This document shows, in pieces, positions 1 through 64,000 of a DNA stretch of 64,000 nt; position 1 is the first letter of the stretch, and every line of letters begins with the position of its first letter. The position numbers were made by a program, and so were the translations under genes. The DNA comes from Sparassis latifolia (lineage: Eukaryota; Basidiomycota; Agaricomycetes; Polyporales; Sparassidaceae). The notes beneath the pieces are model-generated. The model made no database searches, was not told the DNA's origin, and saw nothing but the letters and a program-made list of their open reading frames with translations. The DNA is taken from the NCBI GenBank assembly GCA_018466975.1, contig CM031561.1:3782001-3846000 (forward strand), in the 5' to 3' direction.

Positions 1-828
1 GCGATTGTTCTCGCTGAGCTTGGTCTCAGCTACGAGAGCGTCTATCTCGACTTCAACAAGGGCGAGAACAAGGCTGAAGCACACACCAAGTACAATCCCA
101 ATGGACGTATCCCAACCATCATCGATCACGCGAACAACGACTTCGTGGTTTGGTATGTCATTTAGTTCGATGCTGCGAATGCCGTTGACTAAGTTTCGAA
201 TCCGATAGGGAGTCGGGCGCGATCCTCACTTACTTGGTAGAGAAGTACGACAAGCAGCACAAACTGTCCGTCAGTGGCTTTGAAGACAAGATCATTCAAT
301 TGCAGTGGATTTTCTTCCAGGCCAGCGGTCAGGGGTGCGAACCAGTCCATCGATGTTCGCATTCATGTCTAACTGTTCTCTCGACGCTGTAGCCCGTACT
401 TCGGTCAGGGTGTGTGGTTCAGCCTCTACCACCCGGAGAAAGTACCCAGCGCCGTCGAGCGTTATCAGAAGGAGGCCGTCCGCGTGCTAGGCGTCCTTGA
501 GAGTGTTCTGTCCAAGCAGGAGTGGCTTGTCGGTGGAAAGTGCACAGTCGCAGACCTCTCGTTCGTCCCGTAAGTCCGTGCTACTTTCACCATATAGTAC
601 AGTGTCCGATCAGGTTTTCGCAGGTGGAACAGATTTGCTTTTGGCGGCCTCCTCAAGGATTTCGAAGGCTTTAATTTGGAGAAGGACTTCCCGGCGGTTG
701 CTGCGTATGCAATAGCTTATGCTGTCTCGAATGCTCGGTCACTGACGGTGAATTCCCACAGGTGGCACGCAAAACTGCTGGCGAGAGCCGCCGTCGCGAG
801 CGTCTTCGCTATCAAGGAGTCTTCCTAA
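1..828 (+). CDS. Glutathione S-transferase, Ure2p-like (5'-truncated by window edge)
   Basis: Probable cytosolic GST that conjugates glutathione to electrophiles. Five exons can be read: 1-152, 209-334, 393-569, 624-704 and 762-828. They are joined by four GT-AG introns of 54-58 nt and together give 200 codons before a TAA. The thioredoxin-like half shows the cis-proline segment NPNGRIPTIIDH and the glutathione-binding ESGAI segment. The C-terminal helical half contains FGQGVWF and a VADLSFVP segment typical of Ure2-like fungal GSTs. The first strand and the start codon lie outside the window, so the catalytic N-terminal residue cannot be seen. All reading frames join cleanly across the introns, so the gene looks intact. 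I infer the subfamily from motif order only. Confidence 0.9.
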
Positions 829-3800
829 GCGCGTATAGAGTTTGCTGCAGAACGTGCTGGAACGAAACATGTATTGTCTACGGAAATCACAAGGATTGTA
901 TCATTCGTAGTGGGTAAACCTATCTGTGTGAATGTTGAACTGCAATTAGGGCGTTGGTCAGTGTTTCTCATGAAGTTCTTCTCTGGTACCTTTTGTCTCG
1001 ATGTGCTGCGACGACACCACAACAGTAGCCGTGCCATTCATCCCCGCGCCCCCCCTTTTTCCTAACGGGAACGTTACAGGTGGACTGGTAAATAGGGACT
1101 CAATTATCGAAGGAACGATACACATTATGCTTATTGACTTTTGTCTCGTTGAGAAAACCAGACTTCGCCGAGCTTGAAAGTGCCAATAACTTCGGTCTAA
1201 CCGGGATGCCGAGGAAACACCGAGCCCTGAAGTCTCCTTGCTACGCAGGGACAGCGTTGGCGTGACAGAGACGACCTCTACTGCAACCCAATCCAACTAG
1301 GGCGCTCGGGCACAGACGGGGTCACATCCCATCCCCCCAGGAGCACTGAAGTCTTCTGTGAATTTCTGCCTTCGCGCTCGGATGACCTGCAGTCAGCGGA
1401 CGTCCTCCTTCAGCACATTATCCGCGGAAAAGCCCATTCGGTCGTTGGATCCAGCGATTCAGGAATACAAACGTCGAGCACACACTAGTGAGCACTCAAC
1501 GACAAACCAGCTCTTGAAGAAGGCCATAGGCAGAGTTCGTTACACGCAGAAAGCTATCGTTCCTCGAGGACATGTAACACCGGTTTCACACCATGATAAG
1601 ACGTTCGTTGGTGGAAGATGAGTATAATCGAGCACGAAACGAGCGAAATCTTGTGTGGTGCAGCATGTCGGGTCAACATCTCAGAGAACTGAGCATCCTT
1701 GCACGCCGGAACGCCGCCTGAGGCAAGAGGTCACGATAAACTACATTCGCGACGGATATAGGCTCACCGAGAACCACGGAGAATACCGCTGTCCGCATGG
1801 GACTTCGTACCTATCACAACGCCGGTACCTAATGCCAGACGTTTATGTCAATACCAAGTCGAGAGTACAAACCACTATTTGTGTTCAATCCGGGACACCG
1901 AGCACGAGAGATTCTATGGCACGTCGCAGACGTCCAGACGTCCACCGACGGCGGACAGGCCGGAACTTCGAGCCCCGCGAAGGTTGAACGCGTCCGACTG
2001 GAGCATGGCTTGAAGCAATGTCTGATTAGATATGTGTTTGTGTGTTGGGCGCGGAAAAGGATTGCTGACACAGAGTTCGTTCTGTGAGCGTCCTGTGTGA
2101 GCGCCATGATATTGAAGACTTCGATATCCATGAGAGTCCCATATATGTGCGGCCTCGCCGACGCCGAAATCACTCCGCAGTCTTGCAAGGAAATTGCACC
2201 ACCTGATCTTCCTTTTCCTGGCGCTGTATCGAGTGGAAGCGCGGCGTTCAGTGGAGGTGCATGCGTTCCGAGTGATGGAGGCATGTGCTCTCGGGAAAAC
2301 GGGAATATATAGAGCTAGACGGAGGTGGTACACTGTCAGTTAGAGTTGAAGAAATGATTATTGAAAATGAAAGAAGAACGTTCGTATTATTAGCCTTGGC
2401 TGCAAAATTGATAGCGTACGAGCCCGATCCCGGTGAAGTGACGTTCACCCCCGGGAACAACTCTGAATTGAAGGGCGTCCACGTGTCCAGACTGTCCCGG
2501 AGCTACATGCGAGTAGCCAAAGAACAAGTACGTCTCGCCCAAAATTACGATATGGGTGAGGCTAGTCAAGCAGGCGTGGCATTGTAATTTGTGCGCTTGG
2601 TAAACTCAATCACCGGAAGAACCCGATGGCCACATACCTTCTGCGGGTTGCAGAACTCCTTATGGGTTGCCATAAGTTTGGTGCTATGGGCCCCCGAATG
2701 TTCTGTTTCCCAGCTTAGCCGTGTGGCGAGGAAGTAAGACTTCAATTTATCGAGGCTGTCTCCGCGTTTTCCATTCAATGAAGTGCGGGAGCTCATGCAA
2801 CGATGGTTAAGGTTCGAAAGCAGCGCTGTGGCGCACGGCCATCTGAAAGAGAACTGCGAAGGATATTGAACGAACGCACGACCGAAGAACGAGATAATTA
2901 TAACCACACGTACTGACCAAGCGCGCACCCGGTTCGAGAAGCGCTGCACTGAAAATCGCTGCTATACCACGCCACGACTTGCAGACTTACCACGAACGCT
3001 GACACGAGTCAGGAAACGAGATATAAGACCACAAATCGCTTAACTCGACGAACGTCTATAGGAAAGCTCCGCAGAAAAGCGCGGAGACACTGCTTAGAAC
3101 CAGCTGACGCGAAGAGGCTTCAGATATACTTACTTCGAATACGTGTTCTACTCAGCGTCCTGCGATACAAGGTTCAAGGGCGCACACAGGTCCAATGCAA
3201 AGGAAGCCCACCGGAGGATTGATGGCCGGGTCCACGGGACGTGCCAAGGCTGTTTTGAGGAAATGGGAGATCAGGCCTTCAAGACAGACTCTGGGTCAGG
3301 ACGAAAGGTCTATCGAAAAGTTGGAAGTTGAGGAACAATAACGAACCAGGCTTGGGTGCACACCTTGTGACGTGTAACACTCCAATTAATTGACACAGCA
3401 TTCAGCTTCACTAAAAATCAGCAATAAATATGCAGTAGATGTGTATGATCCCAAATACGTTGGTCGCGCAACTTGGGAGTCCAACTCAAAGGGAAAGAGT
3501 GCAAAGTCTGTGAATTGCAAGTCGGGAGTGAATTCAGGCGTGATAGTGGAGCGCGCAATTTTAAACTCCGACTGTAGGGAACACAGGGGAACGGCAGCTC
3601 GTTCAGTCTCGGGGTCGCGCAACGTCAGAAAAAAATTGGGAGTCACACAGAAGGTAGTTCATATGTTGTATATTTGATCCAAAAGGTCTGAAGGAAAACG
3701 GGCTCGATTTGAAGGAGCCGTGACAGAGATGCGACCGTGATTGCATTACTGGGTAACGATAGTACGTGACGTAAAACATATAATTCAGCAAACCCATATT

Positions 3801-4249
3801 TGGTAATTTGGCGCTCCACGCGCTCCCTTTTTGTCCAGTTCACCCACCCTCTGTGACTGTGACATTGGACTGAACTCCACTACGTTCTCACGCCGTGCGG
3901 AGATCAAACCGCCGACATGCCGCAGTGCTTAGGGATGAAATTTAGTTTACAACCGTCTCTAAACGGCTGCGGGAAGGCATCCAATGCATTCTCTGAATGC
4001 CGTGCAGACGGCGAGCGTGATTGCTGACACAGCACCGAGGCGGACGCCAGCTGGAAGTCAGTTTGACTCGATGCCGCTCGTTGTTCACGCAGTACTTCGT
4101 TGGCCAACGGAGATTAATATTGTGTGTTGTATTGAAAAAACACCTACGATTGAGGAAGGATCCGATGGGCCGGCGGCAGGAAGTGACCATAAGAAGAAGA
4201 GCAACGTTCGCACCCACCACCTCGACCTTCAGCAGCTCTAGCACGAACA
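829..4249. other. Intergenic, no recognisable gene
   Basis: Short open frames occur on both strands, the longest being minus-strand frames of about 140-150 codons near 1.83-2.33 kb. None shows a recognisable motif, consistent codon bias or plausible splice structure. I see no transposon ends or RNA genes here. Confidence 0.4.
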
Positions 4250-5804
4250 ATGCGCTCCCTGTCCGCCCAGCACTCCCGTATCGTCCGCCGAGTGACCCTC
4301 TCTCTCCGCGGCTTCACGCAGAAGCTGCACAAAAAGAGGTCAGTCGACCCGACCGTTTGATATCTTCGCGAAGCTAACGGCCGCCAGAATTCACACATGC
4401 CTGCAGCCCGCTAGCGTACCCTACATTCCTCCAGAGGTGTGGGGGCTCATCATACACCACGCTTGTCTTCTCGACTATGACCCGCTCGTTTCCATCTCTC
4501 AGCTCTCCTTCCTCGACTCTGCTGCCTCTCATCTCGCATGTTATCGCGCCGTGATGCGCATCAAAACCACTCTCTCACTCGTTTGCCAGAGCTGGCACCA
4601 CTTTGCGCAACCATACCTATTCGAATTTGTCTGGATCTCCTCTGCCGCACAGGCCAAGGTGCTTGCTCGCACGCTGCTCATCGAGTACATATCCTCCAGC
4701 GATCACGGCACTAGCGGCAAGTACATCCGTCGCCTTCATATTGAAACCCCCGCTCTCGAGCGCTGCGCTCCTGCCGACCTACGAACAATCCTTGAATACT
4801 CGCCCAACATCTCTGTTTATTCCGACTACCATTCCGTGCAGCGTGGCGTAGGGGACGGCGCTGCCGACCCTCGCTGCAGCCCCGAGGCCATCCTCCGCCT
4901 CGTCACCCACCCGAAAATGCGCCGCCTCAGCTGGACAAGCTACGATGACCTGCCGTTCGAACTCCGCATGTCCCCCTTCCTTACGAATGTCGCCACACGA
5001 CTCGAGTACCTCGAGCTCTCCTCTCGCTCTTCTACCCTCCGCGGTCCATCCCCCGACCACGTCGAGTTTCCCGCCATGGCTGTGTGCCTCCCTTCTCTCC
5101 GTGCACTCAAAGTCTCCCTCGATAACAACACCTTTGCCGTCCTCGCTTCGTGGGACATGCCTGCGCTGACCAACCTCTCCGTCCTTTCTTCTGACTTCAG
5201 TTACACTGGCACCGGCTTCGCACAGTTCTTCCACGCACACGGTCTCAAGCTGCGCCAACTCGAGCTCGGCCATTCTTCATCGCTCGTCGAGGAATATTAT
5301 CTCACTACGCCACACCATCTCCTACAGATGCAGCAGAGTCATACCCAGCCGCCACCCGTCCCCCTCGCCGAGTGGTGCCCCAATCTCCGTGAGTTCATCT
5401 GCTCCGCCGACGCCGAGTGGCACTGGCGGAGCCCCGACTGGATCGCGCCGCACATCCTCCTACCCGCGCACCCCTGCGTCGAATTCATCGGCATCCGCGA
5501 CATCGATACCCGCCTCCTCGAGGACCCCGCCGTCCCGCACGCTCCCGCCGACACGCCCTATTTCCTGCTCCTAGAGCAGATGTCCTCCATTCTCTGCCAC
5601 GACGCGTTCCCCAGCCTACGCTTCGTGCGCGACCTCAGCACGGAGAGCCATCGCATGCGCACCGTCCGGCCCTCGGAGCGCGTGCTCGGCTTCTGGTCGC
5701 GGGTCGTGCAGAAGTGCCACGAGCGCGCCGTGTGGCTAGAGGACTGCGAGGGCGTGAATATCACGCAGCGCGCCCTGAAGCGCGCTGCGCTGGTACGGGA
5801 TTGA
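4250..5804 (+). CDS. F-box-like / leucine-rich basidiomycete protein
   Basis: Start ATG at 4250. Exon 1 (4250-4338) encodes a basic leader. The intron is 4339-4414 (GTCAGT...CTAG, 76 nt), and exon 2 (4415-5804) restores frame, giving 492 residues. Right after the splice comes VPYIPPEVWGLIIHHA, then a gap, then LSLVCQSWHHFAQPYLFEFV. This is the usual F-box-like pattern of Agaricomycetes: Leu/Pro-Pro-Glu-hydrophobic start, then a Leu-Val-Cys-x-Ser-Trp helix. The remainder has irregular leucine-rich segments such as RLEYLELSS and LRALKVSL. Family members normally bind Skp1 and recruit substrates to SCF ubiquitin ligases; the substrate cannot be predicted. The intron choice is the only one I found that joins the basic leader to the F-box frame. 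An unspliced start at GTG 4437 is less likely. Confidence 0.75.
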
Positions 5805-6659
5805 CCGCTTGTGATGCGCTTCGTCCGTCCTCATCCTTTCGTTTATTGGCTACATGTTCTTTCTTATGGCCAGTCGATCGCATTTCATCTCAGCATTCTA
5901 TCCGTCTTGTTTCAGGTTATATCCCACTCATTGAACTCATATATCCTCTTCTTGTGCCACTCGCGTCTAGGCCCCGCTCTGTAAGCTGTCATGCACATGT
6001 TTCGCACCCTAAGAAATGGCCTGAAATTTATGACTCAAGTCAGTTACCATGCGTGCCCTCGAGGTGTGGGACCTATATCATACTTCAACAAAAGAGACTA
6101 CAGCGTTCGAGAATGGGGTATCTGCTTATGACGTCCACTATGAGAGATGCGCCCAAGGGAAGACAGATTCCGGATGTCTCATTCCCAAGAACAGACAACT
6201 ACCGCCACAGAGCTAATGTCACGGTACGGTGGAGATACCTGCGAGTCTTTTGACGATTCCGCTCTTCGGCAGTGCGGACGCGGCCGACCAGATATCACTG
6301 CTTGCGGATGTCAGGCTCTGTGCGCAAACATCTTTCTTGAGGATACGAATCCAAGATGCAGTGTGTGTGTAACTGGTGAGAATGCTAGTTCCGTCACACA
6401 TGGGAGCTAGGTCGGATCCCCAACTTCGTGATCAGCAGGGTCGCAGGAACGGACAGCACCGACTGAGCAACAACGGAATATTCTGCTGTACACAACGTGA
6501 TCTCTGTCAGATCCGTTCGCAATTGATTCTGTGGAGGCGGATCCGCTACATCAAGAGTGCAGTGCCTCGGGTATCGGCCTCAGCTGAAGTTTCGGGCTGC
6601 AGTCAAAATACAACACCTGGGATGCACCTTCTTCGATACCGCACTCCCGTTTCTCCAGC
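5805..6659. other. Intergenic between F-box gene and UstYa-like gene
   Basis: Holds the 3' flank of the F-box gene and the promoter side of the UstYa-like gene. Open frames here are shadows that run into the neighbouring genes. No short precursor peptide with Kex2-type repeats was seen, although that was looked for because of the UstYa-like neighbour. Confidence 0.35.
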
Positions 6660-7415
6660 ATGTCGAAGTCCCTCGCTGCCCTCGGGTGGCTCCTCCTCTC
6701 TTGCTTCACAGCGATCAATCTTTTCACTGCAGCGGCGCTCTACCGAGCATCGAATGCCTCTCGAAGGCCGAAGCCGGCGCCTCGGGAGTACTGTGAGTCA
6801 AGCGCCATCGTCGATGCGGCGCCAGCTCACATCATCCCACTTGCAGCGTACATGGGGACGACTACCCGACGCAGCTTCCCCTCGACGTCAGTCCCGCAGC
6901 GTTGGTCGTGAACACCACGCACCGCTACGGGCTCACCGCGGACGACGACTGGGGCACGATCTTCCCCAACGGGAACGGGTGGGTGCGCCTAGGGCCGGAC
7001 GGGCGCGCGTTCGCGGTGTCCATGTATCACCAGCTGCACTGCCTGGACGCAATCCGAGTCGCGATGGTGCGTCCCCCTCCCGGAAACACGCTGATCACGA
7101 ACCGCAGCTGAGGGCGTGCAGGCGGAAGCCCGCGCGGTCAACCACGGCGACCCGACGCGCCCGGCGAACCCGAACCACTCGACGGGCGAGGACGCGTACG
7201 CGCACGCGGACCACTGCTTCAACTACCTGCGGCAGGGCCTGCTGTGCGCGGCGGACCTGACGCTGGAGGCGTCCGAGGTCAAGAGGCGGCCAGACGGCGC
7301 GCTCGATAATGGTGCCTCGGGCATCGGCATGGTTCACCAGTGCAAGGACTGGACGCAGGTTCGGGCTTTCCTGGAGGAGAATCACAAGCGGTGGGAGGGG
7401 ATCGGCGAAGCATAG
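6660..7415 (+). CDS. UstYa-family (DUF3328) oxidase-like protein
   Basis: Three exons. The start at ATG 6660 encodes an N-terminal hydrophobic anchor (LGWLLLSCFTAINLF) typical of the family. Intron 1 ends at the AG at 6846; its donor is unclear, with GT at 6788 or 6797 keeping frame. Intron 2 is 7067-7112 (GTGCGT...TGAG). The protein is about 218 residues, normal for DUF3328. Two HxxHC motifs define the family and both are present: YHQLHC in exon 2 and HADHC in exon 3, the latter followed by FNYLRQGLLCAADLTLE. Characterised members (UstYa/UstYb, CctO-type) perform oxidative cyclisation or chlorination on peptide-derived metabolites in ascomycetes. No precursor peptide or other tailoring gene is seen here, apart from the GST 6 kb upstream, so a cluster role is unproven. 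Confidence 0.82.
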
Positions 7416-8446
7416 GCCGTGCATGCCATCGTCGATACTCTGTACTCAGACTTGTAGACCGGGGAAACAGACTGCTGTGGTTTCGACTGACTGCACATGT
7501 GCAAGATCATTTGGTAAAGTTAGACATTATCCGCCCGGTTTACAGGTTGGCACGCTTTCATCAAATCTGACGACGCGTAGTTAGAACAGTATTTCAGGGA
7601 AAGGGATCTCACAGGCTCCCTTCACAAATATTAATGAAGCTAAATAGTCTCAAGACGTGATTCTGCTCAGTGAACGCGATCATTAAGTCGTGGACAGACA
7701 CCGATCTCGCGGTACGATCCCGTACGATAGAAGCGTGCAGGTGGTAACAGAGCCGCTGAGAGTTCTGTGAGGCAGTGTGAAGGGCCGTCCACCGCTCGAT
7801 CATCACGCCTCGTCACGCTCGCGTCTTTCGTCGCTGAGGACAAGAATTCGAAGTGGCTCGAAGTCGACAAACGGAAAGCGTTGATAAGTTGAAGTTGTAA
7901 ATATCGTTTACCTTCACAGTGACATATCAAGAACGACTTGAATACAGTCAGATGTCAATCAAACCGTGACGTCCAACATGAATTGAAGAGTACGGAAGGT
8001 GGTGTACAGTAGGTAGTAAGTAGAGATGATGAAGCCGGGCGTAAGTAATAAGCGCGAGAATGACGATGGCAAAGCACACAAGAGGGGATACTAGTAATAC
8101 ATACAAATAGAGCTTGCGAACTGTCATGAATGCAGCAATAGGTGTACGAGTAAGATGGCTGATGCTACACTGAACGGATTGCTCGACCAGCCTCTGCGGG
8201 CGGTGAGTGGAGAAATTGGATGTGTCGACGGTATAATAACAATAACTGCGAAGTATACATGAGATAAGAATATTGAGACGCGTAAGAGACATAGGCTCAC
8301 AAAGTACACAAATTCGTTCCATACCAAGCATGGATAAATGAATAAACCTCCAGGGTCAACGAAATACTGTACACTGCTCGCAGTCAGATTATAAACTCTC
8401 GACATACAAAGAAAAGACATACGATGGAGCATGGTGTAGATTATGA
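7416..8446. other. Intergenic, 3' side of ZF1
   Basis: Downstream region of two convergent genes. Minus-strand open frames of 116-127 codons at 7948-8474 are hydrophobic and repetitive (I/L/Y/H-rich) and do not resemble a known protein. They are probably chance frames in the 3' flank of ZF1. Confidence 0.35.
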
Positions 8447-8947
8447 CTATGATGACCGCGTCGTGATGGGGCAATAGCGCAAGATATGGCGCTCGAGTAG
8501 CCCAGGTCGCCTAACATCCTTGTCGCAATACGGACACTTGACGTTCGCACGCAAGTGCACGACGGCGACATGCTTGCCGAAGCTCGCGTAGGCCATTTCC
8601 CGGCCGCATCTGTGGTGTCTGTGGTCCCATTCGCAGGTGCCGCGAGTCTTCTTGTTCCATGGACCCTTCAAATGGTATTCCTTGATGTGCCGCATGAGCC
8701 CAGCGGCACTCACATCGTCCAGAAGAATGTGGCAATCATTGCCCCATCGACAAGGAACGCGCTTTATGGGATCTGGGAAGGGTTCCGGCAGCGGCGGAGC
8801 GGGTATGTACGAGCTATCCTGTTGTTGTGTATAGGGATGGCAGAGAGGTTGTTGACGAGGATCGGGGGTCTGGAAGATGAAGGGATCCGAGTCAAGAGCG
8901 GGGGCCATCAGCGGACGGCTGAAGTCTTCCCATGACGGGTAATACAT
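8447..8947 (-). CDS. Tandem-CWCH2 zinc-finger protein, array member ZF1
   Basis: Unspliced 166-residue protein, the shortest in the array. The start ATG at 8947 follows a pyrimidine-rich leader. Residues 1-65 are Pro/Asp-rich and probably disordered. Finger A uses C66, C72, H87 and H92 (CRW start). Finger B uses C105, C114, H126 and H131 (CEW start). Finger C uses C138, C141, H154 and C159. These spacings are shared by the whole array and make a nuclear nucleic-acid-binding role likely. Unlike most paralogues, no N-terminal first exon or intron is evident. Finger C reads VRRPGLLERH rather than the usual RxDVLxRH, so specificity may differ. It stands at the edge of the array and may be the most diverged copy. 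Function in the organism is unknown. Confidence 0.85.
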   Translation of the reverse strand: MYYPSWEDFSRPLMAPALDSDPFIFQTPDPRQQPLCHPYTQQQDSSYIPAPPLPEPFPDPIKRVPCRWGNDCHILLDDVSAAGLMRHIKEYHLKGPWNKKTRGTCEWDHRHHRCGREMAYASFGKHVAVVHLRANVKCPYCDKDVRRPGLLERHILRYCPITTRSS

Positions 8948-9949
8948 GGCGCAATGGTGAAGAGCGAAGAGAGTCGATCAGATGATCGAGAGGGTGAAGA
9001 GTGGATAGTTGAGTGAGACTGTGTGCTTGGCTTGGACATTGCGATTGCGGTACCACCTTAGATATATCCCCGTCTGCACAGGTTTTGCGCGTGTTCTGCG
9101 TGCGGTTTACTTCAGGAGTTGATTTTGCTACTCTTCCAGTCATGAGAAAAGACAGAACAGCTTGAGCTGGCGAGGCATCAGGACGGAGATTGCAGCACAT
9201 GAGGCGTTTGTCAGACAAACAGCGAGATTCTGAGAAAAGGGTGGAAAGCTCAGCCACAGCCAAACTGTAGGCGCATCAGTGAACGCGTCTGCCACGTGGA
9301 CGATGATCATGTCAGATTAGACTCGGCCACATGGCGACGCAAGGTTTGACCTGGACAGTACTACCTCCACTCTTTACTACCTCTGAGAGCAATAGCGAGC
9401 AAGATCATGTATATTGGAACGGGTGAGAAGAGATGAAACCCGAAGACATCGAACTTCGAAACTTGAAACGCCGTGGATCGTCCACGAATATACTTGTGAT
9501 TAATTGCATCTACTGACACAGCCGCGTCGCCGCGTGTTGAAGGAGTGTTGATGGCAAGGGAAGGCCTCGTCATACCTCTCATCCAACACGTTCATACTAA
9601 TTCTACCTTTGGTCTGCGAACCCCTGCAGGGTGGTTGTGTATCAAGCTTATTACCCGAAGGGAATGACATACGCAGGGCCGTTCCTGCAAGGGACTTCTT
9701 AGTGCCATCCTCGCCTCCAAGGTTGTTTTTTGACTCTGTCGATGACACCTACTCTGGCAACAGGTATTCATGTCTCATGCTGCATGCAACAACCAACGTG
9801 CAGACCCTATGTGCCGTACCACTGCCTTCATCTTATAGCTCTAGCCCGGTAGTCCTGCACAGGCGCTGAAACACCATGCTTTCACGGATACTAAGTCCAC
9901 GCAGTACCTGAGCTTACGCGTACGTTTCCCCTCGTTGTACAAGGCAACG
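8948..9949. other. Spacer between ZF1 and duplicated block
   Basis: 5' flank of ZF1. No recognisable gene, transposon end or RNA gene. Confidence 0.3.
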
Positions 9950-10330
9950 CCCGGTGCTACTAGCTGTTGCCACCGCAGCAGTTGACGTTCCCACCCTGGA
10001 ATGCCGTGAGTGTGTATTCTACACCGTGTTGTTTACATACATTCTCACCGCCGTGATTCTTAGCGGTTTTCTTGGCGTTTCCCCCGCGGTTACGCTGAGA
10101 TTCTCGTTTGACGGAACCAGCGGCACATGGGACGCCCGCCCGCGCTGTCGGGTGGCGGGAACGCCGGTCTGAATGCGTCAGAAATGCCGCATCGTGCCAT
10201 GGAATCTTTAGAAGACTCGATTGGCGGGTCGATCGGATCCTGAGGAAAGCCGATCGTAGGGATCGACCTCGATCGTCAACTTGCTCCACCTGACCTCCAC
10301 ACACCGCAACGAATCTTCCTGTACGTCCTC
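9950..10330. repeat. Duplicated block downstream of ZF2 (copy 1 of 2)
   Basis: Clearly related to 15700-16070. Shared stretches in the same order include GCCGTGATTCT, CGGTTACGCT, CGATTG plus GTCGATC, and CAACTTGCT plus CACCTGACCT. Each copy lies about 0.4-0.5 kb past the stop codon of its ZF gene (ZF2, ZF3), so the duplicated unit is larger than the coding region. Confidence 0.7.
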
Positions 10331-10753
10331 CAAATGTGTGCTTGGATTTCCGATGACTCCAGCAGCTGTAGGAATTTATGATGATGAATAATATATCCAG
10401 CACATCCCAGCTTGAACCATTGTATGCACAATAAAGCGGACTCGAAGTCCTTTATTTGAGTCGTGAGTTTGGTGCGCATTGTCGGTGTGACATGAACACA
10501 TGATAACTATGAGGCTGAGCAGGCTACAGATTGGAGGTCGATAACTGGATACAACAAATAGCAAATGACGGCAGTGGGTGGCAGAATGAAAGCAGCAAAT
10601 GACAGCAGAGCGTTGTACGACGAAAGCAGGAAAACCATAAAGTGGGTCGTAGGTATATGGATATGTGGACAGACAAACGTGGTGAGTGGTAACAATCTCG
10701 TGAAGCATCGTTGAAATTTATCATACCACCCAATATAAAAATGGCCACAGCAA

Positions 10754-11632
10754 TCACGGGCGGTCGGGATTCTCCCGGCACCAATCCCGGACATGCCTCG
10801 CCAGTGCGTCTATCCTCGAGAACCTGTCTCCACAGAACTGGCAAAAGCGCTCTAGCGAGTGAAGGTGCACCGAGGCAACGTGTTTTCCAAAGTTCTCGTG
10901 CATCATTGATCTGTCGCACGGCGCTCCCTTAGTATGCCATTTGCATAACCCGGAGCGTCTCTCATCCCATTTCCCTTCGAAGTGGTGTTCGCGCAGGTGG
11001 CCCTTGACCGCAGCTGCTGTCAACTTCTCCAAATGCATGTTGCAACGCCCTCCGTCCCATAGACAGAGAATTTGACAAGCCGCTGGAGCAACAGCTAGGT
11101 GGCTAGCTTGTGGAAAGGGCGTGGAGGAGGCGATGTCGGCGTACGCTGGGGTGGGTGTGATGCTAAACGGCTTCGCGGACGAAGATGAGGGTTGTAAACC
11201 GCGAGCGTGCTGTCCATCATAGCTTGTGTTTTCGGATGACGACATCGCCATGTACAGATCTTGATAGGAATGTCCGAAGGAATCGGTAGTGTCGTCAGAG
11301 AAGGCGATGTTGGGGTTTGACTGGGGATACCTCAACTCTGAAAGAGACCATGGGTCCATGTAGGAAGATCTGATGATGGTGTGTTCATAGCTTGCAACAT
11401 CCGATGGTATGATGCTGTATCCGATTTGCCCTCTGACATTCGTGCATTGTCCTGGCATAGGGTTCCACTCCTGTAGGTTCGTGGAGCGGCCGGTTGTGTC
11501 TCCACATGCTGCTTCGGACGACGAAGCTAGCAAAGACTCGTGAGCTTGAACATTCTGTGTGGGAGAAGTGTATCTAACGATGTTGCTAGTGATTAGCAAG
11601 GTTTCTGGACGGCACTGCGGTGCTTACTGCAT
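10754..11632 (-). CDS. Tandem-CWCH2 zinc-finger protein, array member ZF2
   Basis: Inferred structure: ATG at 11632 with a 5-nt coding part of exon 1, a 42-nt intron 11586-11627 (GTAAGC...CTAATCACTAG), then exon 2 11585-10754, giving 278 residues starting MHNIVRYTSPTQ. The short first exon is supported by ZF3, where the same phase-2 splice joins to His-Asn-Ile-Val-Arg-Tyr. Residues up to about 170 are Ser/Asp/Gln-rich. Finger A is unusual: CLWDGGRC has C-x6-C, one residue longer than the other members. Finger B is CKWHTKGAPC...GKHVASVH. Finger C is CQFCGDRFSRIDALARH with a final Cys. The C-terminal tail RENPDRP matches the ZF3 tail RENPARV, so these two are sister copies. A TATATATAC stretch lies upstream at about 11.8 kb. 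Confidence 0.82.
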
Positions 11633-12859
11633 ATCTTTGCGTCTGTGTTGGCACTGACCAGGTTCGTGGCGCAATATGGTGCCGAATTTAGCCCCGGGTG
11701 CGTCCTGAGACTGCTCGCAAGTATGGGTCTGCTGTTCGCTGCCACTGACTGACAAAAGGTGGGGAGTTGGAGACAGCAACAAACGGCGTCGTATATATAT
11801 CTGCGAGCACCCTCCTCGATGAAAGTTTGGATCCCGCCAATGTATACGGCGAATGGTGGGTGAAGCAGTTCATCGCCTCACAACCCTGTCCCAGCCTTGC
11901 CAGAATCGCGCAGATGACGAAATTAGTATCAAACCCTGTGATCCAATTGTGCATCTTGAGATATTATCCAACCGTGACAGTTTGGGCACACCAGATAACG
12001 ATATCTAGGGACTTCAGCTGACACACGGTGACGGAGCAACGCATCCATGGTGAAAATGGTGTTCTCTGTCTCATCAGCAGTAGGTCCAGACGCAGAGAAG
12101 CTGTAGAATTGAAGCGATATTTGTTCAATGTACGTAAGAAAGGTAAGATTGTGCTTCTGGCGGGGACTTGCTTTCCATCAAGTGAATGAACTTTGGCTGT
12201 ACTTTGATATACTCGCAGCCTCGGTTGGACACCTTGTTCACGACGAGGTTGCTATGATTCTTGCCCGGGGATTTCGACCAGATCGGTTTATTCAGTTACC
12301 TGCTCTTGCGAATGTTCACCTGCACCCTTCATTCCGAGTGAAAGCTATGAACTGTAGCACTGCAGACGAGTGTCGTACTTACGAGGGTTCTCCGGAGGTT
12401 GATCGTTAGTACGATCCGCCCCTTGGAGTAAGTCATGCACTGGTGGCTGGCTGTATCAGCATCCAGGGGTGATGCAAATACCAACAAAGCTCCGCTGCAA
12501 CGAGTATTGTAGCACAGCCTCAGGTGTTGGCCGGGGATATTCTTAGATTAGGCTTGTTCTCTATTACGGTGAGGTAACGGACCCTTGGAGATGCACCTAC
12601 TGGCACCGGTAATTGCTACGGATGTCGACAAATGTCCACGGCCGTCTTTAGATTTTTTACTGATGCATCGACCGGAACGCCGTCATTAAATGCTCAGCTG
12701 ACCATATGTAAGTCGTACCCAAGCAAAATTCCGCGCAGCGAGGCCCAGTGTGCCGTGTCGACTTCTGACGAGTGCTGGGGTGCATCGCGCGGAGCCGCCG
12801 AACTATGCCGATAATCCGGGGATAACGGACATTGGCATGCTCCTGAGCGCAACTACTTC
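11633..12859. other. Spacer, no recognisable gene
   Basis: Short frames only on both strands. It contains the 5' flank of ZF2. No motif, transposon end or RNA gene was recognised. Confidence 0.3.
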
Positions 12860-13170
12860 GAATATACCTGCCGTCCTACGTCCGCGTTCTCGGGAGCTTC
12901 GAAGATGTGCCAGTACACAGCGTAAACGATCGACAGCATAATCGGACATTGAAGCTGCTAAGCACACAACCACGAGCGCATGATAAGGGTGTGGAACTCC
13001 AGAGCCGCAACTCCGGAGCGGGAACGCGAACTGTTGCACATATGGTAAGTGACCGAGAAACAAAAATCGCAAATATGGCTCGCGGGGGGCAGCACAATCA
13101 CTGAGTGAACGCACGAGATACAACACATCAAGCACTGAGCGAGATCAGAGCAAGATGGAGACAGGTACAA
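12860..13170. repeat. ZF-downstream flank repeat without its ZF gene (ghost copy)
   Basis: Shares ordered segments with the repeat at 22640-23080 (downstream of ZF4): AAGCNGCTAAGCACAC, GAGCGGGAACGCGAA and GCGAGATCAGAGC-like. No ZF coding sequence follows at the expected place 0.2-1.3 kb to the right, so it reads as the remnant of a lost array unit. Confidence 0.55.
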
Positions 13171-14678
13171 CCGTATGGGAGCCATGAGCGGCGGTTTGAT
13201 ATCCACAGTTAACTAGTAGCATCAACGATAATGTTGAGAGAGCAATGGCTATGCGCACAACGTGTATTCACACCTGGAATTCGTGCGCACATTGTCAGAA
13301 GGTTCTTTAGCACAGTTTCCGCGATATCATGAGGTCTCTGGCTCACATTTCATCCCTCAGATGCGCACGGGGGGCTCTTTTCCACATTTGTCTCCTTACT
13401 TGCTGACGCAGCAGGTGCCTCTCGAACCTCCTGTGCCATAGACTCCTAGCGAGTGTGCCATTTGCCATTCTGGGGGAGATTTTGGGTTATCTATCTGAGA
13501 AAAACCCTATTCCATTCAAGGAAGTAAACTTAGCTGCTGCTCCCCGATGAATCCCAGTGTCTTTCCAGAGATATTAGTAGTGGCTGTGGTAGAGATGATC
13601 GATGACAAGCATGCATATTCGTAGACCATCTTTACGACAGCCACTGCGGCTTCAAGGTTCTTTGGCATTTATATGGCTCACCCCTTTTCACATCGTGCTG
13701 TCACAATGCGAGGCAGAGGAAACGGGTTCTATTAGTTTCAGCAACTCGCACTTGCGTCTGAGAAGCCGTTCCTTGCAGATAGGTGAAAAACAGAATACCG
13801 TTGTGCTTCCGCATTCTCACCTTCATCCTGATCCTATCATAGACACTCCTAGTTGATGCCGGGCTCGCAATTTCTGCGACATTCCCAACGGCTGTGCGCG
13901 CGTACATATAACTTTCTCGCGTATCTGGTCTAAAACTCGCGCCAGCAAATTTGGCACCTGAACATTTGGTTGGGTTAGGGGAGGAAATAGGATACGGCGG
14001 GGGGCCGAGGAATTACCCACGGTCCATTTACGGGTGGTGAAAGAACGTACGACGTGCAAGTGTGTGATGTATTGCCCAAGTCGCAAGCTGTTCAGAGCAT
14101 CGGTCTTGTTGAAAAAACGTAATTCTTGCGTATCGGATGACCCAAAATCCGTGGCTGCACGGCAAGTAAAAGTGTGCGCGAGTGTTGCAGAAATGTAAAG
14201 GCCGACTCGGATAAACTGAGGATAACTCGGCGTGTGGATCTGTTACACCAGCGATGGATTCGGGCATCTTGATTATCCATATGGGCCTGTGACGCGGTGA
14301 ATCATCATCAGGCTTGGAGAATTTGATCAGGGGACTCGACGTACCCTTTCTGCAGAATGTGGAGGGGGGAAAAGGGTCTTATCCACTGTACGTGTAGGGT
14401 TAACGTTATATCAAATCCTGCGGGAAAATATCTCTCGGAGTCAAGGCTACAATGAGGACCAGCTGGCTGCGAACAATCCATCTTGATTCATGGGATTCGG
14501 AGAGAATTCGGTGGGAATCTATGCCTTATACCTAGTACGATGACATATATACTCGTCATAGATTTTGTCTTGAAAAGATTCAACTATTCCTGCGGAAAAG
14601 TACTCGAGCTCGCGGCAGCCAGATTGATGGGAGTCGCAGAAGCTTAGCGTATCGAGTCACTCAGTCAACCTCATACAC
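13171..14678. other. Spacer, no recognisable gene
   Basis: A region of short, unrelated frames between the ghost repeat and the 14.7 kb transposon. Nothing supportable was seen. Confidence 0.3.
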
Positions 14679-14686
14679 GTGAGTGG

Positions 14687-15100
14687 AGGACCCCCGACAA
14701 TTGGTGAATAGGCCTGATCTGGAGAGGGCAAAAATGTCCGTTGGGAAAAGGCCGTTTCGGGCCCAAAATGTCCGTGAAAAATTAGGCCTCACCACATTTT
14801 TTGCCTCCGCGGTCCACGTTTCTCTTCAGGTTTTAACCCTAAAAAGGTAATTTTGGGCGCTTCTGAGCCGGCGGCTATGCCGCCTCCTCCTCGGCCCTGC
14901 CCGCTCTCCCTCGCCGGCCTTCCACAAGCGTTTGTCCGGCCTCGAATCAGGCCGCTGCCTCCCCGATGTCCGCGAAATGGCTCAGGCTATCCGGCGGTCA
15001 ACCCCCCTGATTTGTCCGTGAATACCAGGCATGAGGCTCTCGAAAGTTCAAAATTTGTCCGTAACTGGCTCAGGGACCTTCCCCAATTGTCGGGGGTCCT
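14687..15100. mobile_element. Non-autonomous DNA transposon with 8-bp TSD (hAT-like MITE)
   Basis: 414-bp element. The ends are inverted copies of AGGACCCCCGACAATTGG, flanked by a perfect 8-bp direct repeat GTGAGTGG (14679-14686 and 15101-15108). Inside, TGTCCG recurs at least six times near both ends in forms such as AAATGTCCGTT and TTTGTCCGTGAA. Subterminal repeats of this kind are usual for hAT transposase binding. There is no transposase coding capacity. The 8-bp duplication favours hAT; the terminal AGG differs from the usual CAG/TAG, so the superfamily call is tentative. Confidence 0.8.
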
Positions 15101-15108
15101 GTGAGTGG

Positions 15109-15699
15109 TCAAATTATAGACTCCGAATTTGGCCCGGCAGTAAGTAGGCTTGACAAGTACTACTTGTACTACTTCCACTGTCTAGTGCATCTTTGAGCGC
15201 AATTGAATACGATCGTCTACATCGCAGGTGGCCACAAATTCGAAGGCTATTGCAGAAGACATCGAGATGCGGGGTTACCGCGCAGCGGATCCAGGTATCT
15301 ACTTAATTGTGATCAGTTCTACCCGTCGTCGCCGTTGCGTTGCTGCACGTTGGAGTGGAGTGGTGGTGCAAGCTCGTCTTAAGGGACGCCTGTCGATAGG
15401 TATGCTTGCACTGATTCTCTCCGGCTCGAAAAGCTCGCGGAATGACAAGCTTTCTATCGTCCCCGCAAGGAATCTTGTCAACACGACCCTCACCTCTCTG
15501 TCCAAAGATCGTGTTTAAGCTCAACCTACAGCAACTAGAGTGGGAGCGTGCACTCATGCGCCCTGCGAACATGCTGTCCTTAAATCGTCATGCTGATCCT
15601 TGCAGATCTACCCACGTTCTGCGCATTGACTGGCGGTCGAACCCCATGCTTGAATGGATACCAAGTTCATGCATGCAATGCTCCCCCTCATTGTGTAAG
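15109..15699. other. Spacer, no recognisable gene
   Basis: No supportable gene. A small Cys-containing frame near 15.66-15.76 kb sits at the left edge of the duplicated block and looked hydrophobin-like at first glance, but it lacks the family pattern. Confidence 0.3.
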
Positions 15700-16070
15700 G
15701 CATCGCACAGTGCTGCTGGCTGTTGTTGGCGCGACATCGAGGCTCTAACACTGAAATAGCGTAAGTGTGTACCCACCGTGTCGCTTATATACATCCATTC
15801 TGAACGCCGTGATTCTCAGCCTTTCTCGGCATCTTCCACACGGTTACGCTAGAGACTCCCGTCTGCCGGAAAACTCACAGAACGATCGCACATCTTTGTT
15901 GGGTGGCGAGAACGTGTCAAAAAATGCTGGGTCGTGTTATCGAACGTTTAAAACGCTCGATTGTCAAGTCGATCTGAATCTGGAAACGTCGATCGTACGT
16001 ATCGAGTGCCACCGCCATCGTGTGCATACTTCAACTTGCTTCACCTGACCTGCACACTCCGTAAGAGATT
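15700..16070. repeat. Duplicated block downstream of ZF3 (copy 2 of 2)
   Basis: Partner of 9950-10330. Both copies contain a GT(G/A)AGTGTGTA segment followed about 60-70 nt later by GTGATTCT(T/C)AG, which resembles a shared intron. The block may therefore be transcribed on the plus strand, but the frames on either side are not conserved between copies. Confidence 0.65.
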
Positions 16071-16440
16071 TCTCTCCCCCAATACGTATGGGATGGTACT
16101 GACGCCGGAAAGTTGAGAAGTCCATATAGGACGCCAAGCAATAAACTTGTGGCTGTTTTATTGGACTTCGGAACTGAGATTGATTTATGGGTATAGTGCC
16201 TAGTGTTACCCATATCAGAAACATGACTATGGAGCAGGATATCAATATGCCACAGAGTGCAGAACGATAACGGAATGCAACATGAACTGCGAAGGCCAGT
16301 GATAGTAATGTCCAAATAAAATGGGATGCAGGGTATCATTGCCTAGAAATGTCCGTAAAATAAGTGTAACGGGTCGTAAAACGGTCATGAGCCGTCTTTG
16401 AATTCATCATACCACCAAGCATAGCCTATGACCTCTGAAA

Positions 16441-17274
16441 TCACACGCGGGCAGGATTCTCCCGGCACCACTTCCTGACGTGTCTCGTCAGGGCATCTAT
16501 GCGCGAGAACTTGTCTCCGCAAAAGTTGCAAAAACATGCCAGCGCGCCAAGATGCACTGACGCAACATGTTTCCCTAGGCTTTCATGTTTCAGTGACTTC
16601 CCGCATGGCTTGCCTTCGGTATACCATTTGCATACCCCCTCGCTCTTCTGATGCCATTCGCCTCGGATATGGTGTTCGCGCAAGTGCCTTTTGATCATAC
16701 CTGCTGTGGGTTTGTCCGGATACATGTGGCCACACCCTCCATCCCAGAGGCAGGGAATTCGGCAGCCGGGCGACTCCTGCACAGCGGCCGGATGTCCTGC
16801 CTGCGAGATAGAGGTGGCGTGCCCGGTGAAGGCATCTCCAAACTGGGAGTAGTCGCCTGGTGGGAGAGGAACGACCCAGTGAGAGTATTCTGGACGGTAA
16901 TCATGATTATCATATATCCCGGGGGTGATGCTGGAGGCCCCGATTGGAACTGCAGCAGCGGATTGCCCCGCAATCCATTCCTGGGGAATAGCGTAGCCAC
17001 TCCCTGGGTGATTCCCGTACTCCAAACCAAACGGTAGGGCCAACTGGGAATCGTAGGCCCCGGCAGAAGTGTGGGATTGCCCCGCAATCCACTCCTGGGG
17101 AATAGCGTAGCCACTCCCTGGGTGATTCCCGTACTCTACGCCAAACGGTGGGGTGAACTGGGATTGGTATCTGACAATGTTGCTGGTGGTCAGTGTAATT
17201 CATGGATGTCAGCATGGCAGTCCTCACTGCCATTGTCTTCCCCCGTTTTCATGCTGGCTGGGGTAGGGAAACAT
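16441..17274 (-). CDS. Tandem-CWCH2 zinc-finger protein, array member ZF3
   Basis: Exon 1 17274-17228 (MFPYPSQHENGGRQW plus two bases), a 45-nt intron 17183-17227 (GTGAGG...CCAG), then exon 2 17182-16441; 262 residues. The splice is phase 2 and enters at HNIVRYQ, as in ZF2. The N-terminal half carries two copies of a 38-residue repeat containing PFG(V/L)EYGNHPGSGYAIPQEW. Finger A is CLWDGGCGHMY..., finger B CKWYTEGKPC...LGKHVASVH, finger C CNFCGDKFSRIDALTRH plus a final Cys. In finger A the usual acidic LDD is replaced by PDK. All twelve metal ligands are present. The just-downstream sequence (GGTGGTATGAT) also matches ZF2. Confidence 0.83.
16960..17164. repeat. 114-bp in-frame tandem repeat inside ZF3
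   Basis: Two copies start at 16960 and 17074 with a period of 114 bp (38 codons), so the duplication keeps the reading frame. The copies differ at only a few positions over the first 75 bp, which suggests recent slippage or unequal exchange in the disordered N-terminal half. Confidence 0.85.
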
Positions 17275-17934
17275 AGCGTCGAACTGAGTTCGGCGGATAT
17301 CCTGGAACTGTCGCCCTGCCGCTCGCGACGACGAAAACCGAAGACCGCGAGTGTGCAAGTTTAAGCAAAGAGGTGTGCGTTATATATCACGGCGTCCTCC
17401 ATCCTCTCTGTGGCCTCCAGTCGGCGAGAGTCGGATCGAGCACAGGAATATGTTCTTCCAGTGGGTGGAGTTGGGTCATCGCTTTTGACGTAGTTTTTCT
17501 AGTCTCAGCGTGGCCAAACTCATATCCTCGTTGTACAACGGATATCACAGCCTGCAATGTGGTTGTCATGTGTGCCGTTCAGTGGTGCGTCCTCGAGTTG
17601 TAATCGTATGACTGCAGGCTCACCAATCCCCTCTTTTTTCCTTTTGCAGGGCGACAACATGCTACTGTGAACGCACAATGGCATGGCATGATTCTCCGGT
17701 ATACATGATTCCACCCTATTTCTGTTGAACAGAGAAGTACGATTGTCACTCTAGATGATGCGTCCTGTGCCTGATTTCGATAAGCAATGCTTCTATCAGA
17801 GAAGCATGACAATGCTGTGCGTAGGCATACGAAACTCTCGCTGATGTCTTCCAAATATTTCGACAGAGAAGTTGTAGTCACATCCCTATGTTCACTAACA
17901 CGTCGGCAAACAGAACTGCGTGGAAGCTCGTAAA
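17275..17934. other. Spacer upstream of ZF3
   Basis: 5' flank of ZF3. No recognisable gene. Confidence 0.3.
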
Positions 17935-18246
17935 CTAGTACTCAGGAAGGAGGGCCACATTACGGTGGACTTCTTTACCTGCAGCGCGCCAGAGCACTGC
18001 CAACGAGTGGCGGACTCGTCTTTGGATGTTCTTTCGGCGGAAGTCGATCACTACACGGTGACCCGCTAGCTGTCCGTGATTCATAGATGGCGGGCGTGGC
18101 GATACCTGGTACTCGGCGGCCTCATACGTCCCCAGTCCATTCAGCACTGTTCGGAGTGTCGGCTCCCAAAAGTGTTTTTGGAACAGGACTGACTGCGGTC
18201 GGTGAGGCGCCACTTCGGAGACCGTATGTAATGCACTCACCAGCAC
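17935..18246 (-). pseudogene. Exon-like ORF, unrecognised protein
   Basis: A 103-codon frame with protein-like character. It contains AAEYQVSPR, GHRVVIDFRRKNIQRR and LWRAAGKEVHRNVALLPEY before the stop. A possible acceptor precedes it near 18.25 kb, and the AAEYQVSPR to RVVIDFRR order reads like a real conserved domain end. I cannot name the family. No matching upstream exon was found, so it is treated as a fragment of a multi-exon gene or a pseudogene. It is upstream of ZF3 in the same orientation. Confidence 0.35.
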
Positions 18247-18599
18247 TCACAGCTAATGAAGATGTCCGCACACTTCAAAGGCGGCCTACATGCGACATCC
18301 AACGAGTAAGCACAGTATACACATAGATCGATTTGGTGCCTGATACGTCATTTGGCCATTTAGCGCTCAGGTGACTCCGAGCCAGGCGAAGTTTGCGGCG
18401 ACTTGCGCAACGGGGCTCCGAACGAGCTCTGGGGTGGCAAAGCGTCGCCGAGTAGCCGGACTTAGAACTGTTCTAATTGTTCGCTCGGTCGGAGCTGCGA
18501 ACCACAGAAGCACGACGGAGAAGTCGCGTTGCATAGCATCCTGAAATATTAGTTTCGCTTCGGGCACTTGTGTGGAGCCGCTAAGACTCATCTCAAGAT

Positions 18600-18960
18600 A
18601 CTAGGTTGAGCAACTGAGAGCACGACGAGACGACGGACAAGGTGCTGAAGTACGCCACAGCGAATTTATTTGGAGAATGTACACCAGGTACTTCAAGACA
18701 CACCGAAGCTGGAATGGGGAGCCGGAACGCCAAGTGTCGTGCGTAGTACGAGGAACAGGTTGCAGATGAGGTTGAATATCCAAGTATAGGACTGAATGAG
18801 CACACGACAGCAGGACATAGAGCGGACCAGTGAGTGCGACCAGAGCGAGAGGGACAGGCAACTGTAGGACAGTTGAGAAACAAGTGGGGCCAGCCACGAT
18901 TAACGACGAACATCGTGCGATGTCTCCGCGTGACCTCTCCACCCAGTCCCGGCGCAGCAG
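18600..18960. repeat. ZF-downstream flank repeat without its ZF gene (ghost copy)
   Basis: Aligns by eye with 22640-23080 over its whole length: GAGC-GGAACGC, TGTCGT-CGTAGT, GCGACCAGAGCGAG, CACGAT-AACGA and TCGTGCGATG occur in the same order. In the ZF4 unit this block lies 0.2 kb past the stop codon. Here no ZF gene follows; the next conserved flank block comes after only 0.5 kb. Confidence 0.7.
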
Positions 18961-19429
18961 GCTGTTAGCGTGTCATTTCACCTCCGCACAGCCAACCGCG
19001 ATGACCTCCGCTTTGGCGCCGCCAGTGGTTACAATACGAGTCCTTCCTACAGGTCGCGCCAATCAACCACTCATACATTGCCATCGGGTTCTCCTGCTCA
19101 CCTACTGCCAACAGCACCTATTCTGTGTCGTCTCTGGCACAGATCGGTCCTGGCGTTGCAATTCGTTTGACACCCGTACTCCGGGCTTCCCCGACTTCGT
19201 CGCCAGTATCCAGGCCATGGGTCTAACTCTTCATATCTCAGATCCCACAGTCGTCTCTCCATAACAGATTGGAACTCTGAAATTACATGCCGTTATACCG
19301 GAGCATAGCGTGGCATTCCACCGCTACTCTTCTCGCGTTTCGTATCCTGTAACCTCCGAGAGAGCAGCTCCGAGAACGCGAGGCGGCATCCCACTGACTC
19401 GGACTTGCAGAACCAAACTACTGTCAGTG

Positions 19430-19690
19430 AGCGGAATGCGCAAACAAAACCCGTCCGACGAGCCTTACAGGCTCGATCGCCGTGGATGCCCATTTGGGCG
19501 ATCCATGATAGGGGTCCGGGTACGCCAGAGACCCAGTAATCCAGGAGACGCATGCAGTCGACACGTTCCTGCGGCGCTGGCACAGGTCATGTCAGGTACG
19601 GGATCGAATCTCCGCTTTCCCGCCTTATCCTGTCACGTAACATTAAAATGATCCATCCCTGGTGCATGAGCGGATGTCCTCGCACTACAG
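19430..19690. repeat. ZF-upstream flank repeat (ghost copy)
   Basis: Related to 25970-26250. Shared landmarks in order are CAAACAAAAC, GCAGTCGACACGTTC, CTGGCACAGG/CTAGCACAGG and GTGCATGAGCGGATG. In the ZF4 unit this lies about 1.7 kb upstream of the gene; here it sits 0.5 kb from the downstream block, so about 2.3 kb carrying the ZF gene is missing. Confidence 0.65.
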
Positions 19691-20520
19691 GATTGATCGC
19701 CATAAGCCACTAGTGCCCAGGGTGCACCTGCGGGAATAAGGATTGAGCGAGGTGGTCACTAGCGTATAACCGTTGCTTGAAACTTCGACTTCTCTGCAAG
19801 AGAATAGCCTAAAAATTGACCAATGCAAGTGTTGTCGTACTATCGTGTCAGGATGCAACATATTCACGACCAATCCAGAGATGGCATTGGACCAAGGGAA
19901 ATCTTGAATGTCACTGATACCCTATGATACCACACCATGGGTTGATCGGATAAGGCGCGAATTAACTGCATGATTCGATTAGGAAGTGAGAGACGAACCG
20001 TAAACAGCGGACTGATGTATTCGTTGTACTCACTTCATGAGTGAGCGGTCTCAAGGATTGCCATACTCTCGATCTCATCGCTCGCCGTTGGTGTAACAAG
20101 CAGCTGCCAGAGCATGGTGCTGAGCATGGCTCCCAACAGACCGTCGCCTCGTTGGATCTTTACCCAGCCTGTAATTGGCTCGAAGAGAAGCGATTAGATG
20201 ACGACCACGAACCAGCTCGTGAATCAGGAACTCACATGAGGGTGTAGAACCCGCGGAACATATACAGACACTAAGTACAAGGTCGCATTGCACATTGGAC
20301 GTGATCAAACATGGCGCAACTTGAACACGATTTGACGAAGGGGAGTTCCACTAACAGACGATCTTCCGAACGCTTGAACTTGAAGCAGGTTATTTACCGG
20401 AGTATGCTAGTGTGGTGATCTGCGTTGGCCCGTCTGCGGAAAGGCGAGTAGGTTAGAGTTACACTTGTGTATATACAACAAGGGTGTAAATTGGAGTCAG
20501 TCGTGACAATCCTTGGTTAC

Positions 20521-20874
20521 TTACGACTGATATGGGACCAAGTTGTGCAAACGCGATGGTGAGCAGACAACGTTGCAAACTTGCGCGCGTCCCACATCTG
20601 CTTGACCGTGGACAATATCGTCTGTCGGCGTCTTCGCGGCCACCGGGTGAAAGTCGGTCTCGGCCGTGGGCAGCTCGAACCCACTCGGGTGCCGTACCGA
20701 ACCGTCTGCCATGCGTAGCTCAACAGGAATCTTCTCCTTGCGAGATCGAACGGATGAGGCAAGGCCCTCGCTGAGGATTCCTGCGTTGAGCTCCGCCATC
20801 AGCGAGCCCCCCGCCTCTTTACGCTCCGAGATGTCGTCCCGTTGCCGCTTCCGCTCGACATAGAACACTGGCAC
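20521..20874 (-). pseudogene. ORF fragment, unrecognised, Lys/Glu-rich
   Basis: A 117-codon frame that begins inside a longer open stretch reading NVVPVFYVERKRQRDDI and continues with SEGLASSVRSRKEK and MADGSVRHPSGFELP. The composition is protein-like and charged. Upstream minus-strand frames (20902-21218, containing PNDIYWKRRPPNHPGDPGW) could be earlier exons, but an in-frame stop separates the nearest one. No family was recognised. Confidence 0.3.
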
Positions 20875-21369
20875 AACGTTGTCCTCCGCTTCTTGCTGCG
20901 GTTATGGTGGACGACTCGTCACTCTAGGCCAACGCAGGGATGCTCTTGCAGCGGTTCTTGAATGACGAAGATAGAGATGAGGATGAGGATGAGTCGTCGG
21001 CCGCGCGTCCAAGCGCAGAGGCATGGGACGAGTCACGGTGCTGCATGAGGTGTAAGCGCACACTGCGCGATCGACGGCAAGTCGCTTCTTCCTCCATTCC
21101 CCCGTCTTCGTAAACGCTCCACTCGCGTTCGATAAATCTCGCCAGCGTCGCGATCCCATCCTGGGTCCCCAGGATGGTTGGGAGGTCGCCTCTTCCAGTA
21201 TATGTCGTTCGGCGTCATAAGTTATCTGAGGTTAACTCTCGGATATCCTGAGGAACGAAGGTTGAAGCAGAGTGTCAGTCTGCCTTTGGGAGACTAGTTA
21301 ACTCCCGAGGTCAGACGTATGAGATACGGAGAGGTCGGGCCAACTCTGAGCGCCCCTATTGATACAAAC

Positions 21370-22070
21370 CAGTCTAACATGCTACCAGGATCTGTCGGTA
21401 GCCCTCATTTCTCTCGTCACGTCTGCAGCTCGCGAGGATCATGCTGCTTACACACTGCAGCAGCTCTCTCAAGCCATATTTCATGCACGGTGTGCAGCTG
21501 CGCTTGTAATTCCCTCAAATTTACGACTGTTTTCCCCGCTGATACAGGTTTTTGTACCAGGAACCTCTCACACTACTACTCCCCCTTCTAATATCCTGTC
21601 CATACGACGGTGCCGATAAGCTCATTCACATTATGGGCCAAGAGAGTAGTGCCAAAGAAGTCGTTATGGTAGTGCAAGAAGTTGCCGAACATCTTGAATA
21701 TCTTTCTCAAGCAGGTGAACAAGTCGAAGAGGTAGACTGTGGCTTGTCTCCTCTTAAGCAGATTGACCGCCTCGTTCGACTTTATGCGCATTGTGAGTGC
21801 GTTATAAATGTAACTTACCATACACACCCCACCTAGCGCTATAGGCGTTCCGCGCTTGCCAAAGCGTAACAAACTCCCGAGTCAAGTCATGGAGCCGTTG
21901 CTGTCTGCTCGTATCTCTGATAACACAGTTTGGCGGTTCCGCCGATGATGACGAAAGGGCACTCGTTGCTTCAGTATCCGAGTCAGTATTATCGATCAAC
22001 AAAGGTGTCCTCAGACTCTGCAGGATTCCCACTGCTGATCTCTTCGACTGCTCATCTACACATGGTGTGT
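21370..22070 (+). pseudogene. Degenerate multi-exon gene, unrecognised helical protein
   Basis: Three successive protein-like segments in plus orientation: LSVALISLVTSAAREDHAAY (21.38-21.55 kb), SAKEVVMVVQEVAEHLEYL (21.63-21.79 kb) and FGGSADDDERALVASVSESV (21.93-22.07 kb). A GTGAGT donor stands at 21793 and a CACAG acceptor at 21928. The segments do not join in one frame with these sites. Between the first two, frame changes at about 21.55 kb with no room for an intron. I read this as a decaying gene for a helical protein of unknown family. Confidence 0.35.
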
Positions 22071-22639
22071 TATTTTGATACCCTCAAGATCTTCTCAAAA
22101 TGGATCCAGGTGGACCCATGCTTTAAAACGATCTGTCGGAGGGTTTATGGGTCGGACTATCAAACTTCAGATCGGGAACCTGGCATTGTACCACTGGAAA
22201 GCATGGTACATAATTCTTCGCTGTCCGCCTACAGCTGCAGAATCCATGAGAGGTACCTTGCTTGGATCACGCACTGATCCCCTGACGAGCCGCTCACAAC
22301 TCTTCCTTAAGAGATGTCTAGTACCTCAGCATGCTCCCTTGTTGTTCCGGTGGAAGAAGTCATCGCACCAATGCGGCACCGGGAAGACCACAACCATCAA
22401 TATTGGGTCGTATGGTATGTATCCATCTGGCACGCGACAAAGATACGAATTCATGTGATCCTGCCGATGTACAAGAGAATATCTTTCGAAAAAGCGGATT
22501 TTTAATAATTATCCCTTGGATCTTCAGTATTCTCTGTCCATCTGGCGGAGTCACATATTCTTCGAACGTTCCATATCGCAAGCCCCCTCAGCGGAGTGAG
22601 AGCACCCCCTATAGGTGCTGGTCAAGTCCACTATCGAAC

Positions 22640-23080
22640 AAGTAGGACGACAGCCACTCAGTGATCCGAATGTATCTCGGGCGCCAGCTTATGAGAATCG
22701 CGTTGCCAAGATAGTCCACTATTTGTCGAATCAACGAGAGAACGCGGCGAGATGATCGACAAGCAGCTAAGCACACCATCGCAATTGTATTAGGAGGATA
22801 TACACCAAGACACCGGTACACCAGAGCCAGGACAGATAAGGAGCGGGAACGCGAATTGTCGTACGTAGTGCGAGAGGAGGACTGCAGTGGACGTGGAGTG
22901 TAGATGCAGCACAGCGACCAGGAGAACGCAAGACGGCGAGACACGGCGTATGGACTAACGAGCGAGACCAGAGCGAGCGAGAGGCATAGGTGATTGCGAG
23001 AGCAGAGAATAAGTGAGGACATCCACGATCAACGATCCACGTCGCCTCGTGCGATGGCTCCCCAAGATGTCTCAGTGCAC
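22640..23080. repeat. ZF4 downstream flank repeat
   Basis: Best-preserved copy of the downstream block; related copies are at 12860-13170, 18600-18960 and 29130-29390. It lies 0.2 kb past the ZF4 stop. Minus-strand frames through it are hydrophobic but not conserved in frame between copies, so it is more likely non-coding flank than a gene. Confidence 0.7.
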
Positions 23081-23294
23081 AACGAGGAAACCAGTATCTG
23101 GAGATGAGAGACTATACTTCGACCTAGAATTTGTGCGAAAATTAGCAGAAGCTCGAACGTGAACTTCCTTGGCAAATGTTTATGAGCATAAAAGCTAAAG
23201 AATCATCAGCACCAGTACGAAGGACGTAAGTTGAAATACAGACTTACCGAAGGGCATGCCATTACCTTCTGCGTTGATGCAGCACCCCGAAGAA

Positions 23295-24375
23295 TCACAT
23301 GCGGGCGGGATTGTTTGGGCAATGATCTGCCTGATGTCTGGCCAGAACATCAGACCGCACGTACATCCCGCCGCAAAACTCACAAACCACCGCCATGGCC
23401 CGGAGGTGCGACGAGGAGATGTGTTTCCCATAGCTGCCCTGCAGCATGGGTCTGTTGCAAGGAACACCGCCCTCGTGCCATAAACATCTCCCTTTAAGGC
23501 GCCGACGCCATTCGCCATTGATGTGGAAGTTCCGAAGGTGCCGCTCGATACTGCCCATTGATAAATCATCCAAACCAATCCCACAGCCGCCATCCCAGCG
23601 GCACTCCATACATGGAGCAAGCATAACTTGTGAGAGTGGGTGAGGATCAGGCATGGGAGGGGGGCGGACCTCTTGAATGGCAGGAACGTAGCGAGGGTTA
23701 ACGTACGAAGGCACCGGCGCGACAGTTGGATTGTGATTTGCCACCCACATGTCCTCGTCGAGGAAACGGGTACTATCTTGTTGGAGTGATGCCATGGGTA
23801 TCGGACCAGTACGCGTCATAGGGATAGCGGAGGCGCCGATGAGGCTCTGTTGATCGCTCTGCGGGACTGAAGGGTTGAACAGTGGCCACTCGTCTACTCG
23901 AGATGAGCTCGAAGTTCGCGCAGGTATGGGCATAGAATGCGGCGGGACAGGAGAGGACATCAAGCTGGGATGTGCGGCCCTGAAAAAGAGTCCAGGGGAA
24001 TGAGTGCGGTGTGACACAGAGACCGAAGTGCTCGGAGACGCACTTGCGGTCCGAGTGTGCTGATCGGCACCGTACTGCCCAAGTAGGCTAACAGCATGAA
24101 ATTGGGCCTCAGCTGCGCCACGAGATAAGGTATCCTCCAACGAAGGTTGCACGTCTGAGCTGCAGAAGAATTCAAGTCAACATTCAGCTCGCCGAAACAG
24201 CTGCAAATGCTTCTGCATACCTTCCCCATGACAGATAGGTGTTCGGAGCATCAGCATAAATATCTGGTAGTCCTTCTGCATCATAAAAGGACCCATGTGC
24301 GAAATCCGGGAGCGTGAGCTCTGGATTAGAGGGAGAGGGCTGGAATGTAAAGTGACAGGATGGTGGCATGGACAT
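23295..24375 (-). CDS. Tandem-CWCH2 zinc-finger protein, array member ZF4
   Basis: Exon 1 24375-24221 (51 codons plus two bases), a 61-nt intron 24160-24220 (GTATGC...CTGCAG), exon 2 24159-23295; 339 residues. Exon 1 contains NPELTLPDFAHGSF, a motif shared with ZF5 and in part with ZF6. The middle region is Ser/Pro/Thr-rich. Fingers: CRWDGGCGIGLDDL...H-LRNF-H; CLWHEGGVPC...GKHISSSH; CEFCGGMYVRSDVLARH with a final Cys; all ligands are present. About 29 nt after the stop codon is a GTAATG donor-like site, matched in ZF5 at the same place. ZF5 is the nearest relative across both exons and flanks, so the two units arose by a recent segmental duplication. Confidence 0.87.
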
Positions 24376-24792
24376 AATGTAAAGAGGATGCGGGGTACTA
24401 AGGTAGGAGAGAACGAACTGAGGAAGATTTTATGATAGTCGAGCTCCAGCGCTACGTACTATGTAAAATAGCTTGTAATAATATTGTGGACATGTCAAGA
24501 GCCTTGGCCGCGCGTCGTCAGCTGAGGCGCACTGTCCATTTCAGGAAGGTCCAGTGATTGATCGGGGATGCGCCAGTCTCGACGAGCGCCTTGTAGTATA
24601 ATCGTAGAGTCAACTCCGACTCGGAAGACCTCTTCGCTAATCACCATCTGCTGCTACCATACTCATCTTACTCTCTAATGTTTGAAGATATTGGACTGTT
24701 TGCCGTGCTGAAGCGGCGTACAGGCCGGGAGTAAAGCGGCTCGCAGATCAGACAGCTCGGAGCATTGCCTCGACTGTGGGTCGGATGCACTA
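24376..24792. other. ZF4 5' flank
   Basis: Promoter side of ZF4. No gene was recognised. Confidence 0.3.
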
Positions 24793-25044
24793 CTACACTT
24801 TCCTCCGCCGATCTGGTCGTACAGCCAGACTGAGAACGGTTAGAGGGGTGGCAACCGTATCTCTACGTAAGAAATGCAGCACCACATCCACTGCTGTGGA
24901 CCATCTTGATGAGGAGAATCTTCGGTTGATGTCTTCTTTGGATCGCACCGCAGCTTGTGTCGACACACAAGTATGTTGATGCAATGCCTCCGCGGTCTTC
25001 CACTCGCCAGAGTCTCCCATTACTGTGAGTCGTGCAAAGGGCAT
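24793..25044 (-). pseudogene. Companion ORF upstream of ZF4 (fragment)
   Basis: An 83-codon frame containing MGDSGEWKTAEALHQHTCV, EDINRRF and VVLHFLRRD. It is related to the better preserved ORF at 30850-31181 upstream of ZF5; the DNA shares TATCTCTACGTAA, GGACxTCATTGATGAGG-like and related stretches. Frame is lost after the HFLRRD segment, where the ZF5-side copy continues to RTEIRLRAG. It is probably a decayed member of a small gene duplicated together with ZF4/ZF5. No family was recognised. Confidence 0.45.
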
Positions 25045-25969
25045 CCGAAGATCTAACTAATGGAGGTCCGTGATCAGACGTTCACTGACTTCCTGTTCAA
25101 TGTGTATATACTACGATTGATTAGACTAGGTCGCCATAGATACGACTACTCATTTGAAGCGACATAAAGCTTATGCCGCTATATGTTAGAGCCGCCAAAA
25201 TTGTTACCATACATCCCAAGACCAAATGAACCCAGGACTCAAACCAATCTAATGCGCTACCTCAACGGACCAACTCGGAAAAGGCAAGGTGAGTAATAAT
25301 ATATCGGCCGCATGGTGGAGCATTTCCCGTGGCAGCAAACGCCCTATCTGTAACGATATGGTCGTCCGACACTCCGACGATAATGAGAGAAAGCCGCCAC
25401 TGACAGTCACCTGTTGTCTGTATCCACCCGCGGTGTACAATGTGCACCATTCTGAGGCCGCTGAATGCACATATTCAGCTTATTACCATCCCACCATCAA
25501 GATTCAACCCACTGCGCCCATTCGAGAGCCCAAACTCCGACGCAGCATCCGCCTGTTCCGGGTCTGTGGTCCGATATCTGGCTACAATATGAATTAGTGA
25601 CTTCCCGCGTGAGGCTACATCCATGAATTACTCATTATTTCATCAGATCGAGTTGTGTCCTGCAATCGACACCGGATGTTCTGCGCCATTTCTGGCGAGA
25701 GCCAGGAACGTCGCGATCGGTACGTGCTGCTGCATTTCATCTGACGCCTTTCTGTGAATCTCCTTGTCAGAACTCATGTCAGCAATTACGTCTATCGCTC
25801 GCATCTCAGATTACAAGATGCATTCCATAGCCCGCGATTGAACTCTGCAGCCACGCGGGAGCGCAGCGTCGGCGCTCCTTACGGTGCGCATTCTGCAGCC
25901 TCGGACAGCATCCCGGACCACACCAGATAGTTTCCCCGCTGACTGTCCCCGCGGAAGCGGTGGATGAAA
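25045..25969. other. Spacer, no recognisable gene
   Basis: Only short frames. A plus-strand frame at 25289-25597 lacks any recognisable motif. Confidence 0.3.
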
Positions 25970-26250
25970 TCAATGCCGGCGGGCGGGATTCCCAAACAAA
26001 ACAATCTAAGGTCTTCTGACCATCCTCAATTTTCTGAGCAATCCATCTGGGAACCCGAGGATCAGGGCGACTCTGTCACCGCAGGTGCACGCGGTCAACA
26101 CGTTTTCTGCGCCGCTAGCACAGGATCATGCACGTCTCAGGTACACGACCGAGTATCCGTATTCCGCTGTAGGCTCCCAAAGTTAATCTGTCGAGTGCAT
26201 GAGCGGATGCTCGAATACACGGATTCCACTCAACGGTGTCAGCGAGTTAA
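25970..26250. repeat. ZF-upstream flank repeat of the ZF4 unit
   Basis: Partner of 19430-19690 and, over a shorter core, of 32230-32310. The core GT(C)GACACGTTCTCTGCGCC-like segment is the most conserved part. It marks the upstream edge of the duplicated ZF4/ZF5-type unit. Confidence 0.6.
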
Positions 26251-27446
26251 CAACCGAACACAACATCCAGGACCAACCCTTCACGAAGCCAAGTGATGGC
26301 CAGCGACACCCTGTCTCTCGTGCTTCCGTGGTGAATTGTTTCAGCCGAGCGTATGGCAACTTGAGACTGCTAATACACCACCACGATATATTAAGCATAC
26401 TAGAACACCGAAACCTTCATGGTGAGAATGGGAACGCGGATTGTGGCACATAGGCATCAGGGAAAACCTCCCGCGCAGATTGGTCAGAATTATATATTAA
26501 TTGTCAGGAATAGTCGAGATTCTCCGCGTTCCAGCGATTATCAACATTGTTGAGAATTACATGAAATAGACGGCCCCTGCCGATTTCACCCCTTAATTCT
26601 CAACATTTCTCAACATTAGACACATTTGTTACAGGGTTTTCTCTTCAATTCTTGCTATTATACATGTTGTGGCAATGAATCAGGCCTCATTTACTCAACA
26701 ATACAGTAGGAAAACGAGCTTGTTATTAGACGGTATGAAGTACAATACTCAAAGAGATATGTAAGTCATCATCAGGTCACTTGCATACTGCCCTGGATAG
26801 CCCTGCATGAGTACTTAACAGGAAGCACAACAATGGGGGCGGATGTTATGCACCAAAAAGATCGAAGAGAGGGGTTAGAAAATATGTTACATGAGTTCGT
26901 GTGACGCACCGGGTGTAGGAAACAAGTGCTTGACATGGATGGAGGAGGTAACATCGAAGGCGACGGGCTCGGCCCAACGTGATCAGGCCCTGCACCCGCA
27001 TGCCGAGAGACGCAGACACACATGCAGTGTACTCATTACCTGGAGCATTTGAGCGTGTGATGGTGCGGAGTAAAGGAAACTTACTGGTACTGCGGGGCTT
27101 GGTTGACATTTCCACGCTGCTGCGGATCACCCTGAGTGTGTTCAATATGCCTTAATACGATCTACAAAATATTGAACAGAGGGTGAATTTGGTATGCACG
27201 GAAGGAAAGGGGATCGTACAATGGCGGGACACTCCCAATGGCATGTTGATTACTTTGAGGCGGGGATCATCAGTACAGTGAACAAGGGAGAAAAATTGCC
27301 AGCATACTATCCCGTATCCTAAGAGGCCGTGAGGGTTTCGCAGTCACGTTCGCAAAGACAACGTCGTTAGAGGTGCCCCCTCCGATCGCACTAGTGGGCG
27401 CATGCGGTACGAGCCCAAACCTCTCAACATAAAAGCTCAGCAAAAA
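26251..27446. other. Spacer, no supportable gene
   Basis: A GGGAACGCGGATTGTGGCAC segment near 26.43 kb resembles the core of the ZF-downstream block and may be another ghost. A minus-strand frame at 26846-27145 begins MSTKPRSTS before a GTAAGT donor-like site, but no convincing downstream exon follows. Confidence 0.25.
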
Positions 27447-27775
27447 TCACAGCCGTGGACCTCCTGAGCCAGCCGCCCCTTCTCCGCGCATCGTGCCGGC
27501 AGAAACGATAGAGGGGACGAGCCCGCTGGAATTGCCATACTTGTTCAGCAGTGCATGATCTGACGGACCAGGAGGGGAACGAGGGGGCGGCTGTGCGTAG
27601 TCATAGTCAACGGCCTCGAAGTCATATGTGCCTGTGCGGATTGTTCGCAGATGACGGCTCGGGGTCGTTGTATGCAAGAGGGTGGTAACCGCTGCGGGGG
27701 TTTATGTGGTGCGGGTCGACTCCAGGGTCCGACTGAATTTGATGTGTTGAGGGGGGCCGGAGTCGGAGCATCCAT
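27447..27775 (-). pseudogene. Proline-rich C-terminal fragment, frameshifted
   Basis: Two overlapping minus-strand frames read like one Pro/Asp/Tyr-rich tail: GYHPLAYNDPEPSSANNPHR in one frame, then YDYAQPPPRSPPGPSDHALL and LVPSIVSAGTMRGEG in the next, ending in a stop. The composition resembles the cytoplasmic tail of a membrane protein, but no transmembrane part is present. It is probably a broken gene remnant. Confidence 0.3.
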
Positions 27776-27840
27776 AGAAGCCCCATATTTTCATTTTACT
27801 AGTATCCGAGTTAGTCTTTCAGCGAGGCACATAGAGCGTA

Positions 27841-28064
27841 CATCAGCAAAACCCAACTTTTTCTTACAGAGCTATTTTGACTTTTCGGTCTTACAACCCT
27901 TATTTAAGGCAATAAGTCTTCAAATAAGTGTCCATAAGTCTGATTTCAGACACTCATGTAATATGCATTAGGCCCCTTTTTGACCTTATACCCTTAAATA
28001 AGGATCATAAGTCCATTTAAGTCATTTAAGTACCCTTTTAAGTAAAAGTTGGGTTTTGCTGATG
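27841..28064. mobile_element. MITE with CATCAGCAAAA terminal inverted repeats
   Basis: 224-bp element. It starts CATCAGCAAAACCCAACTTT and ends with its exact reverse complement (about 21 bp perfect). The interior is AT-rich, with repeats of CTTATTTAAGG/CCTTAAATAAGG and ATAAGTC. There is no coding capacity. A clear target-site duplication was not found. The ends share CATCAGCAAAA with the element at 53971-54160, so both belong to one family or were moved by one transposase. Confidence 0.75.
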
Positions 28065-28239
28065 AACGACGCACCTCGAGTGTTACCCTTATGCTGCTAC
28101 ACAAGACTATGCCTAGCATTGCATGCCAATATCAGCTTCGTTAAATGCATCCGTGAGGAGTAACAGAGAAAGCACGTACCATAGAATAAGTGTTGCGGGT
28201 CCCACAACAAAGCCGTGAATATGAAGAAGAGAAAAGACG

Positions 28240-28640
28240 GCAGTGAACCAGTGCTTGCTCCTGTTTGGTCCAATCAACGTCATCACGTGCCGTTGGACTT
28301 TAGCAATTCCTGAGCGACGACGCGTGCCTGACCCTTGCAAATTGTATTGTCACCGGTCACCTCTACCCATATCCTGCACTTTGTACATATCTCCCTTCTT
28401 GATATCTTGCAGCTCGTATCCCCCACCTCGCCCGGCATACCCCCGCCTTACCTGCATCGCTGACTGCATCTGTCCGGCCTCCACATCTCGCCTTACATCT
28501 CGCCCTTGCATCCCGCCTCCTCCACCTCTCCCACCTCGCGTCTTCGTACACCTTGCATCTGCTGTATCGCATTTTTTGCCCGCCTCGTGTTCTTACCCAT
28601 CTCACTCAGTTGGACGCATCGGCAACATCTAATACACCAT
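28240..28640. other. Pyrimidine-rich tract
   Basis: Plus strand is strongly C/T-rich, with recurring CATCTCGCC, CACCTC and TTGCATC words. It looks like simple-sequence expansion rather than coding DNA, although one 129-codon frame stays open through it. Confidence 0.4.
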
Positions 28641-28867
28641 TCGGATCGCTTCGAACCGGCTGCACTGCATTTACGGCCATCTTTGCTGAGTGTCGAGCCG
28701 GTGAACCCTGCTGTTTCTGCTTTTGCTGTGTGATCATGGTAAGCAGTAGTTCAGCTGACAATTCTCTTTGAGAGTGTTCTAGAAGAACTGTTTTCCAAGA
28801 GCCCCCCAGTAGAGTTTCTGATTACCATACAATTTACATGTAATTATGAGGTTTTCAAATCAGATCA

Positions 28868-29117
28868 TCATTGAAGTCAAGAAATCGAGCGACTTTCCTC
28901 AGTGCGCAATGCACTCCAAATTTTCTCGTTCTCGTGAATTATCCACATTTATCATACATTTCTTCACAATTGTGCTGGGAGGTTTTTCTTGATGCTCATT
29001 GAAGTTGAGAAATTGAGCGACTTTCCTCACAATGCACTCCAAATTTTCTCATTCTCGTGAATTATCCACAATTATCATACAATTCTTCACAATTGCACTG
29101 GGAGGTTTTTCCTGATG
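28868..29117. repeat. Two-copy tandem repeat, about 128 bp
   Basis: Copy 1 is 28868-28995 and copy 2 is 28996-29117. Each runs from TCATTGAAGT, through GAGCGACTTTCCTCA, GCACTCCAAATTTTCTC and GTGAATTATCCACA, to GGGAGGTTTTTC. Copy 2 lacks about 6 bp. The repeat abuts the downstream flank block of ZF5. Confidence 0.85.
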
Positions 29118-29129
29118 TAGGGTGCGATG

Positions 29130-29390
29130 GTGAGGAGCAATCGAGAAACAGACTGTAGAGAATATACTGTAGAGATAGCACGGTGACCGGAAGAATGCAC
29201 GACAGTGAGATATAGCATAGACTAACGAGCGAGATCAAAGAAAGCGAGGAGCATAGGCAAATATTGTTCGAGCGCCGAAAATGAAGCGGGGACACCCACG
29301 CTCAACGATCAACGTTAACGATGACGTCGAATCGTGCGGTGACGCCACACTACGTTTCAGCACACAACGCGAGAACCAATATTCTTGCCG
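29130..29390. repeat. ZF5 downstream flank repeat
   Basis: Fourth copy of the downstream block. It shares GACTAACGAGCGAGA, GCATAGGCAA, ACGATCAACG and TCGTGCG-type segments with 22640-23080. It lies 0.13 kb past the ZF5 stop codon. Confidence 0.65.
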
Positions 29391-29517
29391 AATAGCTATG
29401 GGTGTAAATGCTGAAAAATGATCAGCATTCAGCATTTAAACGAAGGATGAAAGCTGCTGCATAGACTGACTGAAGAGTGTCTGATTACCTTCTGCATCGA
29501 CAAAGCACCACGAAAAA

Positions 29518-30601
29518 TCACAGCCGAGCGGGATTGCTCGGACAATGGTCCGTCTGATGTCTGGCGAGGACATCGGATCGTGCGTACTCCCCGCCACAAA
29601 AATCACAAAACTTGGCCATGGCCCGGAAGTGCGTCGAAGAAATGTGCTTCCCATAGCTGCCTTGCAACATCGGGCGACCGCACAGTTTCCCCCCCTCGTG
29701 CCATAGACATCTCCCCTTGACCCGTCTATGCCATTCTCCGTTGATATGGAACTGCCGGAGATGTCGTTCCACACCGCCCATCGACAGGTCATCTAGACCA
29801 ATACCGCATCCGCCATCCCAGCGACACTCCATACATGGGGCAAGCATAGCTCGTGAGGTTGAGGGAGGTTCGGGAACTGGAGGGGCTGGAACATCTCGAA
29901 AGGCGTGATTACTATGAAAGTCAATGTATGGCGGCCCTGCCGCTGCAGTAGGATAGGAAGTTCCGGTCATCATACAGACAGCACGGGTACTACCCTGTGG
30001 GAATGATCCCGCGGGTATCGGATGCATAGGCGTCATAGAGATAGTAGAGGCGCCCATGATGCGCACCGGACGCATAGGTGTCATAGGGATAGCAGAGGCA
30101 TTCTCGATGCTCTCCCAATCGCTTTGCGAGTCTACGAAGGGGTCAAACGGTGCCCACCCGTCATCTGGAGACCGGTGGGAAGTTCGCTTGAGCATGGAAA
30201 CAGGATACGGTGCAACGCGCGAAGGCACCACATTGCGAAACGCGGTCCTGCTAAAAAGCCCAGGAAGACGAGTGCGGTGTGACACAGAAGCCGAAGTGCT
30301 CGGAGACGCACTTGCGGTCAACATGTGCTGATCAGCAACGTACTGGGCAGGGAGGCTGACGAATGGAAGTGAACCCTCAGTTACATAGGAAGACACTGGA
30401 CTGGTGGACGCGAGGAGGCCGTAGCTGCATATGTTTCAACATCTGGTTCGGCGAAACGACGAAGAACATTGCATACCTCACCCATGACCAATCTCTATCC
30501 GAAGCATCCTCGTTAATGTTCATGTCTATTGATGCTTCTACACCGTGAAAGGATCCACGTGCGATGTCTAGAAGTTCGGGGTTGTTATTAGACAGAGACA
30601 T
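29518..30601 (-). CDS. Tandem-CWCH2 zinc-finger protein, array member ZF5
   Basis: Exon 1 30601-30477 (MSLSNNNPELLDIARGSF..., 41 codons plus two bases), a 52-nt intron 30425-30476 (GTATGC...TGCAG), exon 2 30424-29518; 343 residues. The middle region holds a short internal repeat (AIPMTPMRP / TISMTPMHP). Fingers: CRWDGGCGIGLDDLSMGG..., CLWHEGGKLC...GKHISSTH, CDFCGGEYARSDVLARH with a final Cys. The first finger is nearly identical to that of ZF4, while the N-terminal half differs far more. This pattern suggests the DNA-binding block is under constraint and the N-terminus is fast-evolving. A GTAATC donor-like site follows the stop, as in ZF4. Confidence 0.87.
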
Positions 30602-30849
30602 CTGCTGTATGAGGTAGAATGAGAGCATGAACAAGCTACAAGAAGGCACTGGGATGCTATTATAGTAAAGACAAACGTAGTATTTTATATGTGAAGTGCA
30701 GTGCTGCACAGTTTATTTTGTGCTGAATTGCGGCCATGAGGGAAGGACAATTTAACCTTGAGTTACGCAAGCCCGCTCCCACGTAGGCGCTGGTTGGTGG
30801 GTTTTCCCGTTTTCCATTTCCGGAAGGTAGCATCAGGTCCGAATCGACC

Positions 30850-31181
30850 GACACTACCATCTGCCTGGGCGTGTTGCCTCTGACTATTGACTGCTGTTGG
30901 TATACAACACTCCAATAAAACCCTCTGCAGACATGATAGATGACCACTGCCTTGCAGGGCCCCGGTGAGATATTGACTCTGAGTCGAGCGTACTTACCAG
31001 CCCTTAGTCTGATTTCCGTACGGCCCGAGTACTCTGGAGGTGGATCAGCGTCTTTATCTCTACGTAAAAGGACTGCAGTATCAGCACCATAGCTGCGGAC
31101 TTCATTGATGAGGTTTCCCCGCCCTCTCTGTTCCTTGGGTACTGTCACAAGCTGCTCGCACCGTGAAGACCACTCGCACAT
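30850..31181 (-). CDS. Companion ORF upstream of ZF5, unrecognised
   Basis: Start ATG at 31181. It reads MCEWSSRCEQLVTVPKEQ, LINEVRSYGADTAVLLRRD and TEIRLRAG, where a strong donor (GTAAGTACG) is reached. The open frame formally continues to 30660. The exon before the donor is conserved in the decayed copy upstream of ZF4. The likely structure is a short spliced gene of the same orientation as ZF5, but I could not place later exons with confidence. The conserved part is charged, with no membrane segment or zinc ligand pattern. Function unknown; it may simply be carried along in the duplicated unit. Confidence 0.4.
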
Positions 31182-31199
31182 GCCAATTGGGGCGTAGAC

Positions 31200-32229
31200 A
31201 CATAGATTTAATCACATATCTCAGACCTTCAAAGCTTCATGGTCTATGTGTAACGCGTTGCCTTCAAATTTTGACGGGAGTCAAATTCTCGGATGTGAAA
31301 TCGCGGCCAACCATTCATCGGAGGTACGTTAGCTGAATTCTTCAAATTATTGCGCGCATAACTGTCTTTCCGTTACACCAGGCTTCTAGAGATGCACAAG
31401 GATGAGTATGCGCCTTTGCATACGCCCGTGGCTGTCCGCTTCTGTATACTTCGTCATTTGTTGCGGCGAAATGCTGAACTGCTTAGTCAGGAAAAGTCTG
31501 ATGGTACGACTTTGCATGCGTATGATACAATTTGGCCATTGAATTCGCCCGGTTTGTCCCCACATACCCACTCCGGTGGGCACCTATGATCCTGATGCTA
31601 TCTCACCGATCTGGAACCTAGTACCGACGCGGTACCTGTACTGTGTCATTGGCGTCCAGTGATCACAGCTGCTATACGGTGATGCCGCGTTCTTCTTCGT
31701 ACATATCTGCGAGGCCAAAAACGGTGTCAGGTCGAAGATGCGGAGCGACTCGAGCCTCGGACATGGGCCGTGATGTCATCTGGCTTCGTGAGTAGCACCG
31801 CTGCACCGCCATTTCCTCTTTAAATCTGGCTACAAAAGGAATAATTTTACAGGGACCACGATCATCAATCATACAACGGGGCCTCTCCATTTTATGCCGT
31901 GTGCAGCTCGTGTTCTGCGCCGCGACGATTTATCTCAGCTGGGCCTGCTTATCCATTTCATGGACTTCCAAGTTCAATTCTGGTCTCATCTCAACCTTAT
32001 CTCACACACACCTCAAATCACCATATGCGTATCCCTGATGCTCCGGATCCGTGTCTTTGATCTTTCGAGCGCGGCGAATGAGGCGTAGATGTCCGCTGGT
32101 TTCCTGATGAAGCCTCAGCTTTGCCAGATTTGTTCCCTCCCGTCGCGAGCGTAGCGCGCGCTGACCTACCGCCTGACCTGTAGCACCGGAATGATCCTCG
32201 TCGACACCGTTTCGGGTAATCCACCATGA
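31200..32229. other. Spacer, no recognisable gene
   Basis: Short frames only; nothing supportable. Confidence 0.3.
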
Positions 32230-32310
32230 AACCGAGTACGCGGGCGGCTGTCATGGCAGATTGCACGCAGTCGACACGTTCTCTGCGCCGCTAGGTCAGG
32301 TGTATGTTTC
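32230..32310. repeat. ZF-upstream flank repeat core of the ZF5 unit
   Basis: Contains GCACGCAGTCGACACGTTCT followed by CTGCGCCGCTAG, matching 19.55 kb and 26.09 kb. It is about 1.7 kb upstream of the ZF5 start, the same distance as in the ZF4 unit. Confidence 0.6.
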
Positions 32311-33303
32311 AAATGTTTTCTTCCCATAATAGTGCTTCCTCAGTCGCGTGCGTGGACGTCCACAAGCTGAGGCATTAAGACGGATCGTGCTTTCTGTCAA
32401 ACGGGATTTTCAGGGGCAGCAAGTGGCGGTCGGCGGGCGCCCATGCAGATAAAGATTGAAACAGCATGGCGGGGAGAGTATAGTATGTACTAGTAGTATG
32501 TAGTTTGGATGTTCGAGGGGGCGAAGAAGGAGATGTGTCAATATACTGATGAACTACTCAGCAAGAAGACGAAATAGCCGAAAGATCGATGGATGTTGCC
32601 ATGATGGACTGAACAGAGACGATGCACGCCAGAATCGAGAGGTACGCTAATGCTGACTTGGGTTTTGCGGAGAAGATACAACAGAAGGGAAGAGATAAGA
32701 GCGCACGCAAATACAGCTACAGAACTGACTCACGTACCTTGAGAGGAAATATGATCATAGCGGAAACAACAGCATTGGGAAACTTGAGATGGTTGCCAAT
32801 GAAAGCTACTGCAGAAGCACTAAGATGAGAGTAAGACCGGATGACGAGGCGGGAACAACAACGGTGCAATGAGCGAGGTTATACATCATAGCAATGTGCT
32901 GAAGAAGTGGTGAAAGAGGTCAGTGAATACAAAGAGTGATGTTATAGCATCAAATGACGAACTATCTTGTTCAGTCTGCACCCTCTCCCTCACACCCATT
33001 ACGTAGATACTCGGCATGTATTATCCGACACAGGGCTTCGCCCTGCAACAGATATAAACTCGGTAAATAAAATAAAACAATTACGAACCGTGAATTTAAC
33101 GAGAACATGGTAAACGATAAAGGTCCAAAGAGGAGCACGATACAGGAGCTTCATGACAGGCCAAGCGACAACGACTGATGTTCCAGAGCAATAACAGGAT
33201 AAAAGACAGTGGGGCATCCTGGCATTGAAGAAGCCACGGAGGACGGAGGCGGCACAAGCGACGAACAACGTGGATGGATGCAGAGCCCATACATTGGCGT
33301 CGG

Positions 33304-34194
33304 TCAATGATGACTGGCTCTGGCCCTGCAGTTATACTTCTGGTGCTTTTTGAGCACGTCGAATCGGCAGAATTTTTTGTGGCAACCGTCACAAATCCGA
33401 GTAGTCCTCCGCAAGTGAAACGCAGCGAGATGTTTGCCGTAGCTGCCCATCGACATGGAGCGACCACACACGTGGCTCCCATCGCGCCACCTGCAAATCA
33501 CCCGGTGCTGACCACCTTGCTCGCCAATGACATGCTTCGCACGAATATGGTGGTTCAGGCCACCGGGAGTCAAGTCATCGAGCCATTCGTCGCATCCGCC
33601 ATCCAACTGGCATCGTATGTGTCGCGGAGAATGAATGGCATTAGGACTCGAAATAGAATGCTGAGCAAAGGCGTGACTGGTATGAGATTGCGGAATAAGA
33701 ATTGGGATGGAGTTAAGTGAAGATGGGTACTCTTGTCCGCTAAGACGAGAAAGGGAGGATACTTGATAGGGCACTTGTGGCGATTCATACTGAGCCTGAG
33801 GATGTACTATTGTCTCACTGAGCTGTGCCGCAGGAGTGGTCTTAACGAGGCTAGGGATCTGGAAAGTCTGACCATCGGGGGAATTGATAGAATTGAAAAC
33901 GTCATTAGACAGAAGAATATGACGAGACGTGTTTTCCGGTATCGTGCGTGGAGCACGATACTTCCCGCTAGACGAGGAGGTCTCACATTGAATGTTCCCG
34001 TGTGCGAACCTGGTGCACGGCTGCGGTGCTGTAGTATCGTATGTTTCAAAGAGGAGAAGGGGAATGTGCTTGGGCCAGCTGGTACGGGGCATGCTGCCAG
34101 CAACGTGGACTCTCGAATGTATGTCATGGCTGTACAACAGACATGGGTTAGTGAAGGCTCCATGGACGAATGATGGTAACACCGTACCCTCCAT
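33304..34194 (-). CDS. Tandem-CWCH2 zinc-finger protein, array member ZF6
   Basis: Open frame from ATG 34194 to the stop at 33304, 296 residues. It begins MEGTVLPSFVHGAF, which matches the LPDFAHGSF motif in exon 1 of ZF4. A phase-2 intron may lie near 34.12 kb as in relatives, but the frame stays open across it and the donor sites are weak. Finger A starts CQLDGGC, so the Cys-x-Trp tryptophan is replaced by Leu. Finger B is CRWRDGSHVC...GKHLAAFH, finger C CDGCHKKFCRFDVLKKH plus a final Cys. The linker between A and B (EQGGQHRV) lacks the aromatic residue seen elsewhere. It is intermediate between the ZF4/5 and ZF7-10 groups. Confidence 0.83.
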   Translation of the reverse strand: MEGTVLPSFVHGAFTNPCLLYSHDIHSRVHVAGSMPRTSWPKHIPLLLFETYDTTAPQPCTRFAHGNIQCETSSSSGKYRAPRTIPENTSRHILLSNDVFNSINSPDGQTFQIPSLVKTTPAAQLSETIVHPQAQYESPQVPYQVSSLSRLSGQEYPSSLNSIPILIPQSHTSHAFAQHSISSPNAIHSPRHIRCQLDGGCDEWLDDLTPGGLNHHIRAKHVIGEQGGQHRVICRWRDGSHVCGRSMSMGSYGKHLAAFHLRRTTRICDGCHKKFCRFDVLKKHQKYNCRARASHH

Positions 34195-34265
34195 CTGATG
34201 CACGCAGTCCGACAGGAGCTGACGCAGCTTCGTGTATTAACAAGTCATGTCTCCTTCGCTCCTAG

Positions 34266-34616
34266 TCAAGATACACGAAGAACCTGACAAGCAGGGTCAT
34301 CATCTCTTAAATCATAGCGCACGTCAGCCATTTGCTGACTGATAGCCACCCCAGCGAAAATACTCACTTGGTCGGACATCAAAAGAAAAATACTGATTGG
34401 TGGGGTCTCATTCTCCCGGCATCCCTGGGATGCGGAGATGAACGGTCCTGGGCCCCGAGCTGAGTATCTTCCCAAGAGGCTCGGAGAGAACTCTGTCATT
34501 GTCATAGGTCCACCCGGCGTAGGACCAACTCTGCTATACTGACATGCGTCCATTGGTCCTGCATCCATAGTGGATGGCCAGAAGATGGTGTTTGGAGCCA
34601 GAACCGGAGTGACCAA
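34266..34616 (-). pseudogene. Exon-like ORF with a good donor, unrecognised
   Basis: Frame with protein-like segments SPSLLGRYSARGPGPF and SASQGCRENETPP, then ISIFLLMSDQ followed by a GTGAGTATT donor. An acceptor 33 nt later would lead to MADVRYDLRDDDPACQVL and a stop. Just upstream, another frame reads AIVIGHSGSGSKHHLL, which resembles a damaged nucleotide-binding loop. The three pieces may be a decayed NTP-binding protein gene, but they do not join in one frame. Confidence 0.3.
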
Positions 34617-35289
34617 TGACTATGGCGTCTGGCAAGTCGCCCGTCTTTGTATTCTGATAGGTCACTTACGTCTGTCCAGTCGCATTACTTTCGCTTGATA
34701 TTTCACGCGCTTCAACTCTCTTGTAAGTGGACGGTGAGTGCCTCCGCCTCGCCACGCATGCCTCCATATGCGCGGCGTCGAGGCCCTGAGTCCTATAGCT
34801 GACGCCTTTTCACTTTGCACGGCAGAGCGCACATTTAATATCCGGGACGCGTGGTCGGCATTGACCCACTCCCCGTTGGCACTGGTCAGGCAGTTGTCAG
34901 ACGAAGCAGTGTCGACGCATGTCTAACTATTACTAATGCATCTTTGAGAAGTCGAGCCCCGTTCGAGCGCGTGAAATCGGACTTTACCAGTACCTCACGT
35001 AGGCTTGGTATGATGACCAAGTCACGCATTGACTTGACCTCTCTCAAGACTGAAGTCAACCCGTGTCTGATGAGGGTCAGCATGTTCCCGCGAGTCCTGA
35101 CCCCTGCCTTCGAAGACTAGGCCCCTCTTCATCATACAGGCGTCCCCTCCGTGTGGCTCTCGTATGAGCGTCCTACCAGCTATGGCACCCCGACATTCGC
35201 GAGACACGATGGCGGTGGGCACTCTGTTCAGGGCGAGGTCCTCTCGCATCTATGATCTATTTTTGTTGTGTTACTATAGGCATACGGTG

Positions 35290-35480
35290 CAAAACCAGCG
35301 TTCTCGCCTTCTCAGCTCGGGTCCATGGCCCAGATTTACATTGCGGCCGCTCTGTGCAGTTTCACGGAGATCCTGGACCTCACGTCGAGCTGTCGCGGTC
35401 CAAAGCGTAGATTACGAGATCGTGTTTCACACCTTCATCAGGGTGGGAGTTCAAGCCCTATCTTTGATATCTTAGCGCAC
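35290..35480 (+). repeat. Recurrent decayed plus-strand segment (copy a)
   Basis: Carries TCGGGTCCATGGCCCAGAT-type sequence followed by a leucine-rich-looking frame. It is related to 39960-40150, 54640-54790 and 63580-63760. Each lies in a spacer of the ZF6-ZF10 half of the array (or just beyond ZF10), on the plus strand. Confidence 0.45.
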
Positions 35481-35499
35481 CGCGAAGGCAGAAGTACTG

Positions 35500-37089
35500 C
35501 ACTTACATCCTGTTCTGGTACCGATTCTCGACCGGCACGGACCTCCTCATGGCTCAGCGCGTCTATGCTGATAGGAAGCGAAGGGAACCTGCTAGTATTT
35601 TCGGAAGAGACGACATATGAACAGAGCAAGCTCCGCACCGTTGGCCTTACCCCCTCCAGAGCTGTGCATTCGCTGCTACGATGGTATCCGCAGCCGCGTA
35701 TCTTAGGATTATGGGGTTGCTGCGCCTGGTTACCGTCAGTACGCAACAGAAGAACTGTATCTGCATCTCATCTGATGGACAGCATCTGGACGTCTTCCAC
35801 ATGGTTTTGCCTTTCTGGAGGTAACATGCCCCTTCGAATTCCTCATGTCCGATCTTCGATGCGGATCGCAATCCTTCTGTGTATGCGAAATTCAAATTCA
35901 GCACACACCAGCACACGTCCAGGCGAATGAACATTCAACAAAGCACAAGGGGGACGGAGAACGCTACGGAGCGCAAATATGCAGAGTGCAACACAAAACA
36001 AGACGAAGGAGGGGGGGAGTAGACGCCTCGGACGATGGCCTCTGGGCGAAGAGTGTAATGTAGTGTACGAGTATGTACATGCGTATAGAGAGCAAAATGA
36101 GAGCATATAAAGAGAATAGTACGAGTAGCACAACGATATACAGGCGAAAAGCTAAACATCTACGATAATTCCGACAGTATTGAACTCGAACGTCAAAATA
36201 AACAGGAGAGAGGCCACGGAGCATATGGTTTGCATAAGGCATAGAACTGTGGCTTCGAGAGAAGTACATCCGAGAACTGGTTGCAGGTGGACAGCATACT
36301 ACATAAGAAGGGACGAGAGACCGAGCAGTAATTCTACCGTATGGATGGTGGACTGGTGGAATCGTATCGTAAAGGAGAAGAATGCGGCCGATACTTGAAA
36401 TGGGCGAGAAGATGCTACAGGAACGAGAAAGTAAAAAGGTTGACGGATGAAGACACAGCCGTGAATGGCGAACCGTGGAGGGGAAGAGCCGCCAGCATGA
36501 ATGGGAAAGATAGGGAAAGATGCGATGAACCACTATAGTAATGTGTGCCAGCGATACGCTACAAAAGCGGAAGGAGATGAGAGGGCGAGGATATGCAGAT
36601 GTACCAGAATGGCGAACCAGAGTGGAAAGTAAGAGCGATATAATGTACGAGATCTACTTGATGAGTCCTACAGATGTGTCCAATGGTGAGGTGGTTAGTG
36701 ACTACAAATACAGATACGAACTGCGAACCCACGGTACGCGGAAATCTAGCAAGCGTGGAAATCTTCAAAAGGAATTTGAGTAGACGTAAATGTATAAACG
36801 GGCCCGCGAATTAATTGAGATGGCGATTTGAGGGTATGATGATATAGCAATATGTGCTATGAACCGGTGCCTTGTTTTTTTGATGTAATCGGAGAGAAAA
36901 AAGGCGAAAGTCTAACAGCGCAGTATCTTGACGTGATTAGCGACGAAATCGTAGCGTTCATAGAGACGTGTATCCAGGTTGAATGGGTAGATCGAGAAAG
37001 ATGGGGGAGCGCGAGTGATGTCAAAGTGCTGATGAGCGGTGTCAATCAAACACAGAAAAAAAGCGTGGGACGAACGGCTTACCGTACGC
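35500..37089. other. ZF7 3' flank with repeated GGCGAACC motif
   Basis: No plausible gene; the 189-codon minus frame at 35964-36533 is low-complexity. The motif ATGGCGAACC or a close variant occurs at about 36.46, 36.61 and 36.72 kb, within 0.65 kb of the ZF7 stop. The same motif lies behind ZF8 and ZF9. Confidence 0.4.
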
Positions 37090-38248
37090 TCATAGGTGAC
37101 CAGCTTCGTCCCTCGCATGCAGTAGCTTGTGCTTCTGAAGCACGTCGCTCCTGCAATAGGTCTTTCCGCAGACGTCACAGACGACAGCGGTTGACTGCAA
37201 GTGAATTGATGCTACATGTTTGCCGTAGCCTCCCTGCATCATCTTGCGTTCACAGGGCCTGTCTCCGACTACCCATGTGCATGCTCCCCGAACCTGTCGG
37301 TTCCAATTCCCGCGTAGGTGCACCTCCCTGATGTGACGCTCGATACCACTCGGAGTCACATCGTCTAACGTGACATCGCAGTCACCATCCCAGTGACAGC
37401 GCGTGCCCTGCAGAGGGTAGACAGGCGCGTCGGATGAGGCTAGCACCTGCTGTTTTGGGCGTCTCATAGAAGGCACTGAAGAGACCTGGTCGGAGTGATC
37501 ATTGCGCTCGGGCTGTGGAGGCGATGTGGAATTTTGATCATCATACGAGCACCGGTGATGAGAGATGGGAGGCCCTGTGCCTCCGGACGGGACTGGGGGA
37601 AAGTCATGGAGCTGCGATGGGATCATTAGCGCATTGAAAGAGGCCACAGCGGTGGTCGCGGGATCGACATCGACGTGAAGGGTCTCCATAGAAGAATCGT
37701 TCGGTGTGTGGAAATCATCAAATGAATTGTTCAGTGGAAGAACACTGAATCCTTCCATGTAAGACATATCATGGTTTGAGGTGGGATCAGTGGCGAAAGG
37801 GGGGTTAGAAGTCGGCAAGAACGCCCTGTCATGGGAGGGGGCAGATCCGTCCACACGCCGCTCTGCATTGGAAGAGGAAGACGGAAGAGGCCTTGAGTTG
37901 AGAGACAAGGCACGAAGCGCTCGAATAATCTCGTGGGCTTCGCTGCGCGAGATGGCGATGAACACCGAGTCGGAGATCAAAGGGTTTATTACAGGGTTGG
38001 GGCCGCCGAAGAAGTCTGCACCTGCGAACGATGCTTCATGACTACGTAAGAGGTATCTCCAATAATGAGCGACAGGGCTGATATATTGTGGTAGGAACGT
38101 ACCCGAACTCAGGCGCGCGAGGCCCGAAGGGAACCGGACCAATGCCGAACGCAGCGCCATCGTGTCTAGCTCGCGGAGGATAATGTTCCCGCACACAATC
38201 CATGTAGATTGAGCCAATATTATCCGAGCTTCTCGTGGTTCCTGACAT
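37090..38248 (-). CDS. Tandem-CWCH2 zinc-finger protein, array member ZF7
   Basis: Exon 1 38248-38103 (MSGTTRSSDNIG..., 48 codons plus two bases), a 61-nt intron 38042-38102 (GTACGT...ACGTAG), exon 2 38041-37090; 365 residues. The splice makes Gly-His-Glu-Ala-Ser, matching Gly-His in ZF9 and in the orphan exon at 51.4 kb. Exon 1 contains HYPPRARHDG, related to RYPARARDDR in ZF10 and NYPLARDDR in ZF9. Fingers: CHWDGDCDVTLDDV..., CTWVVGDRPC...GKHVASIH, CDVCGKTYCRSDVLQKH. The last ligand is His (HKLLH) instead of the Cys used by all other members, so finger C is a canonical C2H2. A GTAAGC donor-like site follows 7 nt after the stop. Confidence 0.87.
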
Positions 38249-38464
38249 TTCTGTGAAGTGAATGGCAGCTGAAGGAGGAGGTTGTGGAGGTGAAGTCGCT
38301 ATTAGGAGAGCTTTTATTGCGAGTTGGTCAGAGGGTTGCAACTGGTGAGCGATGAGCATGTGCTGCGGCACCGTATTACACATGAGCAACACCAAGCAGC
38401 CGCCTGGCGATACCAGCTGCTTGGGCAGCAGACTAGGTGGCAAAACAAGCGGGCTTAAGATCGA

Positions 38465-38803
38465 TCAGATCACCGGCCCAACTTCCCGAGGATGTTCCCA
38501 CACTGCCATTGTCACGATCGGCACTCCGTAGCGTGCCATTTTTTTTTCCGATACACCTACATCGAGACCGAAAACCGGAGATGAGAGCTCTGTAATCTTT
38601 ATTTGATTTTGCATGATCGAAGACTGGCCTAGGGATGGTCCCGACTGCACATATACTCCGAGCTTCTCTTCAGCCGTTTGTTCAAGGCATTCATAGTATA
38701 CCAAGGATGAGCTATAGCTATGAGCTACAAGAGCTCCTCTCTTTCCTTTCTCCATTGCTGGATTCCAATAACGAGCTATTAAACTCATAACAGCTTCACG
38801 CAC
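38465..38803 (-). pseudogene. ORF, unrecognised
   Basis: A 112-codon frame with protein-like composition: MSLIARYWNPAMEKGKRG, VYYECLEQTAEEKLGVYV and KITELSSPVFGLDVGVSEK. It lies upstream of ZF7 in the same orientation. It has no recognisable domain and no conserved copy elsewhere in the window. Confidence 0.3.
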
Positions 38804-38937
38804 AGACGCAAAACCCTGCCTCAGTGCAAGTTGATTCCTAACATTTTACGAGGTGAAGGACCATTGAGTTGATATTTTGGGCTTAAAACTATTAACGTAA
38901 GTTCTTTGTCAAATGAAGGCAGAATAGAAGTGCTCTC

Positions 38938-39955
38938 TCATCGAACAAGATTAGCCACGGACCCGACCGTTGGACCCGACCGTAGAGGAACCCGTCCGCC
39001 CGAGGGCTCCGTGGTAATTGTGACATACCCTGATGCGGCGGTGGGCCAATTTTTCACAACGTAGGCGTGCGCCCAATGATGGTTTCTGCATCGAGGTGGC
39101 CTGTTCGCGGATTCTCGCGCCTCCGCATGCATTGCCCCCGGATCGATCCCAAACAACCTGTTCCTTGGTGGATATATTCGCTCGTGAAGTAACCACCTGC
39201 CCTGCCTTTTTCTGTGATGAGGTGACCCGGAGCATGCTTCAAATTTGCACGGCTCTCCGGCCATGTCCACGCTAGAGTCATTATGTATAGCCCCAGGTCA
39301 CAAACCATCAAGCCATGAGTCAAGGTACGCCAGTCGTTTCTCAAGGCAAGAAAGCTGTGACAAGTGCGCGACGAATTCGTCGAGAACGGCCAATCCGATT
39401 GACCGTATTTCTTCATGCAGTGAGACGGTTAGTCACGTAATGGCCCGGTCCTCTAGCCAGTGGAAGTATGCAGCCACCTACACAGCGCCGTTACCCACCA
39501 CTGATAGGCCCAGCCTCACCCCATGGGCATCGCGCATGCGATATTTCCCCGTCGACTCGAGAGACACAGCCGCAGTCGTTCCGTGCGCAGTGGCAGAGAT
39601 CTCGCCACAGGTGGACGGTATGTATCAGAGAGCGGAGAGCCTCCCGGTGTTGTGAAACCCTCCTGGAAGGTCCCCTGCTGACCGCCGTTGTCGAGCCTTA
39701 TGTGGTCTATAGGCGCCGATCAATTCTGTGGTTCGGGCGGGCGCGAGCGCCCGCACCCTGTCCTTTCCCTCGTCCGTCAACGATGCTGTCCTCCATCATC
39801 CGCAGCACACAGCACCTCCTGTTCGCTCTTCCATATAGCACCCGCTGTCTTGAGCTCTATCCTACGCTACCGGCCCTCCAGCATGTAGGTCTGCCCACGG
39901 CGCATACTGTCAGATCGTCTTCTCTTGGATAAGACCGATTTTCGTGCTCTAATCT
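38938..39955. other. Spacer, no supportable gene
   Basis: Plus-strand frames at 39245-39932 have moderate length but no motif. The right end grades into the recurrent segment at 39.96 kb. Confidence 0.3.
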
Positions 39956-39959
39956 GGTC

Positions 39960-40150
39960 GTGCTGCAGGCCGTCACCTAACCCTTAGGTCTCGCTCACTG
40001 CCTCGGCTCCGGTCCGTGGCGCAGATCACCGACATCGCGACGCTGAGCCTTTCACAAAGATCGCTCGCGCTTACTTATAATCCATGCAGCACTTTCCAGG
40101 ATCGCGGCTAGTGGAAGCACCTCAAGATCATCATGGTCGAGGCTAGAATG
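39960..40150 (+). repeat. Recurrent decayed plus-strand segment (copy b)
   Basis: Begins GCTGCAGGCCGTCACC (compare GCTGCAGGCCGTCGCC at 54.67 kb) and continues GGTCCGTGGCGCAGAT (identical at 63.6 kb). Translation gives LRSVAQITDIATLSLSQR, Leu-rich. It may be a remnant of an F-box or leucine-rich gene once present in each unit. No intact copy was seen. Confidence 0.5.
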
Positions 40151-41472
40151 GACCCCCGCTACATGGACCCTTCTTGGTGTGCCCCTTCTTGGTGTGTTAA
40201 ATGCTACGCGTGTCCATTCGTTTTTGTGTCGAGTAGATACTGACCTGAAACATTATATTGTCCCACAGATGCTCCAGAAGGGCGACAGAATGTCACTCGC
40301 TGCACCTTTCCAATTGTCCAACTCTCCACCTCGCCGTTCTGGAAGATATCCGCACCTGTCCGCTAGTGAGGCGCCTCCAGGATCTTGCACCTACATTCTT
40401 CGGGCACCACGAACCCATCGGGATCGCATCTCCGCCTCATTGAACCCGCGTGTCTTGTCGATACTTTAGCCTCCGCGAAGACAAGCCTGTCTTGCCCACG
40501 TTCATTTCGCAATGCAGATCGCGCTTCTTTGGACTCATGTTCGGAAGGCAACGTGGGGAACACGCGGCCACGAAAATTTAATCCAGAATATTGCGCTGTA
40601 AAATTGAATTGTTCAGCAAGATGTTTATGGTAGGGTGAAGTGTGAGTGGCAGCATCCAAACGGCAGTGCCGTGGCCTGGCAGCCGCTAGTGAAGATGGGA
40701 CGTACCGAGATACTGCGGTGAAGAGGAAACTGGCATTGCGTGGATGCACCAACGAATGCGACGGAAGGCAGAGATTTGAAACCTTATCGATGGAGCAGCT
40801 ACTTCGAGAACGGCACGAATCGGACAATGGCATACAGAAATTGAACAGAAGGGTCTGAGCGCGGATAACGAGAGCGTTGAAGTTGAACACATTAATTGCG
40901 CGGGACACATATCATATGTATGAAACATGCACCTGTGGTAACGAGAAGGCTTCATGCGTAGATAGATATGGGCGGGTGGACCTTAGGAAGTGAGAAGATG
41001 TATGAATAGGTAATTTAATGAATGGTGCACCGAGAAGCGAGGGGGTGCGGCGTAGAGGAGAAAGATGCAACAGATAATGAAGAAATATAATTTTATGAAC
41101 GGCGAACCATGGGAAGTAAAATTGTAAGTAAGCATCTGAACCAACTTTCGTCGACGTCACACTGAACAGGATATCGGGGTCGATGGACCAATGGCAAGGA
41201 GCATGTGAAACAATCAAGTTGCAGAGCCACTGCCACGCAGGGAGAACTTCATGTGACTGTACAGAAGGACGACCGGAGCGACCTTCAGACAGATAGCGCA
41301 GTGTCCCGGCACTGCAAATAGATGTATAGTTGCATTTTAGGAGACGTAGATTTTGTTGTATCTGACTAGGAAATTGCAGGATGCGACACGTTGGTGATAT
41401 AGGTATGCCGAAGACACGGAACCTTAGCAATGAGGTTAGTGGAAAGGAGGAGCTCTAAGAAATAAGTGCTTA
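40151..41472. other. Spacer and ZF8 3' flank
   Basis: No gene was recognised. One GAACGGCGAACCATGGG motif lies at 41.10 kb, 0.37 kb past the ZF8 stop. Confidence 0.3.
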
Positions 41473-42250
41473 CTAGGCCCATAAACCACCAACGACGCCC
41501 TTACAGCGACGGTCCTTGTGCTTCTGAAGCACATCGGACCTAGAATAAATCTTTCCGCATTCTTCGCACGTCGCGGTTGTAGACTGCAAATGAAACGATG
41601 CTACGTGCTTGCCATAGCTGCCCTGCACCATCGGACGTCTGCATAACCCTTGCCCTGTATTGCACCTGCACTCCCCAGGATGCTTCCGAACCCAGTCTCC
41701 GTTGATGTGTTTCGCTTGAATATGACATTCTATACCGCCGGGGGAAATATCGTCCAACCAGACGTCGCACTTCCCCCAGAGGCAACGTGTAAGCACAGGC
41801 GGATAAACAGCCTCGTTCAGAGAGGGAGGCGCCTTCTCCTTCCGGCGGAATGTAAGAGGGTGCGAAGATGGTTTCTTGACGCGTAGATCTTGGCGTTGTC
41901 CGCGTAGAGCCACTGCGGTATTCTGATCGTGAGATGGGAGTCTGTGACGAGATGTGGAGAGGGTTGCGGAGGAGACCGACCAAGGAGCTTGTTGAGCTCG
42001 AGATAGTGCCACTGGCGCGCCTAGTGATGCATTCGCAAACGACACGGGAGCTAAATCAACGCAAGGAGTCTGCGATATCCACGCGTCCGGTGCGTGAGAA
42101 GGGTCGAGTGGAAGCATCAATGGAGGGATATCGTGTCCCATATGAGGAGAACCATAATTGGCGCAAGGAACCGCAAGAGGGTGGCACCGGGGAATGCCGA
42201 GACCGGAGGTGGGGGGGGGAGGGTGTGTCGGGGCCCTTAATTGGCTTTTC
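41473..42250 (-). CDS. Tandem-CWCH2 zinc-finger protein, array member ZF8 (lacks first exon)
   Basis: Open frame ending at 41473. The first ATG is at 42141 (222 residues), but the frame is open upstream to about 42.25 kb, as expected for an exon-2 remnant. Fingers: CLWGKC (one residue shorter, C-x4-C) followed by DVWLDDISPGG; CRCNTGQGLC...GKHVASFH, where the Trp of Cys-x-Trp is Cys; CEECGKIYSRSDVLQKH plus a final Cys. No family-type first exon lies nearby. One does occur at 51388-51551, beyond the retrotransposon. GTAAGC overlaps the TAG stop. Because of the missing 5' part and two altered fingers, this copy may be a pseudogene or an N-terminally shortened gene. Confidence 0.75.
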
Positions 42251-42253
42251 GTA
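42204..42253. repeat. G-rich/TTGGCTTTT repeat, left copy
   Basis: A long G run, then TGTGTC, GGGCCCTTAATTGGCTTTTC. It resembles 43014-43063 (G run, TCTGTCCAGGGTCTTATTTGGCTTTTTC) in direct orientation. The two copies bracket the PHD-like gene and may be the edges of an inserted or duplicated segment of about 0.8 kb. Confidence 0.5.
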
Positions 42254-42477
42254 CCTTAACCCAAAGTGCTCCGAATTACTCTAAGTGGCTGTCGGCACGT
42301 TTCTACAGGTATCCGCGCGCCGTAGACTCTCAAATCTGACAGTTCTTGCTCTTGTGGATCTATCTGAGCTCCTGTGTGTCCATCTATTGTTAAGAATACT
42401 TTAATCATGCAGCTACTTTCAACCCCTCCCGTCCCTCGACGTCCTCTCGCTCTGCGTACAGTGGCTGCCGCGCTCTC

Positions 42478-42907
42478 ATGACAAAAAAAGAAAGTTGCGA
42501 CATCGAAGGTGAGTTGCCTGACTTTGTATGCTTTGCAATAACTTGCATCCTCATCTCTTCGCTATCTGATTAATGGTGCACCTACAAGGGTGGGGTGTGG
42601 CAAGGAGAATTTGCCGGAAATACAGCATCAGTTTGCTTCGGGATCCCAGTGGGTGTTCTGCCGCGACTGCAGAGAGCCGGCATGCGGAAACATGATACAG
42701 TGCAAGAATCCTGGATGTCATAGCTCGGTATGTGTGTTCTCTTGACTGCACTACTTGCTGCAGCAGCGGCCGAGCTAATCTACTTGATAGTTCTACTTCG
42801 AATGTGTGAACATGGTCCCTGCACTGCTGGGGGATTGGTTCTGTGACGACACGTGCAGAGAGAACATGCACGTCAGACCATCAACGAGATATCGCCAAGG
42901 CCCGTAA
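42478..42907 (+). CDS. Small PHD/ING-like zinc-finger protein
   Basis: Clear exons at 42589-42727 and 42791-42907, joined by a 63-nt intron (GTATGT...GATAG) in phase 0. They encode WVFCRDC, then GNMIQCKNPGC, then FYFECVNM and GDWFCDDTC before a TAA. The order C-x2-C, Met-Ile-x-Cys, x-Gly-Cys, x-Cys-Val, Gly-x-Trp-x-Cys, Cys follows the PHD finger of ING proteins, which read methylated histone H3 tails. The histidine ligand position appears to be Tyr. The first exon is uncertain: a GTGAGT donor stands at 42509, but the ATG at 42478 joins in the wrong phase, and another upstream frame (LPRSHDKKRKLRHR) joins in the right phase without a visible ATG. It may be a gene fragment. Confidence 0.5.
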
Positions 42908-43013
42908 TGTTGTCTCGTGTTTGTCTTGCTGCTCTAAAATTTATTGAATAATATTCTTGGTCGACTGTACTTGACATAGCTGACTAATGTTACTATATAT
43001 GGTACTTTCTCAC

Positions 43014-43063
43014 GGGGAGGGGGGTGGGGGTCTCTGTCCAGGGTCTTATTTGGCTTTTTCGAC
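43014..43063. repeat. G-rich/TTGGCTTTT repeat, right copy
   Basis: Partner of 42204-42253, in the same orientation. It lies 100 bp left of the LTR element. Confidence 0.5.
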
Positions 43064-43163
43064 GTCAGGTAGAGCACAGATTTTCTGCCACCCTCTTGAG
43101 GAACCGGGACAAAATGAGGATCGGGGATTGAATTGAATGATCAATCATTGGAAGGCAAGGGGG

Positions 43164-43804
43164 TGTTACAATGCTCCTCACTTGTGGCGCGTCTTTTCTT
43201 TTTCTTTTCCTTGTTCCCTTTACGTTACCAGACCACGTGATCCAACACGTGACTCATTGGAGCGCAACCTTTGATTCTTTATCCAGATGTCCAGAACCCC
43301 TAGTCTAGGGTTACACCGGATCCAACTCCGGACCTTCTTCTTATTGCACATGCAAGACGTGCATGTATGCCTCATCTTTACCTCGTTCTGATACACGACT
43401 CGTTATCCCCATTAGTACTGATTATCTCTCACGACCTTACTCAGCTTTCCCATACATATTACTTCCTCGCTGTTACCCTGCTCAGACATCGTTTCACCTT
43501 ATCTAGCCAATAAACGATCCTGCATTACTGCGTAGTACTGCGGATACCTTTTGTATAAGTAGACGACCTTGTCGAGCTGGATCCCCATCTCGACCTGGTT
43601 ACCATTAAACCAGCTTTTCACTTGCCTTTGACTGAGATCGACCGTCAGTAGCAGACAGCTACTACGAGTCATAAGAACGAACTCTGATCGACCTTCAGTG
43701 CGAGGACATCGCCAGAAGTGTCACTTGAACGAACTTGTGTCTTAGACTAAGACCTTGTCTCGTGACGACTCAACTAGACGCTCGTGTTTCGCTGCCACGT
43801 AACA
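43164..43804 (+). repeat. 5' LTR
   Basis: Starts TGTTACA and ends CGTAACA, so the terminal inverted repeat has one mismatch. It contains two CACGTG boxes near 43.24 kb, a CAATAAA signal at about 43.51 kb and a TATAAGT box at 43554-43560. The last may be the promoter for the element transcript. Confidence 0.97.
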
Positions 43805-44145
43805 TTAGGTTGAGATCTTATTACTCTCTGTGACTTCCTAGAGTCTAACAATGAACTACCGACTGGACCGAACCTTGAAGACTGAACGATACACCCGATT
43901 CGATTGCTAAAGCACCGTTTGAGATTACTCTGTAATTGAGGTAGCTGAAGGGATAGACTGATCACTCATCTTCGGAGAGGGGTCTGTCCGAGAGACCAAT
44001 AGGCTGAGGAGGCTAAGGTAATCACTCGAGCAATCAGCAAATAGGTGTATCAGTTTGAAGACAGAAGACACTCTACGGGCTTGTTAGCCGACGATGAACG
44101 AACCCACTTAGTTAAGGACGGTGTGCAGTCTACGTGTAGACATAG

Positions 44146-44268
<123 letters not shown>

Positions 44269-44334
44269 TAGGAGGAAGGCCTGTATTCATCAGGCCAGAC
44301 AATCACAACTTTGACTACTCCCAGAGGAATTTGA

Positions 44335-49361
<5,027 letters not shown>

Positions 49362-49378
49362 AGGAGAAGAAACCCGGA

Positions 49379-49555
49379 ATGACTACCGTGACGATTTTCC
49401 TCATCATCTTCCTAATCGTCCTCCACTGCACAACCCTCACTTTTCTTTGGATCACCCACCGAATCCTTATCAGACAACTTGTCGAACACACACTCTTCAT
49501 GCGAGACAGCCCGCACGCTAACAGCTGGGGTGATCAGAACGATGCCTGGAACTGA
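49379..49555 (+). CDS. Accessory ORF A of the retroelement, small membrane protein
   Basis: 58 residues. It starts MTTVTIFLIIFLIVLHCTTL, a single strong transmembrane helix, followed by a basic stretch and a polar tail. It begins 18 nt after the pol stop. No family was recognised. Its position between pol and the 3' LTR is where some Gypsy elements carry extra genes. Confidence 0.5.
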   Translation: MTTVTIFLIIFLIVLHCTTLTFLWITHRILIRQLVEHTLFMRDSPHANSWGDQNDAWN

Positions 49556-49691
49556 TCAGGCAGCTCTTATCTCTGTGGGAATACTCTTTATCGTCCAATG
49601 GATTTTCATCTATTTGATTATTACCCGGATCCACGACATTCTATTTCACATCACAGATAATCGTGATCCCCTTAACGACCGAAAGGTATAA
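49542..49691 (+). CDS. Accessory ORF B of the retroelement, small membrane protein
   Basis: 49 residues, overlapping the end of ORF A by 14 nt in another frame. It reads ALISVGILFIVQWIFIYLII, a single hydrophobic helix, then a charged tail. The overlap of two hydrophobic ORFs suggests either linked translation or a frameshifted single ancestor. Confidence 0.45.
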   Translation: MPGTDQAALISVGILFIVQWIFIYLIITRIHDILFHITDNRDPLNDRKV

Positions 49692-49717
49692 AAGGAGGAG
49701 AAGACGATATATCATCA

Positions 49718-50260
49718 ATGCCCACTTCCGCTATAGACAACCTTGTTCACAATATACTCGCTGAAGTCGCCTCCACAATTATGAGCATACCCGCATCGCC
49801 TACACTTGTCAATAGAGTACCCTCTCGAGCACAGACACCCTTTATCCGCGCCTCATCGCCCTCACCTTCTATCGAACTCAGTCACACATCGGACAAACAA
49901 GAATTTGCCACACGTCTGGTCTTGGCTATCCGTGTTCCTGTCGACTTCACAGATATCCTCGTCACCTTACGAAATCGCCCGCAAGATCGACAAGCAGTGG
50001 TTTCCATGCAACGAGCATTAGAAATGGTCGAGTGGATGCAGACAGCCAGACAAGAGCTCATCGCAGCAGAGGAAAGGATGAGTAGAGCCCGAACCAGAGT
50101 CGACCAAGTCTGGTCATTAATGCGCAGTACGGTCACTCGTACAGCACAGGAGATTTGGAGGGAGCATGGGGACGAAGACATCGGACACATCCTCGGATAC
50201 ACCACTAATGGAATACTCGCATCCACTCCTCGCTCGTCGCCAGAACCAATTCCCATTTGA
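49718..50260 (+). CDS. Accessory ORF C of the retroelement, helical protein
   Basis: 180 residues, no hydrophobic segment. The N-terminus is Ser/Pro-rich (SPSPSIELSHTSDKQEF). The middle is helical, with heptad-like spacing (ALEMVEWMQTARQELIAAEE, RMSRARTRVDQVW). It resembles coiled-coil proteins sometimes found downstream of pol in fungal Gypsy elements, but I recognise no family. It ends 210 nt before the 3' LTR. The frame is intact, unlike gag and pol. Confidence 0.5.
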   Translation: MPTSAIDNLVHNILAEVASTIMSIPASPTLVNRVPSRAQTPFIRASSPSPSIELSHTSDKQEFATRLVLAIRVPVDFTDILVTLRNRPQDRQAVVSMQRALEMVEWMQTARQELIAAEERMSRARTRVDQVWSLMRSTVTRTAQEIWREHGDEDIGHILGYTTNGILASTPRSSPEPIPI

Positions 50261-50470
50261 CCTCGCCCTTCTTTCTCGACCGCATCCACTTCTTCGCATC
50301 GCAGTCATCCCTACAGGATCTCCGATGGGCGTATACCCTGAACAAGGATCATGAACCAGCTGGCGGACATGCTACAGATGTGGAGGAGATCATTATGTCC
50401 ACGACTGCCCCCGACGACGATGAAGATCACAATATTTCTTGTGGGACAAGAAACGTTAGACGGGAGCTGA

Positions 50471-51111
50471 TGTTACAACGCTCCTCACTTGTGGCGCATC
50501 TTTTCTTTTTCTTTTCCTTGTTCCCTTTACGTTACCAGACCACGTGATCCAACACGTGACTCATTGGAGCGCAACCTTTGATTCTTTATCCAGATGTCCA
50601 GAACCCCTAGTCTAGGGTTACACCGGATCCAACTCCGGACCTTCTTCTTATTGCACATGCAAGACGTGCATGTATGCCTCATCTTTACCTCGTTCTGATA
50701 CACGACTCGTTATCCCCATTAGTACTGATTATCTCTCACGACCTTACTCAGCTTTCCCATACATATTACTTCCTCGCTGTTACCCTGCTCAGACATCGTT
50801 TCACCTTATCTAGCCAATAAACGATCCTGCATTACTGCGTAGTACTGCGGATACCTTTTGTATAAGTAGACGACCTTGTCGAGCTGGATCCCCATCTCGA
50901 CCTGGTTACCATTAAACCAGCTTTTCACTTGCCTTTGACTGAGATCGACCGTCAGTAGCAGACAGCTACTACGAGTCATAAGAACGAACTCTGATCGACC
51001 TTCAGTGCGAGGACATCGCCAGAAGTGTCACTTGAACGGACTTGTGTCTTAGACTAAGACCTTGTCTCGTGACGACTCAACTAGACGCTCGTGTTTCGCT
51101 GCCGTGTAACA
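50471..51111 (+). repeat. 3' LTR
   Basis: 641 bp. It starts TGTTACA and ends TGTAACA (perfect terminal inversion). It differs from the 5' LTR at five positions, all transitions. Confidence 0.97.
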
Positions 51112-51116
51112 GGGGG

Positions 51117-51551
51117 CAGATCCTCTTACACGCTGCTGTCCGAGAGATGTGTAGGATAAACTGCAGGATGGTTGGACTTATGAGACGAGGAATTAATGGC
51201 TTCCCTTAATTCGTAGGCATTGACAGCGGAGGCTAGTGCGTCAAGTTGAAGGTAGAAGGGTCCACAGGAGGGTTGATGGTGCTGTTGCTGTTGAAGTTGG
51301 CAGCACTTGCGAAAAATGCCTGGTGACTGGAGGGAATATATCACCTCATGTCATTGACATGAGCTTGGAACATGAGCAACAACCTACCCTCTTTCTGGAG
51401 TAGAGGCATCGAAGACAGAGTGTATGACTGATTGATTCGGACTACTCTCTGACAGAAACTGGCAGTCTCTTGTTTGCAGGGGAGAATGCTCCGTCACATC
51501 ATTCGCATGCATTGTGATGTAATGATTCCAGCTCTGAGATGGTCTTGACAT
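51117..51551 (-). pseudogene. Orphan 5' part of a ZF-family gene, cut by the retroelement
   Basis: Exon 1 51551-51388 (MSRPSQSWNHYITMHANDV..., 54 codons plus two bases, the same length as exon 1 of ZF10). A 61-nt intron follows at 51327-51387 (GTAGGT...CTCCAG), then exon 2 from 51326. The phase-2 splice gives Gly-His-Gln-Ala-Phe-Phe-Ala, which aligns with Gly-His-Glu-Ala-Ser-Phe-Ala in ZF7. The frame meets TAG at 51233-51235; a 1-nt shift restores SAVNAYELREAINSSS. The sequence then runs into the LTR element at 51111 with no zinc fingers. It is on the same strand as the array and directly upstream of ZF8 if the insertion is removed. I infer that it is the missing front of ZF8. Confidence 0.72.
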
Positions 51552-51988
51552 TTTGATATGAGTGGATGATAGTAAGAAATGGCTGAGAAGTTTGGTGTGA
51601 GAGGGATGGACAAGATGATGTGAGGATATGGTGAAGAGGCATTGGGACTTTATCGGGGTAATTCGAGGATGGCGTAAGATGCACTCATTGCGCACGTGCT
51701 GCTCCATGGTCTCACACATATAACGCGTGCCAGGAAAAGGCAAGTTGGTGGCCAGTGAACTACATGCGCAGCATACACATTACCGTGACTCGGTGACACA
51801 AATCCCGATGAATTCAAGATCGATCGGCAAAAGGCGGACTACAATTGTTCCGAGTCCCACTGCGTCACGCAATCTTCCTCCAGAGTTCAGCTCACACGGG
51901 TTATACTATGAATTATCTTGGAGCTATCTGATTGCTAAATGAATCCCTCGACATTGAGCTACATGTGCTGACCTTGATGAAGAAGAAC

Positions 51989-52626
51989 TAGTGTTGTTGG
52001 TGGCTTGGCTTTTAAGCCCAAGCCAGGCCAAGCCGAGCCGTAGAAAGCCCGGCCAAGCCCGGCCCAAGCCGTCCGGAAGCCTTGCCGCTGGGCCTGGCTT
52101 GAGAATGCTCAAGCCCGAGCTGAGCCCGCGAGCCCGAGGCTTTCAGCGCTATGTGCAGCAAAAATACAGGACTGCCTAACCCAACATCCGGCCTCATTCA
52201 CACCTCACTGCTACCTTTGCTGGCACTCCTGGGCATACCAGAAAATTCCTCACTTTCACTATGACAACCTCTTCTGTAATATGCTCTTTTTTCCCCCAAA
52301 GGTAAGTATCTTCATGAAGGTATGATGATATTGAAACCCTTATAAACATTCATAGACTGGCACAACTCACCTATAATGCTATCCTAGAGGCTGCCAGTCA
52401 AGTTGAGCTGTCAATTTCTTATTGATCAACTATCTGAGTAGGTCACCTAGTAGCTACATACAAAATATTTTTTTTCTTCAGCAGGCCCTGGCTTAAGCCC
52501 AAGCCAAGCCTGAGCCAAGTCCAAGCCCTACCATCAGGCCTAGTTTGGAGTTTGATGAAGCCCAAGCCTGCTAAAGCCAAGCTAAAGCCAGGGCTTTCAG
52601 GCCAAGCCAGGCCCTCAATAACACTA
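51989..52626. mobile_element. AAGCC-rich element with TAGTGTT ends (possible hAT-type MITE)
   Basis: 638 bp. It begins TAGTGTTGTTGG and ends AACACTA, with about 26 bp of imperfect inverted termini extending into GGCTTGGC. Both subterminal regions (52.00-52.14 and 52.48-52.62 kb) are packed with AAGCC/AGGCC pentamers. GAAGAAC occurs just outside the left end and 4 bp outside the right end, so a target duplication is possible but not clean. There is no coding capacity. Confidence 0.5.
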
Positions 52627-52805
52627 ATCTGAAGAACATAGCTTGCATTTGAAGTGTCTGGCCTTTGAAGTGCCTGGCTGGATAAAAACAAGAATGGATT
52701 CTAGCATCTGCGATCAGGATCCCGGCCAAGTTGAATGTGGTTTCCGCTGATGTTGGTGTGTGCTCTCTAGTGCATGGAGAAATAGGTCTGACAGTCTATT
52801 TGACC

Positions 52806-53292
52806 GGTAAATTACCCAGGCTCAGTGCAATGCCTCTATTTTACCTACGTAAATTACTGTAAATTACACCGGGGCTACTTGACACTAATTAGCTGGTAAA
52901 GTAGCATAAATTACAGTGTAAAATAGCAAAAGGATGTTCACTAAGGCCACCTAAACATTGCTTTGCACTTTCTAGTGGGGGTTGATGTATTGTTGATGTA
53001 TCCATGGCTTCTTCCATCTATCACTGTAAACTATGATGTCTTTGAGGCATGCCTTCATGCACTTCCCCAATTTGGACAGGTGAGATTTGTCGCCTTATTT
53101 ATCGTCATCAATTCTCTCTTGTACACGTCGGTTCTGTCTGCTTTCTGACTATGTATAGCTCGTTCATACACTCATGGCAACCCATACAGTATCAGTCTAT
53201 TTTACCCTATTTTACCCTGTGTCACGGGCCCGTTTGAAATTTACAGTAAATTAACCGTAATTTACACCTGCTAATTAGCCCATGTAATTTAC
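52806..53292. mobile_element. Possible MITE with GTAAATTAC-rich inverted ends
   Basis: The left end GGTAAATTACCCAGGCT and the right end (reverse complement TGTAAATTACATGGGCT) match at 13 of 17 positions. Further GTAAATTAC/GTAATTTAC and CTATTTTAC words are scattered near both ends in opposite orientations. There is no coding frame and no clear target duplication. Confidence 0.35.
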
Positions 53293-53515
53293 ACCTACCT
53301 ATTTCCCCGCGCACTACTGCTCTCAGTAGCGTTTTCGATCCCTAGATCGGTGTTTCAATTTCTAACTACCACTGGTGACACTCAACCTCCGAATTCTCCG
53401 AACGTTCGGCGACTGCGCCTCCGCAGGGAGGATGAGAAGGCTTCATCGCGCGACGTGGACGTAGCCTTAGGTCTCTGCTACACAGAATCTATTTCGGGCT
53501 TTCAGTTTATTTGTT

Positions 53516-53839
53516 TTGGTGGATAATGTTTTGTGGCAAGTCCTAATCCGCCCTCCAGTTCCACCCACGATGACAGCGACCTCTCCTGTTCAGCATGCGG
53601 CGAAGTCGTTCAACTTTCCAGTGATGTTCTATAGATGGGATTATGATCCTCATCGGCACCATTTAGTGTGCTGGTCGCGCTGTATGGACCATCATGGGGT
53701 GGTGTCTAAAGACAGGACTACTGTGACAAAGGTACACAGCCTCAATACATTTCAATACAGCAGGGTGGAATATCACACGTTGCTTCCGTTCCGTAATCCA
53801 AGTACGTGGAATATCCCTGCAGAATGGCGAGTCGCATGA
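53516..53839 (+). other. ORF, unrecognised
   Basis: A 107-codon frame with protein-like content (SFNFPVMFYRWDYDPHRHH, LVCWSRCMDHHGVV). No family was recognised and no splice context is clear. It may be a fragment. Confidence 0.25.
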
Positions 53840-53970
53840 AGCGCATCCCTCTAGCGCAGTCGGTGATTTCAAAGCAGCGGTATTGCATCCAATTCCAAGT
53901 CAGGGACCAGCACACCTCCACTCACACAGCAGTACTTACATTGACATGTCCAGCCTTATTCCGTCGGCTT

Positions 53971-54160
53971 CATCAGCAAAAGTCAACTTTTGCTTACCTC
54001 CATTTAGCTCCCTTATCTCCTTAATTAAGGAGGTCTCCATTCTTATTTGGGCAATTAAAGCCGATAAGGGTGAATAATGGAGGAATAGGAGAAGGGATCT
54101 CCTTATATTTCCTTAATCAAAGGAATAACACCAGTAAGCAAAAGTTGACTTTTGCTGATG
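53971..54160. mobile_element. MITE with CATCAGCAAAA terminal inverted repeats
   Basis: 190 bp. It starts CATCAGCAAAAGTCAACTTT and ends with the perfect reverse complement over 26 bp. The interior contains TCCTTAATTAAGGA and AGGAATAAC words. It shares its first 11 bp with the element at 27841-28064. No coding capacity and no clear target duplication. Confidence 0.78.
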
Positions 54161-54639
54161 TTCACGCAGGCGCCCATGCCCTATCGAACCACCACCTCAA
54201 TTATAATTATAAACGCAGCCGAGGCCTTGCAACCATCTACAGTATGTGTCACGACGTAGATTCCCAACCTGCTCCTCATGGAAAACCTCGGTGGAAAGCC
54301 TCACTTACTGGCAGTGCGAATCCGCCGTTATCAAAGAAATAATCTCCCTGCTGAGCGCCGTTGTCTCCGCATCTGTGCCGCAGAGCGTCAATGCACAGCA
54401 TGGTCCGGCGCCAAAACCTTGGTCAGTTCTGTTGACCTTGGCTGTGAGGACAGGCCCTCCTTCGCCTACCATGCTGTTGCCTCGCCTCATCTTAACATAG
54501 CCCTCTCGCCCCTCAGTAAATTATTCTCCCCTGATGTCTGTGTCCTGCTAGTACCTCTGCTTGTCGCAACCGAGCTTTCACTACGATTGGAAGACATCTA
54601 CCGATGGTGTGTACTCTCGCATTCTCTCAGCATTTGGCT

Positions 54640-54790
54640 CCTGTCAGTGAGACTCCTCTTATAACGTTTCGCTGCAGGCCGTCGCCCTAACGTTACTAGG
54701 TCCTTCTCGATGACGGTCCGTAGATCGTCGATGCCCCCTCTACCCCTTGACGGAAATCGTTCACAGTCTTCGTGATGCTTTCTATGGCTG
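54640..54790 (+). repeat. Recurrent decayed plus-strand segment (copy c)
   Basis: GCTGCAGGCCGTCGCC followed by a GGTCCGTAGATCGTCGAT-type segment; related to 39960-40150. The preceding 0.4 kb has a moderately protein-like plus frame (CLRICAAERQCTAWSGAKTL) that I cannot identify. Confidence 0.4.
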
Positions 54791-56782
54791 TGGTGAGCGA
54801 CAGCGTCTGTTCTAGATTGTTTCTTTCCTTCGTCGCGGTAGGAGCGAATGGTTATGGCTGTGAGTCCTTTGTTTTCTCGGTCTCAGGAAAACATACAGAT
54901 ACTTAAACGGCATGAGGTCCGATTAGAGACTCCAGAAGAGCAACAGAAGTCACCAACTGGCTACCGTCGGTGTCGTTCTGACCTGCGTGGGTACGCAGAT
55001 ACTCTGCCCGCTGTTCGAGTTGGCGTTCGCACCTATCCGAGGTCGGGACGTCTCGAGTCTGACGACTAATGCACCAGCACTGCTCAGCGATCATGACCTT
55101 ATCTCTGATGCATCTCATACATTGAGTCCGAATGTTCCAGGCACGTCTGTACCTTTGTAATGACCTTTTGAGCACACGTTCATTTCCGGTGTAGACCAGG
55201 CTTTTTTTGGCCCCGCAGGGCGCGCTCACGAAGGTTTTGTGTGCGGACAAGGCTTACAGGCCCCCGTAGTGCTTGGCAACAGTAATTGCCAGTCAACGCT
55301 CACACAGACCTTACCCCAGCCGTACCCCGCCGTACCCTGCCGTACCCCGCTACCTCAGCGCTCTCCGTCACGCTCTCCCCTGGGGTTCAAGCTTCAACTG
55401 TCCTGAACCGTCGGGAACATTTTGGTTCGCGGTGGTCACCCTCGACTTGTGTCAAATCGTTGAGATATCGCTGACCCGACACTTCTTCAGCAGTTTGCTA
55501 TCCCTCGTTTCCCAGGTACTCGTATGGTCTCACCTCAGATCTAGTCTTTGGCAATATCCCTGTACTGCCTCTTTCACGGGGGTAAATCGCACTCCGCTCA
55601 GTGGGTTTCAGGAATATGACGGACAGAGGCATCTACTCTAGATGCCGCACACTTCGTCGAGCTTGGAAACAAATAATCCCGCGAATCTTTTTTGTCCCTA
55701 CATTGTCGCCTCTTTTTGTTGTGTGCTTCCTCGGTGAATACAATATATTCGTACGTTCATGCTATACGCAAGACCGAAAGATGTAGTTCGCCGGTGCCCT
55801 GCCGTGGTCTCCAACCCACATCCAACGCATCCTGTCAACGTGGTCGCAACCGTGCTCGAATCTTGTGAAGTTTAACCTTTTAAGGACTGTAAATCAATCA
55901 CAATTTTATCTCCGCGAATGAACCGGGACGTCGCAGGCATGTTTCCACGATTTCGTTCACCGATAACGCGTTCAATTGGTGGTGCCAACTGTGTTTAATG
56001 ATGTGCATTTTTCCAAGGCAGTACGGACGACATGCGGACATGCAGTGTTTTTGTGGGCTACAGTATGGTAGGAGCGAAGGGAGGATGTACATAACGAACA
56101 ATAATCAAGATGGCAACGTTCGCGGTCAAGAGCTAACAGCCAGTCAGTTTATAGATGCAGCGACAGGTGAGGTGCAGAGCAGAGTTTCGGAATGACGCTG
56201 AAAATCTGCCTGCCGACGACGTCTCTAATAACTCGTATAAGATATTGGTTACGAGAGCAATATATGCGGTCGCTCGTGATGGGCGGAGGGCGAGATCCTA
56301 CAGGAATACGAAGTAAGACGTCAGGAGATAAAGCTACATCGGTGAAAGACAAACCATGAAAGATGCACGATAGGACGGAGAGAAACCAACAAATATAATA
56401 GAGATCAACGATATGGAGTAAGGTGAGATGGCGAGCACATCATGATGCGTGTGGATGGCGAACCAAAGGGGTAGTCGCGCGAACCAAAAATAATGAATAA
56501 ATAGAACCGTGCATGCCAGTGGCATGCTATGGAACAATCAAGATGATGAGATAGTTCGGAGATAAAAGTAAAAATATAAGGGGCGAACCGTCGGAATAAA
56601 TTATGATGGGTGTGTTAATAACTATGGTGAACCTGCACAGGTGTGGGCACTAACAACAAACTGTAGACCATGAGAATCATGTCATCGAAGAGAGTACACC
56701 AATATCTGTCTTGCGAGATCGTGCCGAGAAACATTATTAGGAGAACGCAGACACGACATGCAAGAATCATTTGCTCACCAAG
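54791..56782. other. Spacer and ZF9 3' flank
   Basis: No supportable gene. ATGGCGAACC-type motifs occur at about 56.46 and 56.58 kb, 0.2-0.33 kb past the ZF9 stop. Confidence 0.3.
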
Positions 56783-57918
56783 CTAGAGAGGGGTGGCTAC
56801 GCCCTTGCAGCGCTCCTTCTTATGCTTCTGGCATACATCCTTCCTGGAATACTTCTTTCCGCAACCATCACATACGACCGCGGTGGATCTCAAGTGGATT
56901 GCTGCGATATGTATTCCAAGGTTTGCCTGCACCATTCGGTGTCCGCACCGCCCGCTATCGGTGCACCACTCGCATAGAATCAGGGCCTGCCGGTCCAAAA
57001 CGCCGCAGAAGTGAATGTCCTTAACATGGCGCTCTATTCCGCCTCGCGTGATGTCATCCATCAGGACCACGCATTCTCCACCCCAGAAGCAGCGCGTGCG
57101 CATTGGTAGAAGACAGGCCGCATCTGATGCGAACACCGTCGGCTGGGGGCGCTCGAGTGTGTACGGTTGGGCGCGGTGATGACCGTGAACTGGTGGATAA
57201 GGGGAGCGCCCGTGAAGGTAGACAGAAGGCACTGTTTGGTTCACTGGTAGCATGTCAGCCTGATATTGATAATCAACCGCATGTGGACGGGGCGCGCCAG
57301 TGCCCGCAGTCGCAGAAAGTGCATTCATATTCATATCTTGACCGGCCCGTGGATAACGAGGGCTCAATGGATAGTTTGATTGAAGGAGATATCTTCCTCC
57401 CACATGAAAGGTGTCATGATCACTTGTAGATACAGCGAATGAGTTGAGATCAGATTCGGAAGGCCCTGAGTAAGGTGGGTCGTAAGAAGGAATATGGAGA
57501 GAGTATTGTCCAAGCGGTTGCTCTGCGACACCATTGTAAGATCGAGGAAAAGTCATCGTATCCAGATTGAATGGTAGGGAGTGTATCGGCGGTTGGAAAG
57601 TCTCGTAAGCGGGAGTGCTAGGTATACCGGAGAACGTCCAATCAAAGCTGGGATCATTCACAAGGGGGTCATTATTGTCCATTGAATCGGCAGCATCTAT
57701 CAACGATGTCCCATGACTGTACAAGCGATATCATAATGATCAGTGACATTGTTGAAAAGCGCGGCCTGAACGTACCCTCGTCGGTCGACGGGCGTGTAGG
57801 GAATCGATTGACTCGGGCCAGAGCCACAAGGGACCCTATCGTCTCTTGCTAGTGGATAGTTATCCGAACGCGCAAGAGTTAAGGCAAGATTGTTCCAGTC
57901 CTGAAGCGATTGCGACAT
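56783..57918 (-). CDS. Tandem-CWCH2 zinc-finger protein, array member ZF9
   Basis: Exon 1 57918-57776 (MSQSLQDWNNLALTLARSD..., 47 codons plus two bases), a 59-nt intron 57717-57775 (GTACGT...GTACAG), exon 2 57716-56783; 358 residues. Exon 1 shows NYPLARDDRVPCGSGPSQS, close to ZF10. The middle region is Ser/Pro/Tyr-rich. Finger A is CFWGGECVVLMDDI...ERHVKDIH. Finger B is CEWCTDSGRC with an extra Cys and GIHIAAIH in place of the otherwise fixed GKH. Finger C is CDGCGKKYSRKDVCQKH plus a final Cys, with Cys replacing Leu in DVL. All ligands remain. A GTGAGC donor-like site lies 4 nt after the stop. Confidence 0.86.
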
Positions 57919-59059
57919 GTCAATGGATAACAGCAGGGAGGAGAGGGTAGAGGTACTAACTAGGTGTCCCGTTTTTAATCATTTCATGAAGTGGTTGAGG
58001 TCGTTCATTGGGAGCATGTTTCTGTACATTGGTGGCTACAGACAGTGCGATCATGGCACTATACTTTAAAAAAATTATTTGCTCCAAACGCAGATTTTCG
58101 GAATTTACCGCAAGTCCGAGATTATCTTCGGCCGGGGGTTAGATTACCGTGTGACGCGTGACATCTGCGTGTACTCTATCTACCGCCATGTCAAATGCCT
58201 CTCTACTCGCGGTGCATATTTTTGCCTCATCGTCTGGTACCCAGCAATATTTCCTGGCCAGCTCAGGTCGATTGGTCTTTCGACTGCAAAGAATTCAAGA
58301 CTGTAACAAATAGCACGTAGGACACAGCAAAATCAGGGCAAAGTTGGATGTATCTATTGTGGAATTGCAACGGTACGAGCCGAGTATTCAGCCTACCCAA
58401 TGTTCACCCTCAGGCTGTCGATTTCCTGATCGCCCATCTTTCCCCGAAGCACGCATGGTTCGTTTTGCTATCTTCAGCGCACGCAAGAACCTCGCGTTGC
58501 GCAGCTATATTATTACACCTGGTGTTGCGTCTGCATCTTCGACACACCCATCAACGGCGTCACCGTGACGCAGGCAGTGATTCGCCATCGTCCTCATGGT
58601 GAAATGACCTTGAGCATGCAGGCAGGACAGCACGCTTAGAGCGTGTTTGCAACGAGGTGTCAGGCCGTTTTCGGTCAATCGGAAGGCCGAATCAGCAAAA
58701 CACTTCTTTCCTGGGGAGCTTGAAGGCGTCGCAAAAAGACTCTATTTGGAAAGGTTAGTGTCATCGGTGAAGCTTACGGCCCGTGGTTGCGCGCACGGAC
58801 CGTGATTCTTTGACGAGCCTACATCAGCTATCCCTGTCGCACACTTGGGTGGAATTCTCACTTGCAGTCGTTCTTATGCTGATGCTTCTTGCCTCCACAT
58901 TCGAACAGATCTTGCGTCCCTTCGATCCATCTCGCCTCGATCCCTCTGTTCATGGAGATCGGGTACATTGTTAGCGGGATCGGGGTTAGGGGAAACATCT
59001 CGAGATTGAAGCGGAAGTAAATGGGCCAATCCGCGACATGCTGATAACCGAACCCTATA
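57919..59059. other. Spacer upstream of ZF9
   Basis: Contains the ZF9 5' flank. Plus-strand frames at 58344-58602 (VFSLPNVHPQAVDFLIAHL) are weakly protein-like but unrecognised. Confidence 0.25.
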
Positions 59060-59341
59060 CACTGGATGCAATTTCCAATAAGTTGGGTGGATTATGCAGA
59101 AGTTATTTGAAAGATAGAGTGAATAAGTTTAGTGTAAGTTGTACTGCTTAGGAGAGACTTATCTGAAAGTTATCCTAAAAATGGAAAACTTATTATGAAG
59201 TTATTTCTACTTTGAGATAGGTTTCAAATAACTTTGAGATAAGTCTCTTGTGAGCAGTGCCACTTACACTAAATTTATTCACTCTATCTTTCAAATAACA
59301 TTCGCATACTCCCGCCAACTTATTGGAAATTGTATCCAGTG
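59060..59341. mobile_element. CACTG-ended MITE with long inverted repeats (CACTA-like)
   Basis: 282 bp. It starts CACTGGATGCAATTTCCAAT and ends with the inverse of CACTGGATACAATTTCCAAT. The inverted arms extend about 120 bp with roughly 85-90% similarity by eye, so the element folds into one long hairpin. A 3-bp direct repeat ATA flanks it. CACTR ends plus a 3-bp duplication fit the CACTA/CMC superfamily. No transposase. Confidence 0.75.
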
Positions 59342-60553
59342 ATAGCTGAATCGTCTGTTGTGTTGCGTCATCAAACTGGTCCAGACAGTAGTGCATCACA
59401 ATCAACAGGAACACGAGTTAGCGATATGTACCGACCAAAAAAAACTACCGAGGAAGCCGTCGCTATGGGTACCGCTCCTCAGTCCATATATACCTATCTA
59501 CCGCAGCTATTCGTAGGGTAAGCCCCCGAGGATCAGCACCCACGTCCTTCGAGATCCGCAAATCAATCGCGATTTCATATATATTTCCTTTCACGCACTG
59601 AATCCGATCGTCACAATGCGTGTTTTTCGCTTCGAGATGACAGTATTGGAGATTCGACTTCCTTAAACGTGTGGTTAGGTAGCGTGTGCAGCACACGACG
59701 ACGAAGGAGGGTGCGAACGGATACGAGTGCGCGAGGGGCAAGCTGGGGGTCCAGAGTGTCCGAACAAAATGAGGATGCACAGAGCAAAGACAAAGCGAAA
59801 ATCCACTGCCGACTCATCTTACGGGCTCGTAAAGACCAACAATTACAACGATACGAATAGAATAGTGACATGCAAACATACAAATAGAAGCATCCAACAG
59901 CCGACTACAGTCGAACGTCGAGCCTCAATCGCATATAACATAAACATATCATTTGCATAAGACCTAGGCCTGTTGTTACAACATAATATCGATGGTAAAT
60001 GGACATGCATGTGCCGAGGGGGAAAATGCTACATAAGTGACTGTCCGCGCATGAAATGCAGTGGCGCCGTGAGCGCGGAGAATACGGAAATGTATGGGAA
60101 TGGTGAACTGGGGAAGAGATGCGTAGCGTAAAAGGTAAATGAAAGATAAATAGATGATCGCGACCAAGCACAAGTCAACGATATGCTGGAGTGTGTCGGG
60201 AGTGAGGAAATCATGATACGGGTGTAAGCAGTGAACGATTGGTGAATATGATTATGGCAAATATTCCAATGATTAGCATGAACTTGCGTAATGTGAATAG
60301 ATTAGCGGGGTGGACGGATAAACCACAAGGAATGTGTGGGCAGAGGGAGTGAGTCAATCCATATCCTGAATATAGTTGGGAAGAACACAGCCAGTCGACG
60401 GAGCACTGCCCCGATACTGCAAGCGAGAAACTGTGGTTGCGACGCGGTTCTCAGTGAACGAAGCGTGTTATCACTGCCGCAAATACTGTAGATGCTGCAG
60501 CATAAGACTTAGCGCCGTCAGAGATGGGACACAAGATGGATCACTCACACTAC
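59342..60553. other. Spacer and ZF10 3' flank
   Basis: No supportable gene. A GAATGGTGAACTGGGG motif lies at about 60.10 kb, similar to the GGCGAACC motif behind ZF7-ZF9. Confidence 0.3.
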
Positions 60554-61736
60554 TCATAGAGGACCGGGCATACCCCTGCAGTGAGCTTTCTTGTGCTTCC
60601 AGAGCACATCCTTCCTACAGAACATCTTTCGGCATACATTGCACATGACAGAGGTCGACCGCAGATGCTTCGACGCTACGTGCTTGCCAAAGCCGCCCTG
60701 AGCCATCATGCGCCCGCATCTCTCATCCCCAGTGTGCCATCTACATTCTCCCCGGACGATGCGATTCCATTGTTCATGTAGGTGTACGGCCCTAAGATGA
60801 CGCTCAACGCCGCCTGGCGTCATGTCATCCAGCAAAACATCGCACTGTCCTCCCCAGAAGCAGCGCGTACGGAATGGCAAAAGAGCGGCAGGATCCGAGG
60901 CTGGCACCGCCAGCTCAGGTTGCTCGGTTAGAGTGCGAGAAGTAGAAGGGACTGGATAGGGCCCCGTGAGGCGGTGATCATGAAGTCGTGAATGAACCGG
61001 CCTGAACTGCCGACCAAAGGGTGGGCGCCCGCGACTAGTCATGGATGCGGCTGAGGAGACGACCGGCGATAGAACGCGTTGAGCTTGAGCATGGGCTATC
61101 GTCATCTGCGGTGGAAGTGTAGCAGCCGGAGCGGTGGGTACGTCGATGCCAGGATCCTGGTAAATGCCAAGGGCAGGTGAACGACAGGGGTAGTCCGGTG
61201 GACAGACATAGTTTGCTCCCTGGTGAAAAATGTCGTACTCGACACCAGGAACGCCTGTATCATTAGGGCCGGAATATGCATTAAATATATCGTTGGAAGG
61301 CGTGAAGGGAGCACACTGTTCCACACGCTGCTGTCCGACAGAAATATGGGAGGACAAATCTGTGGGATGTCGGTCGGAATACAAGGACGAGGACGTCTGG
61401 GGTGCATTGTAAGCTTGAGCAATAGGCATGTCCGACAACAAGTCTCCAAGCGGGTCAATGTCACCGATGGATTTTGCGGGGCTTGCCAGTGCGAGCGAGT
61501 CCTCGTCGCGACTATGTAAGGGGCATCGCCGATAATCAGCGACACACCTCAAGGACAACCGTAAGAATTCACCTTGCTGCAGGCCAGCCAGCCTCGAAGA
61601 AAGACTGCGCAACTGAATGACTCGGACCAGCTCCGTACGGCATCCTGTCGTCTCTTGCTCGCGCAGGATAACGCTCTGTCAGACCGTTCGCATCGATAGA
61701 GCCAACCTGGTAGGAGTTGTCAGTAGGGCTCGTCAT
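60554..61736 (-). CDS. Tandem-CWCH2 zinc-finger protein, array member ZF10
   Basis: Exon 1 61736-61573 (MTSPTDNSYQVGSIDANGL..., 54 codons plus two bases), a 61-nt intron 61512-61572 (GTGAAT...CATAG), exon 2 61511-60554; 373 residues, the longest member. Exon 1 contains RYPARARDDRMPYGAGPSHS. The middle region is Ser/Pro/Tyr-rich, with GIYQDPGIDV. Fingers: CFWGGQCDVLLDDMTPGG...ERHLRAVH; CRWHTGDERC...GKHVASKH; CNVCRKMFCRKDVLWKH plus a final Cys. A perfect GTGAGT donor-like site lies 5 nt after the TGA stop. Nearest relative is ZF9. All metal ligands and the family motifs are intact, so this is a good reference copy. Confidence 0.88.
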
Positions 61737-63579
61737 ATTGGTGGAATAGGATGGAGAGGAACAACAGGGGAACTTGGGACAGAAGGTCTCGACGTGTGCG
61801 TATTAAATAGAGACTAGCCGGCTCCTCGGCACTGAAAGGAGGACAGTGGCCTTGATGAGAACGTGGCTGCAGACACATAGGCTGCCTCATGGTCGAGGAG
61901 GCCTGAAGCTTTCACTGCAGGTCGCCGTGGATCAGATCGATCATTGATACATAGTAGTCAATTGAATCCTCCTATGCCTGTCCAGGTGTTCATTCAGAAT
62001 TACTGCAGAACATCGTGAATCGAGCCCGAGCTTGGATGTCAGAATGCCCGTTGCCAGTGGGTGAGTCACTCGATTGCGAGTCGTCACGCGTCACGTTCCA
62101 CGGCATTCCTCCCACCGCTGTGACATGTCCATCTGGCCTTGATCTGGCCTCCCGCTTTGCGACGGAAACGAGTCGTTCGGTGCCACAAGCGGATCTAAAA
62201 CAGCGTCTGTCCATCCAAGGAGCAAAGTTGGGATGTTGTTTCAGAACCAATCTTCAATGTGTGGCCATGATGCATCGGGTATCACAGCCAGATATAACTC
62301 GTGGTCACTCCCCCTCTCTCCTCTCTCTCCGTCTGAATAAGTGCTACACATTCGGTCAAATTTTAGCAACCTGCTGATTTTATTTGCAGTTGACTTGTCT
62401 CGTGTTCAATTGCGGACATATGCCATTGTGCGTATCTTTTTTTCCCGTCTTCAGTATTAGATTTATCGACAGTTGATAGCAGAACACCCTTAACTCTGGT
62501 CAATGCTTCATCATTTCAAAGCAGGGCCAGATAGTCATTTTGATTGAAGTGATTTGTTCAGTTTTGACAAGTACGGGTTCGTCTGCCGGATGTGCCGGTG
62601 GAACTGCAGCCTGGCTCAGAACGTGTGCAGTGGCTGAGGATGAAGCTGTCACAGTGTCTTTCAACTTGCAATTTTAACGGTGGTGCAGGAAGGTGTATTG
62701 TTCGTCAAGGACGCAGACCTGGAGGCGTTCCATCCCGTGTTGGGTGACTTTACAAGCAATCATTTGTCCTACTTCTGCTCTCCATGATGAGGGCACAGTC
62801 CTTCGAGAAGATAGCCAGTGTGCGCCATGCTCCGCTCATCCTTTTCATTGAACCACCACGGCCAGCGCGCGTGAAGGTGCATTGAATGGGGTAGGGTCTG
62901 AGATGGTGGCGATCAATGCACTGCAGAACACGGCCTCGATGCCTTCTCATTCCACGGTGGGTGGTCATTTATGGTGTTCACCCACCGTTGATGCGTGCAG
63001 CGAAACGCTGGGTCTGATTGTCCAACGTCATTGCTGACAGCGCAGTGGAGCACGCGGCTTGCTCATGCAACAATCCAGCTGTGCCATTGAATCCGCATCT
63101 GGGTCAGATGCCGCGCCTTCATCGGACATACCTAGCTCCGGGACCAGCGACATCACACGAGCAGTGATATACCATCGATTGTATGGCTCGAAGTTGTCTC
63201 ATGAGCAGAACGTGATACAGTGCGAAGGTGGCCGCTATGTTGACGACGCTGTGTTTCCGAAGGCGAATGTCGCAACCTGTGGACTTTGGACGCCATACTG
63301 ATTCCGGCGCACCGCATTCCACTCAGAATTCGGGCGCTTGTGATGTCTCTGCTTTGGCGTCCCTCGATGGCTGTGGCGGCTTCGGAGTTTCGTGCACTGA
63401 CCATCCCGCGATGCCAATCAACCGGTTCTGTCTCTTACCCTCACCATGATCATCCCGGCGTCCTCCCCTCAACCGCACTCTCTGGCAGAGTTCCCGCTGC
63501 TCTGCTGACGGCGCCTTACACCATGCTCGGTAAGATCTGTTCGCGGTTTGTGGCCGTTGACGCACTGTGGGCAAATATT
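61737..63579. other. Spacer upstream of ZF10, no supportable gene
   Basis: Medium-length frames at 62015-62377 and 63059-63301 lack recognisable motifs. Confidence 0.3.
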
Positions 63580-63760
63580 TGATCACGCCTCGGTTCTGGT
63601 CCGTGGCGCAGATGTCAGCGTCATCGCGATCGGCCTCGTTCAGGGAGATCACTCAAACTTCCCCTGTGCATTTCAGGATCATAGCTAGTGGAACGATCAA
63701 TCTCAAGATCGTGTCTTCATGCAAAATCCGCCGAGGCGGGAGCAGACGGTACAGTAGCGG
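63580..63760 (+). repeat. Recurrent decayed plus-strand segment (copy d)
   Basis: CCTCGGTTCTGGTCCGTGG then CGCAGATGTCAGCGTCATCG and AGGATCATAGCTAGTGGAA, matching 40.0-40.1 kb in order and spacing. It indicates that a further array-type unit starts to the right of ZF10. Confidence 0.55.
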
Positions 63761-64000
63761 GGCCAGTTCGTCGTCTACATGTTGTTCGCACATGTCCCTT
63801 CTCCTCTCGGTAAGAGACGAGCACTTATCGCAGTTATGACATATTGATGAGCGGTGCATGGAGCTCGATACTCTGTTGCAGTATCGGGTGGTACCCGCTA
63901 TAAATGTTCTCAAAGGCAAGGTGAACTAGTCGTCGTGCAGAGACCAAGCCTTGCAGTGCAATCAGAACATTGCTAGACACATTCAACTAGTAGCGAGACG

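Follow-up and report, generated by a model that had tools for sequence, protein, structure and literature searches.

The window analysed here, a stretch of 64,000 nucleotides of Sparassis latifolia contig CM031561.1 (C10 hereafter), carries ten open reading frames (ORFs) for C2H2 zinc-finger proteins, all located on the minus strand between positions 8447 and 61678 and all encoding a common three-finger block. We consider, with a probability of about 0.58, that these genes belong to a tandem array of regulators of the tandem-CWCH2 type, which grew by local duplication and whose products would share a common DNA address while differing in their N-terminal halves.

Layout and extent of the array

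A profile HMM constructed from the ten blocks returned all ten ORFs with E values of 1e-46 or better, on the very sequences used for its training, while the next six-frame match in the window had an E value of 0.002 and was antisense to ZF3. The same-strand, ten-copy array reported in a preliminary description is confirmed. That description placed it at 8447 to 61736; the ten copies do lie there, but they form part of a longer row that extends past the edge of the window as far as about C10:3,916 kb, and the minus strand carries every one of the 18 copies counted over C10:3790-3916 kb. Within 340 kb are found 22 of the 31 strong family matches. Position 61736 corresponds to the ATG of the ZF10 first-exon frame and not to the end of its main ORF.

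The statement that almost no other intact gene occurs between the copies also held, as 12 non-family ORFs of at least 150 aa were detected and the three with a Pfam match all fall inside one Ty3-type LTR element. Neither the Rfam scan nor the tRNA scan of the window returned a match. A laccase fragment had its best match in PDB 5ehf, an entry from a polypore, and a 5.8S search gave no hit. The 502-aa ORF to the left of the array gave no match in Pfam and NCBIfam, and an NCBIfam scan of four proteins returned no match. The coordinates of the features are reported in Table 1.

Table 1. Features of the window, with positions counted from its first nucleotide
Feature	Position	Strand	Remarks
502-aa ORF left of array	4296..5804	+	F-box-like by eye only
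ZF1, stop-to-stop ORF	8447..8977	-	ATG 8947; three-finger block C-terminal
ZF2 ORF	10754..11623	-	pair partner ZF3
ZF3 ORF	16441..17199	-	pair partner ZF2; internal N-terminal repeat
ZF4 main ORF	23295..24176	-	
ZF4 proposed exon 1	24221..24375	-	MSMPPSCHF...; intron GTATGC..CTGCAG
ZF5 main ORF	29518..30435	-	
ZF5 proposed exon 1	30477..30628	-	donor GTATGC; ATG 30628 or 30601
ZF6 ORF	33304..34236	-	Leu in place of finger-1 Trp
ZF7 ORF	37090..38298	-	
ZF8 ORF	41473..42255	-	Cys in place of finger-2 Trp
Ty3-type LTR element with chromodomain	43164..51111	+	Pfam matches and LTRs
Orphan first exon	51387..51551	-	DNA-level homology to ZF10 5' end; beyond LTR element from ZF8
ZF9 main ORF	56783..57730	-	
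ZF9 proposed exon 1	57776..57918	-	MSQSLQDWNN...; intron GTACGT..GTACAG
ZF10 main ORF	60554..61678	-	block 81% identical to C10:3848 kb
ZF10 first-exon reading frame	61572..61736	-	MTSPTDNSYQ...; intron position provisional

ZF4, ZF5 and ZF9 are each predicted to be joined to a first exon by a consensus intron. In ZF7, a counterpart of the ZF10 first-exon frame, homologous to it, starts at ATG 38248 in a different frame from the main ORF, and no intron model was obtained for it under script limits leaving little room for one. A homologous first exon was sought directly upstream of ZF8 and was not found. Describing all ten copies as intact-looking was too generous for two of them, since ZF8 lacks the finger-2 Trp and is separated from the orphan first exon by the LTR element, and ZF6 lacks the finger-1 Trp. 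The N-terminal repeat of ZF3 (16960-17055 and 17074-17169) shows 90.6% identity. A TATA-like word occurred at -95 to -50 in four of eight ATG-anchored upstream regions and in 1.6% of random windows, both words and range having been picked after inspection of the data; no upstream word common to the array copies was detected beyond chance.

Structure and contact residues of the three-finger block

Fingers 1 and 2 of the block bear the tandem-CWCH2 tryptophans and finger 3 is Zif268-like. The hallmark Trp between the Cys pair was present in each of fingers 1 and 2 in 26 of 27 aligned rows. In 16 of the 18 array copies the linker between them measured 12 residues, and in the remaining two the pattern allowed no measurement, the published value being 11.8 +/- 4.4 (Hatayama and Aruga 2010, PMC2837044), and no TGEKP-type linker was found there among the copies checked. 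As in the tandem-CWCH2 proteins (PMC2837044), two adjacent C-x-W fingers joined by a 12-residue linker precede a canonical finger. The published pattern matched 22 of 30 rows in its loose form and two of 30 in its strict form (W-x(1,3)-C in finger 2); the strict form permits one to three residues where finger 2 of the array has about six from Trp to Cys, and it also misses part of the tandem-CWCH2 collection of Hatayama and Aruga themselves (PMC2837044). A genome search with the published consensus returned five other loci and none of the array copies. By its tryptophans, linker and loose pattern the array is assigned to the tandem-CWCH2 kind as a whole, of which 11 classes are published.

An AlphaFold2 model displayed one helix per finger with a mean pLDDT of 79.7, and finger 3 of ZF5 matched Zif268 chains with an E value of 4e-4. 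The contact residues were analysed on an alignment of 27 rows, three of the 30 being left out. In finger 3, position -1 was R in 26/26 and +2 was D in 25/27, while +3 was V or A in 22/27 and +6 was K or R in 26/27. The predicted base-contact positions vary less than the others, those of finger 3 least, the mean entropy being 1.29 bits at the contacts and 2.19 over the remaining 71 non-ligand positions (P 0.0014). The finger-2 stretch QGSYGKHxASxHLRST is likewise highly conserved, beyond the zinc ligands alone.

These data bear on the proposal that the family silences transposons in a KRAB-like manner and is engaged in an arms race against LTR elements nearby. Vertebrate KRAB and fish FiNZ clusters are, like the array, clustered families with gain and loss among transposons, and a young Ty3-type element in the window and a copia-type one, assigned by eye, inside the C10:3848 kb gene fit this picture. 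The analogy with KRAB clusters stands for the layout but does not extend to the proteins, which have only three fingers per block instead of long arrays, no KRAB domain detected by Pfam at E 1 in the ten ORFs, and predicted contacts that are conserved where those of the KRAB and FiNZ clusters are diversified. Moreover, the LTR elements sit within or beside the array's own genes. In the animal genomes examined for transposon-targeting zinc-finger proteins, contact residues are reported to be among the most variable, with Drosophila as a possible exception (PMC10547256); the conserved contacts found here are the reverse and weaken the silencing hypothesis, which we regard as improbable.

A further alternative, which we judge unlikely, is that the block serves for protein interaction, a role proposed for ZF1-3 of the PRC2 cofactor AEBP2; the array proteins would then act as cofactors of chromatin instead of reading DNA sequence. 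The best structural neighbour of the block in Foldseek was indeed AEBP2 (5y0u; prob 0.97, E 8.7e-3, TM 0.39), which also has a tandem-CWCH2 pair plus a third finger, and the conservation of the finger-2 stretch points in the same direction. However, the match is weak, none of the 168 in the list having an E value of 0.001 or better. As to a link with PRC2, the genome contains two matches to preSET_CXC, a domain found in E(z)-type proteins; a search of the genome for the VEFS box gave no match and was uninformative, as the control was likewise silent. AEBP2 ZF1-3 binds RBBP4 and, despite its tandem-CWCH2 unit, bound none of the tested DNAs (PMC6053351). Finger 3 of the array, in contrast, shows Zif268-type contacts (R, D, V/A, K/R, versus S, P, D, D in AEBP2 finger 1), and the RRK-rich RBBP4-binding motif that follows the three AEBP2 fingers is absent from the ten window proteins, which end too soon, within about 14 residues of the first His of finger 3.

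Selection on the block and on the N-terminal part

The conservation of the DNA-binding block against variable N-terminal halves, noted beforehand, was borne out by pN/pS values in four array pairs, which were 0.15, 0.37, 0.28 and 0.41 for the block and, in the same order, 0.77, 0.76, 0.77 and 0.56 for the N-terminal part. Although the block was lower in all four, the intervals were separate in two pairs and overlapping in the other two, and Jukes-Cantor correction reversed the order for ZF9/ZF10 (0.18 block, 0.15 N-terminal), a pair near saturation. The block values indicate selection for the protein after duplication, thus arguing against the hypothesis that the copies are mostly decaying and have no present function. 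This hypothesis, to which we give little credit, relies on ZF6 and ZF8, each missing one hallmark Trp, on the broken copies described below and on the C9 chimeras, whose pN/pS is near 1.

Synonymous differences in the block ranged from 0.31 to 0.70 in the four most alike array pairs tested. Since even these pairs differ at 31-70% of block synonymous sites, it is extremely improbable that the copies are alleles or an assembly artefact. Near-identical pairs do exist elsewhere in the assembly (C8, 99.9% over 3.8 kb; C6/C15, 98.5% over 2 kb), but the array pairs are far more divergent, with ZF4 and ZF5 blocks 83% identical at the protein level, and only the interval from ZF8 to ZF9 contains an LTR element.

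In some close pairs the synonymous sites of the block differ more than their surroundings; when two C9 pairs were compared, block against all flanks, one returned a P of 5e-4 and the other of 0.17. Gene conversion from an available donor was considered as the source of the high synonymous divergence of the block and discarded, as no paralogue explains it.

Gain and loss of copies

Adjacent copies had been described as the most alike, which is correct for ZF2/ZF3 and ZF4/ZF5, whereas ZF7-10 form no supported clade. In the tree, ZF10 is nearest to the copies at C10:3848 kb and C11:109 kb, while the nearest relatives of ZF8 are three C9 copies. The array copies do not make up a single clade of the family, and array membership is not clustered on the tree, 218 of 500 shuffles scoring as low, indicating either that copies moved in or out or that the tree is too weak.

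Several copies are damaged. In the C10:3847 kb copy finger 1 is without its Cys half, and in the C10:3916 kb copy the first Cys is missing; the C10:3894 kb copy contains two TAG codons, and the C11 copy one TAG and a start inside the gene. The copia-type element inside the C10:3848 kb gene has a 1400-aa open frame and lies between 439-bp repeats showing 100% identity. The Ty3-type element located between ZF8 and the orphan first exon has LTRs (43164-43804 and 50471-51111) that are 99.2% identical, with GGGGG at both sides. The birth-and-death evolution suggested at the outset is supported insofar as copies arise and disappear within a clustered, regulator-like family whose finger block is conserved and whose N-terminal halves change faster. 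A decayed copy on C7 holds a tract 94% identical to ZF9; this tract and the synonymous excess of the block in some close pairs may reflect the exchange of pieces of array genes with distant copies.

Fusions of F-box/LRR and zinc-finger sequences on C9 were evaluated as a working receptor and rejected. In the two loci read (L015 and L022) the F-box half occupies a different, overlapping frame from the LRR-like half and the fingers, unlike the finger-less neighbour L078, which is a single 447-aa ORF. Because of the split frames and the pN/pS near 1, these fusions carry no argument.

Discussion

The interpretation we favour is a regulator array with a common DNA target. Local duplication would have enlarged the array, gain and loss of copies probably being still ongoing. 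Each protein, presumably expressed, would consist of a long, fast-changing and probably disordered N-terminal half followed by the C-terminal finger block. Fingers 1 and 2 are expected to pack through the two tryptophans into a rigid platform, and finger 3 (R-x-D-[VA]-x-x-[KR]), with the help of finger 2, would read a short DNA core. PacC, in which a Trp change abolishes DNA binding, serves here as a functional model for the block and not as a claimed orthologue. Against sequence reading, a single Zif-like finger set on such a platform might not suffice for specific binding. Given how little variation the predicted contacts show, the paralogues would compete for identical or very similar sites, and their N-terminal halves would differ in the partners they recruit. 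The fuller scheme of 'one address, many heads', in which a dozen or more paralogues have constrained contacts and diversified recruitment and the response is set by competition for common sites, is possible but tentative.

Tandem or proximal duplicates, as in the array, also occur in the C2H2 expansions of Agaricomycotina (for example Schizophyllum commune tandem = 10 and Ganoderma sinense proximal = 8), with Ka/Ks below 1, according to the available part of a survey (PMC12295980); neither a tandem-CWCH2 array nor an analysis of contact residues was found in that part. The best-known clustered zinc-finger families are arms-race systems of animals, in which the DNA-reading residues change fastest. 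The array described here has a similar genomic layout and the opposite pattern of contact variation. It would offer a natural system for testing which forces drive such clusters under a fixed DNA target, and a handle on regulatory rewiring in fungi.

An array of homologous zinc-finger genes on C10

The ten minus-strand zinc-finger ORFs of the window (ZF1-ZF10, numbered from left to right; the window spans C10:3782001-3846000) are homologous, and all carry at the C-terminus a three-finger block of about 108 residues. An HMM trained on these blocks recovered all ten, its own training set, at E 1e-46 or better among the six-frame ORFs of the window, where no further convincing match was found, the next one (E 0.002) being antisense to ZF3. 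Only one of the ten blocks passed the cut-off of the Pfam C2H2 models. Genome-wide six-frame searches (41.4 Mb, 22 contigs) at a threshold of E 1 returned 36 matches with the ZF10 block and 38 with the ZF5 block. With the former, 31 of the 36 matches had an E value no worse than 1e-6; of this set, 22 fell within C10:3618-3957 kb, on the contig that carries the window. Gene content and a laccase match identify the genome as fungal. All 18 family copies at C10:3790-3916 kb lie on the minus strand and the array exceeds the window; additional family matches were found on C6, C7, C8, C9, C11 and C15. Assuming independent placement of copies, P was about 2e-39 for the clustering and about 8e-6 for the strand bias; tandem duplication alone would yield both. 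The open-access literature, covered mostly at the level of titles and abstract openings, gave no account of such an array.

Pfam hits were obtained for three of the 12 non-family ORFs of at least 150 aa between the copies, all inside a single Ty3-type LTR element with protease, reverse transcriptase, integrase and chromodomain. In codon-usage score the ten ZF ORFs and a 502-aa ORF stood clearly above all others, a score that is circular for the finger genes because it was partly trained on them. The Cys-rich peptide listed in the table presumably resembles Cys clusters linked to KDZ transposons, and the ORF of L073, a locus on C10, looks like a Plavaka-type transposase.

Coordinates of copies, gene pieces and repeats (positions lacking a contig prefix refer to the window)
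Feature	Location	Strand	Remarks
Array copies beyond window	C10:3847771, 3848441, 3858307, 3886508, 3888921, 3895113, 3901089, 3915803	-	Block search
Four flanking relatives, both sides of array	C10:3618, 3667, 3670, 3956 kb	+	Block search
ZF4	23295-24176	-	
ZF5	29518-30435	-	
ZF10	60554-61678	-	
502-aa ORF	4296-5804		
Orphan first exon	51551-51387		DNA-level match
Ty3-type LTR element	LTRs 43164-43804 and 50471-51111		LTRs 99.2% identical, GGGGG at each side
Repeat	27030-29118 and C10:3860001-3862102		97.7% identity
Imperfect long palindrome, MITE-like	27837-28068		68%, window self-comparison; within 2.1-kb repeat common to C10:3860-3862 kb
Imperfect long palindrome, MITE-like	59060-59341		79%, window self-comparison
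Cys-rich peptide	42659-42733	+	Between ZF8 and Ty3-type LTR element
L073 ORF	L073 4291-5106 (C10:3864-3865 kb)		Terminus ...NKYADHHAFELLSS; no Pfam hit
ZF9 N-terminal tract	57213-57633		About 400 bases
ZF9-like tract on C7	L089 = C7:1899001-1901500, bases 854-1261		94% identical, 1-base gap
C9 chimeras	C9:305, 348, 380 kb (L017, L015, L022)		
C8 pair	C8:1704501-1708500 (L069) and C8:2401501-2405500 (L070)		3.8-kb copies, 99.9% identical, 0.7 Mb apart
C6/C15 pair	C6:162 kb and C15:637 kb		2-kb copies, 98.5% identical, two contigs

Domain type and DNA-reading positions

A Trp between the Cys residues was present in finger 1 and in finger 2 in 26 of 27 aligned rows each; ZF6 lacks it in finger 1 and ZF8 in finger 2. 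According to PMC2837044, a Trp at this place in two fingers is the defining mark of the tandem-CWCH2 motif found in Zic/Gli, PacC, Zap1 and AEBP2. The motif pattern, as that paper gives it, fitted 22 of 30 rows in a loose version and 2 of 30 in the strict one, mostly because the Trp-to-Cys gap of finger 2 is about six residues. The linker between fingers 1 and 2 measures 12 residues in 16 of the 18 array copies. The published consensus matched five other loci of this genome and no array copy, and none of 12 other C2H2 loci scanned with the 27-row profile exceeded 17.4 bits.

AlphaFold2 models of the ten window blocks predicted a single helix per finger (mean pLDDT 79.7, pTM 0.62). Their top PDB neighbour was AEBP2 ZF1-3 (5y0u), a weak match (E 8.7e-3, prob 0.97, TM 0.39, rmsd 9.6), followed by CTCF fingers; finger 3 of ZF5 matched Zif268 chains at E 4e-4, ranked behind generic designed fingers. 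The tandem-CWCH2 Trp fingers and this best, weak fold match are the likeness of the array blocks to AEBP2, whose fingers 1-2 pack as a tandem-CWCH2 unit and which left all tested DNAs unbound, as far as the accessible part of PMC6053351 reports. By analogy, the block might be a cofactor module like AEBP2; we regard this main rival as rather unlikely. In PacC, a change of the Trp abolishes DNA binding (PMC2837044).

Contact registers were counted backward from the first His, that of finger 2 being less sure because this finger is one residue shorter than canonical. Entropy was calculated on 27 rows, i.e., 30 minus C11:109, C10:3847 and C8:2404; the broken, partial or duplicate copies C15:637, C10:4481 and C8:1706 kb and the weakest matches never entered the set. 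The 12 canonical contact positions showed a mean of 1.29 bits vs 2.19 for the other 71 non-ligand block positions (Mann-Whitney P 0.0014, an optimistic value because the rows are related). Mean contact entropy was 0.85 in finger 3, 1.26 in finger 1 and 1.76 in finger 2, the finger 3 contacts being R-1 (26/26), D+2 (25/27), V/A+3 (22/27) and K/R+6 (26/27).

Selection on the block and the N-terminal part

The block is under selection. Using Nei-Gojobori codon counts with intervals bootstrapped over codons, pN/pS of block and N-terminal part was 0.15 [0.09-0.23] and 0.77 [0.63-0.97] for ZF4/ZF5, 0.37 [0.25-0.56] and 0.76 [0.63-0.91] for ZF2/ZF3, 0.28 [0.15-0.49] and 0.77 [0.43-1.51] (residue 100 onward) for ZF10 and the copy at C10:3848 kb, and 0.41 [0.31-0.56] and 0.56 [0.46-0.67] for ZF9/ZF10. 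The preliminary description of a conserved finger block with variable N-terminal halves was borne out, the block value being lower in all four pairs; the intervals were non-overlapping in two pairs and overlapped in the other two. Jukes-Cantor correction kept the contrast in three of four pairs and reversed it for ZF9/ZF10, a pair close to saturation (block 0.18, N-terminal 0.15); in the two further pairs, ZF7/ZF10 and ZF7/ZF8, the block was saturated at synonymous sites. Block pN/pS was about 1 in two pairs of C9 chimeras, in which the block is joined to F-box/LRR-like gene sequence.

With P values uncorrected for multiple tests, the synonymous difference was higher in the block for ZF4/ZF5 (block 0.70, N-terminal part 0.42, P 2e-4) and for ZF10 and C10:3848 (L011; 0.31 vs 0.12 in neighbouring sequence, P 0.002); against all flanks, the block excess remained for C9 380/305 kb (40/312 vs 128/1883, P 5e-4) and was not significant for 380/348 kb (18/312 vs 75/1873, P 0.17). 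ZF2/ZF3 showed the opposite (block 0.57, below 0.74), and in ZF10/C11 the block (17/273) was no higher than the flank (about 9%). A search for a donor sequence of this excess found none.

Gene structure, gain, loss and possible exchange of copies

A first exon or its frame is common to ZF7, ZF9, ZF10 and a site at C10:3854934, and an orphan site of the window matches it at the DNA level. In ZF4, ZF5 and ZF9 a consensus intron lies between exon 1 and the main ORF; the intron position is ambiguous in ZF10, and the search for an intron model yielded none for ZF7. TATA-like words were found upstream of six of the ten genes, the ZF2 and ZF3 anchors having been placed by the analyst close to the word. 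Such a word lay at -95 to -50 in 4 of 8 ATG-anchored upstream regions vs 1.6% of random windows, both words and range having been picked post hoc, after inspection of the sequences.

In a tree of 30 block rows, with 15 of 27 inner branches open, ZF2 paired with ZF3 (100/98), and ZF4 and ZF5 were neighbours. ZF10 grouped with C11:109 kb (99/92) and C10:3848 kb, C10:3886 kb with 3858 kb (97/92), ZF8 with three C9 copies (96/91) and ZF1 with C10:3956 kb (95/83). The array copies together do not form one clade, as the array label takes nine changes and 218 of 500 shuffles were equally low; with the label thus scattered, either copies have been moving into and out of the array, or else the tree is not strong enough.

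Because the Ty3-type element separates ZF8 from the orphan first exon, ZF8 probably represents the 3' portion of a gene that was split. The C10:3848 kb gene is cut off from its own first exon by an inserted element that looks copia-type by eye; its open frame of 1400 aa is flanked by 439-bp repeats of 100% identity. On C11, the copy reproduces the ZF10 3' part at DNA level in two pieces (91% and 83%), begins within the gene and contains a TAG. The abrupt ends of the ZF9-like tract on C7 suggest a piece transferred between copies. Downstream of that tract a finger-3-like remnant, CEYCGMSYRR, was recognised by eye.

The C8 and C6/C15 pairs are either products of recent duplication or haplotype sequence that was left over in the assembly; laccase pairs with equal scores on C1 and C10 may likewise be duplication or haplotype remnants. 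In each of the three C9 chimeras, the LRR-like half of an F-box gene (F-box-like, E 2e-4) carries a ZF8-type block fused to it in frame, within a local cluster of F-box/LRR-like genes (C9, 246-447 kb; 12 of 18 matches); in the two chimeras that were read, the F-box half lies in a different frame from the LRR-like half and the fingers.

Proposed function

We favour, with a probability of about 0.58, a tandem-CWCH2-type regulator array with one DNA target and differing N-terminal halves, our confidence in this reading being slightly lowered by the outcome of the tree, by the intervals that overlap and by the reversal of ZF9/ZF10 under correction. By analogy with PacC, fingers 1-2 would form a platform and fingers 2-3 would contact DNA at a single core motif common to the copies. 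The N-terminal halves may recruit different partners, and the copies would compete for the target.
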